Source of the DNA: Heliocidaris erythrogramma
Taxonomy: Eukaryota > Echinodermata > Echinoidea > Camarodonta > Echinometridae
Assembly: GCA_025617745.1 (NCBI GenBank)
Contig: CM046873.1
Location: 27,355,410-27,419,409, forward strand
Direction: 5' to 3'
Length of the DNA: 64,000 nt
Position 1 is the stretch's first letter. Each line of letters opens with the position of its first letter. The notes under the pieces are model-generated. The model was not told where the DNA came from. It was given only the letters and a program-made list of their open reading frames with translations, and did not search any database. Positions 1-64,000 of the stretch are shown here, piece after piece. The position numbers and the translations under genes are program-made.

Positions 1-41
1 CCAACACCGCTGAATTCAATTGCTGATCGGATACTTATACG

Positions 42-559
42 GAAGCTTATAAGTGCCAACCAGATGAGATAAGAAGACGAGAAGACAAGTTAAAATGACG
101 AGAAGACGAGTTATTGGAACTCGGCAAGCCGATTCGATTGGGACAAGAAGACAAGTTGACGAATTGTTTGAACTCGGCAAGTCGAGTTGTTTACGTCAAG
201 AAGAGATGACGAGTTAATGCAACTTGGCAAGTCGACTTGTTTTGGACAAGAAGACGAGATGACGACTTGCCAAGTTGCATTAGCTTGTCATCTCGTCTTC
301 ATGTCATAAACAAGTCAACTTGCCGAGTTCCAACAACTTGTCTTCTCGGTGTTTTTTTTTGTCTCAAAATAGTCGCCATGCCGAGTTCCAACAACTTGTC
401 TTCTCGACTTCTTGTTCAGAATAAGTCGACTTGCCGAGTTCCAACAACTCGTCTTATCCTCATTCATCTTGTCTTTTCGTCTTCTTATCTCGTCTTCTCG
501 TCATTGAACCTGTTTTCTCGTCTTCTTATCTCGTCATCTGGTTGGCACTTATCAGCTTC
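42..559. mobile_element. Large fold-back (inverted-repeat) element
   Basis: The left arm starts near 42 (aagcttataagtgccaacc) and is mirrored by the right arm ending near 559 (ggttggcacttatcagctt). The centre is near 265, where taatgcaacttggcaag (213-230) pairs with cttgccaagttgcatta (265-281). The arms are made of degenerate short repeats around aagacgagatgacgag and aactcggcaagtcga. Short reading frames here are not convincing. No transposase is visible. Confidence 0.75.
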
Positions 560-1080
560 AGGACACATGGGGAACGCTTGAGCTACTCAAATTCGGCTGT
601 CTTCGCCGACACCGTGATCCCATCTCGATTTCATCGTAATATAATACGAAGGCTACACGCAGGTATTGCGAGGGCTTCACGTAGTCGTGTTGCCTTCCTA
701 TGACAATCGGGCAGCTTCTTATTTCCTTCGTATTGTGTTCGTGAGGCGAAAATGCCCGATGGCACCGATGATCACGCGAAGTAAATACGAAGATCGCACG
801 ATTTGACAAGATGCCCTAACGATGGCCTTACGATGGCAAAATGGACACACGAATTCAACACGAAAATGAACCTTCGCAAGGTCTTCGGGCAATATTTTGA
901 CATGCCAAAGATTTTGCCACTGCACACGAACTTGCTGCCGGAGCCTGATAAACTTCACCGGCGGTCATACGATGGTTTAAGATGTCCTCACGAATGGCCC
1001 GATGTCTACACGATCAGAGCCGAATTTGAACATTTCTTGTCTCAAATTCGGGACAGTTTGACGCCTGCATAACCACCTCG
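560..1080. other. CGA/CGAAG-rich non-coding stretch
   Basis: The sequence is rich in cgaag, cgatgg and cacgaa words and lies immediately beside the fold-back element, so it may belong to the same mobile sequence. No exon with credible splice sites or a recognisable domain was seen. The segment from 1080 to 1330 is AT-rich with no feature. Confidence 0.4.
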
Positions 1081-1340
1081 TTGTCTAGCTGGAAAAAAAG
1101 GGGAATTATTTTGAAATTCTGGTATAATACAAGACCTTCCTAAATATAGTGAACATATGAACCCGGCCAGGGTTATGAGACACGACGTAGAAAGAATCTC
1201 GAAAACGGAAAAAAAAAATACCTGTTAAAAAATCCTGACCACAATCCAATATACATTTTCTTTTAAAAAAAATGGGGAGGGGTGTCATTTCATTGCAATG
1301 AAATAGGTATGTAATGTGAGTGGACAATAACTCTACTTAC

Positions 1341-1576
1341 ATAATTTCCTTGCTTTCACAAAAATTAACCAAAATTATTATCGACATCAAGATAGAAAAT
1401 AATATGAATATCGTTTTTTCAATAATAGAATTTGTTACAATCATTAAGGCGTTTGCGAAGTGATGAAGAAAACTACTAGAGGGTTCTAATGCCAACTGAA
1501 CACGAGTCATCATGTGGAATGCATTATAACCTGCGCTAATAACCGAACTCGTGAAGGCAATGAGCCCATACTCCAT
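1341..1576 (-). CDS. Possible first coding exon of a minus-strand membrane protein (speculative)
   Basis: An open frame on the minus strand starts with ATG at 1576 and has A at -3. It encodes 78 residues and then reaches a perfect donor (gtaagtagag, 1340 down to 1331), leaving phase 2. Its last 40 residues hold a strongly hydrophobic stretch (IFILFSILMSIIILVNF) suitable as a membrane helix. No family is recognised and no downstream partner exon can be named inside the window. It could be a chance frame in AT-rich DNA. If real, it is a separate gene diverging from the main one. Confidence 0.2.
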
Positions 1577-1729
1577 TTAATTAAAATTTCACTTTTCATT
1601 TTGCATTCACCTCTTAAATAATACGACTCACATATAGCGGGTAAAAGGCATGGGGATTTGAAAGTAAAATTATGTAAATCTTTACTAGTGGAGACAGAAT
1701 ATTATTATAAAGCTTTTGCACCCGTATAG

Positions 1730-1909
1730 GTATAAATGGTGAAGCAGGGATCTCCCTGGGTGAAATATGGAAGTGCCCTGGAAAAAGCACTTGTCCTTCT
1801 TCATTGCTACCCGATGGCTCGGTCATCACTGGAACTGTCAAGGGTGTGGTCTTCAACGAGTCATCAAGGGCGATTCCTGAAATAATTATCTGCGAGGCAC
1901 CTCATACTG
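1730..1909 (+). CDS. Candidate exon, Cys-containing segment upstream of EGF module
   Basis: An open frame lies between an acceptor (cccgtatag, ending 1729) and a donor (gtaaag, 1910). It is exactly 180 bp and phase 1 at both ends, the same symmetry as every other exon of this gene. The 60 residues hold three cysteines (WKCPGKSTC and IICEAP) and one sequon (NES). No domain is recognised. The acceptor is weak in pyrimidines and an antisense open frame overlaps, so this is a likely but unproven exon. Confidence 0.45.
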
Positions 1910-1986
1910 GTAAAGACAGTAGTCGGAAAGCTTGATGAGAATGTTTAAATCATTTATCGAAACAAGCTGACATTGATTTATATGAC

Positions 1987-2044
1987 GTGGGTGAGTGTGT
2001 GCGTGTGTTTGAATATGTGTGGGTGTGCTCTTTGTGTGTGTGTG
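1987..2044. repeat. GT-rich microsatellite
   Basis: Imperfect (GT)n run in the intron just before the EGF exon. Confidence 0.7.
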
Positions 2045-2127
2045 TACTTCAGATCATTTAAATTTCCAAATCAATCGTCCGATATCCTCTTTAATAATGA
2101 AAACTTTCCTGTGTGACTCATTCACAG

Positions 2128-2247
2128 GGTACAATCCTTGCTCAGATAGCCCCTGTCACAATGGAGGGACATGCAAGGTTTATCTTGGTCATACGCCAGC
2201 TGCGTACAGGTGCCAATGCGATCTTGGGTTTGATGGCGCAGAATGTA
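2128..2247 (+). CDS. EGF-like module exon
   Basis: A 40-codon exon lies between ttcacag and gtgagt, phase 1 at both ends. It carries the complete six-cysteine EGF pattern: C-x4-C-x5-C, then twelve residues, C-x-C-x8-C, with the usual CHNGGTC and CxCDLGFDGAEC cores. The acidic N-terminal residues of calcium-binding EGF modules are absent. EGF modules mediate protein contacts in extracellular proteins. Here the module sits ahead of a propeller-like segment and the FN3 array. Confidence 0.85.
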
Positions 2248-2325
2248 GTGAGTAACATAATTTATTTTTATTCAGCAGTAAATGCCTGTTTTCATAACTG
2301 CAAACACATAGTATTCTTGGTATTC

Positions 2326-2511
2326 GTCACTTTTTAGTAGTAAAGTTCGCCTAAATATACTTAGGATTAATACTAACTGTTAAACAAAATAGGGCAACAA
2401 CATTTATCAAATAAATTTGTCACTTTTTAGTAGTAAAGTTCGCCTAAATATACTTACGATTAATACTAACTGTTAGACAAAATATGGCAACAACATTTAT
2501 CAAATAAATTT
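2326..2511. repeat. Direct tandem duplication, 93-bp unit
   Basis: Two nearly identical 93-bp copies (starting at 2326 and 2419), beginning gtcactttttagtagtaaag, lie in the intron after the EGF exon. Only a few differences are visible. Confidence 0.85.
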
Positions 2512-2737
2512 GTACAGATCATTGTCTCCTTGTTTAACTTTCATTGTATATACAGTCATTTTAAATGTTGTTTTTAACATTTGTAAACAGTTCCTTGTCT
2601 GTTTTTTTTTGTCTTGTGTATGTTTGTTGTGTCAATAGGGCTTCGTGGAAGGCTAGGTTTTACGGAATGAATTACCCTGTCTTTTGAATAATAGATTTAA
2701 AAAATAAAATTCCATCGTCTTTGCTTGCTTCTCCCAG

Positions 2738-3004
2738 ATGTTTCTGTGCAACTGCTCATTGTGAATCCAAAGAGAACCGGTATTTGGTTTGCAAATATGA
2801 GCGATTTCGTCTTCTCGAGTTTTGTAGACTTCGGCGACTCCAACCAAATTGGAACAATGATCTTTGACGACAAAGCTGATACACTTTACTGGATGAATCT
2901 TGTTACCGGACAGTGGTCAATTCACCTATCAAGAATGACATTTGACATTAGGATGCATAGGATGGGTACAATGAATTGGACAGTTATTTCTGATGAAGAT
3001 GAAG
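2738..3004 (+). CDS. YWTD-like beta-propeller segment exon
   Basis: An 89-codon exon lies between ctcccag and gtatga, phase 1 at both ends. The core I-x-x-M-x-F-D-D-x-x-x-x-L-Y-W-M-N, followed by a TG turn and a basic SRM, resembles an LDL-receptor class B (YWTD) propeller blade, with YWMN in place of YWTD. A preceding strand LLIVNPKRTGIWFA fits the edge of the previous blade. One exon covers only one to two blades, so the rest of the propeller is either in the following gap or lost. One sequon (NMS) is present. The assignment rests on pattern only. Confidence 0.6.
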
Positions 3005-3266
3005 GTATGATACTCGTTTGAGAGATAAGGTCTTTTCTATGAATAAAAGTATCCCGCAGTATTAATAAAATGTTGATACCTGCGTAACAAAAAAAAAAAG
3101 AGAAGTTTTATGCCCAACTGGTTAGCATTCATTTTTTCAACGCTGATATTCTAATTCTTTTTACCGAACAATCCTTTGCAGAAATGTTTCTTATTTGGGC
3201 AACTTTGTCCACGTCATTTGGGCAATGTCCCGTTTTCGTTCGGTCAACAATGTGGGTACTTATGCA

Positions 3267-3895
3267 CAGTGGCGTATCTAGGGATTATGGCGCCCGGGGC
3301 AAATAAAGAAGTTGCGCCCCCCCCCCCCCTTCCCCAGTGCCCAAACCTACTTGTACAAGCGAGGGAGCAAAGCGACCGAGCGGCAACTTTTTTGCATTTT
3401 TAACCCTAAAAAGCACAATTTCTTGCGCATTTTACCCAGGAAATTTTTCAACTAACCACTTTAATTATACGGTAGAGAAGTTCGAATTTTGAACATTGAT
3501 AAACGGTTTTCTATTCACTCCCTTCTAAAATTGGGAGCGAAATTAACGAAAACCCTTGAGAAATAGTCGAGGAAATTTAGAAAGTAGGGATTTCTTTTAA
3601 ATGTTGACCCTCTGCAAATGCTGTTTTATGCATTTCATCCTAAATTGGGGGCGCAATACTTAGCAAGAGGCAGATGATACTTACATGATAGCGAGCAAAG
3701 CAACGACAATTACATCTTTATTTTTGATATTTTGAACGATTAAAAAAATATATTTAAAACTATATACTGGGGGTGCGAAATTACGAGATCGTGACAGATA
3801 ATAATTACGCGAGGAAGCAAAGCGACCGAGCTTTAGAAAATGTTCGCATGTTGAACCCTCCAAAAATGTATTTCTTATGCATTAACCCTACCGAT
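3267..3895. mobile_element. Repeat with CAGTGGCGTA terminus, broken by gap
   Basis: It starts cagtggcgtatctaggg, a terminus seen on many DNA-transposon derivatives of marine invertebrates. Inside, the phrase gcgagggagcaaagcgaccg occurs at 3359 and again, one base different, at 3809. A poly-C run (3318-3329) and the 500-N gap interrupt it, so the other end is not visible. Confidence 0.55.
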
Positions 3896-4395
3896 NNNNN
3901 NNNNNNNNNNNNNNNNNNNNNNNNNNNNNNNNNNNNNNNNNNNNNNNNNNNNNNNNNNNNNNNNNNNNNNNNNNNNNNNNNNNNNNNNNNNNNNNNNNNN
4001 NNNNNNNNNNNNNNNNNNNNNNNNNNNNNNNNNNNNNNNNNNNNNNNNNNNNNNNNNNNNNNNNNNNNNNNNNNNNNNNNNNNNNNNNNNNNNNNNNNNN
4101 NNNNNNNNNNNNNNNNNNNNNNNNNNNNNNNNNNNNNNNNNNNNNNNNNNNNNNNNNNNNNNNNNNNNNNNNNNNNNNNNNNNNNNNNNNNNNNNNNNNN
4201 NNNNNNNNNNNNNNNNNNNNNNNNNNNNNNNNNNNNNNNNNNNNNNNNNNNNNNNNNNNNNNNNNNNNNNNNNNNNNNNNNNNNNNNNNNNNNNNNNNNN
4301 NNNNNNNNNNNNNNNNNNNNNNNNNNNNNNNNNNNNNNNNNNNNNNNNNNNNNNNNNNNNNNNNNNNNNNNNNNNNNNNNNNNNNNNNNNNNNNN
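3896..4395. other. Assembly gap (500 N)
   Basis: Exactly 500 N, a standard placeholder for a gap of unknown size. It lies between the propeller-like exon and the first FN3 unit, where more propeller exons would be expected. Confidence 1.
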
Positions 4396-5248
4396 GTTGG
4401 GTAAAGTAATAATGTTTGGTATCGTCAGAAATGGCAATAGATTTCCTACGAATTTTGTACACAATATTTTGTGAAATAATAGGTGGTTAATGAAGTGCAG
4501 ACATTTTGAAAAGTAAGCATTGATCATATTTTGGTTACAATTTTGGAAGAGAGCTGAAAACCACAGCAAATTTTATGATTTATGAAAGGCAAAAAAGCAA
4601 ACATCCCTATTAAAGTGTACTTATACTTATGATGATGTTATTTCTCCTAAGTGATGTTATTCAGGCGGCCTTCTGCATGTGAGAGAGTGAGGCTTTAGAA
4701 AGCCTAATATACATGTATACATGTATATGTGTGTACCTGTCATACTCGACAAAACTACTTCCAATCACGCATATTTTGGCTGCTACTGACTTTTAATTTC
4801 TAGAAAATGCATGCATTCCAGAATGAGCTTTTTAGAGGGTGTTACCAACATAAAATAACATGTACATGTAGATATTAAAATCCGAAATGAGAAAATTGGT
4901 TATTGCAGTACCACATGTAATTTATACTGCCCAAAATTTTACATTTTATGTTACCTTTAGAATAGATTATATTTCTTCTAGAAATTCTGATCAGGTTAAT
5001 GAATCGTGAAGTGAGATATTATGAAACTATGCTTGTGTCTACACCCATTATACAGGTTCATCTTTACAAATAAACCTGAAAAAGTTGTGTCAAAAATGTT
5101 TCGGTGATACCTACATTATTTGACAGCTCCGTGGCAACTATCTTAAAGAAAAACGTTATTGACCCATTTGACTTTTACCAACACTTTGCGTTACCTTTAA
5201 CACTGCCATTTCCATAGCGAGAAAAGAAATGTACATGCACATATTATA
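4396..5248. other. Intronic DNA, nothing recognised
   Basis: AT-rich sequence with scattered acatgtacatgta motifs. An ag at 5055 followed by a short open frame was examined, but it soon stops and has no domain. Confidence 0.5.
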
Positions 5249-5464
5249 CAGCCTTGGAAAAAATTATTAGACCAAGAATGGTTACTGATAGTGGTATTTT
5301 TGTGGTAAGAAAGAAATAAAATAAAATATCTTAAAAGCAAGGTATAATTGCTAGAATTTGGTATTCATTCAATGAAATACAAAGACAAATCATTTTTATA
5401 ATTTTGTATGCATAATACAGTACCCTTATTACAGAAGCTTGGTCTAATAATTTTTCTAGGGCTG
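5249..5464. mobile_element. Tc1/mariner-like MITE (copy 1)
   Basis: The termini are near-perfect inverted repeats (cagccttggaaaaaattattagacc and its mirror) flanked by TA, the target duplication of Tc1/mariner elements. There is no coding capacity. A second copy lies at 58915-59126. Confidence 0.8.
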
Positions 5465-5624
5465 TATGTGTACATGTAGCACACTATTCATTATACATTG
5501 ACATGTAAGCACCCTGCATGCTGCAAAATGAAGTTATATTTAACATATACATTTACACAAGGAAAAGATCCAACTTGCATTCTCTTTCTTTCTCTCTATC
5601 TCTCTCTCTCTGTCTTTTATTCAG

Positions 5625-5658
5625 TTTCCAGTGGAGCTGTGGAAGGCATGGTGACAGT
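5625..5658 (+). CDS. FN3 unit A1, first part (small exon)
   Basis: A 34-bp open segment follows a strong pyrimidine-rich acceptor and ends at gtgagt (5659). It enters in phase 1 and leaves in phase 2, matching the next exon. It encodes SSGAVEGMVTV. It is too short to identify alone and is accepted only because the phases fit. Confidence 0.4.
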
Positions 5659-5724
5659 GTGAGTGATAACTCAAAGTAAAGGACCTACTCTTATTGAAGT
5701 ATTATTTGTGTTCCTGTCTGACAG

Positions 5725-5884
5725 CGATTTCACTCTTGAATTCAACACAAATATTGGTGCCATAAGTGGTTCCTGCCAAGATTCGGGTACATTCAGTGGG
5801 AATCTGTCCCGAGGTGTATATTACGAATTTGAGCTGTTTAAAGGAAACGGCGAGGCGAGAACTCTAGCACCTTACACAGAACAG
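5725..5884 (+). CDS. FN3 unit A1, second part
   Basis: The exon follows ctgacag, enters in phase 2 and is open to a donor at 5885 (gtacaa). The residues FTLEFNTNIGAISGS and then LSRGVYYEFELFKGNG have strand spacing like the later A-type units, with YYEF at the F strand. It ends in phase 0 although the next FN3 exon expects phase 1, so either the donor is misplaced or a small exon is missing. One sequon (NLS). Confidence 0.4.
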
Positions 5885-6206
5885 GTACAAAGCATCTATA
5901 TCTTCATGCACAAAACTCTTTTAATCCCACTGAAATGCTGTGTTAATTGAGAAGTTTAATCTTGTCTACTCCCTGTTTGATCTTGTGGCATACATGTAAT
6001 ATATAATATTGCATCATCGCTATTGCGATAACGCCTTGTTTTTGTTCTGCATTTTCTTATTCTATGTTTCTCTTTCTTTTTCCTTTTTTGACACTTTCCT
6101 GACCTTCAATCTTGGTCAAATTTTCTGGGCATATGGATATGCATGTCTTGATGTGCATAATTGTCTTCTCTAAAAAAATCGCATGTTGAATAACACAAAC
6201 CCACCA

Positions 6207-6369
6207 GGGCGGTATTTCATGTCAATTTCATAAAACATTTTATCAATAACAAATTGCAACAGATCATCTATGACAAATTCGCTCTTTTAATAGCCAATTA
6301 AATGCTATGATTTCTGTAGTTTATATAGTCATTGTGAGTGTTACTGATAACAAGTTTTATGAAACGGGA
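6207..6369. mobile_element. Palindromic MITE, TTTCATAAA family (copy 1)
   Basis: An imperfect inverted repeat of about 160 bp with ends like gtttcataaaacttgttat...ataacaagttttatgaaac and a conserved centre around tctgattggctgagagcaaa. Other copies: 12308-12452, 18449-18597, 40774-40899, 48139-48292, 51135-51276, 56990-57129. Confidence 0.75.
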
Positions 6370-6407
6370 CTCGGGTATTCCGGCATCATGTGCGAATGGG
6401 CATCTAG

Positions 6408-6644
6408 CACTATGAACATGACGAACAAAGAAGCGGACAATTTATGCAGCTCCTCATTGTACCCTTCACAATTGCACTGGTTAAACAAAAGAACATCCAT
6501 TCATTGCTATCCTGTAAAAATATGTAGAACAGGTGTCACATAATAGCAGTGAAGGGATGTCCTTTTGTTTACTAGAGCTATTGTGGAGGGTACAATGAGG
6601 AGCTGCATAAATTGTCTGCTCTCTTTGTCACCGTGTTCATAGTG
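6408..6644. mobile_element. Fold-back MITE, CACTATGAACATG family (copy 1)
   Basis: The ends cactatgaacatg and its inverse (gtgttcatagtg) enclose arms carrying gcagctcctcattgtac and its mirror. The structure is a hairpin over nearly its whole length. A longer copy lies at 47715-47984. Confidence 0.8.
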
Positions 6645-6727
6645 TAGTATATGCATGCACATGTTACATGTGTGCAGGTTTTATGCACGTTTTTTTTTTT
6701 TTTCATTAAATTCTTTACCCTGTTCAG

Positions 6728-7016
6728 ATCCTGCTGTGTTTTTTCGGGGTCTGTGGATGATGACCACAATGCAGACGTCAGCTGAGATCATTTTCGTTTA
6801 CACGGGACTGACCGATGGTATGCTGCTGAATGACCTCCACGGAAGATGAAAATTTCACACCACCAGGACGGCAGTGGCGAGTGTTTGACTTAACTGTCCC
6901 CTTTGAAGATCTCAAGCCATCTACCATGTACAGTCTCTCTGTGAGGAGCCTGCTCAATGCTACAGGAGACTACGAAGAACAATTTGGTCCTGAAATAATG
7001 ACAACCTTCAATACAA
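6728..7016 (+). CDS. FN3 unit B1, reading frame disrupted
   Basis: The acceptor tgttcag (6727) and donor gtatgt (7017) are sound. The 3' two thirds read cleanly as FN3: LTVPFEDLKPSTMYSLSV, then LLNATGDYEEQ, the B-type ending. The 5' part opens DPAVF in the expected phase-1 frame but reaches a stop at 6847-6849. FN3-like residues are spread over three frames between 6728 and 6845, including a GSVDDDHNAD stretch. At least two small indels would be needed. This could be assembly error, an allele, or a decaying exon. Sequons NFT and NAT. Confidence 0.6.
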
Positions 7017-7155
7017 GTATGTTTTCTGTACCCATACATGTACATACATGTAGGTATGGTGTGTGTTGATTTCTGTGTATTTCATATGATTGTATTTTAT
7101 TTAACAGTAAAAAGGTTCAATATTTCAAACTAGTAATGTGATGATGAACTACTAC

Positions 7156-7194
7156 GGGAGGGGGGAGGAGTATGCAGGGGGAGGGGGGAGGGGG
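7156..7194 (+). other. G-run cluster, possible G-quadruplex
   Basis: Five runs of 3-6 G within about 40 bases on the plus strand, with short spacers. This fits quadruplex folding in the transcript or the DNA. Confidence 0.5.
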
Positions 7195-7549
7195 AGTAAG
7201 TAGAGCAGTCATAAGTTCATTTGCTTCAGAGTAGTGTAGCATTCAAAAGTTCTTCGCTATAGATGTTTCAACCCTGATACAGCTGTCAAAGTGAACAGCA
7301 GGGATACCACATTTCAGACAAAAGTAGGAATTCCTACTTTTTCAACATATTTTTAGCCATAGAAAACCATGTTTTATGTACACAAGGGTCCATTCTAGAT
7401 GATTTTTCCTACTTTTTTATTAATTCTAAGTGGCATCCCTGGACAGTGACAGTGAAACAAAGTTATTTTCTAAAGGCTTGTTCAAATATGCTATGGTAAA
7501 CCGCACAAAAAGCATGATATACATGTAGTAATGATAATAATAATAAATT

Positions 7550-7764
7550 ATTCTTGTATAGCGCATCTCATTTTATGATATAACGTCCCGATGGGCTTCC
7601 AAAGGTTTGGATAGCGTCACCCTGGCTTTAGCTCCAGCGGCCGTAATGAGCACACGGTGCATTTCAAGGAATAAATCCTGCCAGGTACCCATTTAACCCC
7701 TGGGTGGATAGTGGCAAATGTGGATTAATATCAAGTGAATGAACCACTATACCACGACACCTCC
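7550..7764 (-). mobile_element. tRNA-derived SINE-like repeat, family 1 (minus)
   Basis: Read on the minus strand it starts ggaggtgtcgtggtatagtg, similar to a tRNA A-box region, and continues through gccactatccaccc, gtaccTGGcaggat and gctaaagccaggg to a tail with gcgctataca. The same blocks recur at 9694, 17221, 21345, 27833, 35287, 50490, 53995 and 54700. Confidence 0.7.
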
Positions 7765-7949
7765 GTATAATTATATACACTTCACATTTCTCTATCTTAT
7801 AGCAGAGATAAGTGAATAAGCATTGGACCTTTGCTTCGTGCATTTGCCATTCATTTGCACGTTAAAAAATGTCACGTTTTTTGCAGCGGCATACATGTAT
7901 ATGAACAGCCCTTAACATGTACTTTAAGTTCACCTGTGGCAAAACCCAT

Positions 7950-7969
7950 CCCCCCCCCCCCCCCCCCCC
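7950..7969. repeat. Poly-C run
   Basis: A homopolymer of about 20 C, shortly before the A2 acceptor; length is unreliable in any assembly. Confidence 0.8.
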
Positions 7970-8056
7970 AAAACCCAAAATTATTTTAAAATGTAAATTG
8001 TATGTCAATGTAACTTTTTATATATTTTTAAAATTACTTGCTAATTACTTAAATAG

Positions 8057-8290
8057 TGCCTCTACCAACTCCTGAGGTTCTCATTATTGAGATGGACAAC
8101 ACTTCATTGGAATTAATCCATGGTGGCACGAGTGCTTCGTTCAACTTCAGCATATCCCCTGACCACGCTGTCATCACACCTGGTGAAAACAACCGGGTAG
8201 TCTTCTCTGGTCTGATGCCAGGAATTCTCTATAATGCATCAATCAATGTCATTGATGAACTTGTCGAGACTTCAGTTCTTCTCAGATTGC
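8057..8290 (+). CDS. FN3 unit A2
   Basis: A single phase 1-1 exon (aaatag / gtaagt) of 78 residues. The B-strand tryptophan is replaced (ASFNFSISPD), while the E-F signature FSGLMPGILYNASI is standard. Sequons NTS, NFS and NAS. It ends LLRLR, like A4, rather than the RT(S/G) ending typical of most units. Confidence 0.88.
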
Positions 8291-8769
8291 GTAAGTCACC
8301 CCCATGCTCCATGGATGACCATGCAATAAGAAGACGTGTTATTCTTAAACTGCCCGAAAATGCCCATTCTGTTAAATGTTCCTCCTTAGACCAATACAGT
8401 GCTACTATTAAATTTACATACAATGATCAAAAATACTCTTTCCAGAGTAAAAATTTGAGTTTTAAATCTCTATGTCATTTTATATTGGGCAAAGAGATAT
8501 TCCATGTTAACCAAATATGGATGTACAATTTACATGTATCTTCATGGATTTCTGTTTTAAGAAAGTATCCATGATAATTAAAATGTGCACGTACATGTGT
8601 ACTGTTCATGTAGTAAACAACTTCATTTTGGGGCAAGATTTGCCACCAACAGCGGAGGAATCTCCTGAAGCTGTTTGTAGCAGCAGTACATGTAGTATTG
8701 AATGCTGTGCCATCTGGCATGCCTTGTCCAAGAAAAATTCATAATTCATTTTCTGATTCACATTTGCAG
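8291..8769. other. Intron, nothing recognised
   Basis: The A2 open frame runs on well past the donor by chance, but that extension has no FN3 features. No repeat was identified. Confidence 0.5.
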
Positions 8770-9081
8770 CTCCATCGAGACCAGTGCCATCTGTTTTGGA
8801 TACCACAGAAACCACGATCACACTGACCATCGTAGCAGGCCCTGGTAGTGCCGACGAGTATGCCATTAGGATTACATCCACCAGCCCGGACGTCTGTCCA
8901 TTCGAAGATACAAGGAACATCACCTTCTTCAGTAGCGGTGTCTATGTCATTGACAATATTCCACCCTTGCTGATGTATGACATAGAGGTCAGGTCACAAG
9001 TTTCAGCAGTGTTGAATGAATCAGGAGCAGTACTTCTAGAAGCATCTTCTAGCCCAGCTTCTGACATCAGTGCATCTACAG
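8770..9081 (+). CDS. FN3 unit B2
   Basis: A 104-residue exon (catttgcag / gtatta), phase 1-1, the longest B unit apart from B17. Strand C reads SADEYAIRI and the E-F turn IDNIPPLLMYDIEV. The B strand has TITLTIVAG with no tryptophan. The F-G loop is long (VLNESGAVLLEASSS). One cysteine (DVCPF). Sequons NIT and NES. Confidence 0.9.
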
Positions 9082-9693
9082 GTATTAGTTTTTATCTAAA
9101 TTGCGCAACATAAAACGGGGTGCATAAGAACAAATGTTTGAAAAGTTTTTGGCATAATATTTTCCCCAGTAATTGAGAAGACCATTTTCATTGTTTTATT
9201 ATCATCAATAGATGAATAACTGTCCAAGTCAAAGGAGAGGAAACTCCAACTTAGGTGTTTGGTCATTTGGTGTCCAATACCTAATCACGCATTGCAGTGT
9301 TATGAACATAAACTTACGTCAGATGTATTATACATGTAGCACTTTTTACTTTGGTCTAATCCAAGCTCTAGTATAGGGCTAATAACTTCATACAATAATG
9401 AGATATAGTGAAATCATAGATGTGGCTGGTCACATTTTTGACAAAATAACAAACATGTGAAAATACTCATCTAATCTGCATAGACCATAATTAAAGTATC
9501 GGATATATGATATTTTGTCCAGCAGTAGTCAGACCTTCCATGACCCGGATCTTAGCTAGGGGTCATAATGACCCACCTTCCAACAGGAAAAATTGCTCAC
9601 AAAATACATGTAGGCCTGAATAGAGTTTTAAACCCACTTACATGTACAGTGTCGATGTGATAGTCCAATTTGTAAAACCTCCATGTACATTCT

Positions 9694-9852
9694 CGGAGGT
9701 GTCAGGTATATATAGTGGTTCAAATACCTGACTTTCTGTCAAGAGGTTGGGGTTTGAAGTTTGAATGTCAGCAAAGTATTATTGTCTTTAGGAAGAGGTT
9801 AATCTACTTTTTCCACTCTCCATGTAGGTAAAGTAAGTGGATACCTGGTCAA
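9694..9852 (+). mobile_element. SINE-like repeat, family 1
   Basis: It starts ggaggtgtcaggtatatata and has the shared block ccactctccatgtaggtaaagt; this is a diverged copy. The remainder of the 9082-10410 intron shows only acatgta motifs and the hairpin listed next. Confidence 0.55.
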
Positions 9853-10107
9853 AAAAAATAGTTCTGAATGCTTTTAAAATACCCCAGCACTTTGGTTAAA
9901 TATAGGATAATGATATGAGAAATTGTAAGGTAACTTAAGCTATATATAAATTAAGCATTAAGCATCCATACTATCTTTTGAAGAAAACTGTGAGAACAAT
10001 TTGTTGTTGTCAATGTTTTAAGCACTCTTGTTTTTATTGCAGATACAATTATTAACAATTTAGATGCGAAAAGTGTTGCATAGATATACATGTAGTCGAG
10101 GAATGGT

Positions 10108-10202
10108 CACATTTGGCAGCATTTCAAGAAACCGTCATAAGTACAAGTTCGGGATGGCGGTGAACCTGTACTTGTGACAGTTTTTTGAAACACTGTCTAG
10201 GT
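10108..10202. mobile_element. Hairpin MITE with GTACAAGTTCG arms (copy 1)
   Basis: Left arm aaaccgtcataagtacaagttcg, right arm around gaacctgtacttgtgacag. A related, better preserved copy is at 12722-12889. Confidence 0.6.
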
Positions 10203-10410
10203 TGATGCACTAGTGCCCTTTTGTAAAGCATTATTCCTTAAATACCAAGTCCTCATGTAGGTCTTAAAGCCATGTGGCTTTACACTTACAAGGATCTCCA
10301 TGCTTTCTTTAGCAGTCATGCAGGTATTAAAAATAAACCAACAATACAGTATATGTAAACAGAACCACCTACATGTATTGACTTTTATGGGGGGTTTGTG
10401 TGCCTTGCAG

Positions 10411-10668
10411 ATCCAGTCGCGTTCGATGATTTCACAGTTATCAACAGAACGGATGACAGCATAACACTTTCCTGGTTTTCAAACACCACTTCCACTCTCA
10501 CTTTGACAAAGAGGACTACTACTGAGGAGATGACTGAAACCCTCCTGACCGAAATGGACTGTTCGTCCCCACGAGTAATGGAGATTAGCTTGAGCGATCC
10601 TGGCACCGTATACACCATAGCATACAACCCAGCCTCTTCTGAAGGATTCAATCTCACCACCCGAACAG
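10411..10668 (+). CDS. FN3 unit A3
   Basis: An 86-codon exon (tgccttgcag / gtacaa), phase 1-1. It starts DPVAFDD, has the B-strand tryptophan in SITLSWFSNTT and the F strand in LSDPGTVYTIAY. The turn is SDPG rather than GLxPG. Sequons NRT, NTT and NLT. One unpaired cysteine (MDC). It ends TTRT. Confidence 0.88.
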
Positions 10669-10789
10669 GTACAATAAACTCTCTATATACATGGATGGAT
10701 AATAGGACTAATTTAATGTTCTGATAATACCCATGTAGTGCATATTATCTGAAAAAAATAATGCCACAGGTGATCTGTAAAAGGAAGGT

Positions 10790-10985
10790 CAATGCACTCA
10801 CTATACTAGTGAAAGTTGTTTTGCTGCCCTAAAAATATAACTTTTTGGAGCAACAGGGTTTTATCACCCAAACGACGATATGCAGGTGTACCACCAGGGT
10901 TTGCCCCTACTCTGTATGAAGAATACAGCACACTTTGGGTCTGAAGATGCATAGGGTGTGAATCTCCCTTCCAGGAGGCCTCTAT
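10790..10985. mobile_element. SINE-like repeat, family 2 (diverged copy)
   Basis: It shares blocks with 59790-60172, including aggtgtaccacca.cagggtttgc, cctactc and cctctatttcat. The rest of the 10669-11818 intron is AT-rich apart from the element at 11366. Confidence 0.45.
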
Positions 10986-11365
10986 TTCATGTTCTATCCA
11001 TTAGGACAATTGTTTTCTGGTTTCCTAGCCTGATTGGGCTTCTGTTCTTCATCTAAGCTGCTTCTTTTTTTTTTCACTTAGAATAATTTTTCTTTTTTTT
11101 CTTGAAATTTATATGGAAACATGAATTGTGAAGTTTGATATTATGGAGCACTTTGTGTATTACCATTGAGATAAAATCATGATTGAAAACTTGCCTCTCG
11201 ATATCTTTTTTGTAATACATGCTTCTAAACTTTTTGGTGGTATAGTAATGATGAAGTGTATACAAACATGGAAAATGTGCCTGTTGAAGTAATGTGCATA
11301 ATGATGGCAGCATGCATGTCCGTTTACAACATACATGCACATGTACAGTATATAGTGCACTATAT

Positions 11366-11629
11366 TAAGGTTGCTTAGTGAAACGTGATGACATGTAAAA
11401 ACGCGGGAAAGACGCAAATGACAAAATTATTCAAAGAGGCAGAACCAAACTTCTACGATGTAGAATTAGTATTTAACTCTCTTAACACTTTTTAAGCAAA
11501 ATAATATGAAAACTTTTATTCAGATAAGTTTGATTGTAATTTTAGAAGCACAGACAAAAACAGCAATTTTGCTGTTTGCGTCTTTCCCACGTCTTAATGC
11601 GCTGTTATGTTTCTCTATTAAAACTACCT
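11366..11629. mobile_element. MITE, CGCGGGAAAGACGC family (copy 1)
   Basis: The arms aaacgcgggaaagacgcaaa and tgcgtctttcccacgtctta face each other, with an AT-rich middle containing agcacagacaaa. Related copies: 51295-51592, 52681-52942, 59258-59530 and a partial one at 60566-60790. Confidence 0.75.
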
Positions 11630-11818
11630 AATGGAATGATATTACTGTGACCTACATGTACATGTATCAATTAACACATTCAAAATTTTGAGCCCACGAT
11701 AATTGTGTGTCATTGCATTCTTGTCTTTCACTTAGCTTCAATCGACAATTTGCATCTGGCTACATGCAGCGAGATCGAATGATAACTATTTGTCTGATGT
11801 TTTGTTATGATTTTTCAG

Positions 11819-12118
11819 ACCCAGGGCAAATCTATAACCTCACCGCATCGCAAGTGAACAAGACATCTATTCAGCTTATGACTTTCCGGCCATCTGTTGG
11901 GGATGCAGATCGTGTTTTAGTGACAGTGACGTCGGTCCAAGATACGAGGTACCTTGCTCCTGGTCAAACTGTATCATTTGAACTTGAGAGTAACCTGCAT
12001 CTCATTTCTGATCTGCTGCCATTCACCAATTACACGTTTTCCGTGACGACTGTTCTGGATGCGACTGATGAATTTGAGGAGCAAGAGAGTGAAGAGTCCT
12101 CGATTAGCCAGAGGACAG
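11819..12118 (+). CDS. FN3 unit B3
   Basis: A 100-residue exon (tttttcag / gtgagc), phase 1-1. It starts DPGQIYNLTAS. The B strand has phenylalanine at the tryptophan position (SIQLMTFRP). The F strand is LLPFTNYTFSV, with a highly acidic F-G loop VLDATDEFEEQESEE shared in style with B1, B7 and B18. Sequons NLT, NKT and NYT. Confidence 0.9.
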
Positions 12119-12140
12119 GTGAGCATCTTAGATTACCAAT

Positions 12141-12216
12141 GATAGTTACTTACACTGTGTATAACTAAACAAAGTTAGGATAGTTACTTACACTGTGTAT
12201 AACTAAACAAAGTTAG
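12141..12216. repeat. 38-bp tandem duplication beside the B3 donor
   Basis: Two copies of a 38-bp unit beginning atagttacttacactgtgta, starting about 24 bases after the B3 exon. Confidence 0.85.
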
Positions 12217-12307
12217 GATAACTTTTGAATTACTAAATCATAAAATGCTTTCAACTCAGACAAGCAAATGAATATCTTCTTGGCAATAGCCTACATGTTA
12301 CATGCCC

Positions 12308-12452
12308 AGGGCCCCATGTCATAAAACTTGGTATCAGTAACAACTGCTACATTTCTATGACAAATTTGCTCTCAGCAAATCAAATTCAATGATTTCAGTA
12401 GCTTATAAAAATTATCGTAACTTATTATTGATAAAAAGTTTCATGAAACTTG
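12308..12452. mobile_element. Palindromic MITE, TTTCATAAA family (copy 2)
   Basis: The ends gtcataaaacttggtatcag and the inverse tttcatgaaacttgg enclose a ttgctctcagcaaatc centre. Confidence 0.7.
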
Positions 12453-12721
12453 GTACACTATGTGGAAGGATCGAGAGATGAACAATACAGGATCTTGTGA
12501 TGAAAAATGTTATAGAGTGGTAATCTGAGATATTAAATCATTCAGTGAATTAAAATACATGTTACAATCTTTGTAAATTGGTATTCTGAGGATCAGATTG
12601 TATTTCATCTATCAAGACATGCCCTTTTCATATGCAATGACCAATCATGCACTTTTTTTAAAGATTTCGCTCTCATCGTACTGAGCCAATACAATCATTG
12701 TGATGCATTGTCTGGTCACTT

Positions 12722-12889
12722 ATCCACCTGGCCATCATTTTATCAAACCGTCATACATGTAAGTACAAGTTCGCCGACATCATTGAAACCATTGAAACGC
12801 ATGTTAATTTTGATACACACGTTTCAGTGGGATGTCGGCGAACTTGTGCTTATGACCGTTTGATGAAGCGCTGCCCAGACCGCAACACC
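12722..12889. mobile_element. Hairpin MITE with GTACAAGTTCG arms (copy 2)
   Basis: Left arm acaagttcgccgacat (12765-12780) is mirrored by atgtcggcgaacttgt (12833-12848), and the outer arms aaaccgtcat / atgaccgttt also match. Confidence 0.75.
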
Positions 12890-12937
12890 TGGACAACAAT
12901 AAAGCTTTACCCCATTGAATACAGGATAATTCCTGCA

Positions 12938-12996
12938 TTAACCCGGTGACTACTGAATTTTCTAATTCACATTGGCTTCCAGTTGGCAATGGGTTA
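12938..12996. mobile_element. TTAACCC..GGGTTAA short element (diverged)
   Basis: Ends ttaacccggtgactact and aatgggttaa; same family as 29802-29882 and 57634-57713. It lies 79 bases before the A4 exon. Confidence 0.5.
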
Positions 12997-13075
12997 AGCC
13001 TCTGGGAACCAGAGCATTCAGTAATCAGCAGGTTACACAATAGTTGTTTAATACTCTCTTTCATTTCATATTCAG

Positions 13076-13303
13076 ATCCTCCGACAGGGGACGATATCTT
13101 CGAGTATGCTCGTAATGCTACTGCCATTGAGTACATCGTTGCATCCTACACATCACTCGAACTGGATCTCTCTCCTGTTGACGGTTGGATGTATGCTGCA
13201 TTCCCAGAGTATAGAGTGCTCATTTCCAACTTAGTTCCTGGCCAGCTGTACATTGGAAACATCAGCAGAGACGGCTCACCGCTTCCCATCAGTTTCAGAT
13301 TAC
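13076..13303 (+). CDS. FN3 unit A4
   Basis: A 76-codon exon (ttcag / gtaagt), phase 1-1. It starts DPPTGDDIF. No tryptophan is at the B strand (AIEYIVASY). The turn ISNLVPGQLYIGNIS is canonical. Sequons NAT and NIS. The tail PISFRLR mirrors A2. One of the shortest units. Confidence 0.88.
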
Positions 13304-13316
13304 GTAAGTCATAGTA

Positions 13317-13488
13317 CAGTGAAACCTGTCTATAAAGACCACTCAAGGGAGACAAGAAAAGTGGTCTTTAGGAGCAGGCCGTCTTTATGGAAGGTTCCTT
13401 TGATACACATATCAATGAGAAACGTTTTTCAAGGGAAACAAAAATTGTGGTCTTTCTATACAGGTGGTCGCTAAAGCAGGTTTGACTG
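13317..13488. mobile_element. TA-flanked MITE, CAGTGAAACCTGTC family (copy 1)
   Basis: Ends cagtgaaacctgtctataaag and ctaaagcaggtttgactg, flanked by TA on both sides. It begins 13 bases after the A4 exon. A second copy at 52254-52399 also sits directly after an exon. Confidence 0.75.
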
Positions 13489-13560
13489 TATATGCATTGC
13501 CTGTTTTGTCAGGACAGGAATATTTAAGGGCCAAATCAGACATATTTTCATTCTTCAAAT

Positions 13561-13746
13561 TGGCAACAATTATGTAGTCATACTTCTTTTTGCTACATCA
13601 TTTAATGTAATGCCATGTCTCTTACTTAGTAGCTTTTGAAAGAGCAAAGATATTGGCAACAATTATGTAGTCATACTTCTTTTTGCTACATCATTTAATG
13701 TAATGCCATGTCTCTTACTTAGTAGCTTTTGAAAGAGCAAAGATAT
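13561..13746. repeat. 93-bp direct tandem duplication
   Basis: Two apparently identical copies starting tggcaacaattatgtagtca at 13561 and 13654. The unit length equals that at 2326 but the sequence is unrelated. Confidence 0.9.
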
Positions 13747-14167
13747 CCCCCCATGTTGTCTTGATTCAAAAGTATTTGTTCAGATTCTTTGAAACTTGGC
13801 ATCATTCTTGGAAGGAATTGTCTTTATGTCACCCTCTTTCAAATGAATACCCAAATCTTACATTTTTATCACATTAAAGGTCTCCTACTTACGCTTTAAC
13901 CCTAAAAGGACTGGGGGACAATTTTTGCCGTGAAATTCAAACCGCTGCATTTCACGCCGCGCCACTTTCTGACATTTATTTTTTCAAGTCTTGCGCATTT
14001 TTTGACACAAAGTTTTTGAAAATCGGTCATACCGTTACCGAGTCACATGACCTTTTGTGACCTCATTGTCGGCCCGAAAACAGAGAATTTCTGAGTTTTG
14101 TGTACAAAACGAATGGGAAAACGGCATTTCCTCATTTTCCTCCATTATGACCAATAATTTAATATTT

Positions 14168-14978
14168 GTGACCCGCCGCCTCAAAACCTACAATAAGTCG
14201 CACGGACCACAACGTAGAAAACAGCCCAAAATAGTAAATTTGCTTGGATCAGTCGATTTTCTGTTTTTGATAGAAATGGGTAGTTTCATTATCATTCTAT
14301 CATGTCTCAAGTTTGTGAGTCGTAATTCGACTTAGAAATATGTTTTTTGGGCATTTTAAAATGACTCCTTTTCAGTTGCACATGTCGAGCTAACGAATGT
14401 TTTGGAGAGCTTTTGTAATACTTTCATTCAATGCCAAATTACTACTTTACCTCTAAACGTATTAAATTGATTTTTGGAGTGAGTAATAAATAGGTCCTCC
14501 TGGAGCAGCGTGCCAAAATTCAGTCTAATCTGATAATCCCTTCATACCGGTTGTTATGGCCATTTGAATACCCAGTTTTACTTGGGCGCACACAGAGAGC
14601 GAAGGTTTAGCACTCTTTTGTTCCGAACTTAAATGGCCATTTTCTCTGAATAGGAGTTGCAAAAATTCAGTCTAATCTGATAATCCCTTCATACCGGTTG
14701 TTATGGCCATTTGAATACCCAGTTTTACTTGGGCGCACGCAGAGAGCGAAGGTTTAGCACTCTTTTGTTCCGAACTTAAATGGCCATTTTCTCTGAATAG
14801 GAGTTATTGATTGCTGGTTACATACTGATTCTAAATGTGATATTGAAAGGTGTCATCATTGAGTAAACTAGGCAAGTGATATACCATTGGAAAGCTGAGA
14901 ATCTCTACTTTCAGAAAATGTATAAAACAAAAAAAATAATTTTGGCGACTTATTGTAGGTTTTGAAGCGTCGGGTCAC
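14168..14978. mobile_element. Inverted-repeat element with an internal 147-bp duplication
   Basis: The ends gtgacccgccgcctcaaaac and the inverse gttttgaagcgtcgggtcac (ending 14978) are about 35 bp long. Inside, a 147-bp unit starting near 14516 (cagtctaatctgataatccc) is directly repeated from 14663 with one or two changes. No transposase frame is evident. Confidence 0.7.
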
Positions 14979-15235
14979 ATTTAGGCTGTTATAATCCTCT
15001 GTTCTAACTGAATAGTGATCCAGATAACACTTTGAAACAGCAAACTTTAAAAAACAATAAAAAAGTTAAAGTTGAAAAACAGAGAAATACATATTAAGAA
15101 ATTCATATTACAATAGAATACATATTTAATAATAGTGGTTTTAATGTTTATAAAGAGTTTCTTGCATAGAAAGTTCATCTCCAGGGCCTTTCATTACTTG
15201 ATATCACTCAAAAATATGTATTTACGCATATAATT

Positions 15236-15344
15236 TTATATCATAAAGAAAGTAAATGTGAGAAAATTACAATGCCCTGACCGGGATTCGAACCCGGGAC
15301 CCTGGATTACATGACCAGTGCTCTACCAACTGAGCTATCCGGGC
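15236..15344 (-). tRNA. tRNA-like sequence, Thr(UGU)-type, in the left arm of an inverted pair
   Basis: On the minus strand, 15344 down to 15273 folds as a tRNA. A box TAGCTCAGTTGG and B box GGTTCGAATCC are intact, as is the T stem CCGGG/CCCGG. The anticodon loop reads CATGTAA, giving TGT at 34-36, but the invariant T33 is A. The acceptor stem has one mismatch and the anticodon stem a T-T pair. It is more likely a tRNA-derived repeat or pseudogene than a working tRNA. The flank 15236-15272 belongs to the same inverted-repeat arm. Confidence 0.55.
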
Positions 15345-15399
15345 TCCCCTTGAAGCAAAGTAACAATCTCACATATAGCCCCTCTCTTTCCATCGAGCG

Positions 15400-15507
15400 C
15401 AGGGGGTAAATCAGTTGGTAGAGCACTGGTCATGTAAGCCAGGGTCCCGGGTTCGAATCCCGGTCGGGGCATTGTAATTTTCTCACATTTACTTTCTTTA
15501 TGATATA
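15400..15507 (+). tRNA. Second tRNA-like sequence, right arm of the inverted pair
   Basis: The same sequence in the opposite direction: cagttggtagagcactggt, anticodon loop catgtaa, B box ggttcgaatcc and 3' end ggggca (15471), followed by the mirror of the left flank (ttgtaattttctcacattta). The 5' acceptor half has decayed (caggggg in place of gcccgga), so no acceptor stem forms. Confidence 0.5.
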
Positions 15508-15907
15508 TTCAATTTACTTCAATCCTATCAATTATGATATTATGAATATAATTTTATCATATTAAATAGAAAAAAATAAAGATTTACATAAAAATAACGA
15601 TGGATTTGTGTTCTTTACGTGATTCTCGGGGGGGGGTCAAGGACAGCACTCCTTAAGTGCCCCAACCTTTGATTTTCCCCAAACTTTTACCCTGATAATT
15701 GTGCAATGCAGGCGAGACTGATCTGGACTTTTCCCTTGTTTGTTTTGAAAAATGTGAAGCTGTGGAGATGAAGGAGCAATAGGTAAAAAATACAAGAAAA
15801 GAGTGAAAAAAATATTTTCATAGATAGAATTGATTATTTGAGGACCCATATTTCTGTTTCTTACTGAATCAACATACAAATGTTCATTTTCTAAAATATA
15901 GGATATA

Positions 15908-16045
15908 TCATGTCCTATGGTGACAGAGTACTGGCATTTGGAGGTCAAAAACTTTGGAACACTCTTCCAGAATTGCTACACTCTATGAAAGTCCTTGAAG
16001 TGTTTAAGAAAGCATAAAATTTACCTCTTTGAATTTTCCCAGTGA
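15908..16045 (+). pseudogene. LINE reverse-transcriptase tail fragment
   Basis: The translation YGDRVLAFGGQKLWNTLPELL followed by LEVFKKA matches in style the C-terminal tail of CR1/L2-like LINE polyproteins (RAF..APKLWNSLP...F...L). It then stops, and a gcgcttagag 3' tail follows. It lies about 130 bases before the B4 exon. Not a functional gene. Confidence 0.55.
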
Positions 16046-16170
16046 GTGTAAAAGCATTGTAAATTGTAAAGCGCTTAGAGAGGGCTTACGTCCTGACAGT
16101 CGCTATAGAAGAACAAAATTTTGTCATTACTAGTAAGTCTTCATTTTGTTATATCATCTGATTAATATAG

Positions 16171-16458
16171 GTCCTAGTGAGCCTGCAGTCACCGTACTCA
16201 ACTTAACAAAGTCCAACATCACCTTAGGTCTCCAGCCTGGGCAAGGTGTACTAGATTTCTACAACATCACTGTGCAATGCACAGATGCTCTCCAAAACAA
16301 CTGTGAATGCCAAGAAACCTACAGTGTGCCAGGAGATACAGAGATGTTTCTCATTGACGATCTCCGACCCGGCGTTGGGTACAACATCAGTGTTATTGCA
16401 TGGGCTGGACCACAGATGGCTGAAAACAGTGTGGAAGTTGCCCTGCAAGAAACAACTC
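16171..16458 (+). CDS. FN3 unit B4
   Basis: A 96-codon exon (attaatatag / gtgagt), phase 1-1. It starts GPSEPAVTV. Leucine replaces the B-strand tryptophan (ITLGLQPGQG). The turn DDLRPGVGYNISVIAW is standard. Three cysteines in the C'-E region (VQC, NNCEC) could form a local disulfide. Four sequons (NLT, NIT, NIT, NIS). Confidence 0.9.
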
Positions 16459-17220
16459 GTGAGTTTTTGCTATTTTCCATCAAATTTATTTGGCAAGGTA
16501 TCGTCTATCATGTATTTGTTTATTGTGTTTTTTGATATTCAGTATAAAGATTGTTACATTCTGTATGATTTTCTTTGGTCATTACCTTTAAGTTAACTCA
16601 GACTACATCTCAACTTACTTTAGCTGCATTATCATTTCCTGTGGAGACTGCATGGCAGATTTAAAGAGAAGTGAAATATAATTTTTTCAATGTCTGTGTA
16701 CATGTAGATTAAGAGAACATGCATGTACATGTTTGTATAAAATATTGCATGTAGAGCTGTTGGGGTCTAGAGGACACACGTAAGTCTCCAGGGGCGGTAT
16801 TAAAATCAAAACGCGCATTTAGTTAGCATTTTACTTAGCATTTGGATTGGCTAAGTAAACTGGCTTAACTCCTCTTCAGATCAAATTTAAGCATTTAACT
16901 TTAGCAAGCCGACTTTAAAGCAAAATACTTTGTGACGTCACATATCCTGTCAAAAAACATGCGCAATAAATGCGTCACAGTATATGTGCGCTTATATGAT
17001 TTGCTTTTGCGCAGCTTATACTGCTCTGCATATGTACATGTATGAAAGCCACATACCTGCCAATCAAGTAATTGCTTTAAATCTGCTAGGGAGCTGTCTT
17101 AGACTTAGGGTAAAATTCTTAGCCAAATGATTCAATTAAATACCAGAATTGCTTATTTTATCTCGGCCGAAAAATAAGTAAACTACTCATATTTCTTTCT
17201 TAAGTATTGAACTGGATACG

Positions 17221-17470
17221 GCACCAGGACTGTGAATCACAAAGTAAGCGGTTCAAGTCCCTAACGCAGCACTAATGGCAAGACATTAATCTACATTTGC
17301 CATATTTGAGCCAGGTGTAGTAAGTGTGTACCTGATAGGATTTATTACTTGAATGCACTGAGCACTACGGTTGCCGGAGCTAAAGCCAGGGTAATAATAT
17401 CCAAAGTCCTTTCGAAGTGCATAAAGATGTTACAGGGATATCATAATACGATATGCGCCATACAAGAATG
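17221..17470 (+). mobile_element. tRNA-derived SINE-like repeat, family 1
   Basis: It contains ggttcaagtccctaac (B-box-like), ggcaagacattaatctac, gctaaagccagggtaata and gcgccatacaag in the family order. The preceding intron (16459-17220) shows no clear feature. Confidence 0.7.
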
Positions 17471-17545
17471 GAGTGTAATCATTAAATTATACATCATTTC
17501 TGGATGGTTAAAGTTTGTTCTATTATTTCCATTTCATATATTCAG

Positions 17546-17791
17546 CTTCAACTGATGCTGGTAGTTTCACTGTCTTAGACCAGACACCAGATAGTGTGTT
17601 CTTGGCCTGGACAGCCGATGGGCCAGTCAATATCACCATGGAGCGCTGGATGGAAGGAGGGTTCGTCGTCAATAACACGTTTATGTATGATGGATGCTTC
17701 AGCTCCAACACACTGGAGGTCTTTGATCTGAAGCCAGCTACTATTTATCGCTTCAGCATGTCAGAAAGTGTTTTTATTCTTGTCCGAACCG
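17546..17791 (+). CDS. FN3 unit A5
   Basis: An 82-codon exon (ttcag / gtaaga), phase 1-1. B strand SVFLAWTADGP, turn FDLKPATIYRFSM, ending ILVRT. Sequons NIT and NNT. One cysteine (GCF). Its opening DAGSFTV..TPDS resembles A16 (ANGSVAV..STDS), 11 dyads away. Confidence 0.9.
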
Positions 17792-18365
17792 GTAAGAAAA
17801 TGTAAATTATATATGGTGTGTTTTTAGCTCCCTTGTCAGGCCAGAAACAGCATTTTGGTATTAAAGCGTCTAGTTCAAAACAGGGTTGTGTCCAGAGCTT
17901 GTTTATCATGCAGAACCCTATCGCCAAGATATAGCCAAAAATAGAGAATTGAGATGAGTATGAGTACGAGTTGGTGAAAGTAACTTGGCTCAAAGAAGCC
18001 AGCCCTCCAATGGACCTGTATGAATCCAGTGGCAGTACCTAAATTCCATGGAGAAAAGAGGTATAAACGCATTACCCTGGAACAGCATTTCAAAACAGTG
18101 TTTCAAAACTATGTTTCTGGCTTCATAGTAAGATTCACTGTAACTAATATATAAAAAAATCAGTGTTACCAGTTGACTGTCAAAGTTACACCACTGTATT
18201 GCTCTCTATTGAGATTCTCCCTCTCTCAATACATTATCGCAACCACTTTCAGTTGTAAACAATAATACATCCTCATGCTCCACATATTTAATTTTAGCTT
18301 TTCTTTTTATTTAATGTTGAAGACTCCTCTATTAATGACTGCTGGCATTACCAGCTGTATACATC
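17792..18365. other. Intron, nothing recognised
   Basis: No repeat with clear ends and no exon-like frame was identified. Confidence 0.4.
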
Positions 18366-18690
18366 ATCATCATCTCTTGTCCTCCTCTTTTTCCCTGATG
18401 GCCTTTCTCCAAGCCTTTCGGTCTTCAATATCCACCTGAGTGAGGCCAGGGGCCCGTTTCATAAAAATTGTTATCAATAACAAGTTACGACAGTTGTCAT
18501 AAGTTACTGAAATCCCTGCATCTGATTGGCTGAGAGCAAATTTGTCATAGAAATGTGACAGTTGTTTACTGATAACAAGTTTTATGAAACAGGACCCAGA
18601 TGCTCTCATATCTTCTTCTAATGTCTCCTTCAGTTATGTTTTTTGACACCTGAATCATATCTTCTCATTCATGTTTTTTTAATGCCTGAA
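18366..18690 (-). pseudogene. LINE tail fragment split by a MITE
   Basis: On the minus strand the residues VDIEDRKAWRKAIREKEEDKR then a stop resemble the C-terminus of LINE polyproteins. The upstream part (SKNITEGDIRR) continues on the other side of the MITE at 18449-18597, so the MITE inserted into the LINE copy. Confidence 0.45.
18449..18597. mobile_element. Palindromic MITE, TTTCATAAA family (copy 3, best preserved)
   Basis: Ends gtttcataaaaattgttat and ataacaagttttatgaaac; centre catctgattggctgagagca. Confidence 0.8.
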
Positions 18691-18752
18691 GTGGCTATAT
18701 TTCAGTTGCACTAAATACACGTATATGAAAAAAAATATTGATCTCTTACCAG

Positions 18753-19049
18753 ATCCTCCTTCTGTCGAGACTTGTGCTGTGGAGACCACATCATCAGGCT
18801 ACACTTTCACCTGGTTAGCCCCGCCCCCTGGCACCAACGATGGCTACAAGGTGACCGTCACAGATTCACAAGGTGACCTCGTGCAAGAAGAGATGGTTGC
18901 CACTGGAGATGACCTCGAAGTGGTCAAGATCCGGGTCGCCCCGGAAACGGAACTTAACTTTTTTGTTAATTCACTGTTGGCAGTCAGTGACATGGAAAAC
19001 TTCCCTCTGCAGTTTGGTGCCATACCCTGTACTCTCAATGATTCTACAA
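18753..19049 (+). CDS. FN3 unit B5
   Basis: A 99-codon exon (cttaccag / gtgagt), phase 1-1. It starts DPPSVETC, B strand YTFTWLAPPPGT, C strand DGYKVTVTD. The F-strand tyrosine is replaced (ETELNFFV). Two cysteines, near the start (ETC) and end (IPC), could bridge the two ends of the domain. Sequon NDS. Confidence 0.9.
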
Positions 19050-19366
19050 GTGAGTACATGTACATGTATCTCATGCTAAGTTTTGTATTAGCTAAACGTT
19101 TCATTACTTAGCCCTTTCGGGGCATCCAGTGGATAGAGCAACGTCCTCAACGTTCTATGCGACCTGAGGTGATGTGTCGCCACGTTTGGGCTTGCAGAAA
19201 AACACCGCTGCAGTACTATTTCAATACAATTTTATGCATTTTTAGACTCAAATAATTCAGCACTGTGAAGGTTTTTCCATGAGTTAACTACAAAATTAGG
19301 CTAAACAAGTATACCCTTACAAATTCTAGAGGCGATTTAATGTGACAATTAGTATAATGTCTTTTT

Positions 19367-20752
19367 TATGCCTCCGCCCACCGAAGGTGGGTGCCGGAGG
19401 CATTATGTTTTCGGGTTGTCCGTGCGTCCGTCCGTCCCACTTCTCGTTACCGCGATATCTGAAGAATCATTTGAGGTAGGAACCTCAAACTTGGTACTAG
19501 TATGTATCCCCATACGAAGATGAACTGATTAGATTTGGGGGTAAGTAGGTCAAAGGTCAGAGGTCACAGAGGTCAATTTACATGAAATTACATGAAATTA
19601 CTGGTTTTTAGCACCGTTACCGCGATATCGCAAGAACTGTTTGAGGTAAGAACTTCAAACTTGGTGCTAGTATGTATCCCTATACGAAGATGAACTGATT
19701 AGATTTTGGAGTAAGGAGGTCAAAGGTCAGAGGTCACAGAGGTCAATTTACATGAAATTACATGAAATTACTGGTTTTTAGCACCGTTACCTTGATATCT
19801 CAAGAACTGTTTGAGGTAAGAACTTCAAACTTGGTGCTAGTATGTATCCCTATACGAAGATGAACTGATTAGATTTTGGAGTAAGGAGGTCAAAGAGGTC
19901 AATTTACATGAAATTACATGGAATTACTGGTTTTTAGCACCGTTACCGCGATATCTCAAGAACTATCTGAGGTGAGAACTTCAACCTTGGTACCAGTATG
20001 TATCCCCATAGAAAGATGAACTGATTAGATTTTGGGGTAAGTAGGTCAAAGGTCAGAGGTCACAGAGGTCAATTTACATGAAATTACATGAAATTACTGT
20101 TTTTTAGCCTCGTTACTGCGATATCTCAAGAACCGTTTGAGGTAAGAACTTCAAACTTGGTACTAGTATGTATCCCTATAGGAAGATGAACTGATTAGAT
20201 TTTGGGGTAAGGAGGTCAAAGGTCAGAGGTCAATTTACATGAAATTACATGAAATTCTTGGTTTTTAGCACCGTTACCACGATATCTCAAGAACTATCTG
20301 AGGTGAGAACTTCAAACTTGGTACCAGTATGTATCCCCATAGAAAGATGAACTGATTAGATTTTGGGGTAAGTAGGTCAAAGGTCAGAGGTCACAGAGGT
20401 CAATTTACATGAAATTACATGAAATTACTGGTTTTTAGCCTCGTTACTGCGATATCTCAAGAACCGTTTGAGGTAAGAACTTCAAACTTGGTACCAGTAT
20501 GTATCCCCATAGAAAGAGGAACTGATTAGATTTTGGGGTAGTTTTACATTGTTATCACCATATCTCAACTAATTTGTATTCATGACTAGGAGGAGATAAG
20601 TTGGGTTATAAGGTGTAAGGTCAAATGTCAAATAGGTCAGTTAACATGTAATTAGAGGCATTTATTCTGGTTATCACAATATTTCAAGAGCAGTTTGAGC
20701 CATCAACTGAACTTAGGCGGAGGCATATAGAAGACGCAGTCGCATTCATCTT
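19367..20752. mobile_element. Element with GCCTCCG/CGGAGGC ends and seven internal tandem units
   Basis: The left end atgcctccgccc and right end ggcggaggcat form inverted termini. Tandem units of 157-170 bp start at 19445, 19614, 19784, 19941, 20111, 20272 and 20442. Each holds cgttaccgcgatatctcaag, a stretch near gtatgtatcccc, and ggtcaaaggtcagaggtcac. The ggttgtccgtgcgtccgtcc block after the left end is common to many marine-animal elements. Non-coding. Confidence 0.8.
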
Positions 20753-21344
20753 GTTAAAGCAAGAAATCAAATCATGTATCTTTCGAATATGAGTTCACTG
20801 CAATCGTACACAGCAGACGATGTCCCACGCTATGTCCCACGCTATGTCCCACGCGGTCCCGTGTACTGTGTTTGAGTGAAGGCTCCTAATTTTGGTCGCG
20901 CGGCCGCATCAACTGCTCGCATAGAGCCGTGCATACGATGCAATATCCACATTTGGTGGAGATCGATGTTTCTGGGTAACTAGGTTTATGAAAAATTATC
21001 ATGAATCAACTTTCAGGAGTCAAATTTAGGGTTCATTTCTTTGTTTCATTGCTAAATTTGGGTTTAAGCAATTTTGGGTCCAAAATCTTAGTAGAACATT
21101 CCTTTTTTGGTGAGATTGGCTAGCCATGGCAGTGAAGTGGTTGATATGTATTTTGATTTCTAATTATTTATTTGTTGTTTTCGTATGACATCAATCAATA
21201 ACATTTATGTTTTGGGCTTTATATCTACAATGTATGTTCCGTTGTTCTGCAAATGTCATTAAAAGTGATATGTCGAATATTGAATACTTACCTAGGCTTA
21301 GATAACCTGGAAGAAAACCTGTTGGAAATGTTAAACTCTCCCTT
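20753..21344. other. Intron, small direct repeats only
   Basis: A gtcccacgctat word is repeated three times near 20820-20855. Nothing else was seen. Confidence 0.4.
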
Positions 21345-21545
21345 TGGCAAGACATTCATCTACATTTGCCACTCTCCACCCTGGTGAAGTAAATGGGTAC
21401 CCGTTAGGAAGAAATTCCTTGAATGCCTTAGCGCCTATCATGGCGGCTCGGCTAAAGCTGGGGTAATAATGTGATACTTTGTATTAAGTGCGGTAGAGTA
21501 TATTTGTATAGTAGCTGCGCTATATAAATGGACATGTATTATTTA
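21345..21545 (+). mobile_element. SINE-like repeat, family 1 (3' part)
   Basis: Family blocks gccactctccaccctggtga, gtacccg, gctaaagctggggtaataat and agctgcgctatataaatgg. Confidence 0.7.
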
Positions 21546-21715
21546 GATAATTGATCTACATGTATTTAGTGGGCCATTTCTTCAATCAATCCTCAAATTT
21601 AAAATAAGAATTTGGATCATATGTGACTGCAGGTGTATGCATTTATCCAAAAGCAAGCTACATGTACACTGTATATGCTATCCTAAAAACATCATCTCCT
21701 TATTCTAAATTACAG

Positions 21716-21967
21716 CATCCCTGGAACCCGGCGAAGTAGCCCCCGCGAGTGTAACTACCGACAGCATCCCCTTCACTGTGGGTAACGCCAGTACCATTCC
21801 AGAATTCAGTGGTTATAACATCACTGCAGACCCCCAAGGACCTGTGCTCATCTTTGACGAAACCACACTGACTGGAGTCTTCACCAATACCACCCCTGGA
21901 CTGCTTTACACCATCACATCCATCGTCCGAGGCACTGACATCATCTTTACCATCTTAGAACGAGCCA
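21716..21967 (+). CDS. FN3 unit A6
   Basis: An 84-codon exon (tacag / gtaagt), phase 1-1. The unit opens ASLEPGEVAPAS, upstream of any in-frame start codon, so it is easily truncated in ORF-based calls. The B strand is degenerate (SIPFTVGNAS); the turn is FTNTTPGLLYTIT. Sequons NAS, NIT and NTT. Confidence 0.87.
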
Positions 21968-22804
21968 GTAAGTCCGGGATTAACAGGGCTCTGAAAAAAA
22001 ACAACTAGATATCAATAGCAAGAATTGGTTAAGCTACTTAGATCCTTGTATTTCATTGGCTGTAAGCAAATTTGGTATTGAATTATTGCAGGATGTTATT
22101 ATTGGTCCTTATTCTCGAAAGGTGCCTAACTTTACGCCCCTGCCTAATTGTGTAGATTTAGGGCGCTGAATTATGGAGAGCCAAATATCACCCACTTTTG
22201 ATCCTACCAAATCACCATAGACTTCTTCAAGTTCTTGAACTGCGTGTAAATGCTAATACATTTGTTCTGGAATTTATTTTGTTTTCATTTTTAAGAGCCG
22301 TTAAAAAAATGAGACTATACATGCAAAACTCTTATTCATTCCTGTGATAAAGTCAAAATCATAACTAATTTTCTACTACTATGAACCCAGTAGGCTGAAA
22401 TTAACTGCTCATATAAAGCTTCTTTTATTTTGACATTAGTGATGTTTATGTGTGTTTATTTCTTTTTTTCCCGCATATCTTGTCTCGTCTCTTTGCTGCC
22501 ATATCTGTATATGTATGCATCAGTACATATGCTGTAATTCTCTTTAATTGGGGAATCTAGTTTTAACGAGCTGAGTTTTTCCTTAGGGTCTCCAATGATC
22601 CTGCCTTTTCTATTGACTAATGTAATTTTCACTCTTGATTGCATTGAACTTGTTATTCATTATGATATCTGTATTCGATATATACTTTCAATTGCAATGT
22701 TCATGGCAGAATTCTTCAATATTATGAAATTCATTCATTCAATAACTAACTGTAGGGTATATCTGTGTTTCTGATATGTTCTTTTTGTACTTTAATTATT
22801 GCAG
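21968..22804. other. Intron, nothing recognised
   Basis: AT-rich, without clear repeats or exon-like frames. Confidence 0.4.
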
Positions 22805-23059
22805 AACCAATGCCCCCTGGGAGTGTCAATTTACCAAGTGCTACAGCCACATCGGTTCGTCTTGAATGGGATCCCCCAACGAGGGGCGTTTCCACCTTCT
22901 ACAGGGTGACGATAAACCCGACGATCGACACAGAGCAGAACTTTGTTGAGATAGAGAACCTCCTGCCAGGCACAAACTACAATGTTTCTGTCGTGTCTAT
23001 CAGTGGCACGGGGCTGTATCAGCAAATAAGCGATCCAATCGAGTTTGAGGTGATAACGG
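22805..23059 (+). CDS. FN3 unit B6
   Basis: An 85-codon exon (gcag / gtaaga), phase 1-1, a compact B unit. EPMPPGSVNL opens it; SVRLEWDPP and IENLLPGTNYNVSV are textbook FN3, with F-G loop SISGTG then SDP. One sequon (NVS). It aligns with B17 (EPIPPFNISL, IDNLIPNTEY, TISGAG, SAP) but lacks that unit's basic insertion. Confidence 0.93.
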
Positions 23060-23734
23060 GTAAGAATGGAAATGTACATGTACCATTACTAATCAAGTAA
23101 TGTGCTTTTACTTATTTTTGTTGAAGATATTAATTTTATTATTGCTAGTGTTCTCAAAAGTTAACCAAGTTAAGACTAAAAGCACCAGGCTTTTTGAGTG
23201 GTTTAAGGTGGGGGAAGATCCCCCCTTAAGATCTTTTGCAACAGAGCAAACGCTCAGCTCCAAAAAGTTTTTTTAATGCTGTAAAGAAACAAATGATTAG
23301 AATGACGATACTATCAAAGGAGAAGTCAAATGCTTTTGTTTATTTTATTAGAGAATTATAGTTGTATGGAATAGAATGTTGACACTTTACACTTTCAGTA
23401 TTAATGAGTTGATAAAGTCATCCATTTGGTCAGGGACTTAAACCTGCAGTTACCTAGTAAAAAAATATTGAATGTGCATACTTCTGTATGTGGTATTCTC
23501 AAATTGCTTGAAGAAGAAATCTTGGAACTCTTTCAGGAAAATTACCAGTATTTTGTGGTAACCCACTGCCTATGGGAACCGGGTCATCCATCTTGAAAGC
23601 TTATGGGGATTACAGAATTGATTTTATTTTATGTATTTATTGATATTTCATCAGGGTAGCCCATTCAACAAAAGTTGATCTTCCATATTTTTCTGACAAG
23701 TGCATCTTTGTTTCTTTCTACATTTGATCCGTAG
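23060..23734. other. Intron, nothing recognised
   Basis: No clear repeat or exon. Confidence 0.4.
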
Positions 23735-23995
23735 CTAATTTGACGACAGGAGAACTTGTCTTTGTGGATGTGACTTCCTCGTCCATAACTGCCCTTTGGT
23801 CTGACACTGGCGCAGGGTCGTATACCGTGATTGTAATGATAGGAATCGGGAGTACTGACCAACTTTCTCTTACGGTTCCTCCAATAGGCAACATGATCAT
23901 TGTAACAGGGGGTGTTCAGCCATCACAGATATACGTGTTTGATGTCTATGATAACAATAATGGCGAATTGGTAGCTAATAATTCTGTTAGAACAA
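23735..23995 (+). CDS. FN3 unit A7
   Basis: An 87-codon exon (gtag / gtgagt), phase 1-1. The strand pair GELVFVDVTSSSITALW is close to A18 (TELVFTDVNSTFFRVWW). C strand GSYTVIVM, F strand VQPSQIYVFDVYD. Sequons NLT and NNS. It ends NSVRTS, like A18 (GSVRTG). Confidence 0.9.
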
Positions 23996-24491
23996 GTGAG
24001 TATCTGAGTAACTTTGCTCCATGTGCCTTTTTGTCTATCCACAAAATGTTATTACAGGGGAACCTTATTTATAGACAAACTCACTGGGAACCAAGAATAT
24101 TATGTTGCTATATTGAAATCTTGTTGAAGGTACATGTACTTCATACCTTTCGCAAATTTTGAAGTTTTGTGAGTATTCAACAAATTACAAAACAATACAA
24201 GACCTGGGACCAGCAAATTTATCTTCAGTTGTTTAACAAGTTTTGTTTTATAAGTGTTCTTTATAACAAGGTTCTACTGTATTATTACTATTTTTTACCT
24301 GCAAAAGAAAATATATTGCAATTTAGAAGAAAAGATCAATTTGAAGTTATGATAACAAAAATCCATTACCAAAGAAATTGTCCTACATGTACATTAACGA
24401 TTGATCATAGAGTACTTTCATATTACATACAGTATGATATTGATACCTGTAAATTCTTTTTTGAAAATTGGGTAGCTGTAGGCACTTATCC

Positions 24492-24690
24492 AATAAGCCA
24501 GTTCAAAATTAGTACAGGGTACGTGACCCTGGAATGACTCCCAATTTGTACGCGCTCATGCATCTGTTTAGGTGGATGCGCTACTTGCTTAACATGTAAC
24601 ATCATACTGGTGCACGCAACGTGGTGCACACACTGTGGTACGAATGACCTTTATCTGCACATGCACAAATTGTAATTACGAACTGGCTTT
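24492..24690. mobile_element. Palindromic repeat with AAGCCAGTTC ends (copy 1)
   Basis: aataagccagttc at the left, gaactggcttt at the right, with cacatgcacaaatt near the right end. A second copy, in inverted order, is at 44433-44676. Confidence 0.6.
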
Positions 24691-24991
24691 AATGACTAAA
24701 TTATGCATCCATTTTTCTCTGCGTATGCCCACTATTTGCATTAATGTATCTGTGGATATTTGATATTGAAGGTATATATAACATGAATGTAACTGAGATT
24801 ACTACTGTCAGCAAAATCTTTCATTTGGTTATTTTGTTAATTTATAATCAGAATTTAAAAAAATACTCCTTTAAAATTACAAGTGGACCATTTGCCAGAA
24901 TGAATTGCCCGAATATGAGTGATTTTAACATTCTCGGGGGCTGCATGCAGCCACTTTGTCTTGGACTATATATACGCCTATCTCCTACGGA

Positions 24992-25110
24992 AAGGCGAAT
25001 CCTAACAAAGCGGTTTTATTCCGTCACAATTATAGAAATTCAACATTAAAGCGAAGGTGAACGTACGTTAAGGCGAACAATAGGCTAAGATAAAAGGATT
25101 CGCCTTAACG
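24992..25110. mobile_element. Hairpin MITE with AAGGCGAAT ends (copy 1)
   Basis: aaggcgaatcctaacaaag at the left and aaaggattcgccttaa at the right; ttattccgtcacaatta inside. Copy 2 is at 56018-56142. Confidence 0.75.
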
Positions 25111-25170
25111 GTACATGTAGATATATATATATACATGTATATGTTAAGTTTCACGTATTGGCTCAAACAA

Positions 25171-25373
25171 AGAAAGAAAACTGCTAAAAGCGTCTTTAAT
25201 GGATTGTGGCCAATTTTTATTTTTCAAATCAAATTTTTGACGCTCCCTAGCGTCTTCTTCAGGAGAACAATCCTTATCATTTATTGTTCTCCTGAAGAAG
25301 ACGCCAGGGAGCGTCGAAAAATAAAATTGGCCACAATGCATTAAATTAAGGCGCTTTTAGCAGTTTTCTTTCT
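25171..25373. mobile_element. Fold-back element with GAAGAAGACGC core
   Basis: Outer arms agaaagaaaactgctaaaag / cttttagcagttttctttct and inner arms tgacgctccctagcgtcttc / gaagacgccagggagcgtcg form a near-complete hairpin about 200 bp long. Confidence 0.8.
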
Positions 25374-25400
25374 ATATATATATGTTATTTCCTTACAATA

Positions 25401-25429
<29 letters not shown>

Positions 25430-25431
<2 letters not shown>

Positions 25432-26244
25432 CTAAAGGAAAAAAGAAACTTATAAAAGTTCAAGAGATCACCAAATTAAATTCTCTGCATGGAAATGTAC
25501 CAAATTTGGATATAATGTTGATTCAATGCATGGCTTTAAATGACAGTCAATAACAAAAAGTTTTCTTCAATGCCACAAAAGAAATGTGCACTGAAACAAA
25601 GGACTCTCTAATCCCAAAGTCACAAAGATAAACTGCAGTCTTGTACACCATATGCATGTCAATGAATGAAACAAAAGAATTTCAAAAGGGATTTGCACCC
25701 CTCGAGCAAGAGGATATTGATGTTCTGCCATGGTTCGCCCGTTCACCAGACCTTTCCCCAATTGAACATCTCTGGGAAGAGCTTGGTCGACGTGTGTCAA
25801 GGCGTGACAATCAACCCATCAATAGGGAGACGCTCATTGCAGCACTGCAAGAGGAATGGAACAATGTTCCCCAGGCTACCATCGCGAATCTGATCGGAAG
25901 CATGCGAAGACGGTGTACAGCTTGCCAGCAAGCTAGAGGTGGACATACTGGCTATTAATCTGTTTGGATATGAACTTGCAAATCCCTTTTGAAATTCTTT
26001 TGTTTCATTCATTGACATGCATATGGTGTACAAGACTGCAGTTTATCTTTGTGACTTTGGGATTAGAGAGTCCTTTGTTTCAGTGCACATTTCTTTTGTG
26101 GCATTGAAGAAAACTTTTTGTTATTGACTGTCATTTAAAGCCATGCATTGAATCAACATTATATCCAAATTTGGTACATTTCCATGCAGAGAATTTAATT
26201 TGGTGATCTCTTGAACTTTTATAAGTTTCTTTTTTCCTTTAGTG
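25430..26244. mobile_element. Tc1-like transposon derivative with 268-bp inverted repeats
   Basis: The left arm (25430-25697, starting cactaaaggaaaaaagaaac) and right arm (25977-26244, ending cctttagtg) are 268 bp each. By eye they are exact reverse complements. TATA-rich sequence flanks both. Between them only about 280 bp remain, encoding the end of a Tc1-type transposase. It is therefore non-autonomous, and the matching arms suggest a young insertion or gene conversion. Confidence 0.88.
25641..25958 (+). pseudogene. C-terminal remnant of a Tc1/mariner-family transposase
   Basis: The residues DVLPWFARSPDLSPIEHLWE contain the SPDLxPIEHxW motif with the last catalytic glutamate of the DD34E triad. 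It continues through ALQEEWNNVPQATIANLIGS to RARGGHTGY-like ending ARGGHTGY and a stop. The DNA-binding N-terminus and both catalytic aspartates are missing, and the first residues are read from the inverted repeat. Not an active enzyme. Confidence 0.85.
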
Positions 26245-26689
26245 TATATATATATACAGTACATGTACGTGTAGCATAGCTTTAGTGTGCTTTAGAGAGC
26301 ACCAGCCTATGAGGGAATATTTTCAAGTGAAAATGATTGAATTGTGCATGGTTTAATGAAAGTTTTTGTAATGATGATATCATTCTATCTCTTGATGAGA
26401 AATCAAATGTATATATAAGATAAGTCAGGGCACCTATGGTTTTCAGTCCAATTCAAAGGGCTTAGTAATTAAGGATTGCTGCCTTTAAAAAGGTAATATT
26501 ACACTGATGATGATAGTAATATTTCATTTCACCAGACTCTAAGAAAGCAAGTTTACCCCTTAAGATAAGTTACTAGGGCACCAAGTCCTGTCAGAGGGAA
26601 TTGGCAATTGAGAATTACTGCCTTACTAAAGAACATATAAAACTGATGACGATAATCGTTGTGACGGCTTTTATAATTTTTACCCACAG

Positions 26690-26983
26690 ATCCTGAAACC
26701 CCACAGCCACCAACCCTGACCAGCCTTGGACCCTACAGCTTGTCCTTCGAGTGGGCCCCGACCAACACAACATTCTCTGCCTACAGGGTGTACTATGCAC
26801 CCTTCTCATTCCGAAGGGAACTCGTATCCACGATATCCGGTAACAGTGTCGACCTGACGTACAACCAGGAGTGCCTAAGACCAGACACAGATTATATCTT
26901 TGAGATAGAGACTGTCTTAGATGCATCTGGAACATTTGGTGAACAGACTAGCAATGCTGCTCAGTCCATCACAATCACCACAA
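26690..26983 (+). CDS. FN3 unit B7
   Basis: A 98-codon exon (tacccacag / gtaagg), phase 1-1. DPETPQPPTL, B strand LSFEWAPTNTT, C strand SAYRVYYAP, F strand CLRPDTDYIFEI. The loop VLDASGTFGEQ is the best match to B18 (LLRANGPFGVQ), and both have a cysteine just before LxPDT. Sequon NTT. Confidence 0.93.
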
Positions 26984-27027
26984 GTAAGGAATGGATTGAT
27001 TGGTTCATTAATGGTAATACTAATTAT

Positions 27028-27148
27028 ATTATATTAATAATAATAATAATATTGATCATGATAATAATAATGATACATGTAATAATGATAATAATAATAA
27101 TAATAATAATGATGAGGAAGATGTTGATGATAATAAATATAAAAATTA
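27028..27148. repeat. AAT/ATG microsatellite
   Basis: Imperfect (ATA/ATG)n run just after the B7 exon. Confidence 0.8.
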
Positions 27149-27832
27149 ATTCTTGTATACCCCATATCACATAGTGGCATTATATCAGTAATGAAAAGAA
27201 TCTAGTATGCAATTGATTGGTCCCCTGCATGTCATGTGACAAAATGCAATTCCCACTAGCCTCATGCAAACAAGCAAATGGCCATGGAGGATAACATCTG
27301 ACGTCACGAATAATAGTAGTACATGTACATGTATTCATGGATACTACATTATTTATGGCGTATGACATCACCCAATATGCACACTACATTTGACAACATT
27401 CATTTGCATGTATCTATTGTTTTAGCCACTGGCACATGATGTCATCATTACACGTTTGATATCCGCACAAATTCATTCCTTCAAAACTGTTTGTGTACTT
27501 TGTGTGCAGAGTATTATAGGCCTGCAGTGCGGATGATGATAAATAGATGAGTAGAACTAGGATTTACGGAATAAACCAAATATATATACTGCCTACGTAC
27601 ATTCAAGTCTCTGCTTAAACTATGGGACGCTCGGGGACCATAGTTCCAACCAGATCCTCTCATGACAGTACATATGACAGTGTTGTATTTGAGCCCGGCC
27701 TCAAGGCCATAATTTAGTGGCCTTGGCCTTTGCCTCGGACCGAGTCACGTGTACAAAACCTATGAGAGGTATCATTTTTCAGCGGTCTCGTGAGTCGTAA
27801 CCGCCGGCCTCGAACACATCACTGATTACCCT

Positions 27833-27958
27833 AGCTTAAGTTCTGGAAGCCATTATCAGCACGCAGTGCATTTCAAGGAATACAAATCCTGCCAGGTATC
27901 CATTTGAGATCTGGGTATGGAGTCTAATCCGCCTTTGTCAAATTTGGGCTGTATTGTT
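27833..27958 (-). mobile_element. SINE-like repeat, family 1 (minus)
   Basis: Contains cagtgcatttcaaggaatac, atcctgccaggta and ctagcttaagttctgg; ends about 75 bases before the A8 exon. Confidence 0.6.
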
Positions 27959-28033
27959 GTTGGTGGCTGTGATGGGTAGGGAATAAGATCGTACATGTAA
28001 TTGGCTGTTCTGTTGAACACATCCTCCCAACAG

Positions 28034-28300
28034 GTCCATATGACAACAATGAGCCTCACATCTCAAGCAGTTCCAACACCACCTTGACTGTCACCTGGCT
28101 GGACGCTGCCTCCAATGGTCAGGAGGTGTGTCTGAAGGAACTCTGCAGCACCCTGCGTGGTGACACGCCCATGTGCCTTTTGACCAACCAGACATGCCCG
28201 CTCTTCTACAACTTTGAGGGTCTGGTCCCTGGCAGGAGATACGTGGTCTACGTGGAATACAATGACGGGACTGTGGAGGATGTCATCTTTACACAGACAA
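28034..28300 (+). CDS. FN3 unit A8, four-cysteine type
   Basis: An 89-codon exon (caacag / gtaaaa), phase 1-1. B strand LTVTWLDAASN, turn FEGLVPGRRYVVYV. The C to E region carries four cysteines (CLKELC, then PMCLLTNQTC), spaced almost as in A19, 11 dyads away. Two disulfides probably brace an enlarged loop. Sequons NTT and NQT. Confidence 0.92.
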
Positions 28301-28635
28301 GTAAAAACCAATAAATACATATTATCCTTGTTATATTGCACACAGGACATTTCACTCATTGCATTGCAAAAATTGCCCCAAAGCCAAGAGTGATTTACTT
28401 CTGAAATCTTTGAAAAAAGGAAGAAAATAAAACGCATCCATGTATTACAGAAAACGCTAATTATTCGGTAATAATTTTCTAAAGCCTTAACTCCCAGTAT
28501 TGAAGATTGTTTGCTCGATCTGTAATGGAAATCTTTTTAAAGTGTTTTTAATTGCAGACATGTGGTACATGGGTAACAAGAGCATTAAGTTACATGTATA
28601 AAATAATGTAATTTGGATGTGTCCTTCTTGTTCAG

Positions 28636-28905
28636 AACCAAATCCTCCAGAGTTCCTCAACGCTACCGCTCTCCGTTCCGACACAATCAGAGTCGTCGTC
28701 TCCCCACCCCAAGGAGAGTTTGACGGTTATGAGCTCTCCTTCTCACCTTCCACCACTGACCCCATCTTGCTTGAACCTGACACCAGGGAGTATACCCTGG
28801 ACAATCTTGAGAGCAACACGCTGTACACCGTCATGGTGTTTGCCTATACTGGAAGCAATGGACTTCGGGTGGAGGGTGATGAGGTCTCTACTACAGTCAC
28901 TACAA
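28636..28905 (+). CDS. FN3 unit B8
   Basis: A 90-codon exon (ttcag / gtaaga), phase 1-1. EPNPPEFLNAT; valine at the tryptophan site (IRVVVSPP); C strand EFDGYELSFSP; turn LDNLESNTLYTVMV. Sequon NAT. Otherwise a regular B unit. Confidence 0.92.
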
Positions 28906-29270
28906 GTAAGAATGCAATTCAGACCTTTTGTAGAATCATTGCTTTGGATGTTGAAGCAAATGGAATTAAAGTAAATCCGGTGTGCAATTAGCAATATTTG
29001 ACGGGGAGCAGTCACAAACTAAAATACTTTTATATCATCAGAAAACATTAACTCATCCTCCAGCATATATGTGTCAGGAGACATTCAAATAGTTAGAGAG
29101 GGAAAATGTATTATTGTATGTACAGTACCTTAATACTTCTTAAATTTGTTGGCAATTAATATATATCTACAGTTTAAAGGTCATATGAAAACTATATGAA
29201 AGAGTAAATATTGAATACCAGTTATAAAATGTTAATGCCACCAATCATCTTATTGTATTTTACATTATTT

Positions 29271-29412
29271 TTATTTATTTATTTTTTAAATTTATTTATT
29301 TATATATTTTTATTATATTTTTTTAAATATTTATTTATTTTATTTATTTTTTATTTATTTATTAATTTTTTTTTTATTTTTTTTTTTTTTTTTTTTGGGG
29401 GGGGGGGGGGGC
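29271..29412. repeat. (TTTA)n, poly-T and poly-G run
   Basis: About 125 bp of TTTA/T-rich sequence passes directly into about 16 G. It lies roughly 100 bp before the B-to-A9 acceptor. Confidence 0.8.
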
Positions 29413-29515
29413 ACATGGCTAATCAACCACATGGTCAATTGCACAAAGAGAAAAGGATAAAATATACAGTATGCATTTCCTACCTCATCCATTCATCTCG
29501 TTGATCATTTCTCAG

Positions 29516-29797
29516 ACCAAGCAAATCTTGTGGCTACGAACATCATGACGAACGAGATCATCGTCTCCTGGTCATCAGATACGCTTAATGTCAACTCCTT
29601 CCAGGAATTCCGACTCACCTACACCTCCATGGCGTCTGGTTCGCCCACCATCCCCAAGAACTCCTTGCCTTCCATCAACAATGAGTACGCCCACCCAATC
29701 ACAGACCTGGTACCAGGGGATCTCGTCACCATCAACCTGGAGACTGTGACGTCCAATGGCCAGGCAACGTTGATAGACACCATTGTTCAACGAACAA
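29516..29797 (+). CDS. FN3 unit A9
   Basis: A 94-codon exon (ctcag / gtgagt), phase 1-1, long for an A unit. B strand EIIVSWSSDT, C strand FQEFRLTYTS. Valine replaces the F-strand tyrosine (LVPGDLVTINL). No sequon. A SPTIPK segment and PITDLVPG align with IPK and SISNLIPG of A20. Confidence 0.9.
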
Positions 29798-29801
29798 GTG
29801 A

Positions 29802-29882
29802 GTTAACCCATAGACTACGGGAATCGGGTGGCTCCTGTATTGAGCCTATGAGAGTTAAAGAATTCAGTAGTCAACGGGTTAA
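29802..29882. mobile_element. TTAA-bounded short element overlapping the A9 donor
   Basis: Ends TTAACCCATAGACTAC and AGTAGTCAACGGGTTAA. The left end starts inside the gtgagtTAA splice donor. A close copy is at 57634-57713. TTAA borders with CCC ends suggest a piggyBac-type MITE. The rest of the intron to 30394 shows only a cctgcctgcctg run (30247-30261). Confidence 0.7.
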
Positions 29883-30394
29883 TTCAATTAGCTCTGAATG
29901 ACAATGTTAAGGTCAATTACAGAGGAAGCAACTTAAGTATCATGAGAACTCTGTCATAATGACATGCCAGAGTGCAATGCACTATGACAAAAACACCACA
30001 TGATAACATAGACTGTAACTACATGACACTGTGACAAGGCCAATGACAATAAAGGAACTTAAAGCCACATAGTGGTGGGTTCTCATGGGGAATTTGACAC
30101 CATTTGGGTGTTTACTTTATAACAGGTGTTTGTCAGTCACCGAGAGCAGATATCTACAGAGTATGTCATCATCATAAATCTTCCTTGCTCAAGTAATTAT
30201 ATGGTGGGACAGACCCATGGTCAGACCCATCTCCCTGGTTTCGCTGCCTGCCTGCCTGCCTGGGAGACCTTACACACATTAACTGGTGATTCAACCAAGA
30301 TCTTGTATCCATGAATGACATTCTTTATTTTCTTGGTATTTTGACTCCCAATTGCTTATTTTTTTCCCCAATGAAATATATTCTTTGCTTCTAG

Positions 30395-30685
30395 AGCCTG
30401 ATGCAGTGTCCATGTTCCAGCAAGGAGAAACTGACTCTCCAACAAGCATCCGGCTGCTGTGGAGAGCTCCCTCTATGGGCTTGTACCGAGGCTACCTTGT
30501 CACCTACTCTCCTGACGATGGAGACCAGAGCTCACCCATAGAATTAGGGCGCAATGAAGAAGAACTGACCATCACTGGACTCCAGTTTAATCAGTCATAT
30601 GATGTCAGCATTAGGTCCATCATGGGGCGCGGAGGCAACTTCATTGAGAGTGACCCCACTTCCACATCGGACATGGTGACCACAG
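30395..30685 (+). CDS. FN3 unit B9
   Basis: A 97-codon exon (ctag / gtactg), phase 1-1. B strand IRLLWRAPSMGLYRG, C strand YLVTYSPDDG, turn ITGLQFNQSYDVSI, glycine-rich loop IMGRGG. The GLYRG element recurs in B20. Sequon NQS. Confidence 0.93.
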
Positions 30686-31495
30686 GTACTGTAGCTCTCC
30701 TCCTCACCAGTGTTTTGTTTGGCTGGTTCACACTGGAAAGATATCCAGGATTTTGTGAATGGGGTGGGGTTCAATACCCAAAAATCTCTGACAAGCAAAA
30801 AAATAAAGGGAGAGATCTTGAGTCAAAGATGAGGGCAATATATATGTTGTATCTAGTGAGGGCAATATATATGTTGTATCTCCTCAAGGTAGGAGACAGT
30901 CAATATTGTTGTTATTATCCACATCACACATCTAGAGCAAGCTAGATGGAACAATATGACAAAATGTCATCATATAATCCCATCTTTTCATCGAAATTCG
31001 CAAAGCTAATTTTCCTGACATCACAACTATTTGTGCCATGAAACTGCATGCTGCAATATTGCGTGCTGCACCACCAGGAAAATACTGCAGCTGATCACCA
31101 AGTTTCCAGATCTAAGATCAGGGAAAATCCAAGGCTATATGTATTTTGCCTTGTTTTATAACACGTAAAGTCAGTAGGCTTTCATAAAAAGAAGGGAATA
31201 TAGGAAATATTCCCCTTTTTAGCCCGGGTTGCACTAAAGACGAGGGGAATACAATTTTTAAAACCACAGCTCATATGTCTGATACGGATAATAATCATTA
31301 ATATTCCACTTTGTCTGTTCTTATTTGGGATCGCCATGGGGTCAACATTTCATCCCTTCCCTGATATTAGTCTTGCAGGGCATAAAACAAACCTACATGT
31401 ATAATGAAGGGGTGTGAGTTCATTAAACCTGTGTTGTAGTGCACTGCATGTAATTGTACATAATGTATAGTACTCTTTCTCTCTTTTTGCACTAG
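30686..31495. other. Intron, nothing larger than a short tandem repeat
   Basis: A 24-bp word gagggcaatatatatgttgt is repeated twice at about 30832-30880. No other feature. Confidence 0.5.
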
Positions 31496-31753
31496 GCATG
31501 GGGGAAATGAACGAGGTCAATATCCGCAACCTTGACTCCACATCAGTCTCCTTCACCTGGTGGGGCACTGGAGACGACAATTTCACTGTCGGTCTCACTC
31601 CCAGCTCACTAGACAGCTGCATGGCAGGAACACCATCCCCGCAGGACGTGATGACCAGAGAAGCGACATTCTATGGTCTAACTCCTGGTGCCGGATATGG
31701 TATCACGGAGGCTGGCTCGCCGCTCAGTGGGGAAGATGCTGAGTTTATAACAG
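31496..31753 (+). CDS. FN3 unit A10
   Basis: An 86-codon exon (gcactag / gtatgt), phase 1-1. VNIRNLDSTSVSFTWWGTGD has two tryptophans. The turn is FYGLTPGAGYGIT. Sequon NFT. One cysteine. The opening GEMNEV..NLDST aligns with A21 (GNGDEV..NVSST). Confidence 0.9.
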
Positions 31754-32287
31754 GTATGTTAAAAATGATGGATACATTATCTACGTTCATTGCTCATTTC
31801 GTTCATTTCAATTGGGTTATTTCTGTTCAATTCAATTCAATTCAATTCAAATTAACATTTATTTTCTTCTATCATTTTTGTGGACATTTAACATTTGTTC
31901 ACATAGTACAATATAATATAAAGTAACATTTTTAGAATCAAAGAACTTTAAATACAAGGAAGAAGGCTCAAGTCCCAGTAAGCTTACACTTGTAACGGGT
32001 ACGCCTGAGAACACCAAGTACAATATAGATAAAAGAAAAGAAGAGAGGGTCAGACAAAGAAAGGGAGAGAAAAGGATAGGGAACTAGGAGGAAAGAAGAA
32101 GGAAGAGAACTGCAACATATAAGCAAATGATGGAGTCATATAGAACGCATGTATGACAGTTATATTTAATTAGATTTCAATTCAGTACTCTTTCCCTGTA
32201 TTGGTCGACTAGTGGAACAAACAATGGACTGCCACTGTCAACTTTTATCCTACTGTACAGTGTACATGTATGTGTCCATAAAGAGTT
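31754..32287. other. Intron with (TTCAA)n
   Basis: A (ttcaa)n run lies at 31828-31852. The rest is purine-rich and without recognisable elements. Confidence 0.5.
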
Positions 32288-32480
32288 AACCCCTACCATG
32301 CCGTGGGCGGAAAATCCCGCCTCATAATTGAGTGTTGAACATTTTGTTTAGGCTCAGAATGGCTTGAAAATTCTTCCTTACACAGAAACCTGTGCCGTCA
32401 ATATAATATATATTCCTATGCAATATATCTTTGCCAAGTTTTACTCAAGAAAAGAGGCACTGAAAGTTAATATTTAACTC
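32288..32480. repeat. Dispersed repeat (copy 1)
   Basis: Starts ttaacccctaccatgccgtg and contains tattcctatgcaatatatct. A shorter copy lies at 34368-34495, inside the B11 intron. Confidence 0.65.
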
Positions 32481-32724
32481 TTGAAAGTTTATTTGGATTA
32501 TTATGTTATGTTTATTGGATAAGGAGGTTGACACTTGGTGCTTCATACATCTGTGGAATAGATCTATTTATCTAAACCTGGTCCAAAGTTAGTTAATTAG
32601 TTAGCTGGTTATCTAGTTAGTTATGATTACATGCCATCATCATTATTGTCTTTGAATAAACTCTTTTGCATTATCAGTTTCTCATGAATACTAAGTATAT
32701 ATTATTATCAAAATATTCAAACAG

Positions 32725-32994
32725 TTCCTGACCAAGTAAGCAACATGCAAGTGAAATTCATCAACTCCAGTGCCGTCACCTTTACCTGGACGGCGCCCTC
32801 TGGCTGCTACGACCGGATTGAGATCAACTACACCCCAGATACTTGCACCAACCCATCACCTATCGTGCTCAATCGCGACGAAGGCAATGAGTACACCCTG
32901 ACACCTCTCCAAGCCAACGAGGAGTACGAGTTGTCCTTTGTTACGCTTCAAATGACAGCGAGAAGCGAGCCCTACGTAGCCAGCGTACGTACAA
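32725..32994 (+). CDS. FN3 unit B10
   Basis: A 90-codon exon (acag / gtaagt), phase 1-1. VTFTWTAPSGCYDRIEINYTP, then LTPLQANEEYELSF and a loop TARSEP. Two cysteines flank the C strand (SGC and DTC) and could pair. Sequons NSS and NYT. C strand and loop align with B21 (YERLEVSYSP, DTRSEV). Confidence 0.93.
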
Positions 32995-33482
32995 GTAAGT
33001 TCTGCAAGTCGTGCATTTGATTTTTTTTAAATGGCCAAAATGAATTTCAAAGCTAATTATATTGCATAAATATATACAGCTTTCCATGTTCATGTACATT
33101 CTCTCCCCAAAATGTATTTCTCTCTGTGCTTCCTTCCTCTGTTGTTTGCTTGTTTTTCTCAACCTTTTTAAAAATTCTTTCAATGAATATAATTTAAATA
33201 TCAGATATAATTAAGGTAACGTAACAGTATCCTTGGCGTAATATTTCAGTAAGGTAGATGAAGATATACAATGTACATATGTACATGTATATAAAAATTG
33301 AGAAAAAAATCTGGAGAAGGACCGCAATATCAGCTCTTTGTATGCATCAGTGTGCAGTCGTAATAACCTTCCTACATGTACAGCACATGTATCTTTGCAA
33401 ATTCAAAATGGACAGAACAAATGCTATGTCAGAATGGTTTTATCTTCATTTATTTATATTTGGTGTGTGTTTCTTCCTGTAG
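32995..33482. other. Intron, nothing recognised
   Basis: AT-rich; several chance open frames without domains. Confidence 0.4.
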
Positions 33483-33740
33483 CGTGCCCCGAAAAAGAGA
33501 AACTCAACGTGGGCTCCGTACAGGCAGACAGTATCTCACTCACATGGGGCAACACCACTGAGGCGGCTGCAACCGGTTTCACCCTCGTGGCCACACCTGA
33601 ATCCTCCACCCCCATCGTGAGGGAGCTTGACCTGTCTGTGTTAGAATACACATTTGTTGGATTAATGAGTGGCGTGGAGTACACCATAGTGCTCTATGTG
33701 AACGGCACCGCAATCACTGATTCTGTCTCTCAGACTACAT
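33483..33740 (+). CDS. FN3 unit A11
   Basis: An 86-codon exon (ctgtag / gtgagt), phase 1-1. The distinctive start ACPEKEKLNVGSV matches A22 (ACSPEGQLHIVSL), both followed by SI...WG and a C strand G-[FY]-T-L. The turn is FVGLMSGVEYTIVL. Sequons NTT and NGT. Confidence 0.92.
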
Positions 33741-33865
33741 GTGAGTAGTATATAATATGCATTGAATTGTATGATTCATAGAAATTGTGAAAATGTGACC
33801 CACAGAGATACAATGTAGGTGTTATGAGAAAAACATGACTCATCGTGAATTTTCTCTTTTTCCAG

Positions 33866-33956
33866 GTCCGAGTGAAGCCCAGAATGTGACTGTGATCTTC
33901 TTCAGCCAGACTTGTCTGACCTTCTTCTGGCTCCCAGCTGAGGGCAACTTTGACAG
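33866..33956 (+). CDS. FN3 unit B11, first half
   Basis: A 91-bp exon following tttttccag, entering in phase 1 and leaving in phase 2 at gtgtgt. It holds the A and B strands (GPSEAQNVTV, CLTFFWLPAEGNFD). The domain continues in the exon at 34609; joined, the two give a 273-bp unit. This is the only clean FN3 unit here that an intron divides. Sequon NVT. Confidence 0.9.
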
Positions 33957-34608
33957 GTGTGTCCAATGTTCTGGTTTAAACATACATGGATTGTTTGTCA
34001 GTGAAACAACTAAATTTTAAAATAAATACTTATATTAACCTGTTGCCTAATGAATTATTCCAATCCTATAAAAGTCAATCATCTGAAATGGAGATACTTA
34101 AATACGGATCAAAAAGTGAAAAATTGCATAACAATAATAGTTGGAAATATAATGACTTTGAATATACATACAGTATATGTCCATGTGTTGCCAGTTTTAT
34201 TTATTATTCCTTTATATTCATGGCGCAAAATTCCTGCCATCAAAATCATAATTTTTATACAACAAACATGGACATGAGTTGTGAAAAAGCTTTTGGTCTA
34301 TGAATTTTGCTTAAATGCATTTACATGTACTTGTATTATATGTTTTCGGAATATACAGTATGAACTTAACCCCTACCATTCTTCCTCATACAGAAACTTG
34401 TGCCTTTAATATAATGTTTATTCCTATGCAATATATCTTTGCCCAGTTTGCTAAAGTAAAAACTCATTGAAAAATATTCAACTCTTGAAATTCTGGTGGC
34501 ATGGAACAACATAAAACCACAAAGTTTAGAGTTTCGTCCTTTGATAGGTTTATCGAATTTTTGTCTTTGTATATTATTTATGCTTCTTTCATGTGTGGTT
34601 GATTACAG
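33957..34608 (+). other. Phase-2 intron inside FN3 unit B11
   Basis: A 652-bp intron (gtgtgt...gattacag) separates NFD from YEVFV. The corresponding unit B22 is one uninterrupted exon. Both splice sites are preceded by acag. A copy of the repeat at 32288 lies inside (34368-34495). Confidence 0.85.
34368..34495. repeat. Dispersed repeat (copy 2)
   Basis: Shares ttaacccctaccat, cagaaac.tgtgcc and tattcctatgcaatatatct with 32288-32480. Confidence 0.65.
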
Positions 34609-34790
34609 CTATGAGGTTTTCGTCAGAAATGGCAACCCTCCAGAGTTTGTGTTCGAGCAGACTGTTTATCCTGATGACGATCTGAGTGTGTTGGTAGAGA
34701 ATCTTGATCCTGGCACACTCTATACCATCGGCGTAGTCACAGCTGTCAATGGAATCAAGGGGGAGCCCGCCCTCGCTACGCAGCGAACAA
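34609..34790 (+). CDS. FN3 unit B11, second half
   Basis: A 182-bp exon entering in phase 2 after gattacag and leaving in phase 1 (gtaatc). It gives the C strand YEVFVRNGNPPEF, then VYPDDD and the turn VENLDPGTLYTIGV with loop AVNGIKGEP. The stretch from NFD to VYP matches B22 closely (NFDYYELFI, VVYPTD). Confidence 0.9.
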
Positions 34791-35286
34791 GTAATCGTTG
34801 TTGTCTAGTTATCTATTTATTTCAGAGAGGATGGGAAGACCTTTGTGGGGTGAAAGGGGAGGGAGGTTGTATGGCTGATCAAGTAATTATACCGTTCCCC
34901 CCCACCCCCTCCCCCATCCGAGTAAAGTTGCCCTTAGGCAAGGGGCATTGTTAAACTACTGTTTAGCAGTTCATAGGCAACTATCTCCCTGATAGGAAGA
35001 TTTATTTTCCATGTTAGAAAGTCAGTATTAGCAACCAATGGATCTACAGCTTTAAGTCCTATCCGAAGGACTTGATAACTCAAAAATGCAGACCTCGTTC
35101 ATGAGCAAAATTTTCAGGGTATGTCTTCTCCCTTCATACATGTACAAAATTTAGGTGTATCCAAAAATATACACAGAGGGTGTTACAGAAATATCTTTTG
35201 GACCTGTTTAAATTTTCCCAACCCTGTACATTTCTGTTAATTCAAGATTCAGTCAGTCCCAAATACATGTACATGGTGATTGTAGG

Positions 35287-35480
35287 GGTGTTGTGGTCTA
35301 TTGGATATGTCTCTTGATTATGGATCACAAGGTTTAGGGTTGTTCCTGCCACAGCAGTAATGTCCTTTGGCAAGACATTAATTTACAATTGCCACTCTCC
35401 TCCCAGGTGAAGTAAAAGGGTACCACTTATGAAGAACTTCCTTGAATGACATGTAGCTTGGCTAAAGCCAGAGTAATACA
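35287..35480 (+). mobile_element. SINE-like repeat, family 1
   Basis: ggggtgttgtggtctattgg (A-box-like), ggcaagacattaatttac, gccactctcc and gctaaagccagagtaata. It ends about 65 bp before the A12 exon. Confidence 0.7.
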
Positions 35481-35545
35481 AGTACATAGCTTAGAAGCAT
35501 TATTGTATTTCTTATGTCTTCGTCCTCCACAACATTGCCTTTCAG

Positions 35546-35809
35546 TTGACAATCTTGTGATGACATCAGCCGTACCTGGTGATACCCAAGCAGTGAGAGT
35601 CTCGTGGGAGAGACCAGAGGGGGCCGCCTACTACAACCTGGTGTACATCCCGGATAACGGCAACTTGACCACGGCCGATCTGACTAACCTCACTGACCAA
35701 TCAGTGACCATTGGTGGTTTGACCCCTGGAAAGAGATACGTATTTATCCTCTCTGTCCACTATATGGATGGACAAAGGGACTTGCTGGCGCAGACCTCCT
35801 ACACTCTCA
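35546..35809 (+). CDS. FN3 unit A12
   Basis: An 88-codon exon (ttcag / gtaagt), phase 1-1. GDTQAVRVSWERPEGAAYYN, then VYIPDNG, turn IGGLTPGKRYVFIL, loop YMDGQ. Two sequons (NLT twice). It aligns with A23 (GDNQNLTISW, GADSY, INF/YNFRL, ADG). Confidence 0.92.
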
Positions 35810-36154
35810 GTAAGTTCAAAGCTTTAGTGGTAGATCCAGGACTATTTTCACTTGGGTAAGGGCAGTCGCAGCACCAGTTAGTGTGAAAACAAAAAGTCTG
35901 ACAAACATAATGAAGGGGAAAAGCTTGTCATAATTTATTATGGACTCAAAGTTTCTGTCAAAATATCTGACAAGCAAAGAAAAATAAATGTATTTATTTT
36001 TTGAAAAATAATTCCTGAATGAAAACTTGTACTTACTATATAAGCAACCATTTTGAATAACTTGTTGGCAGATTCTGTCACAAAGTGATTGCAAAACCAG
36101 TACTCTATGTCCTCCTTTATTAAAAATAGAAAGAATAAATTACTTTATATTCAG
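35810..36154. other. Intron, nothing recognised
   Basis: AT-rich 345 bp. Confidence 0.5.
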
Positions 36155-36409
36155 GACCAGGGGTATATTCTGCAAGTGCAGAGGCATCTCCTACTACTGC
36201 TGTCATAGTCCTGCAGCCTGGGGAAGGAGTGTATGAAAGGTATGAGATTAGTATATCTCCATCAGGCAGAACTTTTGAAGGTGATCGAGCTGCATTACTT
36301 AGGAGGCGAATTTCGGGGCTTGAACCCAACAGCAGCTACATAGCCACTGTTACTATCAAGACCGGGGATGAAGAAGCAGAACGTATTCCAGATATTCCTT
36401 TTATGACAG
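36155..36409 (+). CDS. FN3 unit B12
   Basis: An 85-codon exon (tcag / gtatac), phase 1-1. SPTTAVIVLQPGEGVYERY has no tryptophan; the turn is ISGLEPNSSYIATV with loop TGDEE. ALLRRRIS is basic but lacks a full furin motif. Sequon NSS. It matches B23 (TTALLTFTPNEGIFDDY, LYPNTMYTAQV). No in-frame ATG precedes the first half. Confidence 0.9.
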
Positions 36410-37365
36410 GTATACATTTCCTATACTGTATGACAATCATGTTATTTTGTCACAGGGCCATTCTTTGTTAAGTAAAACAAATGGTCACACCCCTGACCAT
36501 CTAATTTTGCCTCATTGCCAGGAACATGTTTTTGATTTTTTTTATATCATCAGTTTTTACATGAAAAAAATATTTTCCTTTCTTTGACAAGAAAGAAACT
36601 TAATTATTCCCAACCATAGTGTTTTTACAGAGACATTATAAAATGCCCTTTTTGGAGTGGTCACACACATGACTGAAATATGAGACAAGTAAGGTTTGAC
36701 TACCAAGTCAGACCCCTTTTGACCTCTGAAAGAAAATGATGTACTCTCTTTTAAAATAATTACCCTCCGTTTGTTGGGGGTAAGAGTGTTATATGAAAAA
36801 CCAAAATGAGAGGCTTCTGCTACAAGATACATACTAAAAATTTAGGTTTGAATGAACTATTTTTTCAGGATTTTGGTCACACACATGATTGAGAATGGCC
36901 CTACAGTTTTAATTTTAACTGTTAATTTACTCACTGTATGACTCTCAAGCCCTTTGCTAATCCGTTAACTACGGATTTCTCTCATCCCCATAGGCTTAAT
37001 ACAGGGACCGCCCTGTTCCCATCGGCAATGGGTTAAGTGAAACTCTGCAAGATCATCAACAATTAATCCCTATTTGCCACTGACTTTTTTGTGTGCATCT
37101 AAGATTTGCTATATGCTACTCAGTCCTTTTGAATTTTATGAAGTTATTTTGTTGGTTACTAATCCAGTGGTATGGTTAAGAATATTGAAAATTTTCACAA
37201 CTTTCTTTTCAACATGATTCATTAAAAGAACACAGAAATGAAGCATAAAATGATATTTGGTAGGCTCCTTTATGAATTAATAGAAGTACTTGCAGTTTAG
37301 CCTGGCCCATCTGTGTGAAAATAGTTTCTCTCTGTGTCATTGTACTTAGATACCAGTATAATATT
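36410..37365. other. Intron, one short TTAA-type element
   Basis: A diverged gttaacta...aatgggttaag segment (36964-37036) resembles the 29802 family. Otherwise nothing was recognised. Confidence 0.5.
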
Positions 37366-37860
37366 GAAAGGGAAACTCCTGGTTAAAATTGATTTGAATA
37401 AATAAGAAAAAAAGAGAGAAACAGATTAGTGAAAGTTTGAGCAAAATCTGAAAAGAAATAAGAAAGTTTTCAAATTTTTAAAGTTGTAATCAATCAAACA
37501 CAAATTTCTGTGACGTATCTTGCGAGCTCCTCTATCATTTGCTCGGTACAGAAATTCACACAAATATTCATTTTCTTAGTTTCTGGTGAAAGAATTTGTT
37601 TCATACAGGTTTTGTGTAAAAACATACTTGTATACAGATACATGCAATGATTATATCCAAGGTGCATGTATGATTGAATAATTTCTCAAGAGAAATGGAA
37701 ATTAATGCATTTTTGGGTACAGGGCAAATGGGAGAGGAGCGCGCAAAATATGTAACAGAGTTGCAAATTTGTGTTTGATTGATTACAAATTTAAAAATTC
37801 ATAACTTTCTTACTTCTTATTGATTTTGCCAACTTGATATCAGGGTGGACTTTCCGTTTA
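37366..37860. mobile_element. Inverted-repeat element, AAAGGGAAA family (copy 1)
   Basis: Left end gaaagggaaactcctggtta, then aaagtttgagcaaaatctga and a caatcaaacacaaatttctg block. These are mirrored at the right by ttgtgtttgattgattac, tcataactttcttact and tggactttccgttt. Copy 2 is at 39599-40168. Confidence 0.75.
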
Positions 37861-38043
37861 AAACTTTCCTTTTGGAAATGATCAGTCCGAATAATGTATA
37901 AGTGAAAATTCATGACCTTTAGATAGTCTTTCTACAAAATATTCAGTATGAAATCCTCAGCTTATCTGAAAATCTTGAAATATTCAGTGGTTCTCAGTTT
38001 ACGGAATACATTTTATTCATCTCGTCCATATTTCTACCTACAG

Positions 38044-38292
38044 GTGCTCTTGCAATGAACACATTGTATCTGGATGGGAGAACGACAGAGTCTCTTCTTC
38101 TCGTCTGGGCTGCGATCCCCGATACGGACAGATATGCAATTCGACTTGAGGACAGGATATTTGTAACGTCTCTGACTTCATATGAGCTGACTGGGTTAGA
38201 GCCTGGTACCGTGTATAACCCCAACTTGCTCGTCAGGAGGGTTGGAATGACTGAATTTGATGATGTGGATGATGCCCTCTCTGTTGTGACAC
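38044..38292 (+). CDS. FN3 unit A13
   Basis: An 83-codon exon (cag / gtgagt), phase 1-1. SLLLVWAAIPDTDRYAIRLE, turn LTGLEPGTVYNPNLLV, with proline just after the F-strand tyrosine, unusual for FN3. Acidic tail DDVDDA. No sequon. Confidence 0.9.
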
Positions 38293-38358
38293 GTGAGTAA
38301 ATCAAGTCATGCCCTGTGAAATCAAAACAAGTTTAATGATGTACATTTTAAAGATTAT

Positions 38359-38588
38359 GGCGCGTATTGTGTACTCCAGTCTAAGTTAAACCAGTCAGAG
38401 TTTAATTAAAACTGACTTACACCGCAAGTTTCTGTAAAAAATTAAACATAATCTTAAACTGGAGTTTCAGTTAAACAAGAGTTCAGAATGTGATTTTCTA
38501 AAACTCTGGTTTAAAGGGCAGGTTTAGGCAGGAATTAAACCGCTCATAGCCTGCCGTTTAAGTTATACCAGAGTTCAAAATATGGGCC
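38359..38588. mobile_element. Inverted-repeat MITE with GGCGCGTATT/AATATGGGCC ends
   Basis: The left end (ggcgcgtattgtgtactcca) and right end (accagagttcaaaatatggg) are related inverted repeats of about 32 bp with AAAC-rich arms. The remainder of the intron to 39199 is featureless. Confidence 0.6.
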
Positions 38589-39199
38589 TATAATTTCCGG
38601 TCACCATTAATATGCAAATCCAACATTAGACTGTTTACCTCTAAAATTTTGAGCTGTTCAGCAACAGCCTTCATCAGTGATTTGACCTGTCTTGACCTTT
38701 CTGATGGTCGATAATGGGGTCATAGACATTTGGCAGTTTGTAGCACCCCCGTCTTGTTGAGAGAATGTTTGAGGGCCCTGATGTAGATATCTTCCTCTAC
38801 TCCCCTTTTTTAGTGTCGAGGTTCCCTATCCAACACCTGCATTTTCTTAGTAGTAGTATTAACATACAGGGTACTCCAGACCTGTTATTGCGAGGGTCTC
38901 AGGACAAACAAATTTGAAACTTCTGGGATTCTTGCTGAATATTTGCTTAACAGCATGCTTTATTTAATCATGGTTAGAGGCTATTTTGCGATGTTTTTCT
39001 TTGTCGTGGAGCCATGATACAGTAATTTTATGTGTAGCTCATTTTAAGCAGCCAGGCTATACTGCTCCGCTGGTTTGATATGAATTTATTTGGGACCATT
39101 GTTATTCCCTTTTGTATTCAAACCTTATTGCATCTGTGTTCATCATAGTGAGAGTGCCCTGTACAATTCTCTTGCTCATTTTCTAATCTATATCTACAG

Positions 39200-39475
39200 A
39201 ACCGGAACCAGTCTTGTTCTTCGAAGTGAAGGAAATCGTCGGCAACAACGTCACTTTTATCTGGAGTGGACCCCCCTCAAACTTTCATGAGTATTTCCTG
39301 ATTGTTGCACCACAGAATAGATCGTGGATTTTACCCACCAATGAGACTGAGCTCACGATACAGTATGACACAAACGAAGAGTTTCTAGCCACAATCTACT
39401 CTAGTGCCCTGGTTGACACTGGACGCTCTTCTGATTATATGTATAGTGAACCTTTGACTCTGAATGTCATCATAG
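39200..39475 (+). CDS. FN3 unit B13
   Basis: A 92-codon exon (tatctacag / gtgagg), phase 1-1. VTFIWSGPPSNFHEYFLIV. The E-F turn has lost the LxPxxxY pattern (IQYDTNEEFLATIYS), so the domain is diverged in its second sheet. Three sequons (NVT, NRS, NET). No cysteine. Confidence 0.9.
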
Positions 39476-39598
39476 GTGAGGATAACACATACACGTGTAC
39501 ATAATTTTGCGGTGACACAACATTTGCTCCTGCGACATTTGCTCCTCTGTCCATATCTCGAAAGGTGAAAGGTTAAGGTCAGGGTCGTGATTTGTTAA

Positions 39599-40168
39599 AG
39601 GGAAATCCAACCTTAATGGCAAGTTGCTCTGAAAGAAAGAGGAAAAATCAGAGAAGCAGATTGGTAAAAGTTTGAACGAAATCGGACAAGCAATAAGAAA
39701 GTTATGAATTTTTGAAAGTTGTAATCACTATACCTATGGAAATTTCAAATTGGCTGAATAGGTAATGTCCCGTGATGTGCACAACTCCCGTATTTGCTCC
39801 AACACACAAAATGACTAAAATGTCATTTTTTTCAAAATGTATTACTCAGTAAGATCTTTTTCTTTCATGAGGACCTATAACAATTTGCTATCTGCAATAT
39901 ATTTGAGTACCGGCCCGAGGGTAAATGTGCTTCAGAGAAAACCGCAAATTAATGATATTTTTGTGTATGACAGATGGGAGAATTGTCCACAAGACTGTCT
40001 ACTCACCAAATTGCCAATTTGAGATTCGCATAGATGTAGTGATCTCATTTTTCAAACATCCATGACTTTCCTATTCCTTGTCCGATTTCTTTCAAACTTT
40101 CACCATCCTGTTTTTCTTCTTTTTCTGCTTTCATACAAATCAAGTTATTACCAAGGTTGGATTGCCCT
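39599..40168. mobile_element. TTAA-flanked inverted-repeat element (copy 2)
   Basis: Ends agggaaatccaacctt and aaggttggattgccct sit between TTAA at 39595-39598 and TTAA at 40169-40172, which is the target duplication of piggyBac and Kolobok transposons. Internal arms carry aaagtttgaacgaaatcgga and its mirror. Confidence 0.8.
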
Positions 40169-40186
40169 TTAAGGACAATGTGAAGA

Positions 40187-40258
40187 TTAGTATTAGGGGT
40201 AGGGATAGGGTTAAGGTTAGGGTTAGGTTTACAAATGTAGGTTTAGGTTTAGGATTAG
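40187..40258 (+). repeat. Interstitial telomere-like (TTAGGG) tract
   Basis: Degenerate ttaggg/tttagg repeats (ggttagggttaggtt core), about 70 bp, within the outer element at 39511-40283. Confidence 0.75.
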
Positions 40259-40485
40259 GAGCAATTGTCACAGGAGCAAACGTCATATGGAACCAATTTT
40301 GCTCTACCTTTTGTTCTCTCTTTTTCTTAGCTTTATCTGCCTCCCTCTCACTCCCTGTTCTTGTCCCTTGTGAACTTTCTTTTCTATTCAACTGAATAAA
40401 GATTCAGTATAACTCCTTGAAGATTCAAGACATAAGACACTTCTAGAATAATGATTGTATATGTGATCCATTTTCTTGTGCAAAG

Positions 40486-40740
40486 ACCCAAGTGAACCTG
40501 GAACTATTGATGTGACAGAGCTGACCTCAACATCCATCTTAATCACATGGACTGAGATTGCGGGAATCACAGACTACATCGTCAACCTCACCTTGGCAGC
40601 CAACAACTCTGAGCTCTTTTCGGAAATTATCCGAGGCTCCCTCATGGCCAACTTCTCAGGGCTGGTGCCGGGAGAGGAGTACATCATAAAGATTGGGCTA
40701 CAGTGCGCAGGAGAAGTCCTCACGCTTCGACAGTTTACAT
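40486..40740 (+). CDS. FN3 unit A14
   Basis: An 85-codon exon (gcaaag / gtaagt), phase 1-1. DPSEPGTIDV gives it a B-like start, but the tail is short as in A units. ILITWTEIAGITDYIVNL, turn FSGLVPGEEYIIKI. Sequons NLT, NNS and NFS. One cysteine. The acceptor lacks a pyrimidine at -3 (aaag). Confidence 0.9.
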
Positions 40741-40773
40741 GTAAGTCTTCTGAGACTTCACAAGTTGTGTCAC

Positions 40774-40899
40774 CTGGGGAACATTTCATCAAGTGTTTTG
40801 TCAGTGATTTTTACCAACAACTGTGATATGCTACTGAAATCCTTGCATCTGATTGGCTGAGAGCAAATTTGTCGGTAAAAATCACTGACAAAACTCCCT
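40774..40899. mobile_element. Palindromic MITE, TTTCATAAA family (copy 4)
   Basis: Ends ggggaacatttcatcaagtg and tcactgacaaaactccc; gattggctgagagcaaattt centre. Confidence 0.7.
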
Positions 40900-41267
40900 T
40901 GAAAGTACTGTTCCATATACCGACTTCCCTTGAAACACTCACTCACTTTCTTGTGATATACAATTTACATGTTCAAAGGTGATACAGCCTTTACAAGCTA
41001 TATCATCTAAAAGTACCCATCCGTATACTCTTTCATGCCTTCCCTCAAAACCACCTCATCACTTTATTGTGATCTACAGGATAATACTGTAGCATGAGCA
41101 TGAGTTCTTGGGATGCAATGGGACACTTTTTGTGAGGTTGCTTTAAAAAAAATGTTTTTTACTGAAAACAATATGGTTATTTGTGTGTGTGTGATATTTG
41201 CATCCAAGAGAGGAAAAAATTACAGTACCATACAACCAAAGAGCATGTCTATCTTGCCTTTTTGTAG

Positions 41268-41546
41268 TACCTCTGGAGCCTGTGTGCGCTGTCTTCACAT
41301 GGGTTGCCGAAGACTCTGTCACACTGCAGTGGTCTCGACCTGACGGCAAGCTCTTTGGCTACGAGATCACATACGATGATGGCAGTGGTCCATACACACC
41401 TATTGATGTGTTTGACAGGAACTCAGTGAATCTGGAAAGAACGATTTCTAATTTGATGAACGGACCTGGTGTTGAGGTGAACATCACTACTATTGCGGGG
41501 GCAGGAATGAGCCAGACCAGGAGCAGCCCTGTCATGATCAGTCCAA
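41268..41546 (+). CDS. FN3 unit B14
   Basis: A 93-codon exon (tttgtag / gtgagt), phase 1-1. VPLEPVCAV, VTLQWSRPDGKLFGYEITY. The turn ISNLMNGPGVEVNIT lacks the usual tyrosine; loop AGAGMSQ then SSP. Sequon NIT. One cysteine. Confidence 0.92.
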
Positions 41547-42004
41547 GTGAGTCCTTACAATTTTATTTTCATAAGTCAAGGCCACCATGCACCTCATGAT
41601 GTGACCGGCGTTCTAGGAATAGACATGAAATATCAGAAATGTAAATTGTATCCCACTTTACATCTGGAATAGTCATATGAATGTTTATATCAAAATGAAA
41701 TATTCTAATCTCTAAGTGCCAATAATATTACATGTTTGGCAGTATGTAAATGCAGCGATCACCAAAGCACTATCTTCTGGCAGGCTAACTTCAATTTCCC
41801 AGCCTACTTCCTCGAAAATTGTCTAAAGCGTAGTGTTTAGATATCAAACTTTCACAAGCAAATACTTTGGATGTGTCACAGATTCCAGCTGTGAATATTA
41901 ATTTGCTGGCTTTGATTTTACTCCGGATATATAGTCTGGTCAATACTCCTTAGTGGTACCATGATTTCTTATCATTCTTAATATATATTTCTCAAAAACA
42001 CCAG
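41547..42004. other. Intron, nothing recognised
   Basis: 458 bp without clear features. Confidence 0.5.
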
Positions 42005-42244
42005 GATCCGTTGGCAGTGCCTTCAATATTACGAGCGTGACATCAACCAGCATCACGTTTGGGTGGTACGACCTCCCGGATGCATCTGAGTATGATGTCT
42101 GCATCCAGCCAGCTATTGGGAATGTCACCTGCAGGAACTTGACAGAGAAGACTACGACTTTTACTGACCTCTTCCCAGGTGCGGCCTACACGCTTTCGAT
42201 TGGGTGGGACTCTGCATGTGGAGTATCCCTCACATTTAACACCG
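42005..42244 (+). CDS. FN3 unit A15
   Basis: An 80-codon exon (ccag / gtgagt), phase 1-1. ITFGWYDLPDASEYDVCIQP, turn FTDLFPGAAYTLSI. Three cysteines (DVC, VTC, SAC); the first two lie eleven residues apart in the C' region. Sequons NIT, NVT and NLT. Confidence 0.91.
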
Positions 42245-42860
42245 GTGAGTGTGATGATTCTGTTTCTATTATCTCTGTGTTGTTTCTGTTGTGAGAGATG
42301 AGAAAATCAGGTATACCCAAGAAATAAAGTTTTACCATTACAAGAAGTACTTGACCAACATATTGATGTATCTAACACTGTGGTTTAAACCGAAAATGTA
42401 AATGTACATGTACATGTATATATTTCAGATTTAGATTCAGATTTAGATTTTATTTCCTTTTTTTTTCTTTTTTCAAGTTATATAACAATAACTATTGTGG
42501 AATTAAAAATATACAAAACAATTGACATAAAACTAAGTCAGAAACATTTTTGATTATTACAAGCAAAATAAAGAGCATAAACGTTTGAGTTGTAAGAAAA
42601 TAAACGTAACAATAGTGAAGATTACATTAGAGTAATTATATGAGAATGAAAATGGAGACCAGCAAAGAAGCAGAGCTTGTAGAAGTGCTGGTTCCTGGCA
42701 AAAGTTAGATTATAAATACAATACATAAAAATATAGACTGGCAATCATGCATAACATGCAAAAAAATGGAAAAGACTAGAGAACATACACGTATAGGAAG
42801 TCTCACAAGCAAATGAAAAGTAGGAAAGTGCATTCTCCCTCTTGCTTTTACCCGTTGCAG
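42245..42860. other. Intron with (AGATTT)n only
   Basis: A short agatttagattc repeat at 42427-42450 and T-rich sequence; nothing else. Confidence 0.5.
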
Positions 42861-43154
42861 TGCCAAGTAGCCCTGCCAATCTATCTTTGGGTGTCATCTC
42901 TTCCTGCGCCAGTGAAGTCACCTGGGATATCCCTCAAAGTGACTATGACTTCTTTGAAGTGACCTACAGCCCCGACAATGGCTTCACCAGCTCCCCGGCT
43001 CACATCTACCGCATGGACGTAGGGGAGAACGAAACCAGTGTTAAATTTCCTTTCGTCGGCATCCTGCCGGAAACGGATTACAACGTCTCTGTGGTTGCGG
43101 TGTCAGGGGCTCTCGATGTAAGGAGTGAGCCCTCATACATCACTCTGAGAACAG
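42861..43154 (+). CDS. FN3 unit B15
   Basis: A 98-codon exon (cgttgcag / gtaagt), phase 1-1. ASEVTWDIPQSDYDFFEVTY, SPDNG, turn FVGILPETDYNVSV, loop VSGALDVRSEP. Sequons NLS, NET and NVS. One cysteine. The F to G part resembles B4 (GYNISVIAWAG). Confidence 0.93.
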
Positions 43155-43402
43155 GTAAGTCAGAATCACAATTCAGTCTTCAGATAAGCAATGTGGAGTG
43201 AAATTTGTTATGGTATATTATGTGTTTAAATCATAATACTCCTGACCAATTTTACATGTAACTTGTCATCTTTTTGTTCGTGCTTTTCTGAACTAGTGCC
43301 ACTGTAGCTGTTATGCCTCTATCTTGCTTGAGATGTACTATACATACAAATGTAGTGTTCTTTGAAATGCATAATAATTCCTATTTCCTGTCCTTGTTCT
43401 AG

Positions 43403-43663
43403 AACCTCCTGCCAATGGCAGTGTAGCTGTAACTGCGCTGTCTACAGATTCCATTCAGGTTGGATGGGGCAACGACACGCAGGATTATGTTTATATCCGA
43501 TTCAATCTGGATGGTGCAAATGAGACCGTCTGCGAGAATGAATCGCTCTGCTCTGTCGGCAACAGCAGCGAATTTTACAACATCACAGAACTCCTGTCTG
43601 GTCAGAAGTACATCATCTTCGTAGATCAGGGCGGTGTTTGTGAGACCCTACAGCAATACACAC
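43403..43663 (+). CDS. FN3 unit A16, sequon-rich, no in-frame ATG
   Basis: An 87-codon exon (gttctag / gtaagt), phase 1-1. It contains no in-frame ATG, so start-codon-based ORF scans miss it. EPPANGSVAV, IQVGWGNDTQDYVYIRF, turn ITELLSGQKYIIFV. Three cysteines (TVC, SLC, GVC). Six sequons (NGS, NDT, NET, NES, NSS, NIT) make it the most glycosylation-dense unit. Confidence 0.92.
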
Positions 43664-43925
43664 GTAAGTGACAAGATGTTACAGTATATAAAGTTACCTT
43701 ATGTCATTACATCTAGTAATTGGCTATTTTTCAGCCATTGCTATGCGTACATGTACATGTAACTTTGTGCAGTATTTAGCGTACACTTAACAGTTGACTG
43801 ACCAGTCGATTTTGGAATTTATTTCTAGTTTTTGTGGCTATCCACTTTTGAACTTCCTTTGACTTTGAATGAATTGACAGAAATCATAATTTTTGTGAAT
43901 GATCTCGCATGTGCTTATCCTTTAG

Positions 43926-44216
43926 GTCCGTTACCACCAGTAGACATAGACACTGCCGAGCGCACACTGACTTCGCTCAATATCACGTGGTCAGACCCAG
44001 GCAACGAGACCATGTTTGACCGTTACTACGTGGCCTATGAGAGGGCGGATGAGCTAGGCAACTTCACCGAGGTGGGGTACTTTTATCCTAATGTGACTTC
44101 GGTCTTACTCGAAGGACTTACACCACGCACCGAGTACCTCATCAATGTAGCGACCGTCGTGGGCGAGGGAAATGCCCAGGCTTTCAGTGATGGGGGATTG
44201 TATCCTACGTACACCG
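43926..44216 (+). CDS. FN3 unit B16
   Basis: A 97-codon exon (cctttag / gtattt), phase 1-1. GPLPPVDI, LNITWSDPGNETMFDRYYVA, turn LEGLTPRTEYLINV, loop VVGEGNAQAFSDGG. Sequons NIT, NET, NFT and NVT. No cysteine. Confidence 0.93.
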
Positions 44217-44432
44217 GTATTTCTTTCGTTTATTAATAGATGACAAATTATCAAAACATACGCCATACTATATCTAAATTGTGTTAATTATGCATTCATC
44301 ATTTATGCATTCATCATTAAACTAATTCCTCACATTTCTGTGCATGTACCAATTTGAAGGGGAAAAAATGTATCAAATTCACATTCATGCACTTGAAAAT
44401 GTGTGTTTGAAAAGATGATATAGAACCCAATG

Positions 44433-44676
44433 AATAAGCCAGTTTGTAATTTGAATTTGCGCATGTGCAGATAAAGGTCATTTTGTACTGAGTACTATTG
44501 ACCGTACCCTTTATACGTTTTTATAGTGTGTGAATTACTCCATGCACGCACCAGTATGGTTTCATTTGTAAAAAAAGTAGTGTTTCCACCAAAACAAATG
44601 CGCATGCGCATACAAATCGGGGTGATATCAGGGTCATATGTACTATGTATTAATTACATGTACGAACTGGCTTATT
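44433..44676. mobile_element. Palindromic repeat with AAGCCAGTT ends (copy 2)
   Basis: aataagccagttt at the left and gaactggcttatt at the right; gcgcatgtgcag and gcgcatgcgcat inside. Confidence 0.65.
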
Positions 44677-45089
44677 GAATCATATCAAAATAAAATCAAA
44701 TAAAAAAATTATCACTGACAAAAAGCACTGGTCATGCAAATGAATCTGACATTGGTTGTCATGTTTGTTTTCTCACACGTATTAAAGCAGAAAATGATTA
44801 TACATTACCCTGGACATGTACCACAGCAAGTATTATCCATGAACATGCTAATTGAAAAAGGTAAACCATTTGTAATTTTTTGCATCTTTTTTTAATATTG
44901 TAGTTTGAAATTGAACAAATCTTCTGCAAACTGTACATATTTTCAAGTGACCAGACTTAGCTGTACAGATGTGCTATTGTCTAGTCCCATTTACATGTAC
45001 CAACCTTTTACCATATTTACTCTTTGAAATTTTTTAGCATATCACGTTTTGTACATGTTGTACATATGTTATTTTTGGGTAACCTCCCT

Positions 45090-45356
45090 AGTCATAAGGA
45101 CCGCTATTCATAAGGACTGCTATCCATAACGCGTGACTAAATGAATAGCGGTTTTGTATGAATAGCGGTCCTTCTAAATAGCAAGCAAACCATAGATAAA
45201 TTACCTCGCTATTCATAAGGATCTCCATTCATAAGGACCACTATTCATAACTATTCATAACTATTCATAACTATTCATAACTATTCATAACTATTCATAA
45301 GGACCGCTATTCATAACGCGTGCTAAATCAATAGCGGTTTTCAATGAATAGCGAGC
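45090..45356. mobile_element. Element built of CTATTCATAA words and their inverse
   Basis: It contains exactly six tandem copies of ctattcataa (45241-45300). On both sides are ataaggaccgctattcataa and the inverse gaatagcggtcc / gaatagcggttt, giving long hairpin arms. The segment 44677-45089 shows nothing distinct. Confidence 0.75.
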
Positions 45357-45435
45357 GGACCCCATTATTTTTGCTGAACGAAATCAATTCATCAATCACA
45401 AGTTATCATAAGCATTTCCCTTTATTTTCATCCAG

Positions 45436-45660
45436 CGGAGGCCAATGAGACCATTACCGTCTTTGAATATGACACGACTAGCATGATGTTTACCTGGCCT
45501 ATTGTGACCTCTGACCTCAATGTCACTGTCTCCATTGTACCCGATGATGGAGTCCTTGATCTGAACATTGGTAACAGGAGTGCTCGGGTAACTGGCCTCA
45601 TTCCTGGGAGACTCTATAACATCAGTGTCTATCCTTTCAACTCCATCTCTCAGAGAACGA
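45436..45660 (+). CDS. FN3 unit A17
   Basis: A 75-codon exon (tccag / gtgagt), phase 1-1, compact. MMFTWPIVTSDLNVTV, turn VTGLIPGRLYNISV, ending SQRTS. Four sequons (NET, NVT, NRS, NIS). No in-frame ATG in the first 15 codons. Confidence 0.9.
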
Positions 45661-46266
45661 GTGAGTACATGTATACTGATGTCAGGCCTTGAGTTACCCA
45701 AAAGCCACACAGCAAAGTTAAGGCTGTGGCCTATACAAACTTCTTGGTTCTTGAAATAAGCCCAGGGAATTTGTAGTCAGCAGGAAAAATACCCAAATTG
45801 CACTGTAAAAATAGTAGCTCTACTTGTAGAAGTGCCTCTTGAGTAGACTTTTCCTCACTCATATATAATTTTACCCATGCACTAATGAACTAAAAGTTCA
45901 CTTCTGTGTGGGCCTAAAAAAAATTTTTTTTTAAGTTTCACATATTTCATTTGCTGATGATTTTATGTCTTTTTAATGATATTAATCTTTTTAAAGGGAG
46001 GTAGGGATAAATGCTTCTCTTGGGGCCACTCGAGCCTTGCCATTTTCATATCTAGGGTTGCCCCTCTGACTAGTTTACCCCTAGAACTGCTGATCATCAG
46101 AATCATGTGATGATCATTATGTAGAGATGGATAATCTATCATTTTCATACTAAACCAAATTTTGTTCTACAGCCTTTCTACAGAGTTTGTGTTGTATACT
46201 TTTATGATAACCTTTAAAAAACTGATAAGCAAAAATGCTGACAAGGTTTTCTATTGTACATGTACA
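45661..46266. other. Intron, nothing recognised
   Basis: No clear repeat ends or exon-like frame. Confidence 0.4.
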
Positions 46267-46511
46267 CAGTGGCAGATTTAGGGGGGCACTTCCTGCCCAT
46301 CCCCCCTTTGGAAACACAAGTGGCATACTTTAAGTACACAACTGAAAGTTTGTGCCCCCTCCCCCTTATGAGCTGATGACCTTCTTTTTTTTTGCTTGTC
46401 AGATAATTTTGGAGTAGAAAGACACCAAATCTGATGAACTTTTTTTTGTTGGTTCTCAGGAAGTTTCTGAATATTGTGCCCCTCTTTTAGAAAATCCTGG
46501 ATCTGCCCCTG
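46267..46511. mobile_element. MITE with CAGTGGCAGATTTAGGGG ends
   Basis: cagtggcagatttagggggg at the left and cctggatctgcccctg at the right are inverted repeats. It ends 46 bases before the B17 exon. Confidence 0.75.
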
Positions 46512-46557
46512 CTTTTATACTGCCTTTACACTTATATCACTTCCTCTTTGTACCCAG

Positions 46558-46902
46558 AGCCTATTCCTCCTTTCAACATCTCGCTCTGCTCGGATGTTGC
46601 TGCCACCTATTTCTCGTTCTGTGTGACATTCACCCCACCGGCAGAAGGAGAGTATGATGCCTTCGATGTGTTCACTATGGACGATTTCATGCCAGTGCAG
46701 TTACGAAAACGGAGACGGCGATCTCCATTGTTCAGTCGATTAGGATTCGACATGGTGCAACGCTTGGATAGAAACGAATTCCAAACCGTCATTGACAATC
46801 TTATTCCAAACACAGAATACGTCGTCCTTCTTGAGACTATTAGTGGTGCAGGGGGTATGAACGAGGAATTCAGTGCACCAGCAGAAACTGTTGGCAGAAC
46901 AT
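46558..46902 (+). CDS. FN3 unit B17 with furin-type cleavage site
   Basis: A 115-codon exon (tacccag / gtaagt), phase 1-1, the longest FN3 exon here. Normal A-C strands (EPIPPFNISL, FCVTFTPPAEGEYDAFDV) are followed by an inserted segment with R-K-R-R-R-R-S-P (46704-46727). The domain then resumes with IDNLIPNTEYVVLL and loop TISGAGG. The basic run fits the R-x-[KR]-R furin rule several times over. Cleavage would fall in the C'-E loop and could split the ectodomain into two chains held by the domain fold. B6, the matching unit 11 dyads earlier, has no such insertion. Two cysteines; sequon NIS. Confidence 0.93.
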
Positions 46903-47714
46903 GTAAGTTATTTTGTCTATTGATCACTTTAACTCCAGCTGTGCATTTGTACATGTACATACAGTAGTAAAGTACATGCTTTGTAAAATTCCAACAAAGC
47001 AGTGGACTTTACATTAGTGCTAGTGTACAATCCAGCCAGCTCCGCGGCTGAGTATACATGTACACGTACATCAGAAAGTGCGATAAAAGTCATATGTATA
47101 TATGCAGTCACATGTAGCTTTTTTTATCTACATTACATGTATTATTGTTTAATACAGCTTTCGGCAAGTATATTGCACGCTATTGGATTGTGAACACGTC
47201 TGACAAGGACACATAGACTTTCATTGCAACACCCCTCAATGTCGCTAAAAACAATTTACAAAATTAATTTAAAATGTATGTTAAACGTTCAAGTTTATGT
47301 TATACTCACATGAAATTGATTGCTTGGATGGATTTGTGGAAGTTCAATCACCAGCTAGCCATCAGGCAATGTCCACAGGGAATAAAATTTCAACTTTTGA
47401 CTGCCAAAACCTGTTCATTGCGCTACCGCTTCGCACGGATGTGACCTTTCAAAAAGTGCAGCGCGATTACATTCTGCCATTCGACTGTGGGCAGATGAGG
47501 CAATAAATCATCGTTTTGGGTAAGTTGTAAGTTGGTTAACTAAATTTAACTTAATGAATGCAATCAATCAATAATTGAAGTTTTATTTACATGTAGTTTA
47601 ATTTTCAGATGAAATATATATGTAATTTCAGCGAAAAGCATGTAGTCGCGGTTTGCAACGCTAGAGAATGGGCAGCTCGTACAGCATTGTCACGAAGCAA
47701 CAGCGCTGTGTATA
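46903..47714. other. Intron, nothing recognised
   Basis: A chance frame at 47297-47506 has no domain or splice support. Several acatgta motifs. Confidence 0.4.
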
Positions 47715-47984
47715 CACTATGAACATGAAAACAAAGAGAGCGGACAAAATATACAGCTCCTCATTGTAGCCTCCACAATTGCTCTGGTAGACAAAAAAAC
47801 ATCCCTTCATTGCTATTATGTAAAATAAGTAGAACAGGTGAATATGCATGTGACACCTGTTCTACATACTTTTACATAATATCAATCAAGGGATGTTCTT
47901 TTGTTTACCAGTCAGAGCAATTGTGGAAGGTACAATGAGGAGCTGTATATTTTGTCCGCTTCTTTGTTCGCCATGTTCATAGTG
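47715..47984. mobile_element. Fold-back MITE, CACTATGAACATG family (copy 2)
   Basis: A near-complete palindrome: cactatgaacatg, gcggacaaaatatacagctc and ctcattgtagcctccacaat are all mirrored before the right end catgttcatagtg. The centre is acaggtg...cacctgt, near 47836-47857. Confidence 0.85.
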
Positions 47985-48138
47985 ATTGTTAGGAAGTAAT
48001 GTACAATGTGTACTTATTTTGTTAGAGAGCATTAACTGTCATATCTTTTGTTAGCTCAACTGGTATTTTTAAAGTACAAAAAGCACAACATCAAATTCGC
48101 TCATTTGGATTGTGCATAAAATGTGAACAGTGCATGGC

Positions 48139-48292
48139 CAGGGCCCTGTTTCATAAAACTTGTTAAAAATAACAATATAAGCAATAACTTTTATAAGCTA
48201 CTGAAATCTTTGCATCTGATTGGCTGAAAGCAAATTTGTCTTAGATATGTGTCAGTTGTTATTGAAAATAAGTTTTATGAAACGGGGCCCTG
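48139..48292. mobile_element. Palindromic MITE (copy 5) abutting the A18 acceptor
   Basis: agggccctgtttcataaaac at the left and gttttatgaaacggggccct at the right. Only 18 bases (gttttcttgactttcctag region) separate it from the A18 exon. Confidence 0.8.
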
Positions 48293-48310
48293 TTTTCTTG
48301 ACTTTCCTAG

Positions 48311-48556
48311 TGATGATCGGAGAAACAGAACTCGTCTTTACGGACGTCAACTCGACTTTCTTTAGAGTGTGGTGGAACCGCATCAGCAATTTCACTGGGA
48401 ACTACACCGTTACCGCCCAGCCTGGTGATCAGCAGATTGTGGTGTCTTACGACTCAATCCCTTACGCTGTCTTTGATAATGTGTCTTCCTCAACCATTTA
48501 TGAAGTAAGCGTTGAAACCCCAGTGGCTCCAGCAGCTACTGGAAGTGTGAGAACTG
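48311..48556 (+). CDS. FN3 unit A18
   Basis: An 82-codon exon (tttcctag / gtgagt), phase 1-1. TELVFTDVNSTFFRVWWNRI, then NYTVTAQPG. The turn FDNVSSSTIYEVSV lacks LxPG. Sequons NST, NFT, NYT and NVS. Closest to A7. Confidence 0.9.
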
Positions 48557-48599
48557 GTGAGTGTTTGTAACATGTATTTAAACTTATTAGTATTATTAC

Positions 48600-49100
48600 T
48601 GTTATTATCACATTGTCCACAACCTAATATTCAGTTGGTATATAAAACAGGTACCAAACTTCATCCAGAAATGTAGGGTCATCTCTTTTTGTATTATATT
48701 CAAGTCCTCTCAGTCTTATTGCTCATTTCTTTCCTTCGTAGTTCATGTCCTTCTGCAGGATATGTGCTGTCCTAAGCAGGCTTGCTTTCTGCATTGTTTC
48801 AAAGGACACATCAATCCTAAGATCTGCCAAGAAACTTCTGTGTCTGATTGTCACAGTTCCCACGGCTTCAATCACTATTGGTACTGCCCTTGCCTTTACC
48901 TTCCATCTCCTCTTCTGATCAGCTTCCATGCCAGATCATTGTACTTCTGTATCTTTTCATGCTCTTTACTCAAGGCCTCGCAGTCTCCAGGAATTGCAAT
49001 GTCTTCTCCATCTTCTCCATGAGAATAACATCTGGTCTTACTTGGCTATAACCATGTCTGTTTGGATATTGAAATCCCACTGGATTTTTACATCATCATT
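48600..49100 (-). pseudogene. LINE reverse-transcriptase C-terminal remnant (copy 1)
   Basis: On the minus strand the residues KARAVPIVIEAVGTVT, then ETMQKASLLRTAHILQK, follow the conserved tail seen after LINE reverse transcriptases (PVVIGALGT...IQK.ALLGTAHILRK style). The frame is interrupted further upstream. Decayed. Confidence 0.65.
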
Positions 49101-49600
49101 CTTAATGTTCAGTTGATAGATAAAACAGGAAACGGACTTCGTCCAGAAATCTAGTGTCATCCTTTTTTGTATAGTATTCAACAAGTCCTTTTCTTATTGT
49201 TCATTTCTCTATCTGATTCAAGACTTTTTGCAGGATGTGTGCTGTTCCAAGCATGCTTTACTTCTGTATGGTCTCAAATTTCATGTCGACCCCAAGATCA
49301 ACCAAGAAGCGTTCTTGTCTGACTGCCACAATTGCCCAGGCTCTGATCACTATTGGTACATCCTTCGCCTTCACCTTCCATATCCTTTTTACATGTCCAT
49401 GAAGCTTCCATGCCAGATTGCTGTATATCTGTATCTTTTCATCGTCTTTACTCCAGGCTCTGCAGTCTCATTTCATTTGTCAATCATGAAAACATTTCTT
49501 CTTCTTCTTCACGTGTATGGCGTCTACATGCAATGTAGCGACTCTCCTCCACAGAGGGCATCCACTTAACATCCTATCCAAGGAACGGAGGGTCTTCGAG
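49101..49600 (-). pseudogene. LINE remnant (copy 2, tandem)
   Basis: The same segment as 48600-49100 in the same direction, diverged (tgttcagttgatagataaaa matches attcagttggtatataaaac; caggatgtgtgctgttccaa matches caggatatgtgctgtcctaa). Either a tandem duplication or two insertions of the same element. Confidence 0.6.
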
Positions 49601-49942
49601 AAAGTCAACCTTGCCTACCTGCATCTATAAAACGGGGAAGGGGCTTTTAAACACACGATGTTGGTTTCTGTCTTCTGCCTGATCAATAGGAAATACATGT
49701 ACATGTAATACACAGTACATTGGATCGACTATAGCTTTGCTGTGAAAAGCTGTTCTTATTGTGATGAAGCTTACATGTATGTACATGTAGCAATCAGTGA
49801 TGGAGTGGGACTGGCCAGGACTAACTTCGTGAGTGTCAAACAGCAAACGTGACAGCTTTATTTCTATTACATGTAAGTATCCAGACACATAACCCAAGTC
49901 CATCTGTGTATGTGGAATTTGCCAATTGATTATATCTTGCAG

Positions 49943-50236
49943 ATCCCGATTCGGTCCGAAATCTTGTACTCATGCCCTTTGACGCGATCACACTCATTGC
50001 ATCTTGGGAAGCGCCCGACGTGGTCACCAACTTCAACGAGATTTTGCTTACCCTGTGGACAAATGGTACAGAGGTACGGTCCGCCAGTGTTATGGGCAAC
50101 GTCACTGAGTTCACTTTTGAATGTCTCAAGCCAGATACAGAATACACAGTTGAGATCACCTCCTTGCTGAGAGCGAATGGGCCTTTTGGAGTCCAAAATG
50201 CTACTGAAGAACCACCCAGTGACACTATTTCAACAG
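49943..50236 (+). CDS. FN3 unit B18
   Basis: A 98-codon exon (cttgcag / gtacgt), phase 1-1. DPDSVRNLVL, TLIASWEAPDVVTNFNEIL, turn FECLKPDTEYTVEI, loop LLRANGPFGVQ. Sequons NGT, NVT and NAT. The cysteine before LKPDT and the loop match B7. Confidence 0.93.
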
Positions 50237-50489
50237 GTACGTATACATTCTTGAGAAGAAGCACTTACATTTTGCTGTTTTATAAACTATACTTTTATAC
50301 TATACTTTTATATGCCTTTATATGAATGTATATATTATTATTATATATGCAAAAGTTGAAATGTTCTGCAACAGAGATCCACAAAGACAGTACACTGAAT
50401 AATAATTAAGCACAAATATCAAAAGAAAGATATTTGTATTTTAATACATTTTAATACATTTGTATTTTAATATATACAGCTATTAGCAG

Positions 50490-50602
50490 CTATCATGGCG
50501 GCTGGTCTAGAGCCAGGGTATTAATATGATACTTTGAATTAAGGGCAGTGGAGTATATTTGTATACTGGACATGAGGTTGTGCAATATAAATGGGCATGT
50601 TA
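50490..50602 (+). mobile_element. SINE-like repeat, family 1 (3' end)
   Basis: atcatggcggctggtctaga, gccagggtattaatatgata and tgcaatataaatggg; ends about 16 bases before the A19 exon. Confidence 0.65.
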
Positions 50603-50618
50603 TTATCAATATTTTCAG

Positions 50619-50915
50619 AGGACCTGCATCCATTTAACGAGTCAACACCAACGGTTCATTACAACTCCATAACCTCTACCAGCATTGCCATCCGCTGGGG
50701 ACGCCTGGGCCAAACTGGCTACAGCGTCTGCCTGGTTGAGTACTGCCGCCAGCAGCTGGACGACCCTGTCTGCCTCACCAATGGTTCTGGCTTGTGCAGC
50801 ATTGAGGCAGAGTTTGGCTCCCTGGCCCCTGGTCAGCTCTACGTTGTGTCCTACGAGGACCCCAATGGAGTGCCCCCCAATGGAGAGCCCATGGAACTTG
50901 AGAAAGTCAGAACAA
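50619..50915 (+). CDS. FN3 unit A19, four-cysteine type
   Basis: A 99-codon exon (attttcag / gtgagt), phase 1-1, the longest A unit. IAIRWGRLGQTGYSVCLVEYC, then DPVCLTNGSGLC, turn FGSLAPGQLYVVSY, loop DPNGVPPNGEP. The four cysteines parallel A8. Sequons NES and NGS. Confidence 0.93.
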
Positions 50916-50989
50916 GTGAGTGTCGATAAAATTATATTTTTTTGGCATAAAAGCCACTCAGGGTATCAACAGATAAATTTATGACAGCT

Positions 50990-51137
50990 GGACCCTCTTG
51001 CATAAAAAGTTGCTATTAAACGCAGATCAAAGAATTAAATGCAACTTGATTTTCAACCAATCGGAATCATGTATTTTGGACTTGCGTTTAATTTTTTAAG
51101 TTGTGTTTAAGCGCAGCTTTTTATGCAAGAGGGCCCT
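50990..51137. mobile_element. Palindromic MITE with GGACCCTCTTGCATAAAAAG ends
   Basis: ggaccctcttgcataaaaag at the left and ctttttatgcaagagggccc at the right; it directly abuts the next MITE. Confidence 0.8.
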
Positions 51138-51276
51138 GAGGAGCGTTTCATCGAGCATGTTTGCAGTGATTTCTACTGACAAATTTGCTCTCAGCCAATC
51201 AGATGCAAGGATTTCAGTAGCTTATAACAGTTGTCGGTAAAAAACAATGACAAAACGCTTGTTGAAACGCTCCCCA
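51135..51276. mobile_element. Palindromic MITE, TTTCATAAA family (copy 6)
   Basis: ggagcgtttcatcgagcatg and catgacaaaacgcttgttga-like right arm ending gaaacgctccc; ctcagccaatcagatgcaag centre. Confidence 0.75.
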
Positions 51277-51294
51277 GGTCATTCCAGCAGTCCC

Positions 51295-51592
51295 TGTAAT
51301 GGAGCTTAGCGAAACTAAGTGCCGCGAAAAAAATGCGTCTGGAAACGCAAAATGCATATTGTTGAAAATTCTAAATCTGATTGCGTTAAGGTACATGTAG
51401 CAACATATCATTATGCCAAAGAGAGTGTAAAATACCTCCACCACCTTAATGAGACTTAATATTACCAAAATTTTCATTACAAATGTCAAATTAAAACTTA
51501 AATTCACAAGTAATAACCTACAATTTCGCCTATCACATTCCGGACGTGTCTTTTCGTGCCACTTGGTTTCACTAATAAAAGCTACCTACGAA
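51295..51592. mobile_element. MITE, CGCGGGAAAGACGC family (diverged copy)
   Basis: gagcttagcgaaactaagtg left and tttcactaataaaagctacc right; middle AT-rich. Confidence 0.5.
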
Positions 51593-51951
51593 GAGTTCCA
51601 AGTCGACCCATCTCATTTGTTTGCTGCTTCTCAGATGGTAATGGATATTTCTATTCTGTTAAAAAACAAAAACTAAAGTAGCAAAACTTGCAGTGCAGGC
51701 ATTCACCATTTGGGAAGTATGGTATTGTTTTTTAATCTGCTCTAGATTTCATGGCTTCTCCAGACCACCTATGTAACGCAGAATTAATGACTGGATGGAA
51801 AAATATATGGTGGGCTCCCTCCGTCCGCTTGCTCTTTGTAGCACTTCTCTATTTTTGATTTTCATAATCCAGCTAATTTATGTACTAATATTAAAGAACA
51901 CAAGAACACAGCATAAATAAATAAAGTTGGATACTTTCGTTTCCTCTGCAG

Positions 51952-52245
51952 AGCCCTCAGCACCGTCCTCTGTGACCATTGAAGCCGTCAGCTCTCGTCT
52001 GATTGAGATTCGCTGGAATACTCCGCCAAACATTGCTGAGATGGTTCTCGAGTTTTTCAAGACCGATTCTCCAGGAGAGGCGTGGGAGGGGAGGATCGAC
52101 AATGATGGGGAGTACGATATCCATGGATTGGATGCCGACACAAGTTATACTGTTAGGCTAAGCAGCGTTGGAAGGCCTGGGGCTGGCGATGGCAGTGATG
52201 ACGAGCGTCTGTCAGGCGATCCCCTGGAGAGGATTGTCATGACAA
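51952..52245 (+). CDS. FN3 unit B19
   Basis: A 98-codon exon (cctctgcag / gtaagt), phase 1-1. EPSAPSSVTI, IEIRWNTPPNIAEMVLEFF, turn IHGLDADTSYTVRL, then an extended acidic-glycine loop (GRPGAGDGSDDERLSGDP). No sequon, no cysteine. Confidence 0.93.
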
Positions 52246-52253
52246 GTAAGTAT

Positions 52254-52399
52254 TCAAGTCAAACCCAAGGGAAACAAAAAAAGTGGCCACTGTAGACAGG
52301 TGGCCTTTATAGACAGGTTCTAAGACACATATTACTTGCTATAGGGAGGCAATATAAGTGACCACTATAGACAGGTGGCCACTAAGATAGGTTTGACTT
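52254..52399. mobile_element. MITE, CAGTGAAACCTGTC family (copy 2)
   Basis: tcaagtcaaaccc left and ataggtttgactta right, with ccactatagacaggtggcc inside. It starts nine bases after the B19 exon. Confidence 0.7.
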
Positions 52400-52680
52400 A
52401 TGCTCAAATTTTCAGGCACAGTTTATTTTTTCTGCCCCTAATATACAGTTTGTATCACATTTTCAAGATTTTATTGGCGGCGGATTTTAGTATCGAAGTA
52501 TGCTTAAATGTTCAGGCATAGATGTTTTTCTGCAGTGAACAAATTTAATCAGCTTGAAGAAAAATATCATTGGTGATAAAAAAAAAAGGAATCTGTCAAG
52601 GCAAAAGTAGGAATACAATGTATTTTGTATGCATTTATCCAGACGTTTTCAGAAAAAAAGAGTGGAATCAAAGGTTCATA

Positions 52681-52942
52681 ATGTGATGGTGCATAAAGAC
52701 GTCACTGGGGAAAGATGCAAAGAGCAAAATTTCCAGTTTAGTCTGAGTGTGCTTCTTCTAGATTAAGAATCAGACATATCTGAATAAAGGTTTTCATATT
52801 AATTTGCTCAAAAGGTGAATACTAATTCAACATCCTATTATGTTAGTTCTGCCTCTTTAGAATAAAATTATGATTTTGAATAATTTTGTCATATATGCCT
52901 TTGCCGCGTTTTTACATGCCACAACGTTTCGCTAAATTACCT
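52681..52942. mobile_element. MITE, CGCGGGAAAGACGC family (copy)
   Basis: gcataaagacgtcactgggg left; ccgcgtttttacatgccaca and gtttcgctaaattacctt right. Confidence 0.6.
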
Positions 52943-53228
52943 TCAATGTATATCATTCTGAGTTTGTAATCTGCATTTTTTCGAAAAAGATGTCCCAAAA
53001 TTTCCAAAAAGTTATTTATAGCATCAGCGTTTGAAGTGTTATGTCACATTTAGTATGTACTTGCAGCATACATGTACATGTACATTGTACAGTACATGAA
53101 ACTGAAAAAAAGTATAATTGCAAACTTGAAGATAAGGTGATTTCTTTCTTAAATTTGTTCAATCCTTTCGAAAAAAAATCCCTCCTCTTGATGAAGTTTT
53201 GACCGATTGCTGGATTTATACTGTGCAG

Positions 53229-53489
53229 GTGCAAGGATCTTGTCGGTCGTCAACACACCTAATGCCCTCACTTTCCTGTGGGACGAGCAGCCCAACCCTG
53301 AGACTTTCACAGGCTACATCATCACTTCGTCTGACGGTATCATGGAGGTCATACCGAAGCAGAGCGAGGATACATCATATCAAAGATCCATATCGAACTT
53401 GATTCCAGGGCAGCTCTACACTGTCTCTCTCTTCCTCCAGCCCATCACAACGTTTCCAGATCCCCTGGATATGCTGCTGGTCCGCACAG
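53229..53489 (+). CDS. FN3 unit A20
   Basis: An 87-codon exon (ctgtgcag / gtaaaa), phase 1-1. LTFLWDEQPNPETFTGYIIT, turn ISNLIPGQLYTVSLFL. No sequon, no cysteine. The MEVIPK and SISNLIPG parts align with A9. Confidence 0.92.
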
Positions 53490-53679
53490 GTAAAATTTAA
53501 TAATTAGGAAGCTATCCAACTCCAAACATTTAGTTGTGTGTCTTCCTGTGCTTTGTTGTTGGAGAATTTGACAGCAGCATTTTCCCACTTACCTAATGTA
53601 GTTTCTACAATATGGATCATAAGCATACACGTACATGGTAAGGTTATTATAATTATTTAGTATTATTAAGTATTTGGTG

Positions 53680-53815
53680 TCACCTGCATCTGGGAGGGGG
53701 AAAGCAAATTAAATCACAGTAACCCTCAGGTCTCTTCTCCCCTCTGCCTGAGCTGGATTTGAACAAACTGTCTTTGGCTCGACAGGCAGATCCTTTACTG
53801 ACTAAGCCAAACTCG
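53680..53815 (-). mobile_element. SINE-like repeat, family 2
   Basis: gtcacctgcatctgggaggg, ctcctctg..ctgagctgga and ggcagatcctttactgacta; read on the minus strand it opens with a tRNA-like gtcagtaaaggatctgcc segment. Confidence 0.5.
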
Positions 53816-53994
53816 AATAATGCTTCAGGGTTGTAAACTTCTTATTCCGTTTTCCGGAATCCATAGTCAAGTGTTTTTCATGTTCATTGTTTTTCCTTGG
53901 TTCGATGGTACACTTTAGTATGTCATCACTTTCTGTCTCTTTATGGAAAAGAAATGCAGTGGGGTGAGGGGATAATGTGTACCACTACCAGTAG

Positions 53995-54245
53995 AGGTGT
54001 TGTGGTCTAGTGGATAGGTCACCAGACTGCGGATCACAAGGTACGGGGTTCAAATCCCTGCCTCAGCACTAACGTCCTTTGGCAAGATATTAATCTACGC
54101 TCGACCCAGGTGAAGTAAATGGTACCAGTAGGAGTTACTTCCTTGAACCTTCAGTACATTCATCAGGGCATCTAGGCTGAGCTGGGATGATAATCCAAAC
54201 CTCTTTGGAATCGCATAGAGATCAACATTGGTAAATAAGTGATAC
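53995..54245 (+). mobile_element. tRNA-derived SINE-like repeat, family 1 (fullest copy)
   Basis: A-box-like gtggtctagtggataggtca and B box ggttcaaatccctgcc lie about 35 bases apart, then ggcaagatattaatctacgc and the shared 3' blocks. These spacings match a tRNA-derived head. Confidence 0.75.
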
Positions 54246-54257
54246 GAACTATACAAA

Positions 54258-54308
54258 AACTGAGTATAAGTATTATTATTATTATTAATATTATTATTAT
54301 TATTACTA
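54258..54308. repeat. (ATT)n microsatellite
   Basis: Imperfect (ATT)n, shortly before the B20 acceptor. Confidence 0.7.
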
Positions 54309-54335
54309 CAGTAATTACCTTATTTTGACCCTCAG

Positions 54336-54617
54336 ATCCGAGTCCTCCAAGGTCTCTCCGTGTCATCGATTCCACCATCACCACACTGCGTGTTGAATGG
54401 GACTCACCTGAAAGTGGTCTGTATCGAGGATTTGAAGTGGACATTTCACCAGAAACTGCCCTGCAGGAGCTACCCAGGATCGTGGGTAGTGACATCCGTG
54501 GATTTAGCTTCGTGGGGCTTGAGGACGACACGATGTATACTGTTTCCGTAACAACTATCATGGGGGAAGAAGGATTAGAAGAGAGGAGTACAACGGTTGT
54601 TGAAACGGGAATGACAG
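54336..54617 (+). CDS. FN3 unit B20
   Basis: A 94-codon exon (ctcag / gtaatt), phase 1-1. DPSPPRSLRV, TLRVEWDSPESGLYRGFEV, turn FVGLEDDTMYTVSV, loop IMGEEGLEERS. The GLYRG and IMG elements are shared with B9. No sequon, no cysteine. The first 33 codons lack an in-frame start codon. Confidence 0.93.
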
Positions 54618-54699
54618 GTAATTTGAGTCCAGTAGCTGTCAGTAATAAAGTCGAAACTGGTCTTGGTCTATGTTTTACGGTGATATCTTGATCGCGTTC

Positions 54700-54885
54700 T
54701 TGATCTAAATTTGCCACTCTCCACCCAGGTGAAGTAAATGGGTACCTGGTAGGAAGAATATCCTTGAATGCCTACATGATGGCTTGGTTAAAGCCTGGGT
54801 AATAATATGATACTTTGTATTAAGCACAGTAGAATATATTTGTATAGTAGCTGCGCTATATAAATGGACATATTACTTGTTGCAG
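54700..54885 (+). mobile_element. SINE-like repeat, family 1 (3' part)
   Basis: gccactctccacccaggtga, gtacctggtaggaagaatat, gttaaagcctgggtaataat and agctgcgctatataaatgg. Confidence 0.75.
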
Positions 54886-55388
54886 CAGACACTTCAAAAC
54901 AGGTCTTGCAGGCTTGAAGTTTGGAGATGCACTGAAGTATATTTTAATATAAATTCAAAATGGCTGACAAGTACATAAACAAAAATAACCAATCAGAAGT
55001 CCGCAAGAAGTATGTACCAATGAGAAAAGATAGAATGGGTCATGTGATAACTAAGTCAGGGTTGGATGGTCAGTGAGTCATAGTCATAATAGATGGTATG
55101 GCAGGCAAGGTTCAATGGGCCTGGGAGAGAACAAAAGATTTAAGGTGAATAGGGGTGACAAGAAAGGAATGTGGTTAAGTGGAGCAATGTCCTCAAGAAA
55201 ACAGGTGGAAGGTTGAATAGAGAGAAAATGTAAATAAGAGGGTGAAGTGATCATCTAGACAAATGCTACCTTACAGTATGCAGTGTATGTGAAAGAAATT
55301 GCGAGAATAACGTTGCGTAGCTTAATCAAAGTTCCCCAGAGCTGTCCTCCCTTTTTGAAATTTTTTGCAAAGGCTGAAATAATGTCTC

Positions 55389-55436
55389 CGCCAGGAATTG
55401 AACCCGGGCCGTTGGCTTAGAACGCCAATGCCTTAA
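55389..55436 (-). tRNA. tRNA-like 3' half (fragment)
   Basis: On the minus strand the segment has ggcgttctaagccaacggcc, then cccgggttcaattcctggcg: an anticodon-arm and T-arm arrangement with a B-box-like sequence. The 5' half is replaced by an (AT)n run at 55438-55460. A repeat relic rather than a gene. Confidence 0.45.
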
Positions 55437-55460
55437 ATATATATATATATATATATATCT

Positions 55461-55904
55461 GAAACTGGAAAAATTGTTACAGGAGCAGATGTTGGAGCAT
55501 TTGATGGAGCACCATTCGATGTGGGACAACCCCGTTCCATGAACTTAAATGTAGATACAGTGTACACATGTATTGTACAGTTACATGTACATTGTATAGG
55601 GTTGCTACATGTACATGTGCATGTACAAATACATGTATATTATGAAGGTGTACGTAAACTATTTTGAATCACCAAACATGGCTGCTCTATCATATTTCTC
55701 ACTCTTGATTTTTTGCAAATGTTTAGTTTCTACAAGTGGTGGAGTACACAGGTATGAGAGTATCACACTTTGGGTATGGAGTATCATTGTTACACTTAAA
55801 GATTGTACAGATCACATCAATCCTAGTCTAGCTAATCTTCGCTTATCTAGGACCCATTTCTTCTTTCCAATCAAAAAGCCGTAGCGAAGCTGGTGATCAC
55901 ATTT
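55461..55904. other. Intron with acatgtacatgta palindromes
   Basis: tacatgtacatgt motifs cluster at 55560-55640; no exon seen. Confidence 0.5.
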
Positions 55905-55960
55905 AGTGTAACCTTATTATTTTTATTATTATTATTTATTATTATTGTTCATTATTATTA

Positions 55961-55992
<32 letters not shown>

Positions 55993-55995
55993 TTC
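55905..55995. repeat. (ATT)n microsatellite
   Basis: About 90 bp of (TTA/ATT)n. Confidence 0.85.
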
Positions 55996-56017
55996 ATTAT
56001 ACTCTTATTTGCGACTC

Positions 56018-56142
56018 AAGGCGAATCCTGACAATGCAGTTTATTCCGTCACAATAAAAATTCAATGTTAAGGTGAGAGCTACATGTAACATGGGTTAAG
56101 GCGAATCTGAACAATAGGCTGAGATAAAAGGATTCGCCTTAA
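56018..56142. mobile_element. Hairpin MITE with AAGGCGAAT ends (copy 2)
   Basis: aaggcgaatcctgacaatgc left, ttattccgtcacaat inside, aaaggattcgccttaat right. Confidence 0.75.
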
Positions 56143-56232
56143 TGTCATATATAAAGTTATTATTATTGTTGTTATTATGACTATTATTATCACCGTGAGG
56201 ATTTATTTCCACATTCTTGTCTTCACTTTCAG

Positions 56233-56439
56233 CTACTGGAAATGGAGATGAAGTGTACCTTCTGAATGTCTCATCAACTGATGCTATGATAGGTTGGACC
56301 ATCCCTGGCTTTGAGGTTGTATCTCTGGATGGAAATGTGATTACACTTTTAGCTATGAGTCCGTACACGTTTCCAAATCTTTTGCCAGGCAGGCAATACA
56401 CAGCCACTGTTGGTAACACTGACTTAACTTTCACAACAG
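56233..56439 (+). CDS. FN3 unit A21, shortest
   Basis: A 69-codon exon (ctttcag / gtaggt), phase 1-1, the shortest FN3 unit in the array. DEVYLLNVSSTDAMIGWTIP keeps the A and B strands, and FPNLLPGRQYTATV keeps E and F. The C' region and the F-G loop are reduced to a few residues. Sequon NVS. It aligns with A10. Confidence 0.88.
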
Positions 56440-56989
56440 GTAGGTAAAATTCTGGTATTGTCACTTCACATTCATAGGTATAATGCATGATCCATATAGG
56501 GTAGTAAAAAAGACCATCTTTTTTTTTTTTTTTTAAGAACATTTTCCCCAAAACTTTTTTTGTTGCAAAACACATGTATACATTTAACTCTTTCTTGGCT
56601 CATCAAGTGCACATTCAGTACCATATTTTCACAAAAACAAGTACATGATACACATTTTCATGTTTGCAAACAATTTAAAATATGACCTTTTTTTCATGAA
56701 ATTTGTCGCTCTTCCAAAAAATCTTTTTGAAATTCAAATCTGTGAACATCCCTGAAAATGACCTCTTTTACGCAAAATTTCTATTTATCACACATACGCA
56801 GAACCAATATGAAGCGACACCAACAGGGGTTAGATCAACAGATGTGTCTTATCATATGGCATGGAAATATCTGAAGGGCTGAATAAATGAACTGATTATT
56901 TCTTAACTTCTTATCAACCCAGAATATCTCAATTTTGCCACAGTAAATGAAATCGCCTCCCCTTGGTCTTCTCTTCATATCAGTATCTC
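56440..56989. other. Intron, nothing recognised
   Basis: A T-run at 56518-56534; otherwise featureless. Confidence 0.5.
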
Positions 56990-57129
56990 AGGGGGGCATT
57001 TCATCAAGTGTCTTGTCGGTGATATTTACCGACAAATTTGCTCTCCGCCAATCAGATGCAAGGATTTCAGGAGCTTTTAACAGTTATTGCAACTTGTCAT
57101 TGATGACAAGTTTTATGAAACAGTCCCAG
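56990..57129. mobile_element. Palindromic MITE, TTTCATAAA family (copy 7)
   Basis: gggggcatttcatcaagtgt left, caagttttatgaaacagtcc right, ccgccaatcagatgcaagga centre. Confidence 0.75.
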
Positions 57130-57339
57130 GAGAGTCCTGTTTAGGGGGACACACCACAGCTCCACACATCCAGGGTACACCACTCAAGCCAAGGAAAAAG
57201 CTCAGTTACTCATTGATAAAACCATTTAATTCTATTTCTGACCATTTTTTGTCATAATTTCGTAGACTACTTTACATATGGTAAACAAACCTTTATTTGA
57301 TCTCTCTGTAACCTTGGCTTTCATCGGAATTCTATCCAG

Positions 57340-57615
57340 TTCCCGAAAGGCCAGTTGGTCTTGAGCTAGAGCGGGTTGGACCCTACTCCTTGGAGTGGCA
57401 GGTAGACACGTCCCTCAACAACCTCAACTACGAGCGCCTAGAGGTGAGCTATAGCCCAGAGTCCAGTCAGACAGCCTCTCCCTTTGATATCAGTCGCTGC
57501 ACCGATGGCAATTTCGTCTTGGAAGAGCTACAGCCAGACACCGAATATTCCGTCTCTGTCACCGCAATTTCTGGCGACACCAGAAGCGAAGTTCTTAGGA
57601 GATACGCATTCACAA
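57340..57615 (+). CDS. FN3 unit B21
   Basis: A 92-codon exon (tctatccag / gtaagg), phase 1-1. VPERPVGLEL, YSLEWQVDTSLNNLNYERLE, SYSPESSQTASP, turn LEELQPDTEYSVSV, loop ISGDTRSE. One cysteine (SRC). No sequon. The first 17 codons lie upstream of any in-frame start. Confidence 0.93.
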
Positions 57616-57633
57616 GTAAGGAAAATTGAAAGG

Positions 57634-57713
57634 TTAACCCATAGACTACAGGAACCGGGTGGCTCCTGTATTAATTCAATGAGAGTTAAATAATTCAGTA
57701 GTCAACAGGTTAA
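57634..57713. mobile_element. TTAA-bounded short element 18 bases after the B21 exon
   Basis: TTAACCCATAGACTACAGGA left and AGTAGTCAACAGGTTAA right; a close copy of 29802-29882. Confidence 0.75.
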
Positions 57714-58250
57714 TCCCCTTCTTTTGCCCAAGTTTGCACCAAACTTTCAACATAGCGTCATGTTGCTTTTAACTCACAAAATATTATATTCCTGGGAAAT
57801 AATAATGTTTATTAGAGCCTTGTACCAAAAATATATTTTATGCCAAAGCATTCTCAATGTACAGATTCAACCAAGTATCAGAGGTATTATATAATTGTAT
57901 GTTCAGGTACAATGCATGTGTATGTAGTACAGTTTCATCAAATATATTTTAATGCATTCATGCTGTATGTCAACATCTTGGCCAGTGTTAAATTCGGTAC
58001 CCGTACTTCCTTTAGAAATCTTGGCATTTTACTCCGATTTAAGCTACATGTACATGTACATGTATGATGAGCTATGAAATACTTTGCCAAATGGGCCATT
58101 CAGTTGCATGTTTTGGTCAAGTATTATACCCTAAGTTTAGGAAAGTTAGCCAGCAGACTTAGGCCAAGAATTTTAAAAGTTTTTTTTAAGTGTTTTGTTG
58201 AAATTCTTCTCTGTCAAGTCTGTTTCTCTCTTGAATTTTGCTCTTATGTT

Positions 58251-58535
58251 TACTATTTTCTTCTTTCGTTTTGTGTTTCTCTCTTCTATTTGTTTCTCTG
58301 CTTCTGTTTGTTCTTCTCATTTCTTAACCTCTATATTTTTTGCTTCGGCGCCCCCCCCCCCCAAAAAAAAAAAAAAATCTCCCCTCTACCTCTCCCCCAA
58401 ATCTCTTTCCCCATCTGTCTCACTCACCACCTCTTTGTCTCCGTTCTTCATTATCCTGCCGATTCTGTCTCTCTCCTCTCCCTTCCTCTCTCTTTCTATC
58501 TCACCGTCTTCCCTTACTTGCTCCCTCTGCTGCAG
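58251..58535 (+). repeat. Long pyrimidine-rich tract before the A22 acceptor
   Basis: About 285 bp, mostly C and T (tttctctc / ctctcc words), interrupted by a C10A13 homopolymer block at 58350-58375 and running into the ctgctgcag acceptor. Confidence 0.7.
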
Positions 58536-58799
58536 CATGTTCTCCGGAGGGTCAGCTTCACATAGTGTCACTTGGAAGCAGTGCCATTGCTGTAGCCTGG
58601 GGACCGGTTGCCAACATCCAGGGCTACACTCTCAGGTTGTATAATACCAATGGTGCCAACATCAGGAACCTATCCCCCCCTGCTAGTGATGATACTGCCT
58701 CATTAGGCACCTTGTCGGCGGCAACAAACTACACTCTGCGACTTTTCATAAGCAGAAACTCTCAAAACGAGGAGACTGATGTTCTAGAGTTCGTGACAG
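58536..58799 (+). CDS. FN3 unit A22
   Basis: An 88-codon exon (tgcag / gttagt, a non-consensus donor), phase 1-1. ACSPEGQLHIVSL, IAVAWGPVANIQGYTLRLY. The turn LGTLSAATNYTLRL has lost the PG. Sequons NLS and NYT. Matches A11. Confidence 0.9.
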
Positions 58800-58914
58800 G
58801 TTAGTTTCTTCTTATCCCTTTCCATGCCAAGGGACTTTGCTTGTTTCAAGATTTTAGAAAACGGGAAAAATTAACTGAATATTGTGTACATATATTATAT
58901 ATATACATTATATA

Positions 58915-59126
58915 CAGCCATGGAAAAAATCATTAGACCAAGAATGGTTACTGATAGTGTTATTTTTGTGGTAACAAGGAAATAAAATATCATAAAAGCA
59001 ATGTATAATTGCTTGAATTTGGTATTTATTCAATGAAGTACAAAGGCAAATCATTTTTATAATTTTGTATGCATATTATAGTACCCTTATTACAGAACCT
59101 TGGTCTAATAAATTTTTCCAGGGCTG
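58915..59126. mobile_element. Tc1/mariner-like MITE (copy 2)
   Basis: Same ends as 5249-5464 (cagccatggaaaaaatcatt / aatttttccagggctg) within TA; roughly 85-90% alike by eye over the length. Confidence 0.8.
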
Positions 59127-59257
59127 TATATGATATATTAATGTAATTATCTTGAACTGTATTGTATATACCATATAAAGGTTACCGGAGGGACCCGTAC
59201 ATGTAAGCAGTGAAATAACATCTTTAGACAGACTGCCTTTACCAGTGGCCTTTGAAA

Positions 59258-59530
59258 GGTAGCATAGTGAAACGCTATGGTGCATAAAGACGCGGGAAAG
59301 ACGCAAAGAGGAAAATTGCTAGTTTTGTCTGTGCTTTTAAAATTAGATTCAGACATACCTGAACAAATTTTTTCATATTATTTTGCTTAAAACTTTTCAA
59401 AGAGGCAAATATTAATTCTACATCCTTATATTTTGATTCTGCCTCTATAGAATAAAATTTTGATTTTGAATAATGTTATATGCGTCTTTCCCACGGTTTT
59501 ACGCGCCACGTTTTGCTATTAAAGCTACCT
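59258..59530. mobile_element. MITE, CGCGGGAAAGACGC family (copy)
   Basis: gacgcgggaaagacgcaaag left; gcgtctttcccacggtttta and ttttgctattaaagctacct right. Confidence 0.75.
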
Positions 59531-59789
59531 AAGATAGTTTAGCGAAATGTAGTGCCACAAACACACCTGTCCGAAACTCAAAATGCATAAATCTGAAAAA
59601 TCATAATTTTATAGCAAGAGGTAGAACCATAGCATTAGGACAGGACCTTTTACAATACCTCTATGGTCTTGATTAGGCTAAGTAATTATAAATATGACTG
59701 TCGTTCCAATTACAAATTTTAAATTACTGATACCACTAACGATAATATCTTTTGCATTCCAAACAGGTCTTTTTGTCACACTGCATTTT

Positions 59790-60172
59790 ATTATCAAGCA
59801 TTTGCTGTCACTTGTGCTTGGGAGGGAAAAAGCGAGGTGAATCACTGTAACCCTTGGGTTTCTCCTCCCAATGAAACTGATTGGGATGTGCAGGTGTACC
59901 ACTACACCAGGGTTTTCTCCCTACTCGTCTACGAATAGTGCAGTGGGTTCTTAATGCGCAACGGTAATGAATCTCTTCTACACGGGGCCTCCATTTTACT
60001 TCCTATCTGAGGGAAGGAGTGTTTTTCACTCTAACAGAGCCTGCATCTACGAAACTGGAGGGGCACATTAACACACAACACAGGCTTCAGTCATCAGCCC
60101 GGGGTGGATTCAAACCTATGGTCTTTGGATAGATATAGGCAGACACTTTTCCCACTAAGACAACTCGCATCC
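59790..60172 (-). mobile_element. tRNA-derived SINE-like repeat, family 2
   Basis: On the minus strand it opens gatgcgagttgtcttagtgg (A-box-like), then aggtttgaatccaccccggg (B-box-like), followed by a body with ggaggccccgtgtagaagag and a gggagaaaaccctggtgtag block shared with 10790-10985. Confidence 0.6.
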
Positions 60173-60289
60173 TTTAGCTAAGCCACTTAATAAATACAAC
60201 TGTTGTTCAGATTACATAATTCTATTGTTTGCACATTCAAGAAAATGTTACATTAACTGTTCCAATCTTCACCATCATTACACTGTTAG

Positions 60290-60562
60290 ATCCTGCCCCA
60301 CCCGGCCAAATCAGCATACAGTCTTCAACGCAGACCCGCCTGTCGTTTGCATGGACTGCATCATCCAGCAACTTTGACTATTATGAACTATTCATCTCCG
60401 GTGGTGACATGCCAGAGCCCCGCGCAGTGGGAGTGGTCTACCCCACCGACGGGAACCAATTTGAAGTTGGTGGTCTCCTCCCAGATACAACTTATGTCAT
60501 CAGGATTTATACAGTCTTCTATGGATTGCGTAGTGTCGCTTCAGAAGCTTCTTTCAATACAG
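60290..60562 (+). CDS. FN3 unit B22
   Basis: A 91-codon exon (actgttag / gtaagg), phase 1-1, uninterrupted. DPAPPGQISI, LSFAWTASSSNFDYYELFIS, VYPTDG, turn VGGLLPDTTYVIRI. No sequon, no cysteine. It is the counterpart of B11, which carries an extra intron between NFD and YE. Confidence 0.94.
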
Positions 60563-60565
60563 GTA

Positions 60566-60790
60566 AGGAAGCTTAGCAAAACATGGCGCGTAAAAGTGAG
60601 GGAAAGGCTCATATGACAAAATTATTCAAAATCAAAATTTTTATTTTATAGATACCGAACCAAAATATTAGGATGTAGAAGTAGTATTTACCTCTTTGAA
60701 CAATTTTAAGCAAAATAATATGACAAATTTTATTCAGATACATGTATGTCTGATTCTAATTTTAGAAGCACAGACAAATCTAGCAATACA
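60566..60790. mobile_element. Partial MITE (CGCGGGAAAGACGC family) starting in the B22 donor
   Basis: aaggaagcttagcaaaacat matches the family's left end (aaggttgcttagtgaaacg), so the element edge coincides with gtAAGG of the splice donor. The right arm is missing. Nothing was recognised from 60791 to 61200. Confidence 0.55.
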
Positions 60791-61200
60791 TGTACCTAAA
60801 AGAATTTCCCCTGCTAGAATGTATAAAAGCAACACAAAAAATACTTCACCTGGCATTCTGTGCATCAATGGTTAAGGAGTAAGAGGAAAATAAAAGATGA
60901 CACAAAACCCCTCATAGAGGACCCAAGGCTGACCTGGGTTTTATATGGAGGCTCCCTATTCTATATTGAGCGCGCACAGTTAAGTATCATCTCGTCTATT
61001 CCCAAGTCACATTTACGTTTATTGAGATTGTACAATGTATTTAACTTTGCCCCAGTTTTTAAAAATAGTATAGCAACATAGAACCCCTGTTATAGAGAGC
61101 AAAATATATTGTGGTGATTGGTACACTTTAGAGGTTTTTTATTACTAGAAAAAAATGTACCTGTCATTTCCATCTGTTTCTCTCTCACTTATAAACACAG

Positions 61201-61455
61201 ATGAACAAATCCTGGAGTTTAGGGTTGGTGACAACCAGAACCTTACAATCTCATGGGCAGACCAAGATGGCGCAGACTCCTACCGACTCATCTACACAAC
61301 CACCAACAGAGATACTAACAGCATTGCTCGTCTACAAGCCTCTACGTCCCTCAGTATCGACAACCTTCTAGCAGGTGCCATCTATAATTTTAGGCTCATT
61401 ACCATCGCGGCTGATGGCACTGAAATGGAGGTTGCAAATGCAGACTTTGTACAGA
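61201..61455 (+). CDS. FN3 unit A23
   Basis: An 85-codon exon (aaacacag / gtaaga), phase 1-1. DEQILEFRV, GDNQNLTISWADQDGADSYR, turn IDNLLAGAIYNFRL, loop AADG. One sequon (NLT). Matches A12. Confidence 0.92.
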
Positions 61456-61694
61456 GTAAGATCCATATTGAAATTGTTCTCGTTAATTCTCTCTCTGCCT
61501 CTGTTGTAAATGTAAGACAAGTTATGGTAATTGAACATCAGTTCCTAAAAGTCAGTAAAAACCTGTGAGGATAATTATTTTTGATATTTGGAGATGTATT
61601 GATTTGAGCATGTGTGTGAATATATCTATTCATCAAAAACTTGTCCATTGATTTATAAAATAATGAATGTTAAACAAATAAAGTCCAAACTGTA

Positions 61695-61758
61695 CTTTGC
61701 TTCAGTTTCAAGTTTTTTTTCAAGTACAGTCCAAACTGTACTTGAAACTGAAGCAAAG
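61695..61758. repeat. Perfect 18-bp hairpin
   Basis: ctttgcttcagtttcaag (61695-61712) and its exact inverse (61741-61758), separated by 28 bases that include a tandem agtccaaactgtact. Confidence 0.9.
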
Positions 61759-61841
61759 ATTCTTATGATTACTACTCAGCCTTAGATGTAATAGTCACGC
61801 ATATATATTCCTTAAGTTGTTGTTGGCTCTGAAATCCACAG

Positions 61842-62111
61842 GTCCCTTAACACCATCTGCCGGAATATCAGTCCTCGAAGCCACAACTGCCCTACTCACC
61901 TTCACACCGAACGAGGGGATCTTTGACGACTATGTGGTCATGTTGTCTTCCCCGACGGATAGCTGCGGTGCACGCCAGCCAGTCTTTACTCTGCCTCGTG
62001 AGGCCTGCCCAGAGCTCGTATTGACAGATCTGTACCCCAACACCATGTACACAGCCCAGGTCTTTGCTAGGACCGGAGAGAGTGGTTTCAGCCTTCCCAG
62101 TGAAACCATCT
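61842..62111 (+). CDS. FN3 unit B23
   Basis: A 90-codon exon (atccacag / gtaagt), phase 1-1. GPLTPSAGIS; no tryptophan (TTALLTFTPNEG); C strand IFDDYVVMLSS; turn LTDLYPNTMYTAQV; loop RTGESG. Two cysteines (DSC and EAC) in the C'-E region probably pair. It matches B12, which lacks the cysteines. Confidence 0.93.
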
Positions 62112-62453
62112 GTAAGTCTTGTGTACCATTTTCATTCTTGGGGCCTATGTGAGCCCCATGCCTACCACAGAATTTGTACTCAGTCTGATCCATAAGTGTG
62201 CACCTTAATATAAACTTACTGAAACAGAAATACCCAAGGCAAACTACAGTATGTGTATAGTTAGCTTGTGTAATGTGTCTCACAGGACATTTCTATTGAC
62301 TCTAGGACCACATCCTTCGGTGGACAACTACCACTGCTTTTTCAATTTATTAGGTACATGCTCCTGTGGTTGTCTGAGGGCATTCTGGTAAATTATGAGG
62401 GGGTAGCTGTCATGGAGATGATACTCCATGGGGTAGTCATTCTGATATAATTA

Positions 62454-62709
62454 GGCCCCCCCCAAAAAAAAAATTGTTGTATTGGCGTAACGGGTCACTG
62501 AAAAATAGGGTAGGTAGGTCGGGATTTTTTTTTTTTTTTTTTACGACAGTATAGTACATAATACACGCAGCCAGTTCTGTCCACAACACTTTCGGGTTTT
62601 TCGATCGCGATCGCAAAGGCAGCACGATACGCGATATCGATAGCCCAAAAAAAAATAAAATTTTAGGGTCGGGCGGGTTACGCCAATACAACAATTTTGG
62701 GGGGGGGCC
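62454..62709. mobile_element. MITE with GGCCCCCCCC...GGGGGGGGCC ends
   Basis: Ends continue aattgttgtattggcgtaac and gttacgccaatacaacaatt, a perfect 20-bp inverted repeat. The inside has a poly-T run and a cgatcgcgatcg palindrome. Confidence 0.85.
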
Positions 62710-62715
62710 TTATTA

Positions 62716-62975
62716 TACCTCCGCCAAACGAAGTTTGAAGGGGGTAGAATCAGTCGACGGTTGGGCGGTCGGTCGGGAAATTTGGTACACACACATTGGT
62801 CTTGGTGGGAAGATGTGCAAGACATATTTTTTGGATGTGTCGGAAGCTGCGTTGCCATGGAAACGGCATATCTATGGCAGTAAATCAGGGAAAAATCTTG
62901 CGGATCGAACTACTTTCTCAGTTTTCGACCAAAAGTCAAGAAAGGCTGTTGTCACGGGGCAGGGGTATTAATCAT
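62716..62975. other. Repeat-like segment with CCTCCGCCAAACGAAG start
   Basis: tacctccgccaaacgaag and gtcggtcggga resemble the left part of the 19367 element class; the right end is unclear. Confidence 0.35.
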
Positions 62976-63057
62976 CATCTTCAGTGATATTTCTAGTTAT
63001 CATGAGCTGTTGTAAGGACTGTAAGAATTAAAACCACTTTGTATTCTCTTCTTCCAG

Positions 63058-63339
63058 TTGAGAATTTCACAACCAATATCCTATCGGAGGGTGATCTCCA
63101 GATCAGCAGGATCCGCTCCAACTCTATAGAGATCATCTGGAACACGACGGTGGTTGACGAATATCTCTTGCATCACAGTGGCCCTGATGGTAATGTCATG
63201 TCTGACATTGTCCCCTATATGGAGCTCAATTATTACACCTTCAGCGAGCTTGTGCCTGGTGTAGAGTACAGTATCAGTGTCATCAGCTTGATCAATAGGG
63301 AGGATCAGATGGAAGTGCTGGGAGTGACTCAGTATACAA
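63058..63339 (+). CDS. FN3 unit A24 (last exon in the window)
   Basis: A 94-codon exon (cttccag / gtgagt), phase 1-1. A longer A-strand lead (VENFTTNILSEGDLQISRI), IEIIWNTTVVDEYLLHH, turn FSELVPGVEYSISV, loop INREDQ. Sequons NFT and NTT. A donor follows, so the gene continues past the window; the alternation predicts a B unit next. Confidence 0.92.
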
Positions 63340-64000
63340 GTGAGTCTTGGCTAGTATGAATGAATGATTGATGGCAAGTAAGAATTAAAAGACAACTACA
63401 GTATATGACAGGTTCGAATCCCGCTGGTTCCAATTTTTTCTGACTTGTGTTTTTCATTACAGATCGAGCATACGATCTTTAACACTGGGAGTAATATGCC
63501 GAAAGATTTGTTTACAAATTAAAAATTCCTCCCCAGTCAAGCTTCTTCGTTTACTAACTACAGTATAGTTAGAGTGGCATTAAATTGGTAGAATTTGAAC
63601 AGAACCATCTTACGGCCACTTCTAAATTAAAATTATAATTAGAGATTAGTTGCATTGTAATTTTGATTTTAGCTAACAACTGACTTGAAAAATAAGCACA
63701 TTTATATCTTACTATAAATTTTGACTTGCTAATGGAGACAATCGCCTGCAAGCACATTCTAAGCTTTTACAAGAGAGAATGGTGCATGAAGGGAAAATGA
63801 GAGGCACAGACATTTTCCAAATTCTGTTTAAAGTTGGCACTATTTAGGAGGTTCAGTTTAAGGCAACTTAATGATTGATGGGATTTCCAGTATGAATGGT
63901 TGGTTGATGGCAAGTATGAATAAATATTGACTGACTGCTAACAAACAAGAATGAAAAGAACAACGACATCAATTAATGGATGCTTGATGGCAGCTATTGT
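63340..64000. other. Intron, nothing recognised
   Basis: A tRNA B-box-like ggttcgaatcccgc at 63413-63426 stands alone. A gattgatgg(g)...gcaagtatgaat phrase recurs at 63363 and 63900. No exon was found. Confidence 0.5.

Follow-up and report, generated by a model that had tools for sequence, protein, structure and literature searches.

An alternating two-type FN3 array in Heliocidaris erythrogramma, very probably the mid-ectodomain of a giant R3-like receptor protein tyrosine phosphatase

Among R3 genes, as described in PMC5336234, most FN3 domains lie in single exons flanked by phase 1:1 introns and some carry an inner phase 2 intron, and divergent R3 phosphatases of sea urchins have been described in the same source. 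Human R3 members have 8-18 FN3 domains by UniProt count (PMC10815196). CD45 and CD148 are described as size-exclusion phosphatases, in which a tall ectodomain stands over the phosphatase and access is proposed to depend on length (PMC10815196). A fixed order of FN3 types is described for the titin A-band, where types A, B and C follow one another within super-repeats that expanded through the duplication of blocks (PMC10665226).

Here, we analyzed a stretch of 64,000 nucleotides from Heliocidaris erythrogramma (GCA_025617745.1, CM046873.1, 27,355,410-27,419,409, forward strand), hereafter the window. It contains 47 FN3 units on the + strand from 5625 to 63339, for which a first-pass annotation had proposed two subtypes in strict turn. 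The features are given below; the entries for units 3-47 rest on the exon/phase model, leave-one-out profiles and label-free comparison.

1..3895, + strand, segment ~97% identical to a stretch 35.1 kb upstream, stopping exactly at the N gap
2128..2247, + strand, EGF-like exon, phase 1:1 (Pfam EGF E=6.4e-9)
2738..3004, + strand, exon of 88 codons, no Pfam match at E<=0.01
5625-5658 and 5725-5884, + strand, two exons of FN3 unit 1, A-like by 4.1 bits, join ends in phase 0
6728..7017, + strand, FN3 unit 2, B-like, frameshifted in the assembly, only the second half (from 6867) scored
8057..8290, + strand, FN3 unit 3, A
8770..9081, + strand, FN3 unit 4, B
10411..10668, + strand, FN3 unit 5, A
11819..12118, + strand, FN3 unit 6, B
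13076..13303, + strand, FN3 unit 7, A
16171..16458, + strand, FN3 unit 8, B
17546..17791, + strand, FN3 unit 9, A
18753..19049, + strand, FN3 unit 10, B
21716..21967, + strand, FN3 unit 11, A
22805..23059, + strand, FN3 unit 12, B
23735..23995, + strand, FN3 unit 13, A, opens the block recurring as units 35-46
26690..26983, + strand, FN3 unit 14, B
28034..28300, + strand, FN3 unit 15, A
28636..28905, + strand, FN3 unit 16, B, source of the predicted B structure
29516..29797, + strand, FN3 unit 17, A by position, leave-one-out score B
30395..30685, + strand, FN3 unit 18, B
31496..31753, + strand, FN3 unit 19, A
32725..32994, + strand, FN3 unit 20, B
33483..33740, + strand, FN3 unit 21, A
33866..34790, + strand, FN3 unit 22, B, exons 33866-33956 and 34609-34790, phase 2 intron within the domain
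35546..35809, + strand, FN3 unit 23, A, misplaced in the tree of window units
36155..36409, + strand, FN3 unit 24, B
38044..38292, + strand, FN3 unit 25, A
39200..39475, + strand, FN3 unit 26, B, misplaced in the tree of window units
40486..40740, + strand, FN3 unit 27, A
41268..41546, + strand, FN3 unit 28, B
42005..42244, + strand, FN3 unit 29, A, source of the predicted A structure
42861..43154, + strand, FN3 unit 30, B
43403..43663, + strand, FN3 unit 31, A
43926..44216, + strand, FN3 unit 32, B
45436..45660, + strand, FN3 unit 33, A
46558..46902, + strand, FN3 unit 34, B, basic insert RKRRRRS
48311..48556, + strand, FN3 unit 35, A, opens the second block copy
49943..50236, + strand, FN3 unit 36, B
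50619..50915, + strand, FN3 unit 37, A
51952..52245, + strand, FN3 unit 38, B
53229..53489, + strand, FN3 unit 39, A
54336..54617, + strand, FN3 unit 40, B
56233..56439, + strand, FN3 unit 41, A
57340..57615, + strand, FN3 unit 42, B
58536..58799, + strand, FN3 unit 43, A
60290..60562, + strand, FN3 unit 44, B
61201..61455, + strand, FN3 unit 45, A, misplaced in the tree of window units
61842..62111, + strand, FN3 unit 46, B
63058..63339, + strand, FN3 unit 47, A, gene model goes on outside the window

Units 3-47 comprise 46 exons with AG/GT borders, an intron dividing unit 22; each of the 45 units begins and ends in phase 1, and joined they form a single, stop-free frame of 12,129 nt (4,042 codons). 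Two candidate exons between units 35 and 36 (48742-48948 and 49175-49534), which overlap a repeat, were considered as FN3 and rejected.

The A/B alternation is observed in all of units 3-47. In the all-against-all comparison, both the label-free first principal axis and the nearest neighbours agreed with parity in 45/45 units, which is the separation of odd from even units that the first-pass annotation had expected; only 1 of the C(45,22) = 4.1e12 orders of 23 A and 22 B is strictly alternating. Leave-one-out profiles returned the expected type for 46 of the 47 units, with unit 17 wrong and unit 1 right by only 4.1 bits. On the tree of window units, the A/B label required 3 changes compared with a shuffled mean of ~15, and a single A clade was not rejected (AU p=0.451). 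B26 and A23+A45 were misplaced in it and the backbone was weak. The claim of an unbroken order over 58 kb stands for units 3-47 but needs correction at the start of the array, where unit 2 is frameshifted and unit 1, ending in phase 0, does not join the phase 1 unit 2.

The A exons are shorter than the B exons (mean 254.3 nt, n=23, versus 285.4 nt, n=22; Mann-Whitney p=1.1e-5), matching the earlier estimates of about 254 and 285 bp. The first full residue is proline in 22/22 B but 6/23 A units, in agreement with the proline start put forward as a B trait. PF00041 was matched at E<=0.01 by 15/23 A and 19/21 B units, and same-class units share 13-33% identity with the reference unit. The structures predicted for unit 29 (A) and unit 16 (B) are both complete 7-strand FN3 folds (pLDDT 91.2 and 96.3, respectively), with an F-G loop predicted at 5 residues for A and at 11 for B, as anticipated from the longer F-G region of B. 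In these models, A has a compact FN3 build and a short F-G hairpin; B, with its leading proline and long F-G loop, is a canonical FN3.

The array runs past 63339, outside the window, with units 48 to ~71 followed by a predicted membrane helix and a phosphatase domain. Profiles trained on units 3-47 gave the type expected from the alternation to 18 of the 19 further units (48-66), with unit 65 falling 0.2 bits short, and 18/19 had phase 1 flanks, the first exon of unit 56 being unsure as it was found only by pattern. No break of order was seen across units 3-66, with unit 65 as a tie. The alternation stops past unit 66, where the splice model gives ~5 membrane-proximal domains: units 67-69 score B, the second exon of unit 67 gives no clear type, and the last domains before the membrane fit neither profile well. 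Together with 47 FN3 in the window and 19 more to unit 66, these bring the gene model to ~71. One strongly hydrophobic stretch, the predicted helix, lies between the last FN3 and the phosphatase, which was matched by Pfam Y_phosphatase in three exons (41-80, 131-176 and 178-221 of 234; E 7.8e-16, 1.7e-11 and 3.1e-10). Over 204 kb and both strands, the WxD-G-P loop and the CSAGxGRTG motif each occurred once, indicating one detected phosphatase domain, although a degenerate second one may be present, and a genome search for phosphatase exons gave one set at the receptor locus among the matches listed. Searches with these short exons hit a wide range of classical PTPs; R2A and other tandem-domain receptors ranked first, and R3 was not singled out. 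The FN3 array, helix and phosphatase exons probably belong to a single transcript. We consider it very likely that the window is the mid-ectodomain of a giant R3-like receptor protein tyrosine phosphatase, with ~71 FN3 outside and one phosphatase domain inside. The earlier remark that no described family with this architecture was known no longer holds, since the downstream helix and PTP exons make the protein an R3-like receptor tyrosine phosphatase.

A second A/B array was found on the same contig, 12 Mb from the first. By profile, 33/34 of its units fit the alternation if one B was missed, and a label-free split equaled the order-set labels in 34/34. The A units at 15.1115 and 15.1175 Mb are consecutive, no B being found in the 6 kb between them; we assume a missed B unit, and a true break could also give this order. 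As controls, a dense and putatively titin-like FN3 array on C4 scored B in 15/15 domains, and a C7 FN3 array near phosphatase matches scored B in 5/5. On a tree of the 97 units of both loci, the A/B label required 4 changes compared with ~32.6 when shuffled, and the locus label 29, so the A/B split looks, from these sequences, to predate the separation of the two loci; deep nodes lacked resolution in this tree and in that of the window.

Within the first array, units 13-24 match units 35-46 at an offset of 22 (z=4.28, 1/1000 permutations, a single-offset value among 44 offsets); over units 3-66, this offset gave z=3.59, which exceeds the 95% point (3.14) but not the 99% point (3.68) of the null maximum for 49 offsets. 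A 17-unit block of the second locus is collinear with units 14-30 (0/1000 permutations), the partner being the best match in 3/17 units and within the best five in 10/17. The array probably grew through block duplications, each involving an even number of units. Of the proposal that an FN3 pair is the module and grew by two-exon duplication, the pair and the even-numbered copying are retained, but the visible copies are many-exon blocks rather than two-exon steps.

These data may reflect history alone, in which a few events of block copying multiplied an ancestral A-B dyad and parity was kept without selection or a special interface, a reading that falls just short of an even chance. The 22-unit repeat and the second-locus collinearity need few events, and a single dyad doubled five times yields 32 dyads, so that an intact order argues only weakly for selection. 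Moreover, the correlation of A-A with B-B similarity did not favour A-then-B pairing over B-then-A, and the best 25 nucleotide self-comparison rows >120 bases held satellites and dispersed repeats only, with no copies of exon plus intron; recent duplications were therefore not seen. However, because units 3-66 begin and end in phase 1, gain or loss of a single unit keeps the frame and breaks the order, and the low same-class identity implies a long time for such frame-neutral events; despite this, parity holds in units 3-66 (one tie) and, assuming one missed unit, at the second locus. Several duplication events are also suggested by local runs at offsets 4, 10 and 22, although those at 4 and 10 are weak gene-wide (z only 0.6 and 1.4).

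Alternatively, the dyad may be a structural unit under selection, a tentative reading in which the B proline and long F-G loop would stiffen the A-to-B junction, the B-to-A junction would differ, and the filament would have a two-domain period. In the FN3 topology, the F-G and B-C loops sit at the N-terminal pole. Across both loci, the first residue is proline in 48/49 B versus 15/49 A units, and G follows L-x-P in 42/49 A versus 13/49 B; the segment from F to the end is longer in B in 3/3 sets (window, p=2.8e-6; units 48-66, p=0.023; second locus, p=6.4e-7). On the other hand, B-C loop length did not differ clearly between A and B (p=0.064, 0.52 and 0.19), and the A-then-B register did no better than its converse. 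Somewhat speculatively, these loci may represent a giant receptor phosphatase family in which an obligate A-B module, repeated as a polymer, makes up the ectodomain, with differing junctions, a two-domain period and selection purging single-unit changes, only even-numbered duplications surviving.

It is improbable that the array encodes an ordinary long adhesion or matrix protein (fibronectin-, tenascin- or titin-like) and the phosphatase is a neighbouring gene. Multi-domain fibronectin and titin chains are the best structure-database matches of the FN3 profiles, from a database that favours many-domain chains, but the FN3 exons, predicted helix and PTP exons lie on the same strand in that order, two A units match the Dep-1 FN3 family (best E 3.4e-4), and the dense C4 array lacks the A type. 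A weak match to the PTPRJ membrane-proximal domain (PF18861, PTP_tm; E 0.0038, 17.9 bits, below the cut-off of 26.3) just before the helix points the same way.

The 5' end of the gene is disturbed by an N gap (3896-4395), the duplicated segment and the unit 2 frameshift. The segment, which includes the EGF exon and exon 2738-3004, is likely a second haplotype or assembly duplicate, and its tie to the FN3 array is therefore unsure. As to whether the ectodomain is FN3-only, the EGF exon lies upstream of the array inside this possible duplicate, and is possibly an N-terminal piece of the receptor gene. That the whole pattern is an annotation or assembly artefact, as these disturbances might suggest, has a negligible chance, being contradicted for units 3-47 by 4,042 stop-free codons over 46 exons with uniform unit phase, and by the recurrence of the A/B pattern at the second locus.

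For the giant R3-like receptor, we propose an ectodomain that would descend from an A-B dyad, a canonical FN3 (B) with a compact derived FN3 (A), lengthened by even-numbered block copying. With A and B in turn, two kinds of domain junction would therefore alternate along the rod, which, if extended over ~71 FN3, could exceed 200 nm. Judged from its architecture, the protein would most likely work either as a very tall surface phosphatase whose length governs access of the catalytic domain to contacts, as has been proposed for CD45 and CD148, or by linking cell surfaces, the role suggested for PTPRQ on hair-cell shafts. The ectodomain is long enough for testing length-based models of receptor exclusion, and the array offers a natural series for testing pairwise constraint on tandem domains, single-unit changes being frame-neutral.

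No description of the A/B alternation was found in the open-licence publications searched. The titin A-band super-repeats, as described, share a fixed FN3 type order and block duplication with this array; titin, however, is a muscle protein with interspersed Ig domains, whereas only FN3 domains are encoded by the exons chosen here as units 3-47, and a phosphatase closes the gene model. The catalytic loop has WTD instead of WPD, a change also reported for Sea urchin_4, and, as in the described sea-urchin R3 phosphatases, the phosphatase domain is not near any one vertebrate R3 type; orthology with these, compared by description, is a lead. With R3 phosphatases in general (PTPRB, PTPRJ, PTPRQ, PTPRO, PTPRH and fly PTP10D), the gene shares many FN3, one membrane helix and one phosphatase domain, as well as phase 1:1 FN3 exons, with the inner phase 2 intron in unit 22. 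Different from the human R3 members in their published descriptions, with 8-18 FN3, the gene model has ~71, about four times their maximum of 18, and an A/B order common to two loci.

Exons were rebuilt by chaining candidates that are bounded by AG and GT and are in phase 1 on either side; an FN3 profile built from the window supplied the scores, and doubtful units were inspected by eye; two candidate exons between units 35 and 36 were discarded as not FN3. Units 3-47 (45 units in 46 exons) join into a single stop-free spliced frame of 4,042 codons, with 45 introns of median length 900 bases (range 125-2,867). Unit 1 comprises two exons whose join ends in phase 0. Unit 2 (6728-7017) is frameshifted in the assembly, either by sequencing error or by decay of the first units, and scoring used its second half only. 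Units 1 and 2 took no part in tree building or in the offset and label-free tests. Unit 34 (46558-46902) carries an insert with RKRRRRS, seen by eye in none of the other aligned units, that looks like a furin-type cleavage site. An intronic tandem repeat of about 170 bases lies at 19445-20540. Window positions 1-3895 share about 97% identity over 3.8 kb with sequence 35.1 kb upstream, and the similarity stops exactly at a 500-base N gap; this segment, which carries an EGF exon and the exon 2738-3004, is probably a haplotype or assembly duplicate.

The first-pass annotation had described a strict odd/even order of two FN3 types: A, the shorter odd-numbered units with a short F-G region, and B, the even-numbered units with a proline near the start and a longer F-G loop. 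The exon lengths it gave were confirmed (means 254.3 nt for A and 285.4 nt for B), as was the proline start of B, found in 22/22 even units of 4-46 versus 6/23 A units. A B unit exceeds both flanking A units in length in 16 of 22 cases, so the signal must comprise more than length. The length of the F-to-end segment, tried as a sole classifier, did not perform well: the best cut was correct for 21/23 A and 16/22 B units in the window, 8/9 and 6/10 in units 48-66, and 17/17 and 13/17 at a second FN3 array on the same contig (CM046873.1, hereafter C21). Leave-one-out profiles returned the expected type for 46 of the 47 units, failing at unit 17. An axis derived without labels from all-against-all scores agreed with parity for 45/45 units in the window (units 3-47), bearing out the claimed order; agreement was 62/64 over units 3-66, with failures at units 55 and 56, and 34/34 at the second locus, where the labels were set by order. 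The nearest neighbour fell in the same class for 45/45, 62/64 and 30/34 units, respectively. On the window tree, the deep nodes of which are weakly supported, the A/B label needs three changes versus a shuffled mean of about 15, and a single A clade is compatible with the data (p=0.451).

The window occupies 27,355,410-27,419,409 of C21, and we also read its flanks, over 40 kb on the upstream side and 100 kb on the downstream side. With profiles trained on units 3-47, units 48-64 alternate strictly (17/17), unit 65 is a tie on the wrong side by 0.2 bits, and unit 66 is as expected. The alternation stops after unit 66: the FN3 domains that remain, about five (67-71), either score B or fit neither profile well, and the splice model splits four of them. 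Stop-free joins extend through units 3-55 (4,763 codons) and units 57-66 (928 codons); the first exon of unit 56 is probably 74,164-74,254, and only the second half of this unit entered the comparisons. A helix and phosphatase exons follow the array, and a whole-genome search with PF00102 recovered, among the matches listed, the same three phosphatase exon positions. We infer that the FN3 array, the helix and the phosphatase belong to one transcript.

Features of the gene model (window coordinates, running past 64,000)
33866-34790: unit 22, split by a phase 2 intron, as are units 56, 61 and 63 downstream of the window, all at nearly the same position
99,675-99,758: membrane helix, after FN3 67-71
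103,571: D-Y-I-N-A motif
104,703-104,837; 107,373-107,530; 108,390-108,534: phosphatase exons, downstream of the helix

Inner introns of phase 2 are likewise reported, in PMC5336234, for PTPRQ and for Ciona genes of the R3 class of receptor tyrosine phosphatases. Downstream of the phosphatase, exons at window coordinates 119480 and 129080 both bear a WxDGxP...W signature and in this resemble C-type lectin domains, with retroelement-like frames in between (112-121 kb).

AlphaFold models built from the window's A and B alignments (for B, alignment A2 held 21 of the 22 even units of 4-46, the split unit 22 being excluded) showed all seven strands, with pLDDT of 91.2 for A and 96.3 for B, and an F-G connection of 5 residues in A and 11 in B. 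Their PDB matches were FN3 structures (best E 1.0e-5 for A and 2.2e-6 for B). B behaves as an ordinary FN3 type, since all 15 domains of a dense FN3 array on C4, taken as titin-like, and all five at an FN3 locus on C7 near phosphatase matches score B. A is an unusual FN3 type: a glycine follows L-x-P in 42/49 A versus 13/49 B units, and 2 of 23 A units matched the FN3 family named after Dep-1. The A profile matched a PTPRJ chain at 1.4e-14, and scored better still on chains of fibronectin and titin that hold more domains (best 1.5e-32). FN3 topology places both the leading proline and the F-G loop of B at the A-to-B junction, which suggests that the A-to-B and B-to-A junctions differ.

At the second locus, FN3 matches span about 15.10-15.155 Mb of C21, with phosphatase matches about 80 kb further (15.231-15.237 Mb). 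Sequence was read at 15.100-15.130 and 15.132-15.152 Mb, leaving out 2 kb (15.130-15.132 Mb). Here 33/34 units are of the expected type, assuming one B missed between the eighth and ninth; no B was found between 15.1115 and 15.1175 Mb, and this gap could reflect the assumed missed B or a true break. Unit q11 is a near tie (A 32.8 versus B 34.0 bits, 1.2 bits the wrong way) and was assigned A from its place in the order; without labels, the axis also groups it with the A units. The last 17 units are best placed, in order, on units 14-30, which 0 of 1,000 permutations reached; the partner was the best match for 3/17 and among the best five for 10/17. The runner-up placements begin 32 and 22 units further along, at units 46 and 36. 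The permutation test covered this 17-unit block; for two others, of 9 and 8 units, the analysis gave placements only. In a tree of 97 units from both loci, excluding the partial unit q17, there are 4 changes of the A/B label compared with 29 of the locus label, so that types A and B seem to predate both loci.

Two other places on C21 were rejected as alternating arrays. A third phosphatase locus (31.03-31.08 Mb) holds just one weak A and one B. The near-identical tandem FN3 at 32.2 Mb, considered as a young dyad (A+B pair) array, consists, in the 10 kb read, of five copies of one B-like FN3, with no A match. FN3 matches recur there every 1.68 or 2.2 kb, approximately (32196000-32205999, on to 32.229 Mb), Tandem Repeats Finder at periods up to 500 reported nothing, and the array has the appearance of a recent expansion or of an effect of the assembly. 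Several FN3 matches at 12.716-12.873 Mb (minus strand) score the same as those at the second locus, as an inverted duplicate of that array or an unpurged haplotype would.

How the array grew was approached through repeats of unit blocks. An offset of 22 units stands out in the window (z=4.28, 1 of 1,000 permutations, uncorrected), with all twelve pairs from 13-35 to 24-46 positive, and it is still first over units 3-66 (z=3.59, against maximum-over-49-offsets points of 3.14 at 95% and 3.68 at 99%). Further block copies are suggested by local runs, of units 3-5 with 7-9 at offset 4 and of units 43-48 with 53-58 at offset 10, although neither offset is conspicuous gene-wide (z 0.6 and 1.4). Young dyad duplications were sought by nucleotide self-comparison, and the best 25 matches over 120 bases were satellites and dispersed repeats, free of FN3 exons. 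Since no exon-with-introns copies at the DNA level were among the matches listed, the copying events are old. One FN3 unit used as a protein query against the genome matched only itself.

Which neighbours form the pair was addressed with a mirror test. Correlations were significant for A(n)-B(n+1) and B(n)-A(n+1) both in the window (r=0.145, p=0.020; r=0.223, p=0.0008) and gene-wide (0.159, p=0.0004; 0.085, p=0.041), and so were the distant controls at +5 and +7 (p=0.002 and 0.012), those at +3 and +9 being non-significant; therefore, neither register is favoured. Because each of units 3-66 begins and ends in phase 1, the gain or loss of one unit would preserve the frame, and the order in these units shows no clear break by such a change, with one ambiguous place at the second locus. 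Five dyad doublings, however, yield 32 dyads; independent duplication events may thus be few, and selection is a possible but not a necessary reading.

By architecture, the gene model is an R3-like receptor phosphatase, with FN3 domains, one helix and one phosphatase domain, the arrangement described for R3 members in PMC5336234 and PMC10815196. It is named R3-like because the short phosphatase exons fail to place the phosphatase domain inside R3. The catalytic loop has the WTD form that has been reported from a divergent member in sea urchin, and HC lies in one exon with AGVGRTG in the next; with these motifs present, the predicted phosphatase is likely active. An FN3 domain is about 3 nm long, and a rod of some 71 FN3 domains could exceed 200 nm. 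Such a putative tall phosphatase might be excluded from close contacts, or might bridge surfaces. The open-licence literature searched yielded no account of a receptor phosphatase whose FN3 pairs alternate strictly. The nearest described case found of FN3 types in a fixed order is the titin A-band, as presented in PMC10665226.
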